From Rhynchopus sp. YZ270_cl-10 (lineage: Eukaryota > Euglenozoa > Diplonemea > Diplonemida > Diplonemidae), in contig OZ037869.1 of NCBI GenBank assembly GCA_964035575.1, positions 744,001-808,000 of the forward strand: a DNA stretch of 64,000 nucleotides. Direction: 5' to 3'. The notes under the pieces are model-generated. The model saw only the letters and a program-made list of their open reading frames with translations. It did not search any database and was not told where the DNA came from. The translations under genes were made by a program, and so were the position numbers. Positions 1 through 64,000 of this stretch are shown here, piece by piece. Every line of letters starts with the position of its first letter. Within the stretch, counting starts at the first letter, position 1.

Positions 1-1192
1 CGTCGTTGGTGTAGCCAACGGTCTGTGCCTGGGCCTGCTCTCTGAGGGTGCGGAACTCCTTGTAGTCTGCCTCGGACAGCTGGTCCATGTTCGCGTCCTC
101 CGCAGCCCACGTTGTCTCATGTGCAGATAGGATCTGCTTCTGCTCGTTCAGGTCACTCCGCAGCTGTTCCGTACGCTGGTTCGACGCCTTCTTCTCTTCG
201 TCCGCCTTCGCAGACTGTGCCTGTACACGCTTCACCTCACCCTCAAGGGTGCGACACCGCACCTCCACATCCTGCACAACCTTGCGCTGTGAGTTGACGT
301 CGTGCTGTGCAGCACGCTCCTCTCTTGTCATTTTGTGCACATTTTTGTACAGATCGTTCGTCACAGACTTGGCAGCAGTGAAGTCGGCCTCAATGGCCTT
401 GAGCGCCTTTTCCTTTTCGCTGACATCTTTTTGTGCGATGTTCTGGAACTTCTTGATTTTGAGGAGGGCGGTCTCTATGTGGTAGAACTGGATGAGCGAC
501 TGCTCGACCTTGAGTGTCGTCATGTCGTGCATGAGCGAGTGGTAGAGCTCTGCCTCCTTCTTGTGCCCCTCCATGATGCCTCTCTCGACACCAGCACCGC
601 GCTTGAGCAGACCTGCATTGCGCACCTTTTCAGAGGCGACTGCGAGGGCCTTCTTTTTGTCTTCATACTGCAGCTTGAGGTCTGCCGACCCTGCAACCAG
701 CTCAATCATTTGCGTGATATCGCGAGGGTTTTTATGCGCCATCTGTTCCACCTCTCCCTGGAAGATAAGACAGTTCCGGGTACTTGCTAGGATGTTGAAG
801 GACTTGAGCACAGCCTCATACTTCGCCCATGTCATAAGCTTTGCATCCACAAGGTACTGTGATGTGCCGGTGGCGGTCACGCTGCGTTCGAAGACCACCT
901 TTTTGCGGCCAGAGACAAAGTGCAGACGTACAATCGCTTTGTTCGGGCGTTGTTGCAGCCCTGCTGCACTGCATACCAGGTCCTTCAGATGTGTTGCGCG
1001 CAGGCTCGCTGTCTTGATGCCAAGCACAAATGAGATTGAGTCCATCACATTGGACTTCCCAGACCCGTTCGGGCCAATGATGCATGTAAAGTCACGGAAC
1101 GGCCCGATGTAGTGCTCGCCAGCATAGGACTTGAAGTTGACCAGTTCGAGCGCTTCGATGTGCCCAGAGAGGGCACTGCTGACGCTGCTCAT
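1..1192 (-). CDS. SMC1: Cohesin subunit SMC1, N-terminal part (runs off the window)
   Basis: Structural maintenance of chromosomes protein: ATPase arm of the cohesin ring that holds sister chromatids together in the nucleus. The minus strand from the ATG at 1192 is open for 397 codons to the window edge. The protein starts MSSVSSALSGHIEALELVNF, has a textbook Walker A (GPNGSGKSN) about 40 residues in, and then a long Lys/Glu-rich coiled coil. The sequence FKSYAGEHYIGPF before Walker A and FQGEVEQMA about 100 residues after it favour SMC1 over SMC2, 3 or 4. Hinge, second coiled coil and Walker B/signature lie beyond position 1. No intron is seen. A CAG at 1218-1220, 25 nt before the ATG, could be a splice acceptor. 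Confidence 0.93.
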   Translation of the reverse strand, partial: MSSVSSALSGHIEALELVNFKSYAGEHYIGPFRDFTCIIGPNGSGKSNVMDSISFVLGIKTASLRATHLKDLVCSAAGLQQRPNKAIVRLHFVSGRKKVVFERSVTATGTSQYLVDAKLMTWAKYEAVLKSFNILASTRNCLIFQGEVEQMAHKNPRDITQMIELVAGSADLKLQYEDKKKALAVASEKVRNAGLLKRGAGVERGIMEGHKKEAELYHSLMHDMTTLKVEQSLIQFYHIETALLKIKKFQNIAQKDVSEKEKALKAIEADFTAAKSVTNDLYKNVHKMTREERAAQHDVNSQRKVVQDVEVRCRTLEGEVKRVQAQSAKADEEKKASNQRTEQLRSDLNEQKQILSAHETTWAAEDANMDQLSEADYKEFRTLREQAQAQTVGYTND

Positions 1193-1700
1193 GTGTAAAG
1201 CCTTGAGACTGTGTTTCCTGTAGGATGTTGTTGTTGTCGTGTCATGCGTTGCATGTGGAATGAGGAGCACAACGTCGAAAAGAGAAAGGGTGTGAAATAA
1301 AATGTCTATTTTTTTTTTTTTTTTTTGTTTCGTTCTGCCAATTTTGCAACAAAAAAAGAACATTGAAAACTGAAAGCGAGAGATGCTGTGTGATGTATCA
1401 TTTGTGCGAAGACAACAAAAACACACACATAAACACAGAACCCTCCATCCATATTTTTTTTTTGCAGCATACCGGCTCCATCAAATACAAAGGATACACA
1501 CACAAGGTTAGATAAAAAAAAATTTGATGACGATTCAGTTTCTCCGTTCTCCTCTACTATTTTCTTAAAAACCTTTTTGCCTCCATTCTGCCTTTGATTG
1601 AACTCGGTTTATCAAATGATACTAAGCCACCCCACCCCATTGCCCTACCCAACCCCAACCACCCACGAACCCCAGAAACACCAACTCAGGACCGCTGTGA
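1193..1700. other. Spacer between TRM112 and SMC1
   Basis: AT-rich spacer with T runs near 1310-1326 and 1453-1463 and A runs near 1515-1522. It holds the SMC1 leader and the TRM112 3' flank. I see no gene and no clear copy of the short hairpin families. Confidence 0.6.
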
Positions 1701-2361
1701 CTATATTTCGTTAAGCACCATGTTGGGGATAGTGTCCTTGATAGGGAACCGGGCAGCACAGTCCTCCTTAGGGCAGGTAAGGGACCCGTTCTGCACCTTG
1801 AGCTCAAGGACAAGGAAGTGCACCGCACGCAGCAACGCCTCGTTCATCCGCAGGTCCTCTGGCTGCTCCTCGGGGAGAGTGGACAGGTCTTCCTGTGGGT
1901 AAGGGGTGTGAATGAAAGAGGGTGTGCACCACCAGGCTTTTCCTATGTTTTCACCATGTTGCCTTGAGTGTTGAAACCCTTCAAGAAGTGTAGACCTTCA
2001 AGGGAAGAGCCCTGAGGTGTTTAGGGAAACAAGGTATGAAATGAGGGGGGGTAATGAAGGTTTGGTTTAAAAAATTTTGGTTGGTTCTCTCTGTATTGTT
2101 TTGACTTTTGTTTTTTTCCCCGAAAAAAGCATTTTAGTTTGGAAATGAGGGTGGGGATGTGCTTCATACCGGCAAGTACTGCTTCATATCCCGCTGCAGG
2201 CTTTTGAGCCCGTTCCAGTCCAGCTTCGGCAAGATACGCACAATGTGCTCAAAATCGAACTCAATCTCCAGCTGTTCGACCTCTCCGTCGTCAATCTGCA
2301 GGACCATGGGGTAGCTGCTGCACTTCACGCATGCGAGCAGGTTGTGGGTGAGTCCCTTCAT
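1701..2361 (-). CDS. TRM112: TRM112-like methyltransferase activator (two exons)
   Basis: Small zinc-binding partner that stabilises several tRNA, rRNA and release-factor methyltransferases. Exon 1 (2361-2170) starts MKGLTHNLLACV, matching the family start, and continues through FEHIVRILPKLDWNGL. Exon 2 (1892-1701) reads EDLSTLPEEQPEDLRMNEAL and ends SLTCPKEDCAARFPIKDTIP NMVLNEI with a TAG stop. The family features are the N-terminal M-K-x-L-T-H-N-L-L, the C-P-x6-F-P-I zinc/beta element and the terminal I-P-N-M-V/L. The 277-nt intron (2169-1893) begins GTATGA and ends CCCACAG; the join is in phase 0. About 127 aa, usual for the family. A CAG lies 15 nt before the ATG. Confidence 0.88.
2053..2135 (+). 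repeat. Dispersed ~75-nt repeat S6, copy in TRM112 intron
   Basis: Shares GAAGGTTTGGTTTAAAA and TTGGTTCTCTCTGTATTG, followed by a TTTTGTTTTT stretch, with a second copy at 21591-21665. Both lie in the same orientation. No hairpin is obvious. Confidence 0.6.
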
Positions 2362-2495
2362 AGTGTATTGCTTCTTCTGTTTGAGTGTGCATGGGTGAGG
2401 GCATGAGGCAGGGCACGTCACGTTCTCGCTTTTGGTGCAGCAAGAGGAGCAAAAGCTCTTGAGAATAAAGGACAGAAAGAAAGAAAAGTTTATAA

Positions 2496-2528
2496 GATGA
2501 TCCTAAGCCTCTCGTGCTTAGTCACCTT
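2496..2528 (+). repeat. H1 hairpin repeat
   Basis: Outer GATG/CACC arm, inner stem CTAAGC pairing with GCTTAG, apical loop CTCTCGT. Preceded by the lead AAAGTTTATAA. A near-identical copy lies at 8766. Confidence 0.8.
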
Positions 2529-2693
2529 ATCATATTCGTTATCGCACAGCATCAGCTGCGCTGAAAGAGCAGCTGAAAGTGCAAACTCTACCAGACGCAA
2601 ACATCGGGCAGAAACAACAAGGCTTCAACTTATCTACCATCTCTCGGATCCAAATCACCTCAAAACCCCTTTCCAGTAAATCAGAATCGGCAA

Positions 2694-2726
2694 GATGATC
2701 CTAAGCCTCCCTTGTACGGTAGTCAC
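2694..2726 (+). repeat. H1 hairpin repeat, diverged
   Basis: Keeps GATGATCCTAAGCCT, but the right half is changed (TACGGTAGTCAC), so the stem is weakened. Confidence 0.55.
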
Positions 2727-2953
2727 ACACACGCCGTCAGGAAAATTACCAAAAACCCCCCCTTTTTTTTAGAAAAATAAATAACGAATTGCGAATGTGG
2801 AACCGTCAGGGCACCCCACCACCACCCCCTCCCCGAACAACGAAAAGAGGCTCATAAACCACACGTCTCACTCTAAGGGGGAGGGGTTAGCAACACCCTT
2901 GGGCTGCTGCGGCTTTATGTGGGGCTAAGCATTTTTTTTTTGTTTCCTTCCCG

Positions 2954-3005
2954 ATTTAAACTTTGTCGTATTAGTGCAGACACACCCAAGGATGAGCTCC
3001 ACTAC
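2954..3005 (+). repeat. S5 structured repeat, diverged
   Basis: ATTAGTGCAGACACACCCA and GGATGAGCTCCACTA match the S5 consensus (outer stem TAGTG/CACTA). The lead is AAACTTTGTCG. Confidence 0.6.
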
Positions 3006-3380
3006 ATCAACCATTTTTTAAGTTCTTTACTGCACACTGCGGGGGTTAAATACAAAACCCCTTAGGTGCAGACACCACTCTCAGTCGGGGCCTGCATTTA
3101 ACCCACACGTAGTCCTCTTTAAAAAAACGTCGTTCTCAGTAACCAAAACCTCCTTTTTTTCAGCTGAGTATTTTAAAAGAAAGGGGGTCTGTGCAATACC
3201 CACCATTGTGAAAAAAAAGGGGGAAAGGGATGGAGGGGAGCTAGCTAGAAGGACTTTGTAGATTACAGAGATAAAGAGTTTGGGGGGGAAGCTTTGACGT
3301 CTACACAATTCTAACGACTTACCAGAGGGGTCATCAAAAAAAGTTCTGGGCCAAACCCCTGACTGGGTTGGGCCGGGGGT

Positions 3381-3445
3381 CACAGCTGAGAATAAGACTC
3401 GGGGACCCGGGACCGGGACCTGGACCCGGCTTATTCTCAGCTGTG
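3381..3445. repeat. Perfect 16-bp inverted repeat with GC-rich loop
   Basis: CACAGCTGAGAATAAG at 3381-3396 is exactly complementary to 3430-3445. The 33-nt loop between is made of GGGACC/GGGACCC repeats. Not related to the H1-S5 families. Confidence 0.85.
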
Positions 3446-3695
3446 CGGGGGGGTCCACGCCCAATATAGGGAGGGGGTAGGACAGTGGGGACGCCCACTG
3501 GAATATCTCTTCCCTGGCCCCTTTTCCCCCAGCCTCTAGTCTTGTTTCGCCTTCATCCCTTCACCCCTCTCATTTCTCTTTAGCCCCACCCCTACCCAAC
3601 CCGTCTTAGAGACAAAAAAAAGAGAAAAAAAAGGGGGGAAACCTTAACGACAGCAGCGAGGGGGGGCGGAACGCAAGTCCCGCACAAGAAAATAA

Positions 3696-3735
3696 AGTTG
3701 ACTTAAAATACAAAGCCCTCTCGTGACAGTGTACC
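3696..3735 (+). repeat. S3 repeat
   Basis: Has the S3 core AATACAAAGCCCTCTCGTG then ACAGTGTACC, with the lead AAAGTTGACTTAA. The loop CTCTCGTG is shared with H1. Confidence 0.65.
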
Positions 3736-4324
3736 AAATAAAACCCCCAAATTTCTTTCTTCTAAGTTAGGCAAAATAGCAGTAAAAGGGAGGGGTGCTT
3801 TTGAGAATGCAAATTATTTTTGAGGAATTTTTTTTTGGTGCTCATCGGTATTTAGCCTTGTTTTCAGTATTGAGCGGGGAAGGACGTGAGGTGGGCAGAC
3901 GGGGGGTCAGGATTGCTGCAAAGAGCAAAACTAAAAAAAAAAGAGAGAATTTTCTTTTAAACAGATGAACATGTTTCTTCGTTGTCACAATGCCGTAGTA
4001 ATAAATATTGTGGGGCGTTCCATCCCAGAATAATTATTTGTTCGGCAATTCGCACATCATCAAAAAGGAAAAAAAGGGTCGGACGAGTCTAAACCTCTGC
4101 TCCAAAGTCACCTAAAAACGAACCAAATCTTTCATAGAGACCATATGGAGAGAAGACGGCAAAATGATTAAGATAATATTTTCAATCGAAAGATGGAGTT
4201 TTTTTTTTACCACCAGAGGATAGCACAAAAATATTCTAGGGTCGTCCTGCAATTAAGAGCATCCAAAAAGAGACAGAGTTTTGTATTCTCATCAAAAAAA
4301 AAGAGAGGAAAAATAAACTTGAAA

Positions 4325-4351
4325 GATGCAGTATGCTTCTGCACACACATC
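4325..4351 (+). repeat. H1 hairpin repeat, diverged
   Basis: GATGCAGTATGC, TTCTGCACAC, then ACATC. The outer GATG/CATC pairing is kept and the apical loop is changed. Confidence 0.5.
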
Positions 4352-4414
4352 TACAAATCAGGGCAGCACAGAGGAGGGGAGGGGGGGCGAGAAGAATTTT
4401 TCTTTTTTTTTTTT

Positions 4415-4462
4415 GAAAACTTGGTTGTATTAGTGTAGCCACCCGAGGATGAACTCCACTAT
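4415..4462 (+). repeat. S5 structured repeat
   Basis: GAAAACTTGGTTGTATTAGT lead, TAGTG/CACTA outer stem. The inner hairpin is CACCC/GGATG here and CACCC/GAGTG in other copies. Follows a T run and is followed by another. Confidence 0.8.
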
Positions 4463-4518
4463 TATTTTTTTTTTTTGCGGAACAGAACTTTAACAAATCC
4501 AAAAGAGAAAGGCAGAAA

Positions 4519-4546
4519 GATGAATGGGCCTTTTGTGCACACATCT
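4519..4546 (+). repeat. H1 hairpin repeat
   Basis: GATGAATGGGCC, loop TTTT, GTGCACACATC. Outer GATG/CATC arm intact. Confidence 0.6.
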
Positions 4547-5381
4547 ACCAAGAGAGGGGGCAAGATGGGTGGGTACATGGGTGTGCGCATGTGTCATCAA
4601 TTTGCTTCTAAATGACACTCATCTGGATATGGGTTGGCTTTGGTCCCCAACTCTCCCCCCTAAATATTCACAATTTTTTTTTTTGTACGAACTTCTGCAC
4701 ACAAGTTATGGAACACCCCCTGTGAACTTGAATTTCAAATTGCAGACGAAACAGAGGAGAGAGAGAGAGAGTTACAAACATATTTTTTTGTCCCTCCCCC
4801 AAAAAAACACAAAATATTTATTGCTACACCGTTTCTACGTATTGTCGATACTCGAAAAAAAGGGGGAGGGACATGCCAATATGTGCTGACACAGTCTCCC
4901 CCTCCCTTAAATGCACACACACAGCGGGATAGATCACACACCCCCAACCCCCAAGGGTACAGAACAAAGAGAGGACGCTCCCTTCCTGTTTCTCTTTGTG
5001 GATGAGAATCCTCTTCAGTCTTTCCGTACCCAGAAAAAACCCTCCCTTTTGTGAGCGCTTTCGCGTCCATAAAAGGGTATCACATAATCTACAATGGGTC
5101 TGAGCTGTCGAGGGGGGAAATAGAAACGTAACACTCATCACACGATAAAACCCATGGGAGACAGGTTGTGGTGAAAACGCACAACACCTCGACCTGTTTG
5201 GTGAGGAGTGGCTTCTGCAGCGCGGTTCGTCCCCAGAACCGAGTGTGTTCAAAATGCTTCTATTTCCTCCTTCATTTCATGAGGTGACAAAAATAAAAAA
5301 AAATAAAATAGAGTGCCCTGCGTTTCTTCAAAAGCGGTCACGGTTTTGGTCTTTGTGTTTTATGAATGATGTCATATCATA

Positions 5382-6992
5382 TCATCGCAAAAGACCAGGA
5401 ACACGTTGAAAGGTGTTTCCGATAGCTGTCGGCGCGGCGCCGTCCTCGACCTTGATGTCCTCCATGCTGTTGTTGTAGATCACATTGTGGCTGATGTCTG
5501 CTGTACTAGAAGGCTTCACCCACACCCCGTGTTGTCTGCTGTTGTGTATTTCGTTGTAATGCACCAGCGGGCTGGCCCCTTGGTCTGCGTACACATTGCT
5601 CAAACAATTGCTGTGGATGACGTTGTGCAGGATCCTCCCTTTGCCCAAGGCTTTGACAAGAATACCGCACTGCAAACTATCGTGGATAGTATTCCTTTGT
5701 ATCAAAGGGTTTGTGTGGGAGTCGATCTGCACGCAGGAGAAGTGATCGCTTTTTATGTCACAATTTTCTACCACGGTATCGTCCGATGTTGATACAATTC
5801 TGATACAGAAAAAAGACTTTGAACGTTGACGGAGTGTGAAACCCTGCATTCTGCAGGCCTCCTTTATGACAACAACGTTGAACTCTCGTCCGTTCTCTAT
5901 TATAACTTTGCCGTCTGCTTCGAGGCAGACACGCTTTGAGAGGACGAGGCATTCTCTGTAGACACCTTCGCGTACTTGAATGCGGTCACCATGCTCTGCA
6001 TGGTCGATACCCTCTGCTATGGTACAGAACGTCCCCTTCCCGCTCTTATCTATGACAATCAACGACCTCCGCAGCAGCTTGTTGATGTGCAGACGCTGCT
6101 GCTGGATCACCTCATCCTGCTTCGACACCTTATCACAAAGCGTCAGCGTATGCGATATAGAGGCTTGGTTCAGATGCCGTGCCAGGTCCCTCCTCTTTAG
6201 TGGCCCCACCGTACAGCCGTGCACCTCAAATGGGCAGGTCACCTCTGTGAATTCGCATTCGTTATTATGCTCTACACGACGTCCACGGGTGAGGCCTACC
6301 AGACCACAGCCGTTGACGCATTCAATAGGGAGGTCGGCACAGAGGACTTCAACGTGTTTGCCATAGCCTCCAAAGGGGATGTTCGTTTCGAGACAATGTA
6401 CGCATGTGACAGGACGCATTCTGCAGGTTTCTTCGTGGTCGTGCATATCTTTTCTCATTAATTTTGCTTCGCAAAGATCATATTTGCAGGTTAGTTCTTC
6501 GTATTGGCAGTCAGTTTCGGTATGGCGTTGGAGGCATTTGTAGACACCTTGCCAGGTGCATCCATTTGAGACGTTATCACAAAGCACAGCGAGCGACTGT
6601 GTCAGGTCGAATGTCTGCGGGGCCGGCGCTGCTGCAGTAATAACGCTGGCAGGAATGGGTTGTCTGCATAGGGGGCATTCGTTGCGGTGCTGCAGCGCCT
6701 TCTTGAGGCAGGGGTGGCAGAACTCATGCAGACACGGTGTCAAGATAGGCACCGTCATCACCCCACGCCCAACCGGGCACAACCACTCCTCCTGTATGTT
6801 CTCAATGAAATGCGACTCATCCCTGCACTGCGTCCACCGCAAATGACAGTCCTTCTCCTTCTCCTTCTCCACAGAGTTGCTTGTGCTCGCGCTGGTGCTA
6901 GAACTACCACTAGAACTGCTACTCATCACCGCCGTTGTCCCGGAGCTTCCCGTCAAATTGTGACTCCCCGTAGGAGGGGTAGGGGTAGCCAT
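5382..6992 (-). CDS. RING-like / TRAF zinc-finger / right-handed beta-helix protein
   Basis: 536 aa, single exon. A Ser/Thr-rich N-terminus with a KEKEKD tract leads to a RING-like module at residues 72-109: C72, C87-L-H89-E-F-C92-H-P-C95, then C106-P-L-C109. The usual second cysteine of the first pair is Gly75, so it may bind one zinc or fold like a U-box. Residues about 130-275 hold repeated Cys/His TRAF-type fingers (for example CKYDLCEAKLMRKDMHDHEE and CVNGCGLVGL). After a short helical linker (SKQDEVIQQQRLHINKLLRR), residues about 320-530 form pectin-lyase-like beta-helix coils (IQRNTIHDS, ILHNVIHSN, VHYNEIHNS, ISHNVIYNN). TRAF-RING proteins are often E3 ubiquitin ligases, and beta-helix repeats also occur in FBXO11-type substrate adaptors. 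An E3 ligase role is inference. Confidence 0.85.
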   Translation of the reverse strand: MATPTPPTGSHNLTGSSGTTAVMSSSSSGSSSTSASTSNSVEKEKEKDCHLRWTQCRDESHFIENIQEEWLCPVGRGVMTVPILTPCLHEFCHPCLKKALQHRNECPLCRQPIPASVITAAAPAPQTFDLTQSLAVLCDNVSNGCTWQGVYKCLQRHTETDCQYEELTCKYDLCEAKLMRKDMHDHEETCRMRPVTCVHCLETNIPFGGYGKHVEVLCADLPIECVNGCGLVGLTRGRRVEHNNECEFTEVTCPFEVHGCTVGPLKRRDLARHLNQASISHTLTLCDKVSKQDEVIQQQRLHINKLLRRSLIVIDKSGKGTFCTIAEGIDHAEHGDRIQVREGVYRECLVLSKRVCLEADGKVIIENGREFNVVVIKEACRMQGFTLRQRSKSFFCIRIVSTSDDTVVENCDIKSDHFSCVQIDSHTNPLIQRNTIHDSLQCGILVKALGKGRILHNVIHSNCLSNVYADQGASPLVHYNEIHNSRQHGVWVKPSSTADISHNVIYNNSMEDIKVEDGAAPTAIGNTFQRVPGLLR

Positions 6993-8070
6993 TTATTTTG
7001 TTTTTGGTGTATTTTGGTTTTTTCTTCAAGTGAAGTTTTTAAACCATGCTATGAACCCATTTTAAAATGGTTTTTTTGTGTCCTTCTGTGGGGTGTACTG
7101 AGAAGAGAGAGAAGGGAGAAGGGAAATAAATTCTGGAAAAATGAGGGAAATTTTGCATTTTTTTTTTCTTATATTCGACAGAAGAGGACGGTTGTGGGGG
7201 GTGGTTGTGTGCAATGTTGTGGGTTTTTTTTTTTGAAAAGCTTCATCCATTTTGTCCATTCTCCACGCAACTGAAATGTACATAGGAAATGGATTTTTAG
7301 CTCATTAATTTCTTTCAAATACGACCGACCTTACCTATGATCTACCATAGGGAGAGCCGTACATTAACACTGAGTACAAAATAATATTTGGAAAGATGTG
7401 AGAACAAAACGTACCGACAGTACAATAGAAATTCTTTTTTTGGGGGATTTTATTTCGAAAAAAAAATGAAAAAGAGAGCGAGAGAGCGAGAGAGACAAGA
7501 CACGCCCCCCCACCGCTTCTCTCCAACCTCTGTTTTCATTTTATATTTTATTTGAATAAAGAGCATCGGGGGGGTTGTAGCCTTATTCGATTATTTGTCT
7601 TATTCTGATACCGCATTGTTTAACTATGCTGTGTCACACTAATGGGAATATCGTCCATACATACCCGGATATTCCGAAAATATCCATGAGTATTTTTTTA
7701 CATAGGTCCACTCAGGGTGTAAAAAAATTACATCCCTCTGGCCCTTAACATTTTTTTTTGCATTTTCCCAACATTGTATGACTACATAACTATCAAAACG
7801 GTACTCTGTGTACGGGGGCTACAGATGCGAAGTTGTCCTGTTGCTCTATCAGGGGGAGGTGGGGGGGGTTTGGTGTTTAAAGGTAGAAGGGTTTGTTTGA
7901 AGATGAATGAGCCGGAGGCACATAGATCTAAAGGGTACAATACAATAACAGATGCGTTACAAAAAAAGAACACAAGCATGTGTTCAGAGGTATAGCATCT
8001 TGCCAGAGAATGGCTTCGGTCTTTTTCTGAGGGGGGGGGAAAACACCCAGCATAGTTCGAGAAAAAAAAG

Positions 8071-8152
8071 TAGAAGGCGCAAACACTTCACCATACATAG
8101 GTGGGTGCATGGGTAGTTCTTCAGTGGGTTGGTGAACCCTCAGAGGCACTTC
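8071..8152 (+). repeat. S2 structured repeat, full-length type
   Basis: Starts AAGGCGCAAACACTTCACC and ends in a hairpin GGGTT-GGTG-AACCC followed by CAGAGGCACTTC. The same right-hand hairpin with other tetraloops occurs at 14813, 15995, 29147 and 33489. Confidence 0.65.
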
Positions 8153-8507
8153 ATTGGCTTACACACTTTGCACAGGGGAGGTTGGAAAAAAAAAAGTTAT
8201 AAAAAAAAAGGGGGACAAAAAGTGAAAAAAAAAGCTTCTGTACTTTGTCACTCGAGTTACCATATTTTCACCAAACGGTGTAACTTAGTATCGACTTTGC
8301 ACAGGGGAGGTTGGATACAAGGTACATACGCATTGCATTGCCCAACCAGGAGGGGGTTTTTGATAAATAAATATTTTTTTTTGAATAGATAAAAGCAATA
8401 AATTACTTTTTATTTAAAACAAAAGGCACTCCGTATCCAAAACAGGGGGGCAGTCCAACCAGGAGGGGGGGGTATTATTGTAGAGGTAACAAAAGGAAAC
8501 CCTGTAA

Positions 8508-8542
8508 GATGAATGTGCCTGCTCGTAATGTGATATACATCT
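8508..8542 (+). repeat. H1 hairpin repeat
   Basis: GATGAATGTGCCTGCTCGTA then ATGTGATATACATC. Outer GATG/CATC arm kept. Confidence 0.6.
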
Positions 8543-8765
8543 TTGTATCACTATCAGCGCGCTGGAATAATGCGTTTGGGTTTGAAGATGTGTCTCTTCG
8601 GCACAAAGAAGATTATATCCATCGGCGTTTCAATTCAGGGAGAGAAAGCTTGCAAAAGATGGTTTGCAGGGTTATTTAAATATGCTGCCTTAACAGTTAG
8701 CATCGCGCCTATCTAACCACTAGGTAGCTTACAGTTTAAAAGTTTTAAAAATGAAAAGTTTATAA

Positions 8766-8796
8766 GATGACCCTAAGCCTCTCGTGCTTAGTCACC
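8766..8796 (+). repeat. H1 hairpin repeat
   Basis: GATGACCCTAAGC, loop CTCTCGT, GCTTAGTCACC; lead AAAAGTTTATAA. One of the clearest copies, almost the same as that at 2496. Confidence 0.8.
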
Positions 8797-9665
8797 TTAA
8801 AAAGTGTGCAAAGTGTGAAATCAACAATACAAAAAGCGGGTTTGGGTATGGGGGGTGGGGTGCGGGAAAACAAGCAATGCACACAAAACCCAAACAAATT
8901 TAATTTTGCAAAAGGGGTGGGATGAAAGTGGGGGGTGTGGGGGGGAAAAAAATGGGTGTTACAATACAACAGCAAACGGAAAGACCCCGCTGTGGCTGTT
9001 ACTTCTTTTTTTGTGAAAGGTTTTACTGTGTGTATTCTGTTTCTTATGGGGTTTTTTTCTTCTTTTTTTTCCCCACCCGCCCCAAAACTTCCTCCCCCCC
9101 TGCGAAAACGTCAAAAAAAATTTTTTTTCCATTTTCACCGTTCGATGGGTTTTTTGGTACAAAACAAAGAAATCTTCAAGACGAAAATACAATCTCCCAC
9201 TTAAAACAAAGAAAACCTTCAAAAAAAAGATCGGACGTGCATCACAAAAAAGCCCTCCATACGACACACATCTCAAAAAACAAAACGACAACTGCATTTC
9301 ATTATTTTGGGGAAGAAAAGGCATTTCAAAATATGAGGCAATATTTTGCAAATATCTATGTTTTCCTTCGGGGCACAGGAACCGACCAAGATCAACAACC
9401 AACTCGATATAAAATCCGGCTTCTTCAGCGCTGTTTGGTCACAAACTCCAACCTTCATCTATCTTGGCATGGTTTTTTTTCTTTCTTTCCTAGAAAAAAA
9501 GCACCATCTCTCTCGACGGGTTTGAGCAACTACTAATCGTGCACTGGTACTCAATCGAGTCGTCTAGCATACCACTTGGATATGAGTTCATTTGTAGTCT
9601 GAACTGTATCCTATAGTGTACAAAGCAGAACGCTTTTGGCAATGAGGTACATCCAGGCAAGTCTC

Positions 9666-12344
9666 TCATCCAGGTCCCATCACTTCGGATATGGAATCGA
9701 ACACCTGCGTCGCATTGTTCTTTGAATGGCAGCTGTACTTTACGCGCAGGTTGTTTCGGAAGCCTGATGTCGAGCGGACCGAAAGCATCTGTAGGTTGCA
9801 AAGGTGAACCAGGAGAGGTTTCTCATGGAAAGGGAGATAAGTAATATTGCAGTTGCATCGAGCAGGACCTCGCTTAAGAAGAAAAAAAAATATAGTGGAG
9901 CACACTCTAGGGTGGTTACACTAATACAACCAAGTTTTCAAAAAAAAAGGAAAAAGGTTTATGAGATGAACCTAAGTCTCGTGTGTAGTCAAAAGACTCT
10001 CGGTCTTGGTGCATGCCAATATAGGGTGGATCCAAACCAAATCTGCGTCACTAAAAGGTTGTGATATGCCCTCCGTCCGCTCTCATTGGAGAAAAAAGGT
10101 TTGTAATATGAATGATTTTGTGTCATCTTGCTCAACCATCGTTGTATAGCATCCGTTTGGCCGGTTTGAAAGAACAAAAAAAAAGGCTTCGCATACCAAT
10201 CGGGTCAGGTCAGCGGCGCAGAGCTCGACAGTGTTGTCAAGCATCCTCAGTTCGTCGACGCATTTTGGGACTGCGAAGGGGAGGTTCTGCGAAAGGGTGG
10301 ATGTTTTAGATGAGTAAACGGGAAAAGGGAAAGCGTAAAACCAAAATAAACAAATCCCCGAATTTTTTGAAATAAGGCAACACCACCCTCTAACTGCACC
10401 TTGCTGATCATTCCACCAGGGGTGCACTCGAACCATGCGACCCCTACATCTGGGTCCAGGTTTTCATCTGATCCAAATCCCTCAAAACCCTTCATAACGC
10501 CTCGTATATCGGCGGACTAATTCTACAAATTAAATCTACAAAATAAACGCACATACCCGACATGCAACCAGCAGCGAGGCAGCAGCAATGACTGCAGAGC
10601 GGAACTTGGCGACGATGTCGTAGTGCATGATGGCCAGCTCGGCAACGTACTCTGCTGTGTCCTGCTGGAGGGGGTGGAGCTGGTCACGCTCCCTGAGGAG
10701 GTCGAGGTAGCGCTCGAGGAAGAGGTACACCGTGGGGTGCCGCACGGCATCGGGCCCGAGCACCTCCGTCACCTCCTCCGCCTTCGCCTTGATCTGCTCC
10801 AGCGAGTACATCTTGTTGCACAGCACCCACATCCGCTCCAGAATCGACGGCCCCGCCTCGCCCAACATAATCGGCCCCTCCACCTTATTCGCGATAACCG
10901 CCGCAGCGCAGGCCAACAGCTGCAGCTCATCCTTCTGGACATGCCTCGCACCAAGAAACTTATCGGTCAACATCACCGTCAAAAAGTGAGCATGCATTGG
11001 AAGCGGGCCACGCGACCAATACTGCACATCACTCAGCCACCCGACGACGAAGGAACGCATCCTCGGATTGACGTCTGCCTGGCGGGCAAGGAAGAAGGAG
11101 GTCTTCACCGGCACGCTCCGCACCGAGATGGTCCCATCGGGGGTCCAGTTCGAGCCGTTACCGTGCAGCCATTCGCGGTTCGTCTGTGGGAGCCATCCGT
11201 TGTGTTTCGACGCTGCCGCAATGTGGCCAGCACCTGTCGAAAAGTCGACCTCTCTATTGCTAAACGTCCACACCCCACACGGTGAAGAATACAACCACGA
11301 CGCTGGCACCTCCTCCACCTCCTCCTCCACCGCCACCGCCACGTCGACAGACTGAGACGACGAAGCGTCGGTCAACGCAGCGCTCGAAAGAACCGGAGCC
11401 TCGGTACCACGCTCCGCAGTCACCTCAGTTTCGCTGCTTTCCCCTTTGACCCAGAAAGGGTATCCGTTGACCTTTCCTTTACCTAGGGTGTAGGCGCCAG
11501 AGCAGAAGCTGTGGTGGTCGGAGGAATGCAGCAGGAGCGACCCTGGGAGGCAGAAGTGGCGTTCGGCGTTGACAAGGCCTTCCATGGCGTGGCAGTGCAT
11601 GTCGCAGTTGCAGCCGCCCTCGCCTGCTTCAGGTGAATGCACCTCAGGGATCATCCCAAGCAGGATGTAGAGGTCCATAGACCACAGCGTGCCCACCTCG
11701 TATTGAAACTCTGGAAAGGTGTTCCGTGTGCTAAGCTGTTCCTCAATGTGGTCCGTGCCAACGTGAACAACACGCATAGAAGAGTCCTCAGCAAGACGCT
11801 GCCACATCAAGCGTGCGCGACGAAAGGAAGGTCTAGGGCTGTGCCACCACCATTTCTCCATCTCCGAGGCACACTCTGGCATGTCCTCTAGCGAATCCTT
11901 CAGGCCCGAGATGCTGGACGAAATTGCGTTGGTGAAGAGCGACCAATAATACGCAACGGTGTCCTCGTAGTCCTCTTCGTTGAGGTCGCTGGCGAGACGT
12001 TTGAAGGAGAGCGAGTCGCAGGGGTGCGGGATCGCTTTGGGGTTGTCGCGGATGTGGCGGAAGCGGCGGCGCACCTCAGTCCACGTGCCGCTGGAGTGGG
12101 AGAGACGCCACCAGTCACGGCTGACGTTGCGTACGGTTGTTGCGATCTCAATGCCGCTTAAATAGGTGAAGCACATCACCAGCACCTCCTCCACCAGGAC
12201 ACGCTCAACGGGCCCGCCAACGCGTTCCCCAACGGAGTCGCATGTGCTCACCGAAATGCGACACCTCTTCGTCCTCGACTCACTCAACCACCCTTCACAA
12301 GACCCGCGCCCTCTCTTCCCGCGCACAGTCGTTCCTGTCAACAT
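9666..12344 (-). CDS. F-box/cyclin protein (cyclin F / CFB-like), four exons
   Basis: Exons 12344-10557, 10516-10400, 10286-10197 and 9788-9666; all joins are phase 0; stop TGA. An F-box lies at residues about 45-95 (VEEVLVMCFTYLSGIEIATT then VSRDWWRL). A Trp/Gly-rich module follows (GYPFWVKGE, SWLYSSPCGVWTFSNREVDF). A cyclin box starts near residue 450 (FLTVMLTDKFLGARHVQKDE, ELQLLACAAAVIANKVEGP), with a C-terminal cyclin fold split over the last exons (AVPKCVDELRMLDNT, LRVKYSCHSKNNATQVFDSI). F-box/cyclin proteins are SCF ubiquitin-ligase receptors in animals; trypanosomes have CFB proteins of similar plan. Intron 1 is only 40 nt (GTATGT...TTAG). A TAG acceptor-like site lies 2 nt before the ATG. 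The last exon is the least certain: a second frame is also open at 9490-9801. Confidence 0.75.
9892..9939 (-). repeat. S5 structured repeat, reverse orientation, in cyclin intron 3
   Basis: TAGTGGAGCACACTCTAGGG then TTACACTA. One of only two S5 copies found in this orientation; both lie inside introns of minus-strand genes. Confidence 0.75.
9965..9992 (+). repeat. H1 hairpin repeat in cyclin intron 3
   Basis: GATGAACCTAAG, TCTCGTG, TGTAGTC; lead AAAGGTTTATGA. Right arm weakened. A second, poorer copy is at about 10107-10128 in the same intron. Confidence 0.5.
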
Positions 12345-12653
12345 GTCTATGTGAAAGTAAATTCAGACCCTTCGTAGTGTATGGGGGAGGGTAGGTCTAA
12401 ATTTACCTGGGGGTGATGTGGTGGAGAGAAGGGGGAAGGGGAGGGGGAAGGGGAAGGGGAGAGGGGAAGAGGGAGGAGTAAAAAAGTCAAAGAAAAAAAA
12501 TGGGACAGGGGACGCAGATTTCTTCACATTACGTTTTAGACCTCGGATTTTTGTGGGGGTTTTTAAAAAACCCCGTGAGAGTGAGAGAGAGAGATAGAGA
12601 GGAGAAGGAGAGGTGTGTATTGAAGAAATATTATGAGACAAAAAAAAAACATG

Positions 12654-12725
12654 ACTTGAAATACAACAGCCCGCTCATGACAGTGTACCTTTTGGTACAT
12701 GACCCGGGTGTACCGGGGGGTGGAC
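12654..12725 (+). repeat. S3 repeat, long form
   Basis: Core AATACAACAGCCCGCTCATG then ACAGTGTACC, followed by a GGTACATGACCCGGGTGTAC block and a GGGGGGTGGACCC end. The same extended form recurs at 52433. Confidence 0.7.
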
Positions 12726-12878
12726 CCCCAACCAAGCAGTCCTACGTCCATTTCGTGGTTTACATCTGATATGTGCTACTCCGCTCCACTCGGCTGCCAG
12801 ATGAACGGGGATCATTGCGAACACAGGGTAATTAGGCCTGTGTGATGCTAGTCTGCTTGGGGGAAAAAACAAGTTTAA

Positions 12879-12917
12879 GATGAATCTAAGCCACTCTCGT
12901 TCGTGCTTAGTCACCTT
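12879..12917 (+). repeat. H1 hairpin repeat with enlarged loop
   Basis: GATGAATCTAAGC on the left and GTGCTTAGTCACC on the right; loop lengthened to CACTCTCGTTC. Stem fully paired. Confidence 0.75.
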
Positions 12918-13073
12918 TTCAAACAAAACTATGTCGCCTGCTTTCGTTAGCGATGATGATTGCAAAAGGTGGGTTACCAACAAAAAAAAATGATTACAAA
13001 AACGTTCTTTAAAGAAATTGAGACAAAATGCCTTGCAATACAAAGCCGTCTCATAAAAATAAAAACTTGCAAA

Positions 13074-13103
13074 GATGAACGTGCCTCTCGTGCACACACA
13101 TCT
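13074..13103 (+). repeat. H1 hairpin repeat
   Basis: GATGAACGTGC, loop CTCTCGT, GCACACACATC. Compared with 8766 both inner-stem sides and both outer arms have changed together, keeping the pairing. Confidence 0.8.
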
Positions 13104-13561
13104 AGTAAAACAAAAGTGAAGCCTTTTTTTTTTGTGAAAAAGGTCTCCAACGTGGACACCAAAAATAAAGGTCTTGCAAGACAAACAAAAAGCCTCTCTG
13201 CGCTTGGCCACCTTAAAATGAGTTAGGAACATGGATGATGAATTGGGGGTTTGGGGAAGAAAGGCGAAATAATTGAAAATAAAAATAACTTTTTTCTGAC
13301 TGGATTTTTTTTTTTTTAAAGGAGGAACCAGAGAATAGGTTAAAGGGGACACTTCTTGTGTTATAATACCCCTCCCCAAAGATTCCCCCCCTCCCCCGTC
13401 CTTGCTCATAATACGTTTATTCGGAAAAGGGGTAATTGATTGAAAAGTGGTTCAACCCGCAAACGTCTCCCCCCTCCCTCCATTCACTGTGATACCCTGC
13501 TTTGATACCCTATATTGGCCCCATTTTCTCCATCTAATTGTTGTTCGTTATTCGTTTAACT

Positions 13562-14245
13562 CTAGGGTCCGTCAAATTGAATGACCGGTCTTTTGTATGC
13601 GCTGGTTGCATCAACAGTTTTGGGTGATGTCGATGCGAGACGCTCAGAGATGTGTTGACACACCATTTCAATGGCTTTTACATTGGATCCTCCACGTGGG
13701 ATGACCACGTCTGCGAAACGCTTGAGAGGGGAGATGAAGACATCGTAGGACGGCTTTACTGTACGTTCATACTGTTCGAGAACTGACTCCACCGTGCGTG
13801 CACGCTCTTTAATGTCTCTTTTGATCCGACGGACAAGACATAAATCAAGATCGGTTTCCACAAAAATAGAAAGGTCCATAAGGGAACGAACATGAGAGTC
13901 ATGAAGCGCAAGGATTCCTTCGAACAAAACAACCTGAACGTTTTCGATGACGTCAAATTCACCTTCAAGGCGTTTGTGGGATTCAAAGCTGTAGCGGGGG
14001 ATCTCCGCTTTGCCGGCGGTGCGCAATTCGTTAAGGACCTTGACGAGAAGCTCAAAGTCAAATGCATTTGGGTGGTCGAAGTTGTAGTTCATAATATCCC
14101 CCACCTCAGCGTCAGTCGGCGTCTTGTAGAAAGAGTCGAGCGCAAGCAGGGCCACACCTTGCCCTTCAAAGGCCGTCATGACCTGCTTGCATACTGTGGT
14201 CTTCCCACTGCCACTCGCACCACAGACACATACAAAGTATACCAT
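13562..14245 (-). CDS. UCK: Uridine/cytidine kinase
   Basis: Phosphorylates uridine and cytidine to UMP and CMP in pyrimidine salvage, in the cytosol. 227 aa, single exon. Walker A is CGASGSGKTT at residues 8-17. The family motifs follow in order: LALDSFYK, NFDHPNAFDFELL, VVLFEGILALHD, the lid RRIKRDIKERAR, EQYERTVKPSYDVFISPLKR, and ADVVIPRGGSNVKAIEMV. These are the diagnostic features of eukaryotic UCK, and the length is right for a single-domain enzyme. The leader is only 11 nt if the CAG at 14257-14259 is a splice acceptor; it follows a long CT-rich tract. Confidence 0.93.
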   Translation of the reverse strand: MVYFVCVCGASGSGKTTVCKQVMTAFEGQGVALLALDSFYKTPTDAEVGDIMNYNFDHPNAFDFELLVKVLNELRTAGKAEIPRYSFESHKRLEGEFDVIENVQVVLFEGILALHDSHVRSLMDLSIFVETDLDLCLVRRIKRDIKERARTVESVLEQYERTVKPSYDVFISPLKRFADVVIPRGGSNVKAIEMVCQHISERLASTSPKTVDATSAYKRPVIQFDGP

Positions 14246-14256
14246 AGTCTCGATGT

Positions 14257-14312
14257 CTGTGAGGTGAAGGAGATGGTGGTGGTGGAGGAGGAGGGGGAGG
14301 GGGAGGAGGAGG
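14257..14312 (-). promoter_or_regulatory. Pyrimidine tract plus CAG acceptor before UCK start
   Basis: On the minus strand a CT-only run of tens of bases leads into CTTCACCTCACAG and then 11 nt to the ATG. This looks like a 3' splice acceptor. It could serve trans-splicing of a leader or a 5'-UTR intron; no 5' splice site is evident nearby. Confidence 0.55.
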
Positions 14313-14449
14313 GTTGAAAGAGAGTGAGTGAGAGGGGAGAGGGGAGGAGGGTGTTGGCGTAGTCCTTTTTAATGCGTTCGGGGGTGAAACGAAACGAAGG
14401 AGACTGTGGAAGCGTTTGAAAAGAAAAAAAAAAACTTTAAAAATATGAA

Positions 14450-14481
14450 AATGTGCCTCTCGTAATGTGAGGCACATTTTT
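14450..14481 (+). repeat. H1-type hairpin, longest perfect stem
   Basis: AATGTGCCTC pairs perfectly with GAGGCACATT around the loop TCGTAATGT. It lacks the GATG arm but keeps the family's GTGCCTCTCGT. Confidence 0.75.
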
Positions 14482-14812
14482 TAATCATGTTGTCGTTATC
14501 GCGCTGCAACGCGCTGGGGTTGAAGATAGGCGGTCTCTTCGTGACAAAGACAGTCGTTCGAGGTGATATCGCGACCCCATTTGCTTGTATTGCAGGTTGA
14601 GGCATGGGGTATTTGCCTCAGCATGTGCGCAGTGAAGTAAGGCCGGCATCCGGTTGTAGCCAAAGCGTGCAGGAGCGTCAATGGAGCGGAGGCCCTTGAA
14701 CTGGAGACAAACCAAATAGATTTTTTTTTGTAATAATGAAAACCGTAGCCACCCCAAATCGAAGAGGGGAGGAGGAGGAGGTAAAGTAGTTCACCGGTTT
14801 TGAAAATAAAAA

Positions 14813-14902
14813 GAGAAGTTGAAAGTGCAAACGCCTCACCGCACACCGGCGGACGCAGGGCACTGGCTCCCCCGCGGGTTCGCGAACCCCAGGAAGCACT
14901 TC
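14813..14902 (+). repeat. S2 structured repeat, most complete copy
   Basis: AGAGAAGTTGAAAGTGCAAA lead. Outer stem AAGTGC/GCACTT closes the whole 70-nt unit. CGCC/GGCG forms the first inner hairpin and GGGTT-CGCG-AACCC the second. Overall it is like a three-way junction. The reverse strand ends in CTTCTCTTTTT, which would suit a Pol III terminator. Confidence 0.75.
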
Positions 14903-15201
14903 ATAAATAAATGTTCTGAAGTATGCTTGCAAACCTGAGCTGTGTTGGGTGTGTGAATATTGGCCCAATCACCAAGAAGCAGTGGTACAAAAAAAACAAC
15001 GACAACGACAACAACAACACAGGGCATTACTACAACAGAATCCGAGAACACCCTAGCCCTCAACATACACACGACACCTCTCTTTCCCCTAAGCACACTT
15101 GAACACTTGAACACGACACACAGAACAAGGGGAAACAAAAGAGAGGGAAAACTCGAACGATAAAATGTGTCCCGCTGTGCACATACAAAAAAAGTTAGTA
15201 A

Positions 15202-15233
15202 GATGGACCAAAGCCTCACTGTGTGTCACTCGC
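15202..15233 (+). repeat. H1 hairpin repeat, diverged
   Basis: GATGGACCAAAGCCTCACTG then TGTGTCACTC; lead AAAGTTAGTAA. Confidence 0.55.
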
Positions 15234-15324
15234 CGTAAGAGAAAACAAAAAAAAAAAAAGGCCACAAAAATTGCTCGCCAAACGGAGGATACGTTGAAAA
15301 AGCTAAAAGAAGAAAACTTATAAA

Positions 15325-15354
15325 GATGAATGTGCCTCTCGTTCACACACATCT
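15325..15354 (+). repeat. H1 hairpin repeat
   Basis: GATGAATGTGCCTCTCGTTC then ACACACATC; lead GAAAACTTATAAA. Confidence 0.75.
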
Positions 15355-15764
15355 AAGAAAATATGGAGTCTCTCGTCCATCACCTAAAAGGCCTAAAAAG
15401 GACCTTGAAAAAAGAGAAGTTGAAAGTGCAAACGTCCCACAACAAAGAAAATGCTCTAAGTAAAGTCTCGTGGTTGTCACGTACTGCATTGGGTGTTCGT
15501 GGGAACAGACTGAGCTAGCGTGTGAGGCCTGCTCGCGCTGCCCTTGGTTTTTAGCAAACACCCGAGGATTGTCAATCATACCTCATTACCTGCCACCAAT
15601 TGCCAATGTGAGGGAGAGGGGGAAACAAACAACACCCAGCCGTTACGACAAAAAAACGGAAATAATGTAAAAATTGAATGAAATCAAGATTTTTTCAAGT
15701 AAAGAAAAGTGCAAAACGCCTCAATTCAGTTTATCGGCGGATGCAGGCTAAAAAAATTGGTACC

Positions 15765-15830
15765 TATTGAGGGAGAGGCACCTCCAAAGGACCCACTGTA
15801 CAATGCCAGCCCGGACAGCAGGTGAATGAA
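15765..15830 (+). repeat. S4 repeat, diverged
   Basis: GAGGCACCTCCAAAGGACCC then ACTGTACAATGCCAGCCCGG. Related to 23200 and 52636. Confidence 0.6.
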
Positions 15831-15867
15831 AAAGTGTCAGATGATAAACCCAACAAAAGCTTTGTAA

Positions 15868-15890
15868 GATGACCATACTTGGCCACCTTA
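15868..15890 (+). repeat. H1 hairpin repeat, short
   Basis: GATGACCATACTT then GGCCACCTTA; lead AAGCTTTGTAA. Loop and stem reduced. Confidence 0.45.
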
Positions 15891-15994
15891 ATACGAAAAC
15901 AAACAAACAAACAACATCCCCACACTATACAGACCAAAAAAAAGACCACACTGTTTCGTCACGAATTGAGAATAGAGGGGGAAAAATCAAAGCA

Positions 15995-16065
15995 AAGTTG
16001 TGCAAAACGCCTCTGGGACAGCAAGCACTGACACTCCGCAGGTTATCGAACCCCCGGAGTGTTCC
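15995..16065 (+). repeat. S2 structured repeat
   Basis: TTGTGCAAAACGCCTCTGGG left part and a GGTT-ATCG-AACC hairpin followed by GGAGTG pairing back with CACTCC. The tetraloop differs from the 14813 copy. Confidence 0.6.
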
Positions 16066-16300
16066 ACTTCGGAGTTGCTGACAGGGAAACTGTAAGCAGG
16101 CACACAGTCATTCCCCCACGACTGGGAAGGGGTGATAACATGGTTTAAAGACTCAAGAAAAACACGTGTTCTGGAACACAACATTGGGCGTCTGCTGAAT
16201 ATCAATAAGCGAAGGGGATGCCGACGGAGGGAGTGCACACGATCCCTCTTCACTCCAGGGGAATGGGGCGCGGCGGAGTTTCGCTATTAAAGCTCGCATG

Positions 16301-16720
16301 TTAGCGTTTACGATGAGCCTTTGTATGACCCATCCACTCGCGGATGTTTGAGGTCTGCTTGGCGAGGAAGACCCTTATGCGTAATTCAAAGTCAACCGCG
16401 AGCTCGACACACGACACGTCGCAAGGCTCGTTATTCCATTCGAGTGTAGCTACCCCACAGAAAAGCTTTCGTTGTAGCTAGAAGAAAAAATTGGTTGTAG
16501 CTTGGCCAGATGAGCGCGGAAAGGGGTGTCCCGTTGAGGCAGCAAATGTGAGATCCCAAGGATGCACGGTCGGGGCCATCTCTGTTGGATATCGCGTCGA
16601 TGGCGTTGACGGCATCGAGGAGAAGAGACTGCACCGCCTTCATTGCTGTCTTGCTTATGTTGGAGGGCACAATGCCGTGCAACATAAAGCAGATAGGTAG
16701 CCCTTTGCTGCGCATGCAAG
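16301..16720 (-). CDS. Unidentified split gene, last exon plus probable earlier exon
   Basis: The last exon (16477-16301) encodes LQRKLFCGVATLEWNNEPCD and goes on for 58 residues to HTKAHRKR and TAA. It starts right after TTTTTTCTTCTAG, a good 3' splice site, with a stop in the same frame just before it. Upstream, 16715-16490 is open in another frame with protein-like composition (MLHGIVPSNISKTAMKAVQS), but the donor site joining the two is unclear; a GTGCAG after MKA would give phase 0. LFCGVA recalls exosome subunit RRP46, but the match is too short to call. Further pieces may lie at 17210-17800. I do not recognise the protein. Confidence 0.4.
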
Positions 16721-17299
16721 GTAATGAACTCTAGTCTGCACTATGCATGAAACAAAACAAAACTTGAGATGAAAAACTTTCAAAAAAATAAAACATAAAC
16801 ATAACCACAGTGGCAAGCATGAAAGATGTGAAGCGGGGCACCTTCATTTTCATTTTTTTGCGCGAGAGATGAAAGCTTTACCACACTACGCTCTAATACG
16901 TATGGTGGGTGGATAAAGCCTGAATCATGAACAAACCTCGCGAATGAACATTCATTTCAATCTCATAACACGCAACGCTTCAAAGCCACTATCTAAAAAG
17001 CAGGTTAAAATAACGGCAGAGTAAAGGCACCCCCATGTGCTGACAATGAGCAAAGAGAGGGTCTGTGGAAATCCGTACTTCATGTGTCTTCATTCATCTT
17101 TCAGAAATTGAAAGGTGAATGTAACTAGGACACATCATATCAACAATAAGAGAAAATCTCGGGGAATTGGGTCACACACCAAAAATAAATGTAGAAAATG
17201 CGGAAAATATTGGTTGCGAACCTGCGTCTCGGAATGACAGAGACATAGCTATTACGTTCCGCCAAAAAGGGGGGGGGGGGGAAAGTTTCCATTTCAATA

Positions 17300-17330
17300 G
17301 ATGAACCAAGCCTCTTGTGCTTGTCACTCT
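17300..17330 (+). repeat. H1 hairpin repeat, diverged
   Basis: GATGAACCAAGCCTCTTGTG then CTTGTCACTC. Inner stem CAAGC/GCTTG kept by paired change. Confidence 0.6.
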
Positions 17331-17878
17331 CAAAGATGAACACTTGAAAAAAAAGAGGGTTTTTTTTTTGCAAACCTTTCCCTGAGTTGGTGGAACCCTG
17401 CAGTGGGTAAAAGGGACCAGCACGTATGCTGAATGTTTGAAAACTGCTTTATGTAGGGAAAAAGAAACAGAATATTTATTTGAAGAATGGCAAAGGATCC
17501 AAAAGCGCACAAAAAATAGGTGCCCCGAGGAAAGCTGGTACCTTTTTATGAAAACACATCACTCTTTTTTTGAACTCGTAATAAGTGATGTCACAGGAAC
17601 GTAACTGACACATAATATGTCCTTCACCAGGTCCGCAGGAACATCAAATAAAACAGTGCATTGTAACAAACACACAAAACGGGGAGGAAAACGTACCAGA
17701 CGATTCCCAAAGTGGGGGAGGAAAACGTACAACTCCGCTGGTATGGACCCGGACACCTGGTAGAACCCGCGAAAGACATACGGGAGAACCACGGGGAATC
17801 AGAGGGGGGTCACACCATCCACGTTGACGTTTTTTCCCCCACAAAAAAAAAATATATAAAAAACAAGAATATTTGAAA

Positions 17879-17908
17879 GATGGATAAACCTCTCTGTGCA
17901 CGCATCAG
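17879..17908 (+). repeat. H1 hairpin repeat, diverged
   Basis: GATGGATAAACCTCTCTGTG then CACGCATC. Outer arm kept. Confidence 0.5.
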
Positions 17909-18079
17909 AGATAAACCCGCACACACGCAACATACCAGAACCGAAACATACTGCCCCGTTTTACCCTTTTCACTAATCTGAGGAAACTGCCAACCACTAC
18001 TCTGCATGGTTTTTGCACACGGTTGTTCAGCTTCTCCCCTTATTCTCCAATACACCACATTTCTTTTGCCCCTTCCCCT

Positions 18080-19582
18080 CTATGCACCCCATTGCTCAGA
18101 GATGTGCGACCGTTCACCGTCGTCAATCAATTCGTACTCTTCTGGCTTCATCATTTTGTAGATGATAATTGTATTGACCATCCCAATAAAGCACGCCACA
18201 CCGGTCACAATGCTCATGCCTGGGAACCCTATCATATCGACCAAGCTTTTGTTGGTGATGCCAAGAATCACTGCACCGGTCCCAAAGCCGCTCATCATGA
18301 ACCCAAAGTTCGAGGGGAAATGCTTTCTGCCGAAGAACTGGACGGTTCCTGTTGGATAGAGGGCGAAGTTTCCTCCGTAGAGGAAGGCAATGGTGCAGCA
18401 CCAAGCTGCGAACATATATTCGTTGTGGTGAGAGAGTGCGATGGTTGAAAGGAACGCACTACAGCACGCAGCCATCACAATCAGTACAGGGGCAAACCCA
18501 AAGCGGTCCGCCAGACTCCCATGAAACAGCCGCCCCGCTGCGTTGCCCACACTCATGGCAGACGCAATGTGGCTCTCCGCCGCATCCGTCGACCAGCTGA
18601 ACTGCTGCCCATAGGTCTTATACTGTCCAATCAAAAACGCACCCCCCATCCCCGTCAACAAAAACCCAAACCACATCTGCCACCCCAACCTCGTCCGAAT
18701 AACCCGCAGGGTCGGGACCTCTCCGTCATCCTCCTCCTCTTCAGGCGTCGGGCGGTCTTCATTAACGTTATTCTCAACAGCCTCTGCGTTGTTCCCAAAC
18801 GGCATCAAAGGGAGCCCCTGAGGCACCATAAGAAGCGAGCAGGAGAACAGAATCGCTGCATACACAATAGAAAGCAGGGTCATCAAATCAGGCACATTCT
18901 TTGCAACGTGCGAGTCTGGGGGAAAGAATTTGTCAGACCCTTTGCACTTCCCCGAGAAGTAAGAATCCTCAGTAACGTTGATAGTCGGAGGGATATATCC
19001 CGGACAGCTGTAGGTTGGGTACGTACCATCATCCGCAGCGCACTGCGGTTTGCAATCATGAGGGTTCAAATATGCGGTCATGATAAAACTAAACACAAAG
19101 GCGCCCAGACCAAACCCCATGACCACAACACCGTTGATGCGTCCCCTCTTCTCTGGCAGGTATGTCAGTGCTGAAGCAATAGGCGCAGTGTAGATCATGG
19201 CCATGCCGATGCCGAACATAAGACCGTAGGTAAATATAAGTGGGATCAACCCCTTTGCAACGGTGTAGCGTGTGAGGAACGTACCCAGGGACACCAGAGT
19301 CGACCCAATCAAGCATGACTTTCGGAAGCCGTATTTAATCTGAAAGATTCCCGCAAAGGGCATCGTGGCTGCCTGTGCGACGGCAACGCTGTTGTACACA
19401 AAGAAGGTATCACTATACTTCAAATCCGGATGGTTTTCCCTCATGTACGACGTGATGTACGTCGTCAAATTACCCCATGTGTACATAGTACCGATGCAGA
19501 GATGCATGCAAAAGCCTGCAAAGAGGACTATGTATCCAAACCATGCAGGTCTGTGGTGTGCGAACGGCTGGGACGACACCAT
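18080..19582 (-). CDS. MFS transporter, oxalate/formate-antiporter-like
   Basis: 500 aa, single exon, about 12 predicted membrane helices in two halves of six. It opens WFGYIVLFAGFCMHLCIGTM then YTWGNLTTYI, the N-terminal helix pattern of the OFA/monocarboxylate group. The loop after TM2 has GIFQIKYGFRKS and the half-repeat has RLFHGSLADRFGFAP, both MFS loop-2/8 motifs. A Cys-rich extracellular loop lies between TM5 and TM6-7 (six cysteines, about residues 175-225, with an NVT glycosylation site). The central cytosolic loop is acidic (RPTPEEEEDDGEV). Probably moves a small carboxylate across a membrane; substrate not predictable. A CAG lies 17 nt before the ATG after a pyrimidine-rich stretch. 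Confidence 0.82.
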   Translation of the reverse strand: MVSSQPFAHHRPAWFGYIVLFAGFCMHLCIGTMYTWGNLTTYITSYMRENHPDLKYSDTFFVYNSVAVAQAATMPFAGIFQIKYGFRKSCLIGSTLVSLGTFLTRYTVAKGLIPLIFTYGLMFGIGMAMIYTAPIASALTYLPEKRGRINGVVVMGFGLGAFVFSFIMTAYLNPHDCKPQCAADDGTYPTYSCPGYIPPTINVTEDSYFSGKCKGSDKFFPPDSHVAKNVPDLMTLLSIVYAAILFSCSLLMVPQGLPLMPFGNNAEAVENNVNEDRPTPEEEEDDGEVPTLRVIRTRLGWQMWFGFLLTGMGGAFLIGQYKTYGQQFSWSTDAAESHIASAMSVGNAAGRLFHGSLADRFGFAPVLIVMAACCSAFLSTIALSHHNEYMFAAWCCTIAFLYGGNFALYPTGTVQFFGRKHFPSNFGFMMSGFGTGAVILGITNKSLVDMIGFPGMSIVTGVACFIGMVNTIIIYKMMKPEEYELIDDGERSHISEQWGA

Positions 19583-19861
19583 CTTATTTTTTTTTAATTC
19601 TGAGAATGGTGCTGAAGGGAGAAGGGGAGAGGAAGTGTGAAAAGCGTTGGGGAAAAAAGAGGAATCGAAAATTTAATGCTGGTTATGCCATATATCGAAC
19701 GGCGGCAAGGTGTATGCTGGCGGTCGGAAAAGGGGAGGAAAAGTTGAATTTGAAGAGGGGGGAAAATTGCAAAGAGGACGACATCACCACACTGAACACC
19801 TTTGCAGACGTGTAGTGTATGTGGACCATTGCAGAATAGACTATGTTTAAAAATTATGTTG

Positions 19862-19898
<37 letters not shown>

Positions 19899-20142
19899 AG
19901 AAGCAATCTCACCAAAGGCTAGCGTTTTGCTGAACGCATATTGTCCCATGTTGAAAAGCGAACATTTGTTGCTCATGAGGTGAAGTCAGGGTTCTTGCTG
20001 CCAGAGGATGCTTGGTGAAGATGTTTTTGATGCACATTTTCTTCTCTGTCACGTTTGGAGGGGGTGAACTGGTTTATTCGTACCTTTGCCTTACACATCG
20101 GTCGTGCGTGTCCACAGTGCCAAAGTCAACGAAAATCTAAAA

Positions 20143-20195
20143 AGAGAAGTTAAAAGTGCAAACGCCTCACCGTTCATCGGCGGACGCAGGCACTA
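20143..20195 (+). repeat. S2 structured repeat, left part
   Basis: AGAGAAGTTAAAAGTGCAAA lead, CGCC/GGCG hairpin over TCACCGTTCATC, then GGACGCAGGCAC. The right-hand GGGTT/AACCC hairpin is missing. Confidence 0.7.
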
Positions 20196-20463
20196 AAAAA
20201 AGAAAACAATTCACGTTAGGAAAGACTATCAAGGTGGGGAGATGCCATCGATACGACCCGTTTGCCTTCTATTTTGAGACTTGTGACAATTAAAGAAAAC
20301 TTTACAAAATGCGCGTACACATATCTTACAAGTTTAAAACGAATACAAGTACAACAAAAGAAAAGAACTGGTCGTGGTGAAAACAACATTGATGATTGGG
20401 AGCACACATATACTCTCCAATACACTGCGCCCACCTTTTGTATTTTTTTTAAAAATAGAACAC

Positions 20464-20506
20464 AGAGAAGTTAAAAGTGCAAAACGCCTCACTGGACGCA
20501 CACTGG
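20464..20506 (+). repeat. S2 structured repeat, truncated
   Basis: AGAGAAGTTAAAAGTGCAAA then ACGCCTCACTGGACGCACAC; the right half is lost. Confidence 0.6.
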
Positions 20507-20842
20507 TTCTCCAAACAAAAAAAAAGAGATACTGCTGAACGTTCCTTTACTTGTCCCTACTTTTTTTTTGGGAAGAAAAAGGAGAAAGACTTTGGGACTG
20601 CGAAAGAAATCCGTTCGAGCAAGTTTTTTTTTTTACCCCACCCTCCCTCCACCCTACCCCAGGCCCTTTCCCATGACCACTATATTACGTCAGGATGACA
20701 CGCAGCACACATTGCACAATGAAGCGAAATTGGTGCACGCAGCAACCTCTCACAGCACCATACTGCACTGTTACCAACCCCGATTCAAAAAACCCCCTTA
20801 AGCCTCTCCGCTTCATCACCTACTTAGCCTTTGGAAGCCTTT

Positions 20843-21529
20843 TTACCGCTCTTCGAAACACCCAACAAACCAAGAAAACCCGAAGAACGTTGCGGTTAGC
20901 GTTGTGATTGCGAGGGTCACCATGTTCCCGATGAGGGACGTAGAGAGAAATTCTGCGAAGTTGTAGAAAAGGGAATTGTAGGCCTCGTTGTAGGCCTTCT
21001 CGACGGGATCACCTTCACCGAGGAGCAGTTCACGGAGAAGAACGATTTCCTTCCACACCACTGCACCGAGGACAAGAAGCTGGAAAATAAGCGACGCCAG
21101 CACACACAAGTGACGTGCAGAATTCGGCGTCATTTTTGCATCAAAATTAAGCAAATCCTTAGCATTCTTCCTTGTATACGTACGTAGTTTTCTGCTATCC
21201 GGAACAATAAGAAACAACGAAGCGGAGATAGCCATAATATTAATGGTACCCAACACAAAGATTGAAGGCAACGAGCCTTGGTGGAACACCCAAGAAAACA
21301 CCCAGATCGGCAGCGACACCACCAAAATCACCCCAAAGTTGTCCATCCAACCCTCCGGGTGGGTTAAAAACTTCCAGCATTTGTTATGCCCCCCTTTCTT
21401 CAATGATTTAAAGTCGATTTTCGCGTAGCTTCCAACCACTTCGGCACGGCGTTCCTCCTGAAGCGGGATGACAGTGTTCCCAAACGATGTGTTAGGCACG
21501 TTCAGCTTCGTAGATAGCAGAGCTGCCAT
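20843..21529 (-). CDS. Unidentified four-helix membrane protein
   Basis: 228 aa, single exon. Residues 1-60 are soluble and basic (KSLKKGGHNKCWKFL). Hydrophobic segments are at about 64-84, 88-109, 141-159 and 201-224. Between the second and third is a basic loop (DSRKLRTYTRKNAKDLLNF) and between the third and fourth an acidic helix (LLLGEGDPVEKAYNEAYNSL). No catalytic motif, no clear signal peptide. I recognise no family. The coding composition is clean and start and stop are well placed, so I take it as a real gene. The leader contains no good acceptor site close to the ATG. Confidence 0.7.
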   Translation of the reverse strand: MAALLSTKLNVPNTSFGNTVIPLQEERRAEVVGSYAKIDFKSLKKGGHNKCWKFLTHPEGWMDNFGVILVVSLPIWVFSWVFHQGSLPSIFVLGTINIMAISASLFLIVPDSRKLRTYTRKNAKDLLNFDAKMTPNSARHLCVLASLIFQLLVLGAVVWKEIVLLRELLLGEGDPVEKAYNEAYNSLFYNFAEFLSTSLIGNMVTLAITTLTATFFGFSWFVGCFEER

Positions 21530-22036
21530 GATTGTTTTTTGATCACCCCCTTTTTTGTGTATCGTCCTTTGTGGTGTTTGTATAAGGGGGATGAAGGTTT
21601 GGTTTAAAATTTATTGTTGGTTGGTTCTCTCTGTATTGGCTTTTGTTTTTGCCAAAAAAAAAAGCTTTTTGTATAAGGTGGCAACAGTATTGGAGTACCA
21701 TTGGTTAGCAATGTTATTTCAATGATGAGGTAAGTGCCGACCCCTTTTTGCAAAAACCATGGGTGCTATTTGAGTTGTGAAATAGTAGGATTGGTAGGTA
21801 AGTAAAGTTGGTTCGTTGATTGCACAATCCTCCTGTTTGAGGGATGATTGGCGACCGTACCGGTAATACTATTTCTCCTTTAAAGCAAGCTTCGTGGGAA
21901 TAAAAAAACACTGCGTGCACGGCGAAATAAAAAAGGTCGGGGACAAACTAAAAAATTTAAAAAATAACTTCGATGGGGGGGAATTCTTTTCAACGTTTTT
22001 ACTTATTTTATGGCACCCCCTTTTTTAAAAAGAAAA
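21530..22036. other. Spacer with second S6 repeat
   Basis: The S6 copy is at 21591-21665. The segment 21690-21900 has mixed composition but no frame or homology that I can support. Confidence 0.55.
21591..21665 (+). repeat. Dispersed ~75-nt repeat S6
   Basis: Second copy of the repeat in the TRM112 intron: GAAGGTTTGGTTTAAAA, GGTTGGTTCTCTCTGTATTG, TTTTGTTTTT and an A run. Confidence 0.6.
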
Positions 22037-24832
22037 TCATGCGTTCGGTTTTTCAAGCTCCACTGTATCGGAACAGAGCCTTCTGTACGGAATATAATCT
22101 TGGCAACGTGGGATATACGCGAGCCCGAGGAGGGTGTTCACTTCATCTAGTGTGGGCGCATCCTTTGCACAGAGGAGGAGGTTCTGGAGGCGGAGACGGG
22201 GAAGGGAGTTGGTGCCTAGGGGGTCGAAGTACTGGAAGGATTCGAACTGGCGTTGGTGAACAACGTGTTTTGTGGCGTGGGAGTCTGATTGGTCGTCCTT
22301 CGCCCATTGTTTCTCTCCAGCGTCGTCCTCCTCAGTGTCGTTCTGCCGGAGCTCCCGGAGCACCTTCTGCCGCTCCAACATCGCCTTCCGCTTCTGCTCG
22401 TCCGTCTTCCCCTCATCCTCCTCCGCCCACTCCCCCTTCATCGCAATGTCCCTCTCCAACCGCCTCTGTTTCCTCTCAGCCACCTCCTCGTCTCTCTTCC
22501 GCTTCTTCTGTCCCATCCTCTCGGAACGTACCTTATCTAACCCGGTCTTCTTTCTGCATTCCTCTCCGCGAGACTGCAGTACCTAAGGAGAGAGAGAGAG
22601 AGGTAAAAGGACTTTGCTCGCTTCGTAGTAGTGCTGTGGTAAGCTCCACGAGGAAAAGCCAGATGTGATATCTGTAGTACCGTTTCTCTCCCTTTTGGGA
22701 GTGGCTCTGCCATTACGGCATTTTGGTGTTATTTTTTTTCCCCGGTCCGCAAAAATGATATAAGTTTGGTGCACGACGCCTCATGTCAGCGTGACATGAC
22801 ATGTGGGTTTTTTTGATGTGAAATGATATGTATAGTTGTTGTTCCCCAAAAAAAAAAAAATTTCGCAGCAAAAAGCTGTTCAAATAGGGGAATGAGAAGA
22901 AGGGGGAAGAGAGAGGTGAGGGGGGTAGGTTTGCACACCTCCAGGATATGTTCGGTGGTATCCCGCTTGGCCCACTCATCCAGCGCATCTGCGATGAGGC
23001 AGAGCTCCAATGTGTCCTTGGGTGTGCTTGGGGAGACCTGGTAGTGTTTGGTTATTATTTGAAGCAAAAAAATGTTTGGTATAGTGGAGCACACTCTAGG
23101 GTGGCTACACTAATACAACAAAGTTTTCAAAAAAAAAATAAAGATGACCCCTCTCTCGCACACACAACTTTGTCACTATCATTATGCTGAAAAGAAAGTG
23201 AAGTTATTAATGCAGGCACCTCCGACTGACCCACGTACGATGCCAGCCATCCGGATGAAAGCACAAGTACCCTGCGGCCAACAACAGAAGATGTAAAAAG
23301 GAAACCTAATGACTGGCCCGTACCGTAAGAGAACGAGGGCGGTGCACAACCGCTCGACAGCCGGCGGCCCACCTTCCGTTGAAGAGTTGTGAGCTTACAG
23401 GTACTGCAGTTCGCTGCACCCAACGCTTGATGCACGATAGTCTACACAAGAGAGCAGAAACCCAAAAACACAAAAAGGGGTGGGCGGGGGGGTCACAACA
23501 TCTCTCTCTTGGCGCCCCATGCTGTACCGACAGTTGGGCCTCACCCTTTCTCTTAGGGATATACATGGACGTCCTTACAGGCAGCACACCGTAACCCAAA
23601 GGCGTGGCAGAGAGACTCCGTAGAGCGACTCTGGCCTGACCGCTGGCCATTTATGCTCCGGGTGCGAGCACCCATCATAGCATAGGGGGGCCAGCCTGAC
23701 CCAGCATTTATATACCCTGCCAGGGTGAACTTGCATAAAAGAGGGCAGGGGCGTTTAAACCCTGAGGACTAGGGGAAGTCCCGCATACCCCAACAGAAAG
23801 ACAAAGGCTATGCACTGGTGATATAGGAGAGGCAGGGTTGCTGAAAAACAAAAAGACCCTGAAGGCACAAAAACGCCCCGCATACCCCTCCTCGCCTCCT
23901 GTTTTGTAATCTCTCAGGTAGGAGACATCGGTTCGAGCGGTCAACACCTTCATAGAGTTTCTGGAGGAACGGACCCCCGGATGCAATTTAAGGTCCAGCC
24001 CAGGACCAAAGAAAAGTGGCAAAATTTGTCTGATAATTTTGTAACATACCTGAAACTCCGCGATCGATGCAAGCGGCAACTTCAACGGTGTGACCACATA
24101 TTGGTCTGGCTGCCCATCCACCCCTGCTTCTACCTGCGGGGAGAACACTGGGGAGGGTGAGGCCTTGAGGATGGGTGCGAAGAAGATTGTGTTTGGGCTG
24201 TCTGTGTAGTGCACCTCGGTGACTTTGACCCAGTCGTAGGGGGTCAGGTCTGCTCCGCTTTGTTCCTTGACGAGCTCAGCAAGGGCCGCCACGCAACCCT
24301 TTGTGGTGAGGCAACGAGAGGTAGGCACACAGCCTCCATACGCCGAGACACAGCCGTCACTTCCTGCCGCAATTAAGGTGATCCGCTTCAGCATCGTCTT
24401 CCCCTCATCCTCATCCAAATCCGGCACAATGAGGGCCCGCAAATTCGTGCATTCCTTTGCCTCTTTCTCCTTCTGCGCCTTTGTCACCACTTTGCTAACT
24501 GTCTTCATAATACCATTGCTCCGTGCGTTCACGACTACACTACTCCCTTTGCATACCCGCCACAGCAGTTTACCCACCGGAAGGTCTACCCAGTGTTGAA
24601 TAACCTTCTTCATGTCTCCGCTGGAAAACCGACGATGCGGAGTCCTAAGACGGTGTTCCACAACACGACGTTCCTTCACATCATACGGCAGGTCTGCAGC
24701 GAAGAAGTTCACATTAGACTCCACAACATCCCCATCAGATTTCTCCGCAACAGCAGGTTTCTTCCTCAAAACTGTGGGCGGGTAACATCCATGACCCGCC
24801 GTAGGTGTCGTGGGCTTTTGTCTTTTAAACAT
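22037..24832 (-). CDS. CCAR/DBC1-like protein, three exons
   Basis: Exons 24832-24050, 23037-22939 and 22582-22037; all joins are phase 0. The first part holds an inactive-Nudix (DBC1-type) region: LKRITLIAAGSDGCVSAYGG, GCVAALAELVKEQSGADLTP, VKVTEVHYTDSPNTIFFAPI. This aligns by eye with human CCAR1 around ...ALTGIDL...FAEIRYH...VVIFFPDVW. The middle exon gives TLELCLIADALDEWAKRD. The last exon has a charged coiled coil (KKRKRDEEVAERKQRRLERD) and a degenerate EF-hand-like end (FESFQYFDPLGTNSLPRLRL, DYIPYRRLCSDTV), the usual CCAR order. CCAR proteins act in nuclear transcription and splicing control. Total about 475 aa, shorter than animal CCARs, and the SAP domain is not seen. A CAG lies 16 nt before the ATG. 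The identification is by remembered patterns. Confidence 0.6.
23081..23128 (-). repeat. S5 structured repeat, reverse, in CCAR-like intron 1
   Basis: TAGTGGAGCACACTCTAGGG then TGGCTACACTA, ending AAGTTTTC and an A run. Same orientation as the cyclin-intron copy. Confidence 0.75.
23143..23174 (+). repeat. H1 hairpin repeat, diverged, in CCAR-like intron 1
   Basis: GATGACCCCTCTCTCGCACA keeps the loop but has lost most of the stem. Confidence 0.35.
23200..23265 (+). repeat. S4 repeat
   Basis: GAAGTTATTAATGCAGGCAC lead, CTCCGACTGACCCACGTACG, ATGCCAGCCATCCGGATG. Close match to 52636 over its whole length. Confidence 0.7.
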
Positions 24833-25053
24833 CCCCTTTTTTTTCCCCCTGTAAGATTGGAGGGTTTTCGAGAGTTGGGAAAGGGAGTTAAAAAAAAAAG
24901 ATAGATTTTTTTTGCTATCAAAGCGAATCATTTTATCATTTTGATTCGGGGTCAGAAAAATACAAAAAAAAAATGACCACTTTCTACAAAACTATTGAAT
25001 TTTTTTTTGCTAAGATGTCCTTTTTGACCCTAAAAAAGGGTTAAAAAAAAAGA

Positions 25054-25995
25054 TTACAACACAACAAGGTCATCTAAGGATAAATAAAACGGAGGGATCC
25101 CTTCCATTCCACAGACAACAATTTGGGTGTTATGCTGTCCATTTTGGAGATCGAGGATTGTTACTACATCGTTTGGATGGATAAGATCTCCTGAGGGGAG
25201 TTGGCCCCCGTTGGAGGGAAGGGTGCCACCACCGATAAACTTTGCGAGGGCCCCGATTGAGGGGGGCTTGCGGCAGATGTTAGCGAGGAGGACCGGACTG
25301 ACACCGCGCACACCATTCCCTTCTGCCTCGGGCGGGTTGCTCTCTGCGTCCACATTCCCACCAATCCGCTTCAAAAACCTCATATACGGCATAATCTGCG
25401 GTACCACCACTGCCTTTACCACATCCCTCTGCACCTTCTCCTTTTCCTCCACCTTTCTCCCCCATTCCCATGGTGCATCTGGGGGTTGAAATGCCCATGC
25501 AGCTTCCCCTGGAATGCTATCGTCAATAGGGATCTCATGCCGTAGAGGCAATGGGGGTTGAGCTTCAGGGGAGTGAGACGGGGTGATCGAGAGACGGACC
25601 GGGTTTGCTGCAGGGTGTATAGGGCTGGAGGGGATGCTGCTGTGGTAGCGCTGTGCTGGGGTGGGTGGGGTGTTTGCTAAGGGAAGGTATCCGCTTGGGG
25701 TGCTGCTGCTCGCGACGTTGTAGTGCTGTTGGGGGTTGATAGGAGCTCCATTTGAAATATTTTGTGGCAAAGCATTTGCTTGATTCATCCCATCCAAAGG
25801 ATAAGGCCCAAGATACCTCCCCGGGGGCAGCACCGCAACACTCCCATCAGGACTCCGCACCCTCACCCCACCACCACTCGGTACAGACCCATCCTCTAAA
25901 GGGAGAGGACCAAAATACTTCCCGGCAGGTAGGATCTCAGGTTGGGTGGGTTCTGAAACGGTGAGAGAACTGTGTGGTTGGTGTTGTGTGTACAT
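25054..25995 (-). CDS. Unidentified proline-rich protein with paired PL-repeat
   Basis: 313 aa from the ATG at 25995, chosen because the sequence before it is T-run spacer. The N-terminus has two related segments, EILPAGKYFGPLPLEDG and AVLPPGRYLGPYPLDG (consensus LP-x-G-x-Y-x-G-P-x-P-L-x-D-G), about 30 residues apart. A Pro/Ser-rich middle follows (residues 80-170). The C-terminal half is more globular: PQIMPYMRFLKRIGG, SPVLLANICRKPPSIGALAK, PNDVVTILDLQNGQHNTQIV. I recognise no family. The C-terminal region is where a homology search would be most useful. Confidence 0.65.
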   Translation of the reverse strand: MYTQHQPHSSLTVSEPTQPEILPAGKYFGPLPLEDGSVPSGGGVRVRSPDGSVAVLPPGRYLGPYPLDGMNQANALPQNISNGAPINPQQHYNVASSSTPSGYLPLANTPPTPAQRYHSSIPSSPIHPAANPVRLSITPSHSPEAQPPLPLRHEIPIDDSIPGEAAWAFQPPDAPWEWGRKVEEKEKVQRDVVKAVVVPQIMPYMRFLKRIGGNVDAESNPPEAEGNGVRGVSPVLLANICRKPPSIGALAKFIGGGTLPSNGGQLPSGDLIHPNDVVTILDLQNGQHNTQIVVCGMEGIPPFYLSLDDLVVL

Positions 25996-26850
25996 TTTTT
26001 TTTTTGTTAATGTGACCCCTTTGACTATCACTTCATATTGTGTCAAGATATGTCTTTTCTGGAGTGGAAAGTGGAAAAGAAGGAGGAGGAGGAGGGGGGG
26101 AAATGATGTAGTTCTATGGCATGACAGAGAGCATATATTAAGATCACCTACTGCAGAGAGGTGACTGCCCCCTTCTTTCCGAATTACTTTGAAAAAAAGG
26201 AAAAAGTGGGATATATTTTTCTTTTCTTGTGATCGGGAATGAGGGGAGGGGGGGAAGGTGTTGCACTCTGAACAGTGCAATTCTTTTTACTCTCGATTAT
26301 TTGCTTCGTTTTGATCCCCTAATTTTTTTTTTTTTTTTTGCAAATCGCTAACGGAAGACCTTTCCCCCCCACCAGCCTCCCTTCATGCATGGGGGGATGC
26401 GGGTAGATGAAGGGAGGGGGTGCGCACACTGCAGTAATACAAACCACAGAAAAGAAAAAATAGAAAAAAAAGGGTTGTTGGGAGAGGGGGGTAATTTTTT
26501 TTGACAAAGATTTCCTAAAGTCGAACCTGGTATCAACAAATGACTGCGTGGGAAGTGTGTATCCTCCCTCTTCTCTCTCTCTCTCTATCTCTCTCCATGC
26601 ACCCCTCAGACTACCTCGGTTCGTTCCCTTGCACGCCCCCCCCTCCCGCCCGGTGAAAATGACGCCTTTGTATTGAGTACAACTCCCAAGAAGGACATTA
26701 AAACCCCCAGGTTTGCAGGTCGTGTCGTCCTGCGTCAGTTAGTGCAAGGGATCCTGCCGTGTCCCAGTGTTGGGAGTAGAGGGGACCCACGCAGAGCCGT
26801 TATGTGAACACCAAGATATTTTTTTTTTTTTTTTGTTGAGAAGAACTGAC
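25996..26850. other. Spacer between eL19 and the proline-rich gene
   Basis: Homopolymer-rich with a CT microsatellite at about 26568-26595 and a T16 run near 26819-26834 just past the eL19 stop. No short hairpin repeat recognised. Confidence 0.55.
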
Positions 26851-27733
26851 TTAGTTCTTCTTGGCCTTCTTCTTCTTCTTGTCGGTCGCCTCCTTCTTCA
26901 CGGCCGAGCCGCGCTCAACGCGCTCCTGTTTGTATTGTAGATGAGTATTTGCATTTTGATTGCAACAAAGAAACCTTCAGTACCACAGGAACACATCCGT
27001 TATTTAAGGGTTAGGATACTGATACACGGCGACCTTGTATACCATGATGCTATTTTTTTGATTTATCACAGGTGGGAGAAAAAAATAGAGAATTTGTAAG
27101 ATGAATGTGCATCTCGTGCACATCTAAAAACATAATTAAGACAAATGCCAAAGATGGAGTTGGCAAGGGGAAAGAAAGGGATACCTTCTCGCGACGCTTC
27201 TCGGTGGCGGCGGCAAGCTTCTTGCGCTTGTCCTCCTTCTTGTTCTTCTTCGCCTCCAGCTGGTCGAGCAGGTCCTTCTCGCGGGCCTTGAGACCCTTCT
27301 CCTTGTGGATGTGCTCGAGGAGGGTTCTCTTGTTCTTGAAGACGTTACCCTTGCACTTCAGGTACATCTGGCGGTAGGAGTGGCGGTCGATCTTCTTCTG
27401 CTCACGGAACTTGGCGAGGAGACGACGGAGGACACGGATACGACGCACCCACAGCTCCTTGGAGGGCATGCGTGCCTCGGCGGTACCCTTGCGCTTTCCG
27501 AACCCGGTGTGACGGCCCTTCCTCTTGGCCTCAAGGGTCTTGCGCCACCTGAAGCGGGATGCGGACTGCTTCGGCTTCTTGATGATGAATCCGTCCTTGA
27601 TGCACTTCTCCACCTGCGAGCGGGAGTTGGCCGAGGCCAGGTCGCTGGTCTCGTTGGGGTCAAGCCAAACACGGCCGCGACCGCATTTCAGGATCTTCCC
27701 GGCAAGCCGTGCCTGCAGTTTCAGTGATACCAT
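26851..27733 (-). CDS. RPL19: 60S ribosomal protein eL19, two exons
   Basis: Large-subunit ribosomal protein. Exon 1 (27733-27185) starts [20 protein letters not shown] and contains the family core [37 protein letters not shown] and [13 protein letters not shown]. Exon 2 (26925-26851) adds [24 protein letters not shown] and TAA. The 259-nt intron starts GTATCC and ends AACAG, phase 0, and carries an H1 hairpin. Full length is 207 aa, close to the usual 180-200; the extra is the Lys-rich tail. A CAG lies 15 nt before the ATG. Confidence 0.95.
27100..27125 (+). repeat. H1 hairpin repeat in eL19 intron
   Basis: GATGAATGTGCATCTCGTGC then ACATC; lead AGAATTTGTAA. GTGC/GCAC inner stem and GATG/CATC outer arm both intact. 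On the mRNA it would appear as the reverse complement. Confidence 0.75.
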
Positions 27734-29146
27734 CTTTGTTCCTTGATGCTGTCGAAAGGGGTTGTATAGGTGAAGGAGGAAAGGAAAGTACTAAAAGATG
27801 GGTGAGGATCGTTTTATCTTTTGTAAGAATAGGGACTTGGGTGAGGGAGGGGTAAGGGATAAGGGCACCCCGAGGGAGAACCACTCATCTGTATTTTTTT
27901 TTTGTGATGTATGTTGCTAGACTTACTCTACGACACCCCCTTCTGTCTCTTTTCTCCGGAAGTTACGTGAACACGTGACAACCTGTGGGAATTTTGTGCA
28001 TAGTGGTAATCCATCGGGTAAGGGGAGGCTGACTTAAGCCCATCAGTGGAACTCGTCAAAGTCCCTGCCCCTATCCCGTTGTTTCCCTCTAGATTTCCTC
28101 AAAGGACTCCCATTTTGTGCAATACCAAACGATTACATCAAGGGAAGAGAAAACCTACACAAATTCTTCGCAAACACCTCAAAAGAGAACCCAAACGATG
28201 TACCCTCCCATCACACCGTACACAAAGAAGCTGCCAGCCCATCAAGGCTTCCCCATTGGGTTTTGCTTGCAACCATCAATGGTCGACACCTTCTTACATG
28301 TCTAGCTGTTTTTTTTTTTTCCGACCAACCAAGAAAGAAAACGTACTCACAGTATAACAACAACCATCGACTGGTAGAGAAGTCTTCACAACGCCGTATC
28401 GACTCGATGCGTACAAGCTTTATTGTCCACAACAGACTAATCAGAGGGACTACTAGTGGAACTACTAGTCGCAATGACTACTGCTAAACTAGTGTTCCTG
28501 GTGTAACATTAGTCATAAAAAAACACCAGCCATTTGGACTAGCAGCACCACTAGTGGTCCATCCCTGACTGCTCCGCCGTGTCCCCACCCACCCCCCCCT
28601 GAACCCAGACCCAAGAAAAATGGGGTCGCCCGAGAAATTGTCCATTTTTTGGATAATTTGCAATATCGCTTTGTTTTGGTAAAGAAGAGGTGAAACGAAA
28701 ATGGGGGAAAAAATGGGGAAAAAAACACATCATATTCGACTGAACGAAGTAACTTAAGAGTGAAGTAAAGTGAGCGCGTGGGGGGTGTGGGAGTGTGGGG
28801 GAAAAGTCCGGTCCACATTTTATGAAAAAGAAGAAAAAAAGAAAGAACAGGGGGATAGAGTGAGGCAACATTGAGATCTGTGTGATCAAGTCTGTGTTAC
28901 CCCACCCCTTTCCCCCATATTGTGTCGTGGTGTTTTTTTTGAATCAATTTGCGTTCTCTTTTGGTAACCTGATTTCTGTTGTGTGGTTACCATGCAGGTA
29001 GTCTGCATTATCCAGAAAACAGCTTGGCAGTAGGATATGTGCGGGTTTACTTGCAGGTTTGTGGTGTTCATTCCACTTTCCCGTTTTTTTTTTTCTGCAT
29101 TGCGTAGCAACACAAAACGAAGACACTGAAAAGTCAGAAAAAAAAA

Positions 29147-29236
29147 AGAGAAGTTGAAAGTGCAAATGCCTCATCGTTCGTTCATCGGACGCAGGCATTG
29201 CCCTTCCCCGTGGGTTTAGCGAATCCCAGAGTGGGG
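29147..29236 (+). repeat. S2 structured repeat, near full length
   Basis: AGAGAAGTTGAAAGTGCAAA lead, then GCCTCATCG...CGGACGCAGGC, then a GGGTT-TAGCG-AATCCC hairpin and AGAGTGGGG. Confidence 0.7.
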
Positions 29237-31040
29237 AAAAAATGTTTGTATGAGTCTAAGCTAGTAACCCAATATCATGTCGCACATCATTCCCGCCCTA
29301 TCTCAGACCACACCAGAAGAGAGGGGGGAAAAAATCCGGAAAAAAAATGAATCCTCTCTCGTGCACGTAACACAGAAATAATAATTAGAGATTTCGAAAA
29401 ATCGTTTTTTTCGCGTACCAAAAACAAAAAATGATTGGAACGGAGTATTTTTTTTTTTTTTTTCAACCACATCTGGGCTAGACAACTGAGGGACGGGGGA
29501 TAGATGCTCTAAAGGTAGGAACACAAGCCAGGTGTGGGATTTGTGTCGTTTCCCACAAAAAGAAAAAAGAGAAAAAATACCAAAAAAAATTGTAGGTCAG
29601 ATGAAACGCCAAGCCGCTTGGCTACTTCATAAAAACGGCCAAAAAAAACACCAAACATCAAAAAAAATGTGGAGTTGTGAAAATGCCTCTGGGACGCAGG
29701 CACTGACACTCCGTGTGTTATCGGGGGGGGAAAAACAACAACTAAACTGGATGAGTTGTGTCGAGACTGTCCACCACAAATAAAACCTCAAAAGAAAATA
29801 AGGGGCGAAGTTGATAATATACTCCTAAGCTTATCAGCTGAGGTCGCCTTGAGTTGCCATAAATAGGAAAAAGAAAAAGTTAGGTGAACCAACGCTTATT
29901 GAATATGGAAAATCCGTATATCTCTGGAACACCACTTTTCCCTTTTTCCCTTTCCTTCGCCCCCCTTTTTTTACATTCTCTATAAAAAAACCCTTTCTCT
30001 CCTCTCTCCAACAGAGAAAAACCCCCCAACAAATAATCTGCCGTACATCCCCATGTCCATCACTGTAACCGTGGGTAAAGATACACATGGTGGTCCTCAC
30101 ACCACCTTGTTGCATGATAACAGGCACATCAATCAGCAAGGGGCAGCTTTTGCTCCCTTCGATCCAGAATATGCAGTTCAGAAGAGGGGAAAGGGAATGG
30201 GAAATGGGAAGGGGAAGAGGGGGGGAAATCTTGCAAGACGGATATATGCCTCCACGGTGGGGCTTGGTTTGCTTTTTTTTGATGCTGTTATGTTTTTGCA
30301 TCCCGGAATAAACAAGAAAATGCTATTTTATTTTTGGGAAAGAGGATGAGGGAAAAAGGGGGTCAAGCAACACCAGCGAGAGGTTCAAAAAAAAATGCCC
30401 TCAAAAAAAAAGGTGTTATTGCCGTCACTTCAAAAATTCTTTTTTTTTAGAAAAAGAGTCGACGCAAAGAATGGGTAGAGGACAAATGAATGCAAACCAT
30501 TTCTCCCCTTTTGTGCGCTTTGTGCGTTACTGAATAATTTCTTAAAAGGAACCAAATACAGCAGTTCAACATTTGGGTAAAAACCCTTTATCAGACGCCA
30601 ATTCCCAAAAAAAAAATCAACCATATATTTGTTAGAGTATTGTGAACAATACACTGAGGCATGGCAATTTCAATGTCAAAAACGGGATGAATCGCTAATA
30701 TGAATCGCTAATTGCCCCACACCACCCCCACAGATCAGGATGAACACTAACATAAGGCATTTTTTTGAGCAATTATGATGCCTTGTTTGTTTTATTGTGT
30801 CGACAATCACCTACCAAAGTAGGGTACGTACCCCATTTGACGCCTTCAAGCGTTTGCACTGCAAATATGTTGACGCAAACCATCCTGTTTTTAATAAATC
30901 TGTTGGGTGTAATTACCCTTTTTACCATCACTTTTTTTTTACAATGCATTATGCTTCGCCCATTAATATGGGGGTTTCAAAACTAAAGTAATGGACATTA
31001 TTTTCAAAAGAGGGGGAAAAAAAAAAGGAAATTTTGATAA

Positions 31041-31071
31041 GATGAGTAAGACTCTGTGCTCAAGTCATCTT
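31041..31071 (+). repeat. H1 hairpin repeat, diverged
   Basis: GATGAGTAAGACTCTGTGCT then CAAGTCATC; outer GATG/CATC kept. Confidence 0.5.
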
Positions 31072-31202
31072 TGAAGAAAAATTGAACAAAAAAGTGGAAG
31101 TGGAGGGGGAAAAAAAAATACTGATGGTGTTCCACAAAGACCAAAAAACTGAGATCGTTTTGTGGAAGACCAACGGAACAAATAAAAATGAAAAGATGGC
31201 AA

Positions 31203-31236
31203 GATGATTCCCAATCCTCAGTATTTATCCATCTTT
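31203..31236 (+). repeat. H1 hairpin repeat, diverged
   Basis: GATGATTCCCAATCCTCAGT then TATTTATCCATC; outer arm kept, inner stem weak. Confidence 0.4.
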
Positions 31237-31338
31237 TGGGGCGGATTTAAGCGAGGAGTGGTACCTCCCCGCCTCAATGAAAAATGTCTTCTGCTGTTGG
31301 AGACACCAAAAAAAGGGGGGAAAAATTTTCTTGAAAAC

Positions 31339-31370
31339 GATGAATGAGCATCACGGACGCACACACATCT
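31339..31370 (+). repeat. H1 hairpin repeat, diverged
   Basis: GATGAATGAGCATCACGGAC then GCACACACATC; outer arm kept. Confidence 0.5.
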
Positions 31371-31506
31371 GGGGAGTGGGGAGCTGGGGGAACTGACAAA
31401 CTGACAACTAGGAAAATTGGATATGCATGAATATTTTGAGTACCTGCATTTTTTGTTGAAGAGGAACCTGGAGGACCATAAAAAGAAGAAAAACTTGTTT
31501 TTGCAA

Positions 31507-31540
31507 GATGAACCTAGGTCTCGCAGTGCTTCGACACCTT
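31507..31540 (+). repeat. H1 hairpin repeat, diverged
   Basis: GATGAACCTAGGTCTCGCAG then TGCTTCGACACC; 15 nt before the next H1 copy. Confidence 0.5.
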
Positions 31541-31554
31541 GAAACTGCGGGGGA

Positions 31555-31584
31555 GATGAATATGCCTCTCGTGCACACCCATCT
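31555..31584 (+). repeat. H1 hairpin repeat
   Basis: GATGAATATGC, loop CTCTCGT, GCACACCCATC. Forms a tandem pair with the copy at 31507. Confidence 0.75.
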
Positions 31585-31923
31585 AAAATGGACAGAAAAT
31601 TTCATTTTGCCAAAATAAAACCATTACCATCACACAAGAAAACGAAGCATCAGGCAGGAGAACCGTAAGACGAATAGAAACAAAAAAAAAAAAAAGACCC
31701 CACTAAAACACGCACAGAGTTAATGAGCACTACGACGGGCACTGTTTGTTTGTTTTTAATTGTTTATTAGTGTAGACACCCAAGAGGATGAGCCGCACCA
31801 TACAATAAAAGACAGAGTAGTTAAAACGCATCTCTGTTATACCATGCAAAGAAATGCAAAGGAACGCTGGTAAAGTAACTACGTTTTAATATCCGAAGAT
31901 TGGTGTGATTTTTCTAAAAAAAA

Positions 31924-32805
31924 GGTGTAAAAAAGGTCCTTCTAAGGTCCTTCTAAGGTATGGTGGTTTTCCTTAGGGCATTTCCTTCAGGAAAACGTGA
32001 CTTTTTCCCGAGCTTTCCCTGTGGTGGAGTGGCCTTGTTTTCGATCAAAAAACTGGGTACCCAGTACCCAGTACCCAGTACCCAGTACCCAGTACCCAGT
32101 ACCCAGTACCCAGTACCCAGTACCCAGTACCCAGTACCCAGTACCCAGTACCCAGTACCCAGTACCCAGTACCCAGTACCCAGTACCCAGTACCCAGTAC
32201 CCAGTACCCAGTACCCAGTACCCAGTACCCAGTACCCAGTACCCAGTACCCAGTACCCAGTACCCAGTACCCAGTACCAAGGCAAGGGGCCGATGGAGGG
32301 TTCCAAGACGGCAGTAGCCTGCGACACTATGTCATGGGAAGGTGGGATACCAGCTTGCGCCGCAGGCGCACGGTACGCTACTTTTATTGTTTCGGCGTAT
32401 CCTTTTTTCTCACTCTCCGTTGGGTTCTACGAGCTCCGCCCGTCAAATGGTGAGTGCAAAATTCGCATCTACGCAAACTGCCCCACGTTCATTTTGTACT
32501 TTTCCTTCAGAAGTCAAGTACTGACCATATTTTGCACACAAACTTGGAAATGGCCTGTAAAAACTGACACATGCATTTTAGGTCAAAAATACTCAGTTCT
32601 GAGCGCAAAGTGACCCCATCACAGCACGCACAGGCTCCGGTGCACCGAAATCAAAAAAAAATTTTTTTGATTTTTTGTGGGTAAAAATTTCTGGGGAAAT
32701 TTTCTGGCCACAAAAAACCGCCAAAAAAATGTACACAAAATAATTTTAGCACCCCCCCAAAAAAAAAGGTGTAAAAAAGGTCCTTCTAAGGTCCTTCTAA
32801 GGTAT
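31924..32805 (+). mobile_element. Composite element A with 38-bp direct repeats and minisatellite
   Basis: A 38-bp sequence starting GGTGTAAAAAAGGTCC stands at 31924-31961 and again, identical, at 32768-32805, each after an A run. Just outside is a short inverted pair (GGTGTGA near 31902, TCACACC near 32823). Inside are a 7-bp minisatellite, the GC hairpin shared with four other sites (32356-32377), and, next to the right direct repeat, AATTTTAGCACCCCCCC, which resembles the end of the hAT element at 57344. No coding capacity is seen; the long frames over the array are artefacts of the repeat. Non-autonomous DNA element is the likeliest reading. Confidence 0.6.
32056..32278. repeat. Minisatellite, (CCCAGTA)n, about 32 units
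   Basis: Uniform 7-bp unit with almost no variation. Read on the minus strand it is (GGGTACT)n, so it has four-G-run potential in every 28 nt. Low divergence suggests recent expansion or ongoing homogenisation. Confidence 0.95.
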
Positions 32806-34285
32806 ACCACTACCCCTGTATAGGTCACACCAAAGATACTTTATTTTTTGCAAATAAAAAAATAAAAACTTTCCATATTTTACAATGTTTTATATAAAAC
32901 CTCCCTCCACGATCTTAGCCTCTATGGAAATCCTCTATTTTTGGTCACCCCCTCCAGAGAGGGGATAACCTCTCATACAACTCCGCCATACAGGCAGTTC
33001 TTTTTTCACTAAAAAAAGGGTAAATAAATTTCATATACTTTCTATTCAAGAAAGCACACAAGGACGTTTAAAAACGGAAAAAAAGAAAAAAAAAACACAT
33101 TTTTTTTTTTTGGGAGCCATCTATAACGACACTGCGACACATCATGAGAGAGAAAACAACACTGTTCTTTTCTATCCCTTGTACGCAGGGGGGTATGGGG
33201 GTGTGGCTAGCAGTCCAAAGGTGACTAAGATATCATGCAAGAAAAAGGAAATGAAAACGGAACGAATAGGGGGAAAAAAGGCTGGGAGATGGGGGAAATG
33301 GGATTTGTGAAAAAAAGAGAAAAAAAAAAGGTCTACAAAGCCTTGCTTAGTTACCTAAAAAGACAAAAGAAAAGTTTGAAAGATGGGATATGACTTACAT
33401 AACACATCTGCGAAGATAGGATACGTACAGAGCACCTCTGGGTATATCTGCGAGATACACTGGAAGAAAAAAAATAATATCAAAAGCGAAAGTTGATAGT
33501 GCAAAACACCGGGGGGGACAGAGACAGTGACGCCCTGTGGGTTGTCGAACTCACCAGAGAGTCAGAGAAAACCACCTTTGTTGAGCGAGAGGCAGGAGAA
33601 AGTTGGGAAAGAACGAAGACTTTGAACCATTGTTCCACTCTGTTGCCCCTTCTAAGAAAAGGATTCCCGCTTCACCAACCTCACACACCACCCCTACACA
33701 CTAAACCGTAAACCAAAAATTTCACCACGGAGAAGAAAACAACACCCTTAGCACACGGGCAGCCTACCCCCTTTTTGTTTTTCGTTATAAAAATCGGTCG
33801 GTTTTTTTTTTCAAAAAAAAATTCCGCACCCAATACCCACCCCCTCTGGAGGTAGAAATTACTGTACAGAAACCCACCTGAGGGGTGTGTGTGACCCATC
33901 TTCATCCCCCGGCTACACAAAGATAATTTTTTTTTTGAAAATCAATGAAATGTACGAAACTCGGCACATCTACAAGGACTCCCCCCTTTTCCCCCCTCCC
34001 ACCCCTTCCCCTCTGTACTCCCCACTACCTCAGCAATTGAAGTAGCAGGAACCTCTCTCTCTCCCTCTCCCCTCGAGAAACATATTGATGAGAAGCAAAT
34101 CCTTCACCCCTCCTTGTTCAAATAAAAACCCGACAAAATTTTTGCGTGATACGACGAAGCGCAACAGATTTCGATATCAGCGCCAAAAAAAAACCTCCCC
34201 CGCCCCCTTCTCCCCCTCCTCGCACTTCAAATATTTGAGAACCAAAAAAAAAACTCTTTTTTTTTCTCCTCTTCTCACCATATCC
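32806..34285. other. Spacer with S2 and H1 repeats
   Basis: H1 at 33382 and a partial copy near 33330; S2 at 33489-33560 with a GGGTT-GTCG-AACTC hairpin. Homopolymer-rich; no gene recognised. Confidence 0.5.
33489..33560 (+). repeat. S2 structured repeat
   Basis: AGTTGATAGTGCAAAACACC left part, ACGCCCTGTGGGTTGTCGAA then CTCACCAGAG on the right. Confidence 0.55.
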
Positions 34286-35902
34286 CTACTCAATGAACCC
34301 TGCCAAGGATTGGAAAACTTCAAAATTGTTTAGGGGTGCTTTGAGAGCTGAGGCACGCGCGGAGATGAGGAGGAGGAGGGTGGCACGGGGTGGGGCGGGG
34401 CTTGCTAATGCCGCGTACCCATCCACTCGGGTGTACGTAGTAGTGGAGGCGGTTGGGCTGGGACGGAGATGAAGCATCTGTGCACCTCTCAGGGTACCTC
34501 CACGGAGAACACTCGGTGTCACCGAGGTGCCTCCCGAGGAAGTAAGCGACATGCTCTCCGCCTCGCCACTCCCTTCACTCTCCGGAATGCGAATCGACGC
34601 AGTGCGCGGCGTGGACACCACCTTGCTCACACTGTCCCCTGCAATACCGAGCGTAACCTGCCCCCCCGCAGTTCTCAACAACGTTCTGATATCTCTCATC
34701 GAGGACACCGGCATGCCCTCAACAGAGACAAGCCGCATCCCCAACTGCATCCCCGCAAGCAATGCCGGGCTGTCTTCATCCACCCCCTTCACCTCAAGCG
34801 TTTGATGGTTCAAATCCAACCCCAATGTCTCTCCCGGTTCATTCCTCTCTATAGCAACAAGGCGAACCGGGTCCTTTGCAGGGGCAGGCGATTCAGCACG
34901 ATAGAGTTGTTTCCAAACTGACATCCCCGCAAACCCCTCTCGGCGCACTAATACACGGGGTCCCATGACTCGGCAGACCTCCCCCCAAGCCCAGTATTGG
35001 TCAGGACTGTCACGCATTCTGACCCGGTCACCTTCTTTGAAGCCTTTGGCAGAGCTGCATGCGAGGGCATCGCTTGTAAAGGTGGTGGAGTTGCAGGAGC
35101 GGTAATCCGTGTCGGATTGTGTGCATCGTGAGTATGTCGTTCCGAGAGAAAAGTGTTGTGTCTCTCCAGCGCGGGTGCACACCAAAGAGTCACCATCATT
35201 CGGTCCAGTGGTATAGTCCAACACATCCGACGCAGTGTCGTGGAGGAGAACACCCATTTCACTGCAAGGTCCTGGGGTGAAGTCGGTGGTCATGGAGGTG
35301 AGCGAGCCGGGGGTGACGGTGGGGGAGGGGGGTTGGTCGAGTGTGCCTGGTCCATCTGGGTGTGCGCGGAGGTGCGTCCGCCAGACCCACCCCTTCACGG
35401 GAGAAGAAATGCGAGCCCAATTACCGGCAACCTCTTCGACCACAACAACCTGCCCTTCACGCATCTGTCTATACGTCTTGCGAGCATCAACAGTAGGTGA
35501 TGACCGTACAACTGCTCCAGCCAACGCCAAATGACGACGCGGAATTCCGATTTGCAAAAACCGAGATGCCAAGCGGTTCCATTCCTCCTCTTCTTCCATG
35601 GAGAGGTGTGCCCGAGCGATGGCCACCCAGCCCCCAACCAATGGTTGTAGATCTTCAAAAGCTTCGAGTGACGTTGCATGTCTCGAAAACGCTTCTGTCA
35701 CATCAAAGATCTCAAGGGACTCCTCTGTAGCAACCTCACCACGTCCTCGCAGTGCGTCCAACTCTACCTCCATTCTGGCTATCGCATCATGTATCCCACC
35801 AACATGCCCCCCCACAACCCCTACCCATTCCCCCGAAGGCAGTGGTAGGCTTGGTATGATTTCCTCGTAGGATCCACCTAAGGATTCCTCTTCAGAATGC
35901 AT
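34286..35902 (-). CDS. SH3-like / PDZ domain protein
   Basis: 538 aa, single exon, no membrane segment. Residues about 135-180 look like a bacterial-type SH3 fold (YRQMREGQVVVVEEVAGNWA, RISSPVKGWVWRTHL). Residues about 285-335 are a small beta-barrel-like segment (FKEGDRVRMRDSPDQYWAWG, EVCRVMGPRVLVRREG). Residues about 350-425 are a PDZ domain (GETLGLDLNHQTLEVKGVDE, SPALLAGMQLGMRLVSVEGM, RDIRTLLRTAGGQVTLGI). The rest is Ser/Thr/Pro-rich. A scaffold role is likely from the domain set; ligands are unknown. The ATG at 35902 is taken since spacer-type A/T runs lie just before it, with TTTTTGTGAAAG directly at the start. Confidence 0.75.
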   Translation of the reverse strand: MHSEEESLGGSYEEIIPSLPLPSGEWVGVVGGHVGGIHDAIARMEVELDALRGRGEVATEESLEIFDVTEAFSRHATSLEAFEDLQPLVGGWVAIARAHLSMEEEEEWNRLASRFLQIGIPRRHLALAGAVVRSSPTVDARKTYRQMREGQVVVVEEVAGNWARISSPVKGWVWRTHLRAHPDGPGTLDQPPSPTVTPGSLTSMTTDFTPGPCSEMGVLLHDTASDVLDYTTGPNDGDSLVCTRAGETQHFSLGTTYSRCTQSDTDYRSCNSTTFTSDALACSSAKGFKEGDRVRMRDSPDQYWAWGEVCRVMGPRVLVRREGFAGMSVWKQLYRAESPAPAKDPVRLVAIERNEPGETLGLDLNHQTLEVKGVDEDSPALLAGMQLGMRLVSVEGMPVSSMRDIRTLLRTAGGQVTLGIAGDSVSKVVSTPRTASIRIPESEGSGEAESMSLTSSGGTSVTPSVLRGGTLRGAQMLHLRPSPTASTTTYTRVDGYAALASPAPPRATLLLLISARASALKAPLNNFEVFQSLAGFIE

Positions 35903-36410
35903 CTTTCACAAAAATAAAAAATATTTGACAAAATCAAAAAGGGGAAGCGGGGGGAAATGGGGAAATGGGGGGGGTGGGAGGAGAGTGTGTGTGATTTGTC
36001 TGTTAGATTTGGAAGTAGGGGAAGGCAGCCCTGAGCAGAGGTGGGTGGATCTCAATGAGGGCTCGGGGGGTATGTCAGAGGTAGGGTTGGAGTAAAGCAA
36101 CGGAGGCGGGGAAAACTTCGTTTGGGGAGGGGTCTAAACACCTTACCAGGTGTATACAAAAATGTAATAAAGAAATAAAGAAAAGAAAAGAAAGAAAGAA
36201 ACCATCCGCATCAGCGTAATGTGTTCATTTGGGAATGGGGGGGTTCGCCAATTGATAAAACGATTGCATTGCCAATTTTCAACTCCCTTGAAGCATCCAT
36301 TGTATCGACAATCCCTCAAAGACGTGACTCAAGTGCTACCCATGTGGCTAGGATCTTTCAGAACATTAGGACCTCTTCTTTTGCGTCCATCTTATGCTCA
36401 AAAGAGACCT
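35903..36410. other. Spacer between PPR-like array and PDZ gene
   Basis: G-rich and A-rich low-complexity runs. From about 36330 it becomes similar to the 3' flank of the other array members (CTAGGATCTTTCA...). No gene. Confidence 0.55.
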
Positions 36411-38636
36411 CTAAGGCAGAGTGTCCATGAGCTGGTCGAGATTCTGGTACACATCCTTGGGGAGCACATCCTTCAGTCTGTGTCGGTAGAGACTGCGGTA
36501 TTCAGTGGCCGAGTTGTTGATGCCCATGTTCTCGGCCATGAAGTACATGCGGGACTTCAAGAGGTTTATGACTTCGTGACGGGACGAACCCGTGAGGTAC
36601 ACAACGTTGCACATACAGTACACAACCTTCAGAAGGACAGCGTCAGACACAACTGCAGCTTCATGCGCACAGCCTTCGTGCCAGAGCACCTCCACAGCCT
36701 CCTCCCACATCTCTGCGTGGATGAAGTAGTCGAACGCATCACTATAAGCGTCCTTTGAAACAAGCGGTGCCGCATCCATCACTCCACCCGTCAGTTTGTT
36801 GAACAAAATGCGAAGATGGTGTGGGTTGCGTGTCTTCTTGACAAGCGCATTCACAGCCATCATGTTCCTGCGTCCCTCATGCACTGCCCACGAATCAAAG
36901 TGTGTAATAATAGAGTACGCCAGCTCCTCTGCAGCCACCAGGGACGACGTCGCTACTGCAGCGTTCAAACAAGCGCCCCACACACGAGGATTGTCGTAGG
37001 GGAAGTCCTCGCGTGCAGCCAGGCATTGGAAGAAGCTGTGCAGGTCAAGCTGCTGGTCCTTCATGCGGACGGGTGAGACGATGACACGTGGCACGTTTGC
37101 GTCAATGCAGTCGTCGATCTCTTTTGCAGTGAGTGCTTTGTTGTACAGTCGAAAGTCGCATTGTGCAAGACGATGCAGCAATGGAAGAATGCCCGTCGAC
37201 CAATCTGTGAAGTAGTGGAGTGAAGCCAGACCACGCCCCTTGTCGCCATCGTCCTCAAACTGCTGTGAGCTCTTTCCAATCAGCGTCAAGGCCACCTGCC
37301 AGTTTGCAAGCTTTACCTGATCCACCTTACACTTCACCTTTATTTCTACCTTTTTATCCATCGTGCCGCTCTCGTAGGATTGTCGTGGGCGAGTCAGCAG
37401 AGAAACCAGATTGGTAAAACATTCAATACCCTCATCAGAGTTCCACGACTCATGCGAAAGTACTTTGTACCCGAGCTTCCCGAAAGTGTGTCTCAGCTTG
37501 TCGGTCCATGTATTTTCTTGGAGCAAAATAATTTCCTGGTTTTTAATCTGTCGCTTCACGGCCTGCAGTTTGTACGGATCAGACTCCTTCTCTGCAAACT
37601 CAAGGAGTTCGTCCATTCGTGTGTTCGCATGTGTGCTGCTTTTGAATCTTTTGCTGATGACATCGAACAGCAAGGAAGGGTCTTCCACAGTCATGCCCAG
37701 GTTCTCGATGTGTGTCAGCAGGGTGGCGCTGTCCATGCATGGGGCCATCTTACGCAGGAAGTGTGGGGTGATGGTGCGGATGTAGTTCGGCTCTGCTGTG
37801 TCGGGGCCCTTCTTCTTTGCCTCGTAGAAAGCAGCTTGGTCTTTCTCCATAAGCCAAATGATGATCAACCCAAACGCATTACACACAGTCGCATTCATGA
37901 AGTTGTCCACGTCTGCCCCAGCACGGTCTCGTTTCTCAAAGTAGTTCGTGTGCAACACAACCAACGCGTCCAGCACCTTGTCCATTGTGCACGGATGCAA
38001 AAACTTATACGTCGTCTCATTCTCTAGTGCCTTCAGCAGATGCTGGCCGGCCTCTATGAAGATTGCCTTTTCTTGCAGACTGCGTTTTTCACAGCACATT
38101 ATGACCCCACACATGAAGAGCACGTCGGCTTCACGAGCAAGTCTTCCAACGACGACGTGTTTGCTGTTGGTCAGGATGCGACGGACTTTGAGGGAGTCCC
38201 GAAGGTGTATTTTTTCCTTGAAGACATATGGGGTGAATGAATCGAATCGGTACGGCTTGCAGTCTGCACCGTCGATGGCCCAGCCGTCACCGAGACGGAT
38301 GCAGTGGGGGAGATGTGATTGACGTTCTTTGTCCTCTATTTTGTAGAAGCAACGCATTAGGATCTCTGCTGTTGTCCTGTCGGGTATTTGCTTGATGCGC
38401 TGTTTCTTGATCTCTTCGAGGTAGTGTTGCAGGATCTGCCGTGGGCTATAATACGCATTCAGCTGGCTAAAATATTCATCAAATACACCTGTCACCAACT
38501 CTTCTGCAAGACGTGTCTGCTCAGGTACCCAATTCGCTGCAAGCAAAGGCCAATTCGAAGCATTTATCTTCGCAGACGCGAAGTTCGTATTAACCTTCTT
38601 AAACCGCTTCGCACAAAGCGCCCGCGAAGCCTTCAT
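36411..38636 (-). CDS. PPR-like alpha-solenoid protein, array member 1
   Basis: 741 aa, single exon, intact. The N-terminus (MKASRALCAKRFKKVNTNFA) is basic and Ser/Ala-rich and could be an organelle-targeting signal. The long helical body carries family blocks such as TAEILMRCFYKIEDKERQSH, LFMCGVIMCCEKRSLQEKAI and MAPCMDSATLLTHIENLGMT. Three motifs near the C-terminus fit the pentatricopeptide pattern: RVWGACLNAAVATSSLVAAE, MMAVNALVKKTRNPHHLRIL and AYSDAFDYFIHAEMWEEAVE. PPR proteins bind RNA, mostly in mitochondria. The PPR call is by pattern only, and another helical repeat (TPR-like) is possible. One-unit member of the array. Confidence 0.7.
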   Translation of the reverse strand: MKASRALCAKRFKKVNTNFASAKINASNWPLLAANWVPEQTRLAEELVTGVFDEYFSQLNAYYSPRQILQHYLEEIKKQRIKQIPDRTTAEILMRCFYKIEDKERQSHLPHCIRLGDGWAIDGADCKPYRFDSFTPYVFKEKIHLRDSLKVRRILTNSKHVVVGRLAREADVLFMCGVIMCCEKRSLQEKAIFIEAGQHLLKALENETTYKFLHPCTMDKVLDALVVLHTNYFEKRDRAGADVDNFMNATVCNAFGLIIIWLMEKDQAAFYEAKKKGPDTAEPNYIRTITPHFLRKMAPCMDSATLLTHIENLGMTVEDPSLLFDVISKRFKSSTHANTRMDELLEFAEKESDPYKLQAVKRQIKNQEIILLQENTWTDKLRHTFGKLGYKVLSHESWNSDEGIECFTNLVSLLTRPRQSYESGTMDKKVEIKVKCKVDQVKLANWQVALTLIGKSSQQFEDDGDKGRGLASLHYFTDWSTGILPLLHRLAQCDFRLYNKALTAKEIDDCIDANVPRVIVSPVRMKDQQLDLHSFFQCLAAREDFPYDNPRVWGACLNAAVATSSLVAAEELAYSIITHFDSWAVHEGRRNMMAVNALVKKTRNPHHLRILFNKLTGGVMDAAPLVSKDAYSDAFDYFIHAEMWEEAVEVLWHEGCAHEAAVVSDAVLLKVVYCMCNVVYLTGSSRHEVINLLKSRMYFMAENMGINNSATEYRSLYRHRLKDVLPKDVYQNLDQLMDTLP

Positions 38637-38870
38637 TTTGTGTAAAAAAGGATATTCTGTTGTGAATGATATGTGTGTTGAAAATCAAATAGTGAGGAAT
38701 TCCCGGAGTATTGCATTATTGGCTACGGAAGTCGTATTGATGCCATATCTTGCAACCTCACTGACCTACATCCTTCATTATGGTCGGATTGTGAAGACGG
38801 AGGGAGATAAAGGTTGCTCTCTGCTTATTCTGAAGCGCTGGGATTGAAGTTGATAAACAAATATGAGTTT
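38637..38870 (-). promoter_or_regulatory. Conserved 5' flank of array genes, copy 1
   Basis: About 230 bp directly upstream of the ATG that recurs almost unchanged before the other three members (40361, 46164, 51344). It ends TACACAAA at the ATG. It probably holds the leader or promoter; a plus-strand frame over it is not conserved in copy 3. Confidence 0.6.
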
Positions 38871-39382
38871 TTTTTTTGGGGGGAAATTAACCTCTAATAG
38901 TCTTCTTCGTTGGGGATGGGGTCCAGAGGGTTCTTGATGACAAGAAAACAAGGGAAAAGGGGGAAACCAGTGCATAGACACAGGTGAGACGTACATGTCA
39001 GACGCGTGCCCAGTTATGCATGGGGGAAACGATGCATAAAACAAGGGGGGCATATTTTACGATTACGGTACGTTACCGATTCCCAATTTCCGACTGCCAG
39101 AAAACAAACCCATCCATCCAGAAATAACGGGTCAGGATGTAAACGGTAAGCCAAATTGCAAACAATAACTGTTTTTCTTCCCCTTTCATTGAATTCAATT
39201 ATTAATGCGATGCATTTTCCTTGTCACGAACGGAGGACTGTTATCAAGTGCTCCGCATTCAGTGACACTTCCAGAACACCTTCCACTTCGTAACCCCAAC
39301 ACAGATGTTGCGAATGCTCTCACTCTCACTTCCCCTTCAGCAATACTTAATTATTACACTCTGCTGGATCTCAAAAGTTAAT

Positions 39383-40360
39383 TCATTGGAGGAAAGAGAG
39401 TTTTACTTTATTTTGCCTCAGGGTGGTGCTGTCCATGCATGGGGCCATCTTGTCCAGGAAGTGTGGGGTGATGGTGCGGATGTGGTTTGACGCTGCTGTG
39501 TCGGGGCCCTTCTTCTTCTGCACAACTTCGTCATTGTACTTAATCCAGTTGATGATCAACCCGAACGCATCGTGCACCACATTCATCGGGTCGTTGTCCA
39601 TGAATGTGTCGGTGTCTGATACGTTCAGGTTGTCCACGTCTGCCCCAGCACGGTCTCGTTTCTCAAAGCGGTTCGTATGCAACACAACCAACGCGTCCAG
39701 CACCTTGTCTATTGTGCACGGGTGCAAAAACTTCGTCCTCCCATCCTTTAGTGCCTTCAGCAGATGCTGGCCGGCCTGTGCAAAGATACGCACTTCTTGC
39801 AGACTGCGTTTTTCGCAACACATTATGACCCCACACATGAAGAGCACGTCGGCTTCATGAGCAAGTCTTCCAACGACGACGTGCTTGCTGTCGTACATTA
39901 TACCACGTACTTTGAGGGCTTGTCCAAGGTTTACTTTTTCCTTGAAGACATAGGGGGTGAATGAATCGAATCTGTAGTCCTTGCAGTCTGCACCGTCGAT
40001 GGCCCAGCCGTCACCAAGACGGATGTGGTGGGGGAGATGTGATTGGCGTTCTTTGTCCTCTGTTTTGTAGAAGCAACGCATTAGGATCTCTGCTGTTGTC
40101 CTGTCGGGTATTTGCTTGATGCGCTGTTTCTTGATCTCTTCGAGGTAGTGTTCCAGGGTCTTCATTGCAGTATAATTCGCTTTCAGACGGCCAAAATGTT
40201 GATCAAATACACCTGTCACCAACTCTTTTGCAAGACGTGTCTGCTCAGGTACCCAATTCGCTGCAAGCAAAGGCCAATTCGAAGCATTTATCTTCGCAGA
40301 CGCGAAGTTCGTATTAACCTTCTTAAACCGCTTCGCACAAAGCGCCCGCGAAACCTTCAT
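39383..40360 (-). pseudogene. PPR-like array member 2, 3' half lost
   Basis: The first 317 or so codons match member 1 (MKVSRALCAKRF start, same blocks) up to MAPCMDSTTL. The reading frame then runs into sequence that belongs to the spacer of the array (the TTAATTCATTGGAGGAAAGA stretch also at 41767 and 46949) and stops after NKVKLSFLQ. So about 420 C-terminal residues, including all PPR-like motifs, are replaced by spacer DNA, as expected of a deletion or unequal exchange. The 5' flank is intact, so it may still be transcribed. Confidence 0.7.
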
Positions 40361-41282
40361 TTTGTGTAAAAAAGGATATTCTGATACGAATGATATGTGT
40401 GTTGAAAATCAAATAGTGAGGAATTCCCGGAGTATTGTATTATTGGCTACGGAAGTCGTATTGATGCCATATCTTGCAACCTCACTGACCTACATCCTTC
40501 ATTATGGTCGGATTGTGAAGACGGAGGGAGATAAAGGTTGCTCTCTGCTTATTCTGAAGCGCTGGGATTGAAGTTGATAAACAAAAATGAGTGTTTTGGG
40601 GGGAAATTAACCTCTAATAGTCTATTTCGTTGGGGATGGGGTCCAGAGGGTTTTTGATGACAGAAAAACAAGGGAAAAGTGGGGAAACCAGTGCATAGAC
40701 ACAGTTATGCATGAGGAAAACGATGCATAAAACAAGGGGGGCATATTTTACGATTACGGTATGTTACCGATTCCCATTTCCGACTGCCAGAAACAAACCC
40801 ATCCATCCAGAAATTACAGGCCAGGATGTAAACGATAAGCCAAATTGCAAATAAGAACTGTTTTTCTTCCCCTTTCATTGAATTCAAAAATTTAGTTGTT
40901 TTCAAACATGTTCAAATTTACTTCCCAGCTTGCTTTTATTGTTCCCATGGCTGATGAGGTCATCCCACTGCACCAAGCCTACTGCGAATTTGAATGTTGC
41001 TTCGTACTGTGTTGCGCACACATTTCAATGCGTTAGACACGTGTGCACTTCCCGTTCCCTTGCTCCTCATGCTGTCCCACGCATGTCAAAATTGCTCTAT
41101 TTTTCTTTTTGCTTTATTTTTTTTTTCTGTTTTTTTACGCGACAGGCATTTCGGTGAACATTGTTCGAGGACTCAACTGTAATGAATGCGGTATAACAAG
41201 ATATGCGGCTCATCTTGATTGTGCAAAGATACCAAAAAAATAAAGTTCATACGTTTGGACTTTGCTGCTTTAGACAAGTCTG
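40361..41282. other. Array spacer with conserved 5' flank copy 2
   Basis: 40361-40600 is the conserved flank. 40600-40880 is a close copy of 38870-39200. 40880-41280 is unique to this spacer, with a TTTTTTTTTCTGTTTTTTT run; no gene recognised. Confidence 0.55.
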
Positions 41283-41603
41283 CTAAAGATTTTTGTGCAC
41301 TCTCCCAGCCAGTTGTGATAATAGTTCAAATACTGGTCCAGACACTTCTGATTTGCTTTCGAAAACGGTTCTGACATCGTCCGACATCGCTGTTTTTGGG
41401 GAGGTCAAGAACGGTCTTGCAGGTCTGCAGTCTCGAAACCTCGTTCTTTGCATTCTAGAGAGATTGTAGGCGATCCGCCGTGCTGTCTTCTTCCCTTTAA
41501 CATCCTTCTTTACCTTGCACGCATGACCGACAAAGTCAAGAAGGTCACAATGGCGTGAGGGGAAAGCACAGAGCTGCTCAGGGCTGACCAATGAATGCGC
41601 CAT
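41283..41603 (-). other. Duplicated open segment, possible exon remnant
   Basis: 106 codons open on the minus strand (SPEQLCAFPSRHCDLLDFVG, HACKVKKDVKGKKTARRIAY, NLSRMQRT...). The first 45 or so codons are repeated at 46785-46640 with few amino-acid changes, after which the copies diverge. The composition is protein-like, but the segment is also part of the large duplication, so conservation alone proves little. Not recognised. Confidence 0.3.
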
Positions 41604-42161
41604 ATTTTCCTTGTCACGAACGGAGGACTGTTATCAAGTGCTCCGCATTCAGTGACACTTCCAGAACACCTTCCACTTCGTAACCCCAACACAGATGTTG
41701 CGAATGCTCTCTCTCACTTCCCCTTCAGCAATACTTAATTATTACACTCTGCTGGATCTCAAAAGTTAATTCATTGGAGGAAAGAGAGTTTTCTTTTCTT
41801 TTTTACACCGATTCTACTTTTTCATGTGAGTGAGGCATAATTCTAAACGTTGTCACATATGTACTCAATAAATTGAAAGCATATGTATAGGGATCAACAA
41901 AAATGTTCCCATGATGACATATTGTTGTATTTTTTTGTGAAACAGTTGCTCAAAAGGGAAATTCTTGCTTTTCATGGAACTTGAAGGTCACACCCGGATT
42001 TACTAATTTTTTGACCATTCTGCTGATCTCTTCATTTTGACCACATGACCTCCGCTGAGTCGACTCGTCACCTGCTCGCGGGATCTGCCACCCAAAGGGC
42101 TAGGATCTTTCAAAACATTAGGAACTGTTCTTTTACGTCCATCTTTTCTGACAAAAGACCT

Positions 42162-45100
42162 CTAGGGCAGAGTGTCCATGAGCTGGTCGAGATCCTGGTA
42201 CACATCCTTGGGGAGCACATCCTTCAGTCTGTGTCGGTAGAGACTGCGGTATTCAGATACCGAGTTGTTGATGCCGATGATCTCGGCCATGAAGTACATG
42301 CGGGACTTCAAGAGGTTCATGACTTCGTGACGGGACGAACCCGTGAGGTACACAACGTTGCACATACAGTACACAACCTTCAGAAGGACAGCGTCAGACA
42401 CAACTGCACCTTCACGTGCACAGCCTTCGTGCCAAAGTACCTCCACAGCCTCCTCCCACATCTCTGCGTGGATGAAGTAGTCGAACGCATCACTATAAGC
42501 GTCCTTTGAAACAAGCGGTGCCGCATCCATCACTCCACCCGTCAGTTTGTTGAACAAAATGCGAAGATGGTGTGGGTTGCGTGTCTTCTTGACAAGCGCA
42601 TTCACAGCCATCATGTTCCTGCGTCCCTCATGCACTGCCCACGAATCAAAGTGTGTAATAATAGAGTACGCCAGCTCCTCTGCAGCCACCAGGGACGACG
42701 TCGCTACTGCAGCGTTCAAACAAGCGCCCCACACACGAGGATTGTCGTAGGGGAAGTCTTCGCGTGCAGCCAGGCATTGGAAGAAGCTGTGCAGGTCAAG
42801 CTGCTGGTCCTTCATGCGGACGGGTGAGACGATGACACGTGGCACGTTTGCGTCAATGCAGTCGTCGATCTCTTTTGCAGTGAGTGCTTTGTTGTACAGT
42901 CGAAAGTCGCATTGTGCAAGACGCTGCAGCAATGGAAGAATGCCCGTCGACCAATCTGTGAAGTAGTGGAGTGAAGCCAGACCACACCCCTCCTTAATCT
43001 GCTGTGAGTTGCTCACAATCAGCGTCAAGGCCACCTGCCAGTTTGCAAGCTTTTCCTCCACCCTGTCGGATTGTCGTGGGCGAGTCAGCAGAGAAACCAG
43101 ATTGGTAAAACATTCAATACCCTCATCAGAGTTCCACGACTCATGCGAAAGTACTTTGTACCCGAGCTTCCCGAAAGTGTGTCTCAGCTTGTCGGTCCAT
43201 GTATTTTCTTGGAGCAAAATAATTTCCTGGTTTTTAATCTGTCGCTTCACGGCCTGCAGTTTGTTCGGATCAGATTCCTTCTCTGCAAACTCAAGGAGTT
43301 CGTCCATTCGTGTGTTCGCATGTGTGCTGCTTTTGAATCTTTTGCTGATGACATCGAACAGCAAGGAAGGGTCTTCCACAGTCATGCCCAGGTTCTCGAT
43401 GTGTGTCAGCAGGGTGGCGCTGTCCATGCATGGGGCCATCTTGCGCAGGAAGTGTGGGGTGATGGTGCGGATGTGGTTCGATGCTGCTGTGTCGGGGCCC
43501 TTCTGCTTCACCTCTAAGAGTGCAGTTTGGAGCCAGTTGATAATGAACCCGAACGCAGTAGACACAGTCATGTTCATGAAGTTGTCCATGAATGTGCCGG
43601 TGTCTGATACGTTCAGGTTGTCCACGTCTGCCCCAGCACGGTCTCGTTTCTCAAAGTAGTTCGTGTGCAACACAACCAACGCGTCCAGCACCTTGTCCAC
43701 TGTGCACGGATGCAAAACCTTATACGTCGTCTCATTCTCTAGTGCCTTCAGCAGCTGCTGGCCGGCCTCTATGAAGATTGCCTTTTCTTGCAGACTGCGT
43801 TTTTCACAGCACATTATGACCCCACACATGAAGAGCACGTCGGCTTCATGAGCAAGTCTTCCAACGACGACGGACTTGCTGTTGGTCAGGATGCCACGTA
43901 TTTTGAGGGCTTGTTTCAGGTTTATGCTTTCCTTCAACACATATGGGGTGAATGAATCAAAGAGGTATTTGGCAGAATTGCAGTCTGCACCGTCGATGGC
44001 CCGGCCGTCACTGCTGGAGTGAACGGGGCGGATCCCGTGGGTGTCATGTGATGTGTGACGTTCCTTGTCCTCTGTTTTGTAGAAGCAACGCATCAAGATC
44101 TCTGCTGTTGTCCTGTCGGGTATTTGCTTCATGCGGTTGACCTTTTCGAAGTAGTGTCGCAGGATCTGCAGTGGATTACAGTTCGCATCCAGATCGCCAA
44201 AATCTTCATCAAATACACCTGTCATCAACACTTCAAAAAGAAGTGTCTGCTCAGGCACCCAGCTTTCGTTCCAGAGCACCTCCACAGCCTCCTCCCACAT
44301 CTCTGCGTGGATAAAGTAGTCGAACACATCACTATAAGCGTCCTTTGAAACAAGCGGTGCCGCATCCATCACTCCACCCGTCAGTTTGTTGAACAAAATG
44401 CGAAGATGGTGTGGGTTGCGTGTCTTCTTGACAAGCGCATTCACAGCCATCACGTTCCTGCGTCCCTCATGCACTGCCCACGAATCAAAGTGTGTAATAA
44501 TAGAGTACGCCAGCTCCTCTGCAGCCACCAGGGACGACGTCGCTACTGCAGCGTTCAAACAAGCGCCCCACACACGAGGATTGTCGTAGGGGAAGTCCTC
44601 GCGTGCAGCCAGGCATTGGAAGAAGCTGTGCAGGTCAAGCTGCTGGTCCTTCATGCGGACGGGTGAGACGATGACACGTGGCACGTTTGCGTCAATGCAG
44701 TCGTCAATCTCTTTTGCAGTGAGTGCTTTGTCGTGTAGTTGAAGGTCACTATGTGCAAGACGATGCAGCAATGGAAGAATGCCCGTCGACCAATCTGTGA
44801 AGTAGTGGAGCGAAGCCAGACCACACCCCTCCTCAATCTGCTGGGAGTTGCTCACAATCAACGTCAAGGCCAATTGCCAGTTTGCAAGCTTTCTTTTTAT
44901 CTTGTCGGATTGTCGTGGGCGAGTCAGCAGAGAAACCAGATTGGTAAAACATTCAATACCCTCATCAGAGTTCCACGACTCATGCGAAAGTACTTTGTAC
45001 CCGAGCTTCCCGAAAATGTACCTCAGCTTGTCTGCACTTCTACTTTCGTCGTCCAAAATAATTTCCTGGTGTTTTATCTGTGCATGAACGTCCTGCAGTT

Positions 45101-46163
45101 TGTTCGGATCAGATTCCTTCTCTGCAAGCTCAAGGAGTTCATCCATTCGTGTGTTCGCATGTGTGCTGCTTTTGAATCTTTTGCTGATGACATCGAACAG
45201 CAAGGAAGGATCTTCCACAGTCATGCCCAGGTTCTCGATGTGTGTCAGCAGGGTGGCGCTGTCCATGCATGGGGCCATCTTGCGCAGGAAGTGTGGGGTG
45301 ATGGTGCGGATGTGGTTCGACGCTGTTGTGTCGGGGCCCTTCTTCTTCTGCACAACTTCGTCATTGTACTTAATCCAGCTGATAATGAACCCGAACGCAT
45401 CATATACCAACGCATTCATCGGGTTGTTGTGTCTGAATGTGTCGGTGTCTGATACGTTCAGGTTGTCCACATCTGCACCAGCACGGTCTCGTTTCTCAAA
45501 GTAGTTCGTGTGCAACACAACCAACGCGTCCAGCACCTTGTCCACTGTGCACGGATGCAAAACCTTATACGTCATCTCATTTTCTAGTGCCTTCAGCAGC
45601 TGCTGGCCAGCCTCTATGAAGATAGCGTCCTCTTGCAGACTGCGTTTTTCGCAGCACATTATGACCCCACAAATGAAGAGCACGTCGGCTTCACGAGCAC
45701 GTCTTCCAACGACAACGTGTTTGCTGTTGGTCAGGATGCCACGGACTTTGAGGGAGTCCCGAAGGTGTATGTTCTCTCTGGGGACAATGGGGGTGAATGA
45801 ATCAAATCGGTAGTCCTTGCAGTCTGCACCGTCGATGGCCCAGCCGTCACCAAGACGGATGTGGTGGGGGAGATGTGATTGGCGTTCTTTGTCCTCTATT
45901 TTGTAGAAGCAACGCATCAGGATCTCTGCTGTTGTCTCGTCGAGGATGGTACTCAAGCGCTGTTGCGTGATATCTTCAGGTAAGTAGTGTCGCAGGATCT
46001 TCAGTGGGCTCTCTTTCCTATCCAGATGGCAATAATATTCATCTAATGGACCTGTCATGAAGTCATGTGCAAGAAGTGTCTGCTCAGGTGACCAATTCGC
46101 TGCAGACAAGTTCGTATTCACCGTAATAATTCGCTTCGCACAAAGCGCCCGCGAAGCCTTCAT
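42162..46163 (-). CDS. PPR-like array member 3, two-unit fusion
   Basis: 1333 aa in one open frame. Unit 1 begins MKASRALCAKRI with a shortened leader and runs to VEVLWNE (about residue 630). Unit 2 begins at once with SWVPEQTLLFEVLMTGVFDE, i.e. without a second leader or start, and ends like member 1 (VYQDLDQLMDTLP). Each unit has the C-terminal PPR-like triplet. The junction falls at VLWHEG of the single-unit gene and NWVPEQT of the next, so it looks like an in-frame unequal crossover between neighbouring genes. The product should be a double-length solenoid. Regulation is probably shared with member 1, since the 5' flank is the same. Confidence 0.72.
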   Translation of the reverse strand: MKASRALCAKRIITVNTNLSAANWSPEQTLLAHDFMTGPLDEYYCHLDRKESPLKILRHYLPEDITQQRLSTILDETTAEILMRCFYKIEDKERQSHLPHHIRLGDGWAIDGADCKDYRFDSFTPIVPRENIHLRDSLKVRGILTNSKHVVVGRRAREADVLFICGVIMCCEKRSLQEDAIFIEAGQQLLKALENEMTYKVLHPCTVDKVLDALVVLHTNYFEKRDRAGADVDNLNVSDTDTFRHNNPMNALVYDAFGFIISWIKYNDEVVQKKKGPDTTASNHIRTITPHFLRKMAPCMDSATLLTHIENLGMTVEDPSLLFDVISKRFKSSTHANTRMDELLELAEKESDPNKLQDVHAQIKHQEIILDDESRSADKLRYIFGKLGYKVLSHESWNSDEGIECFTNLVSLLTRPRQSDKIKRKLANWQLALTLIVSNSQQIEEGCGLASLHYFTDWSTGILPLLHRLAHSDLQLHDKALTAKEIDDCIDANVPRVIVSPVRMKDQQLDLHSFFQCLAAREDFPYDNPRVWGACLNAAVATSSLVAAEELAYSIITHFDSWAVHEGRRNVMAVNALVKKTRNPHHLRILFNKLTGGVMDAAPLVSKDAYSDVFDYFIHAEMWEEAVEVLWNESWVPEQTLLFEVLMTGVFDEDFGDLDANCNPLQILRHYFEKVNRMKQIPDRTTAEILMRCFYKTEDKERHTSHDTHGIRPVHSSSDGRAIDGADCNSAKYLFDSFTPYVLKESINLKQALKIRGILTNSKSVVVGRLAHEADVLFMCGVIMCCEKRSLQEKAIFIEAGQQLLKALENETTYKVLHPCTVDKVLDALVVLHTNYFEKRDRAGADVDNLNVSDTGTFMDNFMNMTVSTAFGFIINWLQTALLEVKQKGPDTAASNHIRTITPHFLRKMAPCMDSATLLTHIENLGMTVEDPSLLFDVISKRFKSSTHANTRMDELLEFAEKESDPNKLQAVKRQIKNQEIILLQENTWTDKLRHTFGKLGYKVLSHESWNSDEGIECFTNLVSLLTRPRQSDRVEEKLANWQVALTLIVSNSQQIKEGCGLASLHYFTDWSTGILPLLQRLAQCDFRLYNKALTAKEIDDCIDANVPRVIVSPVRMKDQQLDLHSFFQCLAAREDFPYDNPRVWGACLNAAVATSSLVAAEELAYSIITHFDSWAVHEGRRNMMAVNALVKKTRNPHHLRILFNKLTGGVMDAAPLVSKDAYSDAFDYFIHAEMWEEAVEVLWHEGCAREGAVVSDAVLLKVVYCMCNVVYLTGSSRHEVMNLLKSRMYFMAEIIGINNSVSEYRSLYRHRLKDVLPKDVYQDLDQLMDTLP

Positions 46164-47343
46164 TTTGTGTAAAAAAGGATGTTCTGTTGTGAATGATATG
46201 TGTGTTGAAAATCAAATAGTCAGGAATTCCCGGAGTATTGCATTATTGGCTACGGAAGTCGTATTGATGCCATATCTTGCAACCTCACTGACCTACATCC
46301 TTCATTATGGTCGGATTGTGAAGACGGAGGGAGATAAAGGTTGCTCTGCTTATTCTGAAGCGCTGGGATTGAAGTTGATAAACAAAAATGAGTGTTTTGG
46401 GGGGAAATTAACCTCTAATAGTCTTCTTCGTTGGGGTTGCTGAAGGGGAGTGATTCGCACTTTTTCCGCACTTTTCCCATATTGGTAGAACCTGCTGACT
46501 GGGCCCACATCCTGGGGCCCGCACATGTGGGGCTCATTCAAGAACGGTCTGCAGTCTCGAAAATCCTGGTTGCCACTAAACTGAAAGCACCGGCAGAGTC
46601 CTTCATGATTTCGTAATCGAGATCGTTCTTTGCACTCTAGAGAGATTGTAGGCGATCCGCCGTGCTGTCTTCTTCCCTTGAACATCCTTCTTTACCTTGC
46701 ACGCATGACCGACAAAGTCAAGAAGGTCACAATGGCGTGCGGGGAAAGCACAGAGCTGCTCAGGGCTGACCAATAAATGCGACATATTTTCCTTGTCACG
46801 AACGGAGGACTGTTATCAAGTGCTCCGCATTCAGTGACACTTCCAGAACACCTTCCACTTCGTAACCCCAACACAGATGTTGCGAATGCTCTCTCTCACT
46901 TCCCCTTCAGCAATACTTAATTATTACACTCTGCTGGATCTCAAAAGTTAATTCATTGGAGGAAAGAGAGTTTTCTTTTCTTTTTTACACCGATTCTACT
47001 TTTTCATGTGAGTGAGGCATAATTCTAAACGTTGTCACATATGTACTCAATAAATTGAAAGCATATGTATAGGGATCAACAAAAATGTTCCCATGATGAC
47101 ATATTGTTGTATTTTTTTGTGAAACAGTTGCTCAAAAGGGAAATTCTTGCTTTTCATGGAACTTGAAGGTCACACCCGGATTTACTAATTTTTTGACCAT
47201 TCTGCTGATCTCTTCATTTTGACCACATGACCTCCGCTGAGTCGACTCGTCACCTGCTCGCGGGATCTGCCACCCAAAGGGCTAGGATCTTTCAAAACAT
47301 TAGGAACTGTTCTTTTGCGTCCATCTTTTCTGACAAAAGACCT
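46164..47343. other. Array spacer with conserved 5' flank copy 3
   Basis: 46164-46400 is the conserved flank with a 2-bp deletion (CTCTGC for CTCTCTGC). 46430-46640 is partly unique. 46640-47343 matches 41458-42160. Confidence 0.6.
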
Positions 47344-50300
47344 CTAGGGCAGAGTGTCCATGAGCTGGTCGAGATCCTGGTACACATCCTTGGGGAGCAC
47401 ATCCTTCAGTCTGTGTCGGTAGAGACTGCGGTATTCAGATACGAGTTGTTGATGCCGATGATCTCGGCCATGAAGTACATGCGGGACTTCAAGAGGTTTA
47501 AGGCTTTGTCAGGTGTATCGGACGAACCCGTGAGGTACACAACGTTGCACATACAGTACACAACCTTCAGAAGGACAGCGTCAGACACAACTGCAGCTTC
47601 ATGCGCACAGCCTTCGTTCCAGAGCACCTCCACAGCCTCCTCCCACATCTCTGCGTGGATGAAGTAGTCGAACGCATCACTATAAGCGTCCTTTGAAACA
47701 AGCGGTGCCGCATCCATCACTCCACCCGTCAGTTTGTTGAACAAAATGCGAAGATGGTGTGGGTTGCGTGTCTTCTTGACAAGCGCATTCACAGCCATCA
47801 TGTTCCTGCGTCCCTCATGCACTGCCCACGAATCAAAGTGTGTAATAATAGAGTACGCCAGCTCCTCTGCAGCCACCAGGGACGACGTCGCTACTGCAGC
47901 GTTCAAACAAGCGCCCCACACACGAGGATTGTCGTAGGGGAAGTCTTCGCGTGCAGCCAGGCATTGGAAGAAGCTGTGCAGGTCAAGCTGCTGGTCCTTC
48001 ATGCGGACGGGTGAGACGATGACACGTGGCACGTTTGCGTCAATGCAGTCGTCGATCTCTTTTGCAGTGAGTGCTTTGTTGTACAGTCGAAAGTCGCATT
48101 GTGCAAGACGCTGCAGCAATGGAAGAATGCCCGTCGACCAATCTGTGAAGTAGTGGAGTGAAGCCAGACCACACCCCTCCTTAATCTGCTGTGAGTTGCT
48201 CACAATCAGCGTCAAGGCCACCTGCCAGTTTGCAAGCTTTTCCTCCACCATGTCGGATTGTCGTGGGCGAGTCAGCAGAGAAACCAGATTGGTAAAACAT
48301 TCAATACCCTCATCAGAGTTCCACGACTCATGCGAAAGTACTTTGTACCCGAGCTTCCCGAAAGTGTGTCTCAGCTTGTCGGTCCATGTATTTTCTTGGA
48401 GCAAAATAATTTCCTGGTTTTTAATCTGTTCCTCCACGGCCTGCAGTTTGTTCGGATCAGACTCCTTCTCTTCAAGCTCAAGGAGTTCGTCCATTCGTGT
48501 GTTCGCATGTGTGCTGCTTTTGAATCTTTTGCTGATGACATCGAACAGCAAGGAAGGATCTTCCACAGTCATGCCCAGGTTCTCGATGTGTGTCAGCAGG
48601 GTGGCGCTGTCCATGCATGGGGCCATCTTGCGCAGGAAGTGTGGGGTGATGGTGTGGATGTGGTTCGACGCTGTTGTGTCGGGGCCTTTCTGCTTCACCT
48701 CTAAGAGTGCAGTTTGGAGCCAGTTGATAATGAACCCGAACGCAGTAGACACAGTCATGTTCATGAAGTTGTCCATGAATGTGTCGGTGTCTGATACGTT
48801 CAGGTTGTCCACGTCTGCCCCAGCACGGTCTCGTTTCTCAAAGCGGTTCGTATGCAACACAACCAACGCATCCAGCACCTTGTCCACTGTGCACGGATGC
48901 AAAACCTTATACGTCGTCTCATTCTCTAGTGCCTTCAGCAGATGCTGGCCGGCCTCTATGAAGATTGCCTTTTCTTGCAGACTGCGTTTGTCGCAGCACA
49001 TTATGACCCCACACATGAAGAGCACGTCGGCTTCATGAGCAAGTCTTCCAACGACGACGGGCTTGCTGTTGGTCAGAATGCCACGTATTTTCAGGGCTTG
49101 TTTCAGGTTTATGCTTTCCTTCAACACATATGGGGTGAATGAATCAAAGAGGTATTTCTTGCAGTCGGCACCGTCGATGGCCCGGCCGTCACTGCTGGAG
49201 TGAACGGGGCGGATCCCGTGGGTGTCATGTGATGTGTGACGTTCCTTGTCCTCTGTTTTGTAGAAGCAACGCATCAGGATCTCTGCTGTTGTCCTGTCGG
49301 GTATTTGCTTGATGCGGTTGACCTTTTCGAAGTAGTGTCGCAGGATCTGTAGTGGATTACAGTTCGTATCCAGATCGCCAAAATCTTCATCAAATACACC
49401 TGTCATCAACACTTCAAAAAGAAGTGTCTGCTCAGGCACCCAGCTTTCGTTCCAGAGCACCTCCACAGCCTCCTCCCACATCTCTGCGTGGATAAAGTAG
49501 TCGAACGCATCACTATAAGCGTCCTTTGAAACAAGCGGTGCCGCATCCATCACTCCACCCGTCAGTTTGTTGAACAAAATGCGAAGATGGTGTGGGTTGC
49601 GTGTCTTCTTGACAAGCGCATTCACAGCCATCATGTTCCTGCGTCCCTCATGCACTGCCCACGAATCAAAGTGTGTAATAATAGAGTACGCCAGCTCCTC
49701 TGCAGCCACCAGGGACGACGTCGCTACTGCAGCGTTCAAACAAGCGCCCCACACACGAGGATTGTCGTAGGGGAAGTCCTCGCGTGCAGCCAGGCATTGG
49801 AAGAAGCTGTGCAGGTCAAGCTGCTGGTCCTTCATGCGGACGGGTGAGACGATGCCACGTGGCACGTTTGCGTCAATGCAGTCGTCGATCTCTTTTGCAG
49901 TGAGTGCTTTGTCGTGTGGTTGAAGGTCACTATGTGCAAGACGATGCAGCAATGGAAGAATGCCCGTCGACCAATCTGTGAAGTAGTGGAGTGAAGCCAG
50001 ACCACGCCCCTCCTCAATCTGCTGTGAGTTGCTCACAATCAACGTCAAGGCCAATTGCCAGTTTGCAAGCTTTCTTTTTATCTTGTCGGATTGTAGTGGG
50101 CGAGTCAGCAGAGAAACCAGATTGGTAAAACATTCAATACCCTCATCAGAGTTCCACGACTCATGCGAAAGTACTGTGTACCCGAGCTTCCCGAAAGTGC
50201 ACCTCAGCCTGTCTGCACTTCTACTTTCGTCGTCCAAAATAATTTCCTGGTGTTTTATCTGTGCATGAACGTCCTGCAGTTTGTTCGGATCAGATTCCTT

Positions 50301-51343
50301 CTCTGCAAACTCAAGGAGTTCGTCCATTCGTGTGTTCGCATGTGTGCTGCTTTTGAATCTTTTGCTGATGACATCGAACAGCAAGGAAGGGTCTTCCACA
50401 GTCATGCCCAGGTTCTCGATGTGTGTCAGCAGGGTGGCGCTGTCCATGCATGGGGCCATCTTGCGCAGGAAGTGTGGGGTGATGGTGCGGATGTGGTTTG
50501 ACGCTGCTGTGTCGGGGCCCTTCTTCTTCTGCACAACTTCGTCATTGTACTTAATCCAGTTGATAATGAACCCGAACGCATCATATACCAACGCATTCAT
50601 CGGGTTGTTGTGTCTGAATGTGTCGGTGTCTGATACGTTCAGGTTGTCCACGTCTGCCCCAGCACGGTCTCGTTTCTCAAAGTAGTTCGTGTGCAACACA
50701 ACCAATGCGTCCAGCACCTTGTCCACTGTGCACGGGTGCAAAACCTTATACGTCTTCTTATGCTGTAGAGCGTTCAGCAGATGCTGGCCGGCCTCTATGA
50801 AGATTGCCTTTTCTTGCAGACTGCGTTTGTCGCAGCACATTATGACCCCACACATGAAGAGCACGTCGGCTTCATGAGCAAGTCTTCCAACGACGACGTG
50901 TTTGCTGTTGGTCAGGATGCCACGGACTTCGATGGCTTGCCGCGGGTCTATGTTCTCTCTGGGGACAATGGGGTGAATGGATCGAAGTCGTAAAATTCCT
51001 TGCAGTCTGCACCGTCGATGGCCCAGCCGTCACCGTGACGGGTGTGGTGGCGGAGATGTGATTGACGTGCCTTGTCCTCTATTTTGTAGAAGCAACGCAT
51101 CAGGAGCTCTGCTGTTGTACTGTTGGCGATGGTCGTCCTGCTATGTTGCTTGATCTCTTCGAGGTAGTGTTGCAGGATCTTCAGTGGGCTCTCTTTCCTA
51201 TCCAGATGGCAATAATATTCATCTAATGGACCTGTCATAAAGCCACGTGCAAGAAGTGTCTGCTCAGGTGACCAATTTGCTGCAGACAAGTTCGTATTCA
51301 CCGTCATAATTCGCTTCGCACAGAGAGCCCGCGAAACCTTCAT
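47344..51343 (-). pseudogene. PPR-like array member 4, two-unit fusion with two frameshifts
   Basis: Same two-unit plan and same fusion junction as member 3, so the fusion came before the 5.18-kb duplication. Two single-base losses break the frame relative to member 3. One is in the codons for FTPIVPREN near 50975 (one G of the GGGGG run), which ends the first frame after SPERT. The other is near 47440 (ACCGAG to ACGAG), which replaces the last 30 or so residues. Between them 1150 codons stay open and well conserved. Either the breaks are recent or one is a sequence error in a G run. Confidence 0.65.
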
Positions 51344-51744
51344 TTTGTGTAAAAAAGGATATTCTGTTGTGAATGATATGTGTGTTGAAAATCAAATAGT
51401 GAGGAATTCCCGGAGTATTGCATTATTGGCTACGGAAGTCGTATTGATGCCATATCTTGCAACCTCACTGACCTACATCCTTCATTATGGTCGGATTGTG
51501 AAGACGGAGGGAGATAAAGGTTGCTCTCTGCTTATTCTGAAGCGCTGGGATTGAAGTTGACAAACAAATATGAGTTTTTTTTGGGGGGAATAATTAACCT
51601 TTTTTTTTTTGGTCTTTTTTGGGGGATGGGGTTCAGGGGGGCTTTTGATGATTCGCTCAATTTGTTTTGGGCCCACAGAAAAGAAAAGAAAAAGTGGGGC
51701 AGTGCATAAAAACGCATTCACAACATTCAAGAAATTTTGAAAAG

Positions 51745-51771
51745 ATGACGGAGTCTCGCTGTGAGATGTCT
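51745..51771 (+). repeat. H1 hairpin repeat, diverged
   Basis: GATGACGGAGTCTCGCTGTG then AGATGTC; loop altered. Confidence 0.4.
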
Positions 51772-51856
51772 TTTTTCAAAATATATGAAAAATATGTGAA
51801 GGACCCCCCTACCGCGTGGGCTTTCTTTGCGTCTTTTGTAGATAAAAGAAAAATGG

Positions 51857-51895
51857 TAGTTGGAGTGCAAACGCCTCGGCGGACGTAGGCACCGG
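51857..51895 (+). repeat. S2 structured repeat, short
   Basis: AGTTGGAGTGCAAACGCCTC then GGCGGACGTAGGCAC; CGCC/GGCG with a minimal TC loop. Confidence 0.6.
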
Positions 51896-52432
51896 TGAGG
51901 GGAAAACAGAATGGTTAAGATGACATGGCTTTTTGAGCTTAGTCGGCTTTGGTAAAAAAAGGGATTCTTCGCTAAAACAAGGGGTAAAAAAAAAAAAAAA
52001 ATCATCCACTGTCCTACAACCTCAACGAAGGGGGTGTTTCATGGACGGTGTCTTTCCTTCTGTCATTGTTGAAGACCCCTGACAGTGTATGACAGGAGAT
52101 TATCAACGCTGTTGCGAAGGTCGGAAAACAGGGGTTTTTCCAGGGGGCGACGGGGGGGCGGACTGCCCCATATGTTCTCGTACTTTTTTTTTGATTTTTT
52201 TTTTTTTTGACCTCTGGGACTACTCCGTGAGAGGAAGCATGGGAGGGCATTATCTGCCCCCGAATGACTTTCCACTCCAGGGGCTGTATCTCAAAGATGC
52301 TCAGTTTTTTTTTTGGGGTCTCATAATTAGTCTTATTGGTTATCCCCCCTACCCATTTTAAATAATATGAAATCCTGGAAATCTCCCTGCAAAGTTGTAA
52401 AAAAAAAAGGGGGGAGGGAAAAGAGCAACCAA

Positions 52433-52500
52433 TTTGAAATACAACAGCCCTCTCATGACAGTGTATCTTCGTACATGACCGGCTGTACCGGGGGGTGGAT
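52433..52500 (+). repeat. S3 repeat, long form
   Basis: GAAATACAACAGCCCTCTCA then TGACAGTGTATC, a CGTACATGACCGGCTGTACC block and GGGGGGTGGATCCC. Matches 12654 throughout with scattered changes. Confidence 0.7.
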
Positions 52501-52635
52501 CCCAATCATGTAAAGTGGAACAAAGAAAATGAACCTTTTTTGGAAAGGCCCATTTTTTTCTGTCCTGATTTTTGTTTACTCGATCTCTCTCTCCGTTTTT
52601 TCTACTGAATGATACACACACAATAACATAAAAAT

Positions 52636-52700
52636 GGTAGTTGAGGCAGGCACCTCGCGACTGACCCACGTATGATGCCAGCCATCCGGATGAAAGCACA
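52636..52700 (+). repeat. S4 repeat
   Basis: GTAGTTGAGGCAGGCACCTC, GCGACTGACCCACGTATGAT, GCCAGCCATCCGGATGAAAG. CATC/GATG closes a small end hairpin. Confidence 0.7.
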
Positions 52701-53390
52701 AAAAAAAAAGATAAAAACGCATATGCGGAAAAAAGAATACTACAAGGGGGAGTGCAGGGAAAATATTCTTGTCAGGGAGAGGGAAGAGAAAATAGTGCAT
52801 TTCTTTTGTTCACACCTTTCAATGCTGTGGTAATCCAAAGAACCCAAAGAAATCTCTTCTTTTGTATTGAGACCACTTTTTTTGATACTTTTTTTGAAAT
52901 TTGTAGTGCAAATTGCTTCTTTGTGATGACACATTGTGCAATTTATCTTTGTTTACAAAGAATGACCACAATCGCATTTTTCCAACATATTTTTGGAGAG
53001 AACGCAGAAGCTGCCGTTCCATAGAAACTCTTCAGTCGCTCCTCTCCCCCTTGGCTGTTGAAAGAGCTGCGTAGGAGGTTAAGCGAGGATAGACCAAAAG
53101 AGTGACTACGTGAACGTAGTCCCTCTTCCTCTCACAACAGGTCTGTTACAAAGCAACGCCCTATCAAACACGCGGTGGTACCAAAAGAAACACGGGGGAA
53201 AAGAATGCTTTAAAAAAAAAACAAAATCGAAAGGGAATAGGTCACATAAAAGAGACGAAATTTGCAATGTCCACCATTCTTTTGTAGTTGTTTTTTTTTT
53301 TTTTTTTTTTTGCGTTTTTTTCAGGCTCTCCGCTAGGATTTCCGATTTTGAAAATATTCTGTTGATGGTCCACGTTGGTGGGGTACATGC

Positions 53391-53412
53391 TTGCACCGCA
53401 GGCGCACGGTAC
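53391..53412 (+). repeat. Shared GC hairpin motif (element B)
   Basis: TTGCACCGCAGGCGCACGG then TACG; same motif as in elements A, C and the hAT element, here without a minisatellite. The copy has CACC for CGCC, weakening the hairpin. Confidence 0.6.
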
Positions 53413-53570
53413 GCAACTTTTTTTTTTACCAACGCCCGATTTTGACTTTTTTGGGACGTTTGAGCACTCACCTCTCCATATCTTCTTCTCCTGAGCTTTT
53501 TTGACAGGTAGAACGGGTCTGAACCACTCAGCAGAACTTTTTTTTTTTTTCTTTTTTTCCCCATTTTCAA

Positions 53571-53599
53571 AAAGTTCTGTTGACAATCAACAGAACTTT
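53571..53599. repeat. 13-bp perfect inverted repeat, 3-nt loop
   Basis: AAAGTTCTGTTGA, CAA, TCAACAGAACTTT. GCAGAACTTT also occurs at 53530, so part of it is repeated nearby. Could mark an element end. Confidence 0.8.
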
Positions 53600-53630
53600 A
53601 GTACCTAGCGGAGTGCCTGGTTTTTTTTTT

Positions 53631-53679
53631 GAAAACTTGGTTGTATTAGTGTAGACACCCGAGGATGAACTTCACTATA
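53631..53679 (+). repeat. S5 structured repeat
   Basis: GAAAACTTGGTTGTATTAGT then GTAGACACCCGAGGATGAAC and TTCACTA; T runs on both sides. Confidence 0.8.
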
Positions 53680-53749
53680 TTTTTTTTTGTTTGTACGGTG
53701 ATCCTCCCCAAACGAATGGGGAGAGAAAAAAAAGTGTCATTTTTTTTTT

Positions 53750-53796
53750 GAAAAACTTTGTCGTATTATGGTAGCCACCCTAGAGTGTGCTCCATT
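53750..53796 (+). repeat. S5 structured repeat
   Basis: GAAAAACTTTGTCGTATTAT lead; GTAGCCACCCTAGAGTGTGC then TCCA; the terminal CACTA is changed. Confidence 0.7.
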
Positions 53797-54317
53797 TTCT
53801 TTACTGGAAGTTTTACTGGCAATTATTTTGGCCACTCTCAGTACTCTGTTTTGGTTTAGTGTAGCTGTCATTCAGACAGTCTTCGTTATCCAAAAAAAAA
53901 TAGTTTGTTTTGTAAAGGAAAATCATAGACCCACCCTCTCTCATGGACGAGAGAAAGAACAAAATAATTGGACTTAGCTCCAGAATTGTTGCATTAAGTC
54001 CGTACAAATGTTCTATACAGGGGACATCATTTCCCTCCAAAAAAAGACACATTTTTTTACAAAATGCCGTAATGTCCATACTCTAACACATTTTATCTTC
54101 AGAATAAAGGTTTGTTTTTTGAAAAAAGAGGCCAGGCTAAAAAGGACGCCATCCATTTGATTTGAGGAAGAGCGACATAGCTTTTAAAATATTTGAAAGA
54201 AAATGAAAGAAAAAATATTAACAAAAAGAGAGTATGGAAAATGTGGAATAAATAGGCAGCCTTGGCAATGTAATGCGCAGAGTGAGAGACATTGGTTTTA
54301 GAAGGAAATTGTTTTTT

Positions 54318-54365
54318 GAAAACTTGGTTGTTTTAGTGTAGACACCCGAAGATGAACTCCACTAT
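54318..54365 (+). repeat. S5 structured repeat
   Basis: GAAAACTTGGTTGTTTTAGT, then GTAGACACCCGAAGATGAAC and TCCACTA. Lies 19 nt before the next copy. Confidence 0.8.
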
Positions 54366-54384
54366 GTTTTTTTTTTTTTTTTTT

Positions 54385-54433
54385 GAAAACTTGGTTTGTA
54401 TTAGTGTAGCCACCCTAGAGGGTGCTCCACTAT
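54385..54433 (+). repeat. S5 structured repeat
   Basis: GAAAACTTGGTTTGTATTAG then GTAGCCACCCTAGAGGGTGC and TCCACTA; preceded by T18. Confidence 0.8.
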
Positions 54434-54452
54434 TACTAGTTTTTTTTTGTGA

Positions 54453-54487
54453 AGATGAACCTAAGCCTCTTGGACTTGGTCACCTGG
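54453..54487 (+). repeat. H1 hairpin repeat
   Basis: GATGAACCTAAGCCTCTTGG then ACTTGGTCACC. Sits directly after two S5 copies. Confidence 0.65.
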
Positions 54488-54501
54488 AAAAATACGAAAA
54501 A

Positions 54502-55331
54502 GATACGGTGGTTGGTGTGGCTGAACCCAAAAAAAAGGGTATTATTTAGCAGTTTGTTAGCACTTTGTTAGCATGCATTTTTGGGGGGGTGGTGTATAAA
54601 AATTTTTTTCCCCACGGGTGTTGGAAAAAAAATTTTTTTTTTCGTTGGTGAGCTTTTTAACGCCGGCATTTGCATTTCCGAAATCCGTCCGGCCAGTGGT
54701 GGGGTCAATTCGCCGAAATGGACAAGGTCTCGTTTTTGGTCAATTTCCGCAGTATACACAGTATACACAGTATACACAGTATACACAGTATACACAGTAT
54801 ACACAGTATACACAGTATACACAGTATACACAGTATACACAGTATACACAGTATACACAGTATACACAGTATACACAGTATACACAGTATACACAGTATA
54901 CACAGTATACACAGTATACACAGTATACACAGTATACACAGTATACACAGTATACACAGTATACACAGTATACACAGTATACACAGTATACACAGTATAC
55001 ACAGTATACACAGTATACACAGTATACACAGCATACACAGCATACTCAGGGGGAAAACTCACTTTGTGGGCGTCGCAGGCGCACGGTACGCGTTTTTAGT
55101 GATTTTTTCCAGCCCCGTTCTATGCGTTCTTTTGACTCAGCGAGTCGATAGCGTTCAACGGTGGGGTCACACATGGGTATGCAAGAGTGGAGGCGCGCCA
55201 ACAGGGGGAGTGGAAAAACCAAGGTAAAAAAATGTTTTTATACACCACCCCTAAAAAAAGGGTATTATTTAGCAGTTTGTTAGCAGTTCTTTAGCAGTGA
55301 AATTTGCTGGTTTCAGCCACACCAGTGGTAT

Positions 55332-55332
<1 letters not shown>
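54502..55332 (+). mobile_element. Composite element C with nested repeats and 9-bp minisatellite
   Basis: Four nested layers. An outer inverted pair stands at 54502-54528 and 55309-55332 (GGTGTGGCTGAA in common). Inside is a direct repeat of about 33 bp at 54529-54562 and 55253-55285 (A run, GGGTATTATTTAGCAG, TTTGTTAGCA). Inside that is a perfect 17-bp inverted pair GGGGTGGTGTATAAAAA (54586-54602, 55235-55251). The core holds a minisatellite and the GC hairpin (55066-55087), then GCGTTCTTTTGACTCAGCGA, shared with the hAT element. An A30 tract follows the right end. No coding capacity. A hAT-like non-autonomous element inserted in another small element is the simplest reading. Confidence 0.6.
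54750..55048. repeat. Minisatellite, (CAGTATACA)n, about 33 units
   Basis: Uniform 9-bp unit; only the last two or three units vary (GCATACAC). The unit contains the palindrome GTATAC. Long open frames here in all frames are by-products of the period. Confidence 0.95.
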
Positions 55333-55365
<33 letters not shown>

Positions 55366-56828
55366 GGCTACACATAACAAAGAGAGAGATGGGGAGAAGG
55401 GATGAGAAAGAAGCAATATTAAAAAAAAAAAAATGAAGATACGCTGTCTTGTTTACGTTTTTTTTTTTTTTTTTTAAATGTATCAGTCGACATTTTACTC
55501 TATTTTTTTTTTTTTTTTTTGCTTTGTTTGGGTTGTTTGTTTGGTAGAAATAGTTTAAAAAGGCTAAGAAAAAAAAAATGATGTAATATTTGAAATTTTG
55601 GAGAAAAGTGCTGTTGGGATTTTCCAAAACAAAAAAAAAACAACAAAAACAAAAAAAAAAAAAAACATAAAATCAGCACCATTGTTTTTGAGACAATGAC
55701 CCTCGTAGGTTTCTAAGAAAATATAACAGATTAAAGTAAAAAGGAAAAAGAGAGAGAGAGAGAAAAGGAGATTCGTCCTTTGGTACATGGCTACACAAAG
55801 GTAGGGGGAAATACCTACCTAAAAAAGTAAACCGAGTGGTATGTGTGCCTATGTTTTGATTGGCTGGAACAACTAAGTGTCAATCATGGATAAAGTAAAA
55901 AGTTTAAAGTACCTACGCACCCTCGTCATCTAAGACGAAGGGAATGAAGAGAGAAAAAAAAAAAATACAAAATAAATAAAACAAAATTTACAATTGTAAC
56001 CCTGCAAGAAAAAATAAAATAAAAGCCGGCTTGAAATACAAAAAACCGTTTCGTGACTGAAAACCTTGGTTGCGCAATCAGGGCGCCGTGGGTGGCCCAC
56101 ACACAAAAAAAAAAAGGCACGCGAGCTACGGTCTAAAATAAAACCTAAAAAAAAATGGGACATTGAGGGGAGGGAAATGGAGGGAAAAAAATATACATCA
56201 TCACCATATGACTAAGACACGACTGTCACACCACAACGCAGGGGGTAGGGCCTGGCTCTCTCTTAAAGAGTCAGTTGATTATTTTTTCCCCCCTCCCTTC
56301 CTTTTTTTTTCTTTGGTAATTTTGTATTAGTGTTGCTCCAGACAGTCTGCACTGTCTTTAGTGCTTTCTCGACATTCGCTTCTTTCAAAAAGAAAAGAAA
56401 AAAAAAAAAAAAACTACAACGATACACACTATCCCAGAAAGTAGCAAATAAGGAGACATCAGAACTCTGTCTCTTTCACTCTCTTTCGTCCATTCCTTAG
56501 GGGATAAATGCTGTCTTTTCTGCATACCACACCGCACATTGTTAAGCAATATTTCGGCAGGAATTACCCATATCCGATTTCAAACACAGCACACTGAAAA
56601 CAAACATCCTTGAGGGGGGTACTCAATGTACGGGGTATGCTTTTGTATAAACTCTTTGAGTTGCTCTTCAGGGGGGGAAGCAAAAAATAAAAAATCTCCC
56701 AAAAATGAAAAAACTCCCCATTTTTGGATGTTGTTCCACGCAGCAGGGGTAAAAGGGGTGTTCTCCCCCCGAACTGCTGTGGATTGAAGGGAGGAGAAGG
56801 AGGAGGGGGGGATCAATTTTTCTTTTTT

Positions 56829-56876
56829 GGAAACTTGGTTGTATTAGTGTAGCCACCCTAGAGTGTGCTCCACTAT
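56829..56876 (+). repeat. S5 structured repeat
   Basis: GAAACTTGGTTGTATTAGTG then TAGCCACCCTAGAGTGTGCT and CCACTA; preceded and followed by T runs. Confidence 0.8.
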
Positions 56877-57185
56877 CTTTTTTTTTTTTTGCTTTCTGAT
56901 TGGTGATCCGGAGAAGGCCTATATTGTCCTCGACAGTTGTTCGGTAACACCACGTATTTGATAATATTAAATTTTAGTGCAGCCTGCCACCACAGGGGTG
57001 CACTAATTCTCTGATTTTGCTAATATACTGTTTTGTTTCTAATACTAAACCACTCTCTCCACTCCCATATGTAAGACACATTTATTTAGCAGAATGCCCT
57101 CATGTTGTGAAATAAGAAAACTTATATTGGGGATACGTCTACCTTTTAGGAGAACGTATAAAAAAAAAAGAAGTTTTTTTTTTTT

Positions 57186-57234
57186 GAAAACTTGGTTGTA
57201 TTAGTGTAGCCACCCTAGAGTGTGCTTCACTATA
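57186..57234 (+). repeat. S5 structured repeat
   Basis: GAAAACTTGGTTGTATTAGT then GTAGCCACCCTAGAGTGTGC and TTCACTA. An H1 copy follows after 10 nt. Confidence 0.8.
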
Positions 57235-57244
57235 TTTTTTTAAA

Positions 57245-57278
57245 GATGAACTTCAGGCTCTCCTTGTTAAAACACCTT
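57245..57278 (+). repeat. H1 hairpin repeat, diverged
   Basis: GATGAACTTCAGGCTCTCCT then TGTTAAAACACC; right arm changed. Confidence 0.45.
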
Positions 57279-57343
57279 AAATCACAATCGTTTATCGCAC
57301 AGCGTCAGCTGTACAGTTTCAAATTGTGTGTAGTCATTGTGGG

Positions 57344-58517
57344 CAGGGGTGTCGCTAATTTTGGGGAAATTTTTGAAAAATCTGAAATCGGGGTGCAAAT
57401 TTTTTTTTTTTACGTGGGGATTTTTTTTCCATTACCAGGGGGCGAAAAAACAGTGTTTTATGGCATTTCCGAGCCAATCCCACGCTGTGGTGGGGATATA
57501 CGGAAAAATGGACAAACTTTTAGTGACTTAAATTTTCACAAAATATGAACCCATACTCTTAAACATGGGTCATTTTCAGGTCTGAAAACCCAAATTCAGA
57601 TGAAATTGTGGTGTTTTTGACATTACTGAGAACAGTAGGTAGCGCCGCAGGCGCACGGTACCCAACTTTTGTCTTTTTCTTTTTCCCTTTTCTCTGCGTT
57701 CTTTTGATTGTGCGAGCCGATTGCTCTCCACGGTGGGGTCACATGTGTGCGCTAAAATACGCTAAAGTACCCTTACTATGAAGTATGAGATTCTCTGGTT
57801 TTAGCAAGGAAACCCTTGCAAGCATGTTCCCAGATCACGAAAAAGGGGGAGGCGTTTTTGTTGATTGCATCGTCCGATGCGGTGCAATTGCAGAAAGTGA
57901 TGGGGTCATTTTGGAAAAATGGACGAGTTTTCGGTATTTAAGTTTTGACCATTTTTTTATTCCTGTGCACTTTTCGAGACTGCCGATTCTTGTAAACAAG
58001 GGTCATGTTCAAGTCTGAAAACACAGCTTCAGATGAAATTGTGGTGTTCTTGACTGAGAACGGTAGCGCCGCAGGCGCACGGTACCCAGCTTTTGTCTTT
58101 TTGTCTTTTCCTTTTTCTCTGCGTTCTTTTGATTGCGCGAGCCGATTGCTCTCCACGGTGGTGTCACATGTGTGCGCAAAAACACGCTATGGTACCTTTA
58201 CTAAGGAAACCCTGGTTTGCAAAAAAAAAGGGCAAGGCAGGGTAAGGAAATCCCACCCAAAAAATAAATCTTCGCGGGGTGAGGGCGGCACCTGGTGATT
58301 TTCCCTGACCCCCAAAAACCTCGTTTTTGGAACGTTCTGACACAACCGAGTTCACGGTGGCCTCTCACTTAAAAAAAGAACAAGTTGTTAACACATTAAA
58401 CCCACCCTGTATTAGGTGCAAATTTTTTTTTTCCTACACAGATTTTACTAGGGGTGCAAATTTTTTTTTTGGTTTTGAAAAAGTCGGGACCCTGGACCCG
58501 AATTAGCGACACCCCTG
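57344..58517. mobile_element. Non-autonomous hAT-type DNA transposon
   Basis: 1174 bp. The ends are a perfect 17-bp terminal inverted repeat, CAGGGGTGTCGCTAATT at 57344-57360 and its complement at 58501-58517. Flanking both is the 8-bp direct repeat ATTGTGGG (57336-57343, 58518-58525). An 8-bp target-site duplication with ends starting CAGGG is characteristic of the hAT superfamily. No transposase frame is present. The interior contains a direct duplication with a period of about 425 bp: both units have the GC hairpin (57641, 58064), then GCGTTCTTTTGATTG and GCTCTCCACGGTGG. Intact ends and an unaltered target duplication suggest a fairly recent insertion. Confidence 0.88.
57600..58200 (+). 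repeat. Internal ~425-bp direct duplication in the hAT element
   Basis: GATGAAATTGTGGTGTT, GCGCCGCAGGCGCACGGTAC and TTTTGATTGNGCGAGCCGAT occur twice in the same order, about 425 bp apart, with point differences. It arose inside the element or in its progenitor. Confidence 0.8.
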
Positions 58518-59730
58518 ATTGTGGGACTCAAAAAAAAAAGGAGAAAATACAAATGTAAATTTCCCCTATTTTTTCCTCTTTTTTTGCTTGTAAGTGAAAC
58601 GGAACAGAAAAAGAGATTTGGCTATTTTTTTCTTTTCTCTTTCCACCACACATTCTCTCTTTCGATCTAAACAGAGTGTGAACATTTTGTTTTTTTTAAA
58701 TGCTTTATCTTATATGGGGTGTGGGAATACGTTTGTTGCGGTTGTTCGGTCAAATGGTGGGCTTCACGGAGGCAAAAAGAAGGAATTTCGCGTGAAGTGA
58801 AGCCTTCAAAATGTGACTCTTGCTCTTTATGTACTGATCCGCAAGGGAGGGGCTTTTCAGGGGGGGTTTGAAAATTTTTTTTTGTTTGTTTTGCTTTTCA
58901 GGGGGGGTCGAGACATTCTCGTCCAGTCCAGCTACTCTTTGACACTACCAGAAAAATGGGGTAAGGGGCGGGGGGGTGAGGGGGGAGGGGGGGGAAAATG
59001 ATTAAGATACTATTTTCAATCAAAATATGGAGTTTTTTTTAGAGGGGAGGAGGAGGAGGAGGAGGGGGAATAAAATGTTGGGTTTTGTTTGCATACGCGA
59101 AAACTGTTCTGCAGCTCTAAAAGAAGTACAGAAAAAAAAATGTTCAGTCAAAAAATGAGATAAAAATAAGCCTTACGAAGGCGTACACAAGATACACCAT
59201 CTAAAGAAGTGAAGGTTGATTATAGGGAAGAAACGAAAAAAGAAATGAGGGAAAAAAGAAGAAAAAACAACGTCGTGTATTTGGACGTAAAGCCATCAAA
59301 ACAACCGCATTGAGGTTCATTCAATTTCGTATGATTTCTTTTCAAAGAAAGTACACAAAAAAGCGCGCTAAAAAAGAAAAAAAAAAAGAAGGGATTTGCG
59401 ATTGCTCGGGGAGCAAATAATAAAGGATTAACCAAATGAGTTCGCTCAAAAAAAAAAAAAAAAAAAAATAGCAAAGAAAAAAGAGAGGCAAAAAAAGGAT
59501 TTGAAAAGAGATAATGGGACTCACGGCGCATATAGTTTTCAATGTGGGTTTATGCCTCTCTGAAAAAAAGTAATATAGTCTCTCCATTCTGTTCGGCATT
59601 GACAGTGAAGAAATAGTACGGGGAAAATCCCGTTTTTTTTGTTGTTCGGCCTGGGGTGTGGGTAGGGAAAGAAATGTGAGCTGTTCTTGCAAAAAAAAAA
59701 AAACAAAAAAAAATAGACAAAAGTTCGTAA

Positions 59731-59761
59731 GATCAACTCAAAAGCCTCTTGCTTAGCCACT
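59731..59761 (+). repeat. H1 hairpin repeat, diverged
   Basis: GATCAACTCAAAAGCCTCTT then GCTTAGCCAC; lead AAAAGTTCGTAA. Confidence 0.5.
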
Positions 59762-60946
59762 TGACAAAACAAAGGATGGGGAACTTGGCGGTGTTGTGTT
59801 AGCTCCAACCCTGGAAACTCATTAAAAAAAAATGCGTACTCTTCTTTCACTATCGCGAATACTTCAAAACAAAATCAACCAGGTAATACATTACGGGTTT
59901 TTCGTTGGTTTTGAAGTCGGGGAAGGTGATAGACTAACGCATATATTCTCCCTATTTGCTGTCTTTGAAGACAAGGGATGAGTTACCCTTCAAATTAATG
60001 GCATGGCGGCAACTATGGGGAAAGTCAACATAATAAATTAGTTCGAAATACTTTGGTAACCACGACAAAAACGTCGTCGTAAACTGTTCGGGATAATGAA
60101 GAAAAAACAAAAAACGAAAAGTCCTTGAAACGGGACACAAATTTTCCATATTTTAAGGTGAGACTGCAAAAATATGCAACTCACAACATTAGCTGTTTTT
60201 GTTTTGTTTTGTTTTACCCACTAGCTTGTACGCTGAAAAAAAAAAAAAAAAGAGGTCCTTTTGTTCAGTGATGTGTGCAATTTTTCTTTTGTTAGAAAAA
60301 TCACACAATTTAAAAAATAAAAATTGTGATACTGTGCTTTCCCTCAACAGTTCTGTGGGGTTTGTGACCGTTCATAATATGATTGGTCTCCCAAGGGGAA
60401 AAAGCAGCGGGGTTTTTTTATTTGTTTTTGTTCAATTGTAATTTTGTCTTGCCGATAATGTAGCGTCGCTGTAAGATGAGACAAGACTGTGGCAAAAAAA
60501 AAAAAAAAAGTGTCAAACCTTTTTGCTTTTTGGAAAAACACTCTGTTAGGTTCTGTAGTGATTAAGTTGGTTATGACTGGAGCATTTTTTTTCTTGCACA
60601 TTCTTTTGTGCTCTCTCTCCCTCCTCCCAATCCCTTACATGGAACCAGAAGGATAGTCACAGGCGTTTAACTAAATAAACACTCTTTTGGCATTTCGCCT
60701 CAGTATAGTTACCATTTTGTGGAAACTTTCTGCTAAAACTGTTGAAAAGTGTTGATAGAAAAAAAAAATCCACTCCCTTTATCGGGTAGTGTATTTTGAA
60801 TCTGCTCGATGTTTTTTTTTTTTCTTTTTCTCGTTAAAAATCATAAACAAGATATGCAATAGACGCACACTCACATTCTTTTGTTTTGCCAGTCTGAACC
60901 TAAGGTAGGTTCACAATTTCAAAAAAAAAAAAAGAGGTTGCAAGAA

Positions 60947-60976
60947 GATGAGCCTTAGCTTTGCGTTTCACACCTT
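60947..60976 (+). repeat. H1 hairpin repeat, diverged
   Basis: GATGAGCCTTAGCTTTGCGT then TTCACACC; lead GAGGTTGCAAGAA. Confidence 0.5.
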
Positions 60977-61203
60977 TTTAAAAAGGTCAGACGGACATTC
61001 GCGTAACGGGTTGTTGGTGTTTGTGAGCACAGAGTAGCAAATGTTTTTGTTTTGACACACGCGAAGTTTAAGGCCAAATAAAAAAAATTACAACTTTGCG
61101 CTGTTCTCAATAGTACACTAGTGGAAACAAAAAAATGGAAATAACGAAAAAAATAAGAATAATGGAATAGGCCTTGGCGGGCACATCCGTATCTTCACAA
61201 ACT

Positions 61204-61400
61204 CGTGTTCTGTTTTTCCCCTCTTTTTCGAGAAAAAATTTTTTTTTTGGCAGTGCTCGGCACCTTGTGGGTGACGTACACCACACAAAGAACCACCATC
61301 TCTAGCAGCCTCTGAATCAACGGCACAACGACCAGATCACTGGGACCAGTGTCCTGTACACATTCACATTGATCGAAAGACGGGTTCGACGGTATTGTGG
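61204..61400 (-). other. Possible lone exon
   Basis: About 60 codons of balanced composition on the minus strand (LNRATIPSNPSFDQCECVQD, TGPSDLVVVPLIQRLLEMVV, LCVVYVTHKVPSTA) amid homopolymer spacer. No clear splice sites at both ends and no recognised family. Confidence 0.25.
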
Positions 61401-61530
61401 CACGGTTCAATATTTCTTTTTTAGAAAATGAGTAACAAAAGTGAGAAGACACACTTTTTTGGGGTAATTTTTGGGGAGATCATTTGGCTGCGAACAAGCA
61501 AAAAGAAGAAAAAAAGGGGGGTTTTTATAA

Positions 61531-61561
61531 GATGACCCTAAACCTCTTGCGTTTAGTGACC
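61531..61561 (+). repeat. H1 hairpin repeat
   Basis: GATGACCCTAAAC, loop CTCTTGC, GTTTAGTGACC. CTAAAC/GTTTAG replaces CTAAGC/GCTTAG, a compensatory G-to-A and C-to-T pair. Confidence 0.75.
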
Positions 61562-62048
61562 AAAGAGAAACAAATGTAGAAATACAAGAAAACACACACA
61601 TAACAGTGCACTGCTGTTTGGACTAGTCGGTTGTCGGTTGTCAGTATTGTGCGTTAGTCAGTCTAATGCTGGTATACTGGCCTAATAGAATTATTATTAG
61701 GCTGTGTTGTGTGTTTTTTTTAAAGGGGGAAAGTTTCTACGAGTTATATTCAGCAAGTTCGGGCGTCGGTTGTGTTCTGTTTTCTAAAGGGAAAAGCTTT
61801 TTGGGGGGGAGGATGTCCTTTTTTGCAGGAATAATAAAAAAAAAGCTGTGAAACTACAGCTTTACAAAGAAAAATCAAAAAAAAAGAGCGTATGCAAAAC
61901 AAAAGCACCAAACTGATACTGGTAGTGGGGGAGGTTGGACGGGTTGAGTGCCTGCGGGGGGGGCGGGGGGGGTATAAAAGGGGGAAAGGAAGGAAAAACG
62001 TTTTTTTTTTTAAAATACCGAATATCCGTATGACATTTAGTACTGAAA

Positions 62049-62078
62049 GATGGGTATGGCTGACCTGTATACACATCT
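62049..62078 (+). repeat. H1 hairpin repeat, diverged
   Basis: GATGGGTATGGCTGACCTGT then ATACACATC; outer arm kept. Confidence 0.45.
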
Positions 62079-62142
62079 AAAAAGGGGGGGGGGGGGAGGA
62101 GAAAGGGGTATTGGGCAGAGGGGCTATACAGGGCGTGATAAA

Positions 62143-62183
62143 AGAGAAGTTAATGCAAACGCCTCACTGGACCGGATGCATCT
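62143..62183 (+). repeat. S2 structured repeat, truncated
   Basis: AGAGAAGTTAATGCAAACGC then CTCACTGGACCGGATGCATC. Confidence 0.55.
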
Positions 62184-62490
62184 TTTACATTCTCTGAAAA
62201 CGTAAAGTGTTTTTTTTTTGTCAGCTTCACGTTGCCTGGTCATCTTAATAAAAAGAGGGGGTTCTACACACCCCACACTATGGGAATGCTTCCACGCAGG
62301 CATTGTCCACAATGTATCACCATGTGTTAAAACACTCATTTGCTATATCAGGGGTATTTTTAGAGGGGGTTGGTGCTGAGGGCTGTCACACCACAACACA
62401 GTTCTTTCCTTCTTCCTACATACCATCACCGTCACACACACCTCTTCTCGCTGTCTTCTTTCGGGGGGGAAAAGAAAAAGAAAAATGTAA

Positions 62491-62521
62491 GATTAAACTA
62501 AGCCTCTGTCGCTTAGTAACC
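62491..62521 (+). repeat. H1 hairpin repeat
   Basis: GATTAAACTAAGC, loop CTCTGTC, GCTTAGTAACC. Left GATT and right AACC change together at the outer arm. Confidence 0.65.
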
Positions 62522-62741
62522 TATTAAAAAAAAGCACACCGCTCGACTTTTCTCTTGAGATTTTGTTTTTTTTTTTTTAAATGCCCCGCTGAGAATGGGT
62601 TCTGTACTCAATATTGTTTTGAAGACCCATTTTTTTTTTTTTACTACTCAGACGTTCAACAAAGAGAGGATAAAAAGAGTAGATGTAACGTGCTAAAAAA
62701 ACGCAGCTCAGTCGGGGGGGGAAATAAATTAGAAGTTGAAA

Positions 62742-62772
62742 GATGAATATACCTCATGTGTATACCACATCT
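62742..62772 (+). repeat. H1 hairpin repeat
   Basis: GATGAATATACC, TCATG, TGTATACCACATC. The inner stem is TATAC/GTATA, unlike any other copy, yet paired. Confidence 0.7.
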
Positions 62773-63102
62773 GGGAAGGAAGCAAGTATAGGAAACGCAT
62801 TGTTATTTTATCTACATCATGTGGAAGTGGATGTAATCTTTTTTTATTCAAAAATCATCAAAAAAAAACATCAGGATAAAGAGAGGTAGTTTTTTGCATT
62901 GTAATTTAAGTTTATGTATTTCTTGGGGAGCAGTCGATTATGGGTTGGAAAAGAATAGAGAGAATGTGTTTCGACACTGTGCTTTGCAGAAGATGCATAA
63001 CAAAATGATTACGACATATTTAAAAACAATACTGAAAAATAGAATTTACAAAAAAAAGAGGGAAAATAGGTTCTCACATAAAGAAAGCTTTTAAAAGCAT
63101 AA

Positions 63103-63132
63103 GATGGAGTTAAGCCTTGTGCTTAGTCACCT
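63103..63132 (+). repeat. H1 hairpin repeat
   Basis: GATGGAGTTAAGCCTTGTGC then TTAGTCACC; TTAAGC/GCTTAG stem. Confidence 0.65.
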
Positions 63133-63746
63133 GAAAAAGAGGAAAAAATAAGTAAACAAAAGTCAAAACACTCGCTTCTAACTAAATAGGTGAGAAAAAA
63201 AAAACAACCCAGTTTTCTAAATAAAGACGGTGCAGAGATCTATTTTAAAGAGAAAAAATGTTTAGAAAAAAGTATCATTTTCTTCCTAACTTAGAGGAGG
63301 GAAACAATTGAATGATGGACCTCTCGCACGAGATAAAACAAATAAGGGAGGGGTGGACTCGACGTTTAGATAAAAATGCCACCACATAGTTTTTCGATGT
63401 CCAATAGGATCTCAGTAAATATTATTAGATTTTTGCAAAAAAAAAAGTCAACAAAAACAAAAAACAAAAACTCAGGGAGGAAGAATTATCTGTTTATTTT
63501 AATTTTTTTTTTTTCTCTTTTTTTCACGCGGGGGCACTCATGATCATATGATAGTCGTGATCAAAGAGAAAAATAGCCCCTTTTTTCTTGAGCACGCTTA
63601 AACAAAACATCAAGAAACGCTAATGTGAGAAGAGGTGATTTTAAGAAAGGGATCGGCCTTTGAATGACCAAAATATCACCTATTCGTTTTTATCGTATTG
63701 GCACATCACCGAAGAGATGGTCACGTTACATCACCTTTTTAAAAAG

Positions 63747-63784
63747 TTTACTTGAAATACAAAGCCCTCTCGTGACAATGTACC
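63747..63784 (+). repeat. S3 repeat
   Basis: AAAAAGTTTACTTGAAATAC then AAAGCCCTCTCGTGACAATG and TACC. Matches 3696 closely. Confidence 0.65.
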
Positions 63785-63912
63785 TAAATCTAAAACTTAA
63801 AAAAAAAAGGCTGGCAACTATAATACACGACAGTGAAGCAAATTAGTTGTATTGTAGATTTATTTGGGGGCTTCACTGCTGTAAGCAGAGTCCGCGGAAC
63901 ACCCCCGTTCAC

Positions 63913-63984
63913 CCCGTCCCGGACGGGGGTCAATTATTTTCCAAAAACCGACCCCCGTCCCAAACCCCCGTCCAGGGACGGGGG
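63913..63984. repeat. GC-rich nested inverted repeats at window end
   Basis: CCCCGTCCCGGACGGGG is self-complementary. GACGGGGGTC at 63922 and GACCCCCGTC at 63950 pair across an AT spacer, and CCCCCGTCCAGGGACGGGGG forms a third hairpin. Looks like the end of another element that continues past the window. Confidence 0.6.
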
Positions 63985-64000
63985 TTTTGGATTTTTTTTT

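Follow-up and report, generated by a model that had tools for sequence, protein, structure and literature searches.

Hairpin copies in the window and across the genome

What are the short hairpins scattered over this 64-kb stretch of DNA (the window, that is, the whole stretch analysed), with stems that differ between copies yet pair? They are very probably the 3′-terminal stem-loops of several related families of LINEs, non-LTR elements encoding an endonuclease and a reverse transcriptase (RT). Two covariance models, R1 and R2, with E-values scaled to 264 kb, matched 15 window copies at E≤0.01 and nine further ones at E 0.01–1, all on the minus strand, which is the coding strand. Nearly 40 dispersed hairpins had been claimed in the earlier note; the copies are real, but their number under these models is 24 at E≤1. 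Eleven of the 15 strong matches are training rows of the models, so their E-values are biased by that, and the strong matches outside the training set are those starting at 4311, 12865, 17286 and 63089. Among the 29 single positions named earlier, 15 were matched at E≤0.01 (2496, 4325, 4519, 8766, 12879, 13074, 15325, 17300, 27100, 31555, 54453, 61531, 62491, 62742 and 63103), eight at E 0.01–1 (8508, 9965, 15202, 15868, 17879, 31041, 33382 and 57245) and one at E=4.3 (51745), while five (2694, 51919, 59731, 60947 and 62049) had no R1 or R2 match up to E=5. The earlier note had read the hairpin in antisense; in the coding (minus) orientation, it is AGGTGACTAAGC-ACGAGAG-GCTTAGGATCATCT, followed by TATAAACTTTTC. 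No Rfam family matched the window at the gathering threshold.

The copies fall into classes, all with minus-strand coordinates. Class A (model R1) includes a hairpin and tail with LINE A 3′ sequence of at least 36 nt on its 5′ (sense) side (2482..2527, E=3e-15), a hairpin-only copy without LINE flank (8752..8797, E=9.4e-15), copies with the stems CCAAGT/GCTTAG (54440..54485, E=2.8e-8) and CTAAAC/GTTTAG, a change of a G-C to an A-U pair (61517..61562, E=3.5e-9), and a further copy at 62477..62522 (E=7.8e-10), all five being training rows; outside the training set are a copy with an enlarged loop (12865..12916, E=1.8e-8), a class A-like hairpin (17286..17329, E=0.0035) and one with a partly decayed stem of -4.1 kcal/mol (63089..63132, E=0.00049). 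Class C (model R2) comprises the training rows 4505..4548 (E=4.1e-7), 13060..13103 (E=7.1e-10), 15311..15354 (E=1.7e-9), 31541..31584 (E=4.4e-7), a class C-like hairpin with the stem GTATAC/GTATAT (62728..62772, E=4e-6) and a copy within an inferred intron of ribosomal protein L19e (27086..27127, E=1.1e-6), where the Pfam-recognised L19e frame resumes past the intron; 4311..4352 (E=0.0037) lies outside the training set. Weaker matches are class A-like at 9951..9994 (R1, E=0.06), 15188..15231 (R1, E=0.39) and 15854..15888 (R1, E=0.19), class C-like at 8494..8542 (R2, E=0.24) and 17865..17907 (R2, E=0.25), and otherwise lie at 31027..31070 (R1, E=0.24), 33368..33409 (R2, E=0.34), 31324..31368 (R2, E=0.23; an additional match inside the previously given range 31041-31555) and 57231..57277 (R1, E=0.68), the 5′ flank of the last (CTGTGCGATAAACGAT...) resembling a LINE 3′ region by eye. 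Class B is represented by 14824..14864 with the tail TTCAACTTCTCTTT, a class B-like hairpin with four mismatches and the class B tail (15425..15457), a hairpin-only copy (20155..20194), 29159..29199, 51864..51893, and 29676..29704, which has three mismatches and is preceded by sequence of the LINE B 3′ ends (ACGGAGTGTC).

In the 152 Mb genome, which is that of a euglenozoan and probably of a diplonemid, the 19-mer CTAAGCCTCTCGTGCTTAG occurs 1,910 times (944+966) and TGTGCACGAGAGGCACATTCATC 159+147 times, against 0 for the backward control of each, so the copy number lies above chance. A dinoflagellate source was rejected, as the DinoSL 15-mer gave 0 matches.

Probable LINE sources of the hairpins

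Among the 37 LINE A rows listed, 18 have uninterrupted 1,462-aa frames for an endonuclease and an RT, with the domains RVT_1 (E=1e-24), L1 ORF2p (E=2.4e-18) and Exo_endo_phos (E=8.4e-14); the closest named relatives of the RT frame are LINE-like RT proteins of Diplonema papillatum, with ~37-51% identity over parts. The LINE A hairpin begins ~10 nt past the stop codon, with an A/T-rich tail after it (TATAAACTTTTCTTT). The 123-bp stretch 5′ of the hairpin is 100% identical in 33 of 40 scored copies, and the hairpin and tail are present in all 16 fetched copies of this stretch, beyond which the sequences diverge. LINE B (27 rows listed, 48% identity) is built likewise, with a stem-loop and then an A/T-rich tail a short way past the ORF stop (ATCAACTTCACTTT); in 6/6 of its 3′ ends, the hairpin occupies the corresponding place and differs in sequence. 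A short 3′ UTR stem-loop at a constant 3′ end was thus found for LINE A (locus L064 and the 16/16 copies) and for LINE B (6/6). A third, decayed LINE in the window (LINE C) carries its own different hairpin at the 3′ end: the C-terminal end of its frame lies at 14529..14697 on the minus strand (tblastn with residues 873-932 of the LINE A frame, E=5.7e-4), and its hairpin at 14448..14480 (minus) has a 12-bp stem, the loop CACATTACG, then ATTTTTAAAG and a T-run, with a class C-like 3′ half and a fold z-score of -4.0 for 14440-14510. An internal LINE remnant was also found at 16337..16697 (minus; tblastn E=2.5e-7 and 0.001).

LINE A is shown as a source: the dispersed class A units are the LINE A 3′ end, cut on the 5′ side. 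The tie of class C to a LINE comes from one decayed copy only, and none of six fetched class C loci matched the LINE A frame. In the short copies of class B, the loop is longer than in the LINE B ends examined, and their source may therefore be a lineage other than LINE B. The suggestion of a mobile unit that depends on the fold for its spread fits, in that LINE families whose endonuclease/RT frames are long and uninterrupted have this hairpin as their constant 3′ end; the need for the fold is presumed. The earlier note had missed the bodies of the LINEs, the sharp limit of the short copies on the 5′ side and the strand lock described below.

Stem pairing and covariation

The claim that the stems differ yet pair holds between classes and is weak inside a class. 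On the one hand, between classes the own partner arm gave -8.9 kcal/mol versus -6.6 for swapped arms, with 0/5000 permutations as good. On the other hand, inside the two classes, 226/5000 and 1409/5000 permutations paired equally well. Alignment A2 had both-side changes in four cells versus 0.7 in shuffles; in A3, the control slid by +2 equalled the structure in the number of both-side changes, an effect of the TG repeat; and in A4, which was fitted to the model, the covariation score was reached in 67/500 shuffles and the other four measures in none. Weak stems (above -5 kcal/mol) were found in 4 of the 24 window copies. The sense-RNA fold z-scores of seven window copies (E≤1) ranged from -3.9 to -0.05, so that individual copies often fold unremarkably, and the LINE B hairpin in an 81-nt context folded no better than shuffles (z=-0.6). 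The sense RNA folded better than the antisense in both copies tested (-14.5 vs -9.2 and -11.6 vs -9.2). The "compensatory" stems mostly separate source families, because LINE A, LINE B and the third LINE end in different hairpins. The formerly proposed transcribed, structurally constrained RNA, taken as one of the host, is not upheld, since the covariation lies mainly between source families, some stems are decayed and the copies show no enrichment at splice acceptors.

Short copies and the strand lock

About 20 of the 29 close class A copies begin at the hairpin base and consist of hairpin and tail only (a first count of 21/29 was lowered when locus L024 turned out to be a diverged extended copy), whereas the extended copies stop at varied points within the LINE. 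These short non-autonomous copies share the LINE 3′ tail; against the LINE-tail explanation, ordinary 5′ truncation would not be expected to concentrate 5′ ends at the base of the hairpin. A set of 21 CTGAGC copies had been selected for absence from the listed extended copies. Target-site duplications received weak support, with 29/5000 and 21/400 permutations in two anchored tests and 563/5000 in an unanchored one, and T makes up 53% of the bases immediately preceding the copies and 66% of those immediately following them, against 26.5% overall.

All of 68 hairpin matches lie on the coding strand, in a set that omits two rows of locus L018 (8129 and 9014, from the second copy of a duplicated stretch), that includes 33 training rows, and in which loci L009-L028 had been selected around matches of class A, which biases their density upward. 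Orientation was further compared among 326 places, comprising all rows listed for the LINE bodies and in one further listing, the first 100 of the 1,910 and the first 100 of the 306 core occurrences; some LINE bodies are counted along with their own tails, and the neighbour comparisons are non-independent. Within this set, neighbours at 10-50 kb had the same orientation in 114/114 comparisons, and most contigs fit a single switch from minus (left) to plus (right), from which 13 of the 326 places deviate (12 on contig C2 and one on C4), versus an average of 87 for random strands. Orientation follows transcription in the copies examined, which is unusual. Targeting of T-runs was rejected as the whole cause of the lock, as sense T-runs of at least 8 number 292 versus 222 A-runs.

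Proposed mechanism and alternative explanations

The LINE protein would bind the loop and stem of its own RNA tail, the U-rich tail would pair with an A-rich primer at a nick, and target-primed reverse transcription would place the cDNA into T-runs. The loop and tail would stay alike while the stem would need only pairing, and LINE lineages could therefore have drifted to different stems, a drift that dead copies may record. The hairpin-only copies probably derive from hairpin-bounded RNAs, either exonuclease-protected LINE ends or a SINE-like transcript, and insertion or survival would follow the direction of transcription (or of replication). Tentatively, and at somewhat less than an even chance, retrotransposition may be mechanically strand-locked, with nicking by the endonuclease or priming by the RNP on one strand only of megabase-long unidirectional units (for example, on template-strand A-tracts bared by transcription), and the ~46-nt protected tail hairpin may be the main mobilised template.

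Two explanations dispense with a LINE tail altogether. A host pre-mRNA element, in which the hairpin sits just upstream of a branch point and polypyrimidine tract and aids cis- or trans-splicing, would account for a tail (TTATAAAC, TTACTAAC) resembling a branch point followed by pyrimidines, for sense-oriented copies mostly outside ORFs (5/68 inside versus 32.5 expected) and for the one copy in an inferred intron. However, a pyrimidine tract with YAG follows within 60 nt in 16/68 copies versus 110/539 other noncoding sense T-runs, and the identical tail is the LINE 3′ end; with acceptors not enriched, this reading was rejected as very improbable. A palindromic DNA element (MITE) or introner is suggested by arms resembling terminal inverted repeats and has a parallel in Amoebophrya, whose introners are reported to bear hairpin-forming inverted repeats (PMC7789003). 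It is contradicted by the LINE junctions, that is, by a constant 3′ end with a variable 5′ extension into an RT-encoding body, as well as by the strand lock and by the lack of two fixed ends, and in L19e, the one gene examined, the inferred intron reaches ~60 and ~170 nt beyond the hairpin, so the two are not coextensive; we consider this explanation extremely improbable.

The other two explanations accept the LINE tail and concern the strand lock alone. Selection against antisense copies, rather than the insertion mechanism, is a real possibility that we nonetheless doubt: the long transcription units each run in one direction, an antisense insertion might interfere with RNA processing, and Leishmania SIDERs are reported to be ~4:1 sense overall, with the antisense ones enriched in spacers (PMC2689281), but near-identical LINE A and LINE B bodies agree with their neighbours within 100 kb (10/10 and 6/6, respectively), and another short hairpin repeat occurs on both window strands (2 plus, 7 minus). 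That the lock follows replication-fork direction instead of transcription is unlikely. The single switch fitted by most contigs, with 13/326 deviations, would also be expected from a central origin, whereas all 68 matches lie on the coding strand, though both directions may coincide.

If the mechanical strand lock with a mobilised tail hairpin is true, few known retroposons would be as small as a bare LINE tail hairpin. If the lock arises at insertion, transcription- or replication-coupled LINE targeting becomes directly testable here, where direction is constant over long stretches. Related families with different stems and similar loops and tails form a natural experiment on LINE tail reading within one genome, where the minimal unit also recurs in more than a thousand exact copies and source frames without interruption are present. 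The copies could also be used as strand markers of transcription units in an unannotated genome.

Comparison with known systems

That no described family has this form, as the earlier note stated, is too strong, because recognition of a 3′ stem-loop by the protein of the element itself is reported as the hallmark of stringent-type LINEs (PMC4176376). An endonuclease and RT, a 3′ stem-loop at a constant end and tail-sharing short copies were all found here, as in stringent-type LINEs and their partner SINEs (UnaL2, ZfL2-1, ZfL2-2), in which the 3′ stem-loop of the LINE RNA is likewise common to short non-autonomous copies (PMC4176376). In ZfL2-1, a stem swap reportedly retained about half of the activity and a loop swap did not (PMC4176376), which fits the conserved loop and variable stems seen here. 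In our case, however, the short copies are hairpin and tail alone, with recognition presumed; their A/T-rich tail does not form a clear tandem repeat, and their orientation is tied to that of transcription. The LINE tail of stringent type is thus a known kind, and its strand-locked variant is new. The D. papillatum genome is described as having LINE-1 ORFs, GT-AG introns and unidirectional gene arrays, and the available portion of that paper makes no mention of tail hairpins (PMC10161547). The SIDER retroposons of Leishmania are also short, mostly sense and found in polycistronic genomes, but they are several hundred nt long, ~4:1 sense and extinct (PMC2689281), whereas the copies here are ~46 nt long, sense in 68/68 cases and have intact relatives. 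For human L1, an orientation bias relative to transcription is reported already in new insertions (PMC5717806); it runs against sense (62.1% antisense in CSA+ cells, PMC5717806), whereas here it favours sense, without exception in the sample.

Hairpin copies and their genomic setting

The dispersed hairpins described in the earlier note are real and lie above chance, as the class A core (class A being the hairpin at the 3′ end of LINE A) has 1,910 exact copies in the genome and the core of class C (similar to part of the end hairpin of a decayed LINE C) has 306, against 0 in the backward control of each. Two covariance models found 15 copies in the window at E ≤ 0.01, of which 11 were training rows, and nine further copies at E ≤ 1. 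Every one of these 24 copies lies on the minus strand; up to E = 5, the plus strand yielded only two window matches, one (E = 0.53) mirroring the copy at 2482 and a weak one at 17082 (E = 2). Among the 29 positions originally proposed, 15 were recovered at E ≤ 0.01, eight more up to E = 1 and one at E = 4.3, but five were unmatched.

The window corresponds to C37:744001-808000 in a genome of 152 Mb and 126 contigs. A Pfam scan covered 20 of its ORFs (17 minus, 3 plus), and all seven reaching the family cut-off were on the minus strand. The ribosomal protein L19e gene (26926-27733, minus) has a putative GT-AG intron near its 3′ end, with a class C hairpin inside. A large repeated coding block (36411-51463, unit of ~1.8 kb) contained minus-strand ORFs of up to 1,333 aa with no clear Pfam family, and tandem arrays of 14-bp and 9-bp units were found at 32001-32322 and 54669-55082, respectively. 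Elsewhere in the genome, contig C111 contained tandem SSU rRNA units, with rRNA fragments also dispersed across many other contigs, and two fetched loci (L045 and L003) contained long arrays of a leucine-rich motif (..TSLGDNFLSGCTSLTSINFAGL..) that we take to be BspA-like. What we presume to be the diplonemid-type spliced leader 3′ end occurred twice in a search for the spliced leader. A similar presumed 3′ end lies immediately 5′ of unrelated sequence at L049:1450-1530, perhaps a retrocopied trans-spliced mRNA.

LINE bodies behind the hairpins

A 123-bp stretch directly 5′ (sense) of one hairpin had 510 first-look candidates in the genome, with 100% identity in 33 of the 40 scored. Each of 16 fetched copies contained the hairpin and its tail, followed by diverging T-rich flanks, and one was 5′-truncated inside the displayed stretch. 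The reading frame upstream of the hairpin matched RVT_1 (E = 1e-24) and resembled L1 ORF2p (E = 2.4e-18), and in one full-length LINE A copy an endonuclease domain opens the frame (E = 8.4e-14). Organism-named relatives of this retrotransposon were Diplonema papillatum proteins in all but one case (Karenia brevis). The organism is probably a diplonemid. When part of the frame was used to query the genome, the 64 candidates scored out of 339 divided into 37 LINE A rows, of which 18 have uninterrupted 1,462-aa frames, and 27 LINE B rows at 48% identity, of which 26 have frames spanning 1,458-1,476 aa. The LINE A stop codon lies ~10 nt before the hairpin start; LINE B ended in a different hairpin in six of six cases, and then in ATCAACTTCACTTT (five) or ATCAACTTCATTTT (one). 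LINE C, a decayed third LINE in the window, left a frame remnant at 14529-14697 and terminates in a hairpin at 14448-14480, the 3′ half of which (GAGAGGCACATTTTCAT) is similar to class C GAGAGGCACATTCATC. Because LINEs A, B and C end in differing hairpins, the GATG/CACC and GATG/CATC types distinguished previously are most simply two LINE lineages; the class B hairpin is most simply a third.

Many copies consist of little more than the hairpin. Among 29 close class A copies in a 264 kb sample (the window plus 20 loci picked around class A matches), about 20 have a 5′ end no more than 2 nt from the base of the hairpin, a first count giving 21 and a gapped comparison moving one locus (L024) to the extended group; the extended copies, 8 of 29 at first count, retained 7 to at least 74 nt of LINE. 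The LINE's ATGATA precedes 273 of 1,277 exact AGGTGACTRAGCACGAGAGGCTTAGG copies genome-wide, a lower bound on extended copies. None of 21 CTGAGC copies, chosen for an absent LINE flank, had a LINE A flank at p ≤ 0.01 (L074, p = 0.035). T made up 53% of the 6 nt preceding the model match and 66% of the 6 nt following it, against 26.5% overall. For target-site duplications, anchored tests gave 21/400 and 29/5000 permutations and an unanchored test gave 563/5000. ORFs of ≥200 aa hold 5 of 68 copies, the L19e intron copy included, against 32.5 expected.

Stem pairing and folding

For the 24 window copies, own arms paired at -8.9 vs -6.6 kcal/mol for swapped arms, with 0/5000 permutations as good; inside classes A and C, own-arm pairing was matched by 226/5000 and 1409/5000 permutations, respectively. 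Both-side changes numbered 4 vs 0.7 in shuffles for hairpin alignment A2, 5 vs 1.0 for A3 (a control slid by +2 likewise gave 5) and 12 vs 1.9 for A4, which was fitted to the model and whose covariation score was equalled by 67/500 shuffles. The compensatory change is thus real and located mostly between source families, and covariation inside a class is weak. Together with weak stems in 4 of the 24 window copies, this fits a source RNA that needs to fold and inserted copies that decay. The antisense folded worse than the sense RNA in both copies tested. Among seven window copies (E ≤ 1) folded as sense RNA, three were clearly more stable than shuffles (z from -2.5 to -3.9) and the other four were not (z -1.6 to -0.05); the ends of LINE C and LINE B gave z = -4.0 and z = -0.6, respectively.

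A strand lock on the coding strand

In the 264 kb sample, the strand richer in coding sequence carries 68 of 68 distinct matches at E ≤ 0.01, and this holds in the window and in 20/20 loci. Antisense matches appeared only above E = 0.01: seven of them mirror strong palindromes (E from 0.095 to 3.9), and two are non-mirror matches, at window 17082 and L026:3135 (E = 4.8). In the sample, class B hairpins with their tail were sense in nine cases and antisense in none. T-runs (292) outnumber A-runs (222) only slightly in sense. Among the genome places listed, LINE bodies included, nearest neighbours agreed in strand in 114/114 cases at 10-50 kb, 178/179 up to 100 kb and 231/234 up to 200 kb. A rule of left arm minus and right arm plus had 13 exceptions among 326 listed places on 57 contigs, where random strands average 87; 12 of these were on contig C2 and one on C4. 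This suggests that most contigs are two long units, the left minus and the right plus, from which C2 deviates.

Selection may produce such a lock by acting on inserted copies' orientation; however, LINE bodies within 100 kb also keep the strand rule (10/10 and 6/6 comparisons), and many of them are young because they are nearly identical. The obedience of young LINE bodies therefore favours a cause at insertion. The lock may track the direction of transcription or of replication. Another dispersed hairpin repeat in the window (GTGGAGCACACTCTAGGGTGGCTACACTAATACAACCAAGTTTTC), with poly-A on both sides in most copies, is without strand lock, since its copies are on both strands (2 plus, 7 minus), at 4415-4459, 9895-9939, 23084-23128, 53631-53675, 53751-53795, 54318-54362, 54386-54430, 56829-56873 and 57186-57230.

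Comparison with known systems

Among the matches listed from the open-licence literature, none dealt with retroposons made of a tail hairpin alone or described diplonemids with a complete strand lock, and the novelty of both is weakly suggested. In stringent-type LINEs, as PMC4176376 describes them, the element's own protein recognises a 3′ stem-loop for mobilisation; a 3′ stem-loop is present here too, and by this anatomy the LINEs would fit the stringent type. By comparison, SIDERs are ~4:1 sense according to PMC2689281, whereas the hairpins here are 68/68 sense in the sample, and human L1 is biased against the sense orientation (PMC5717806).
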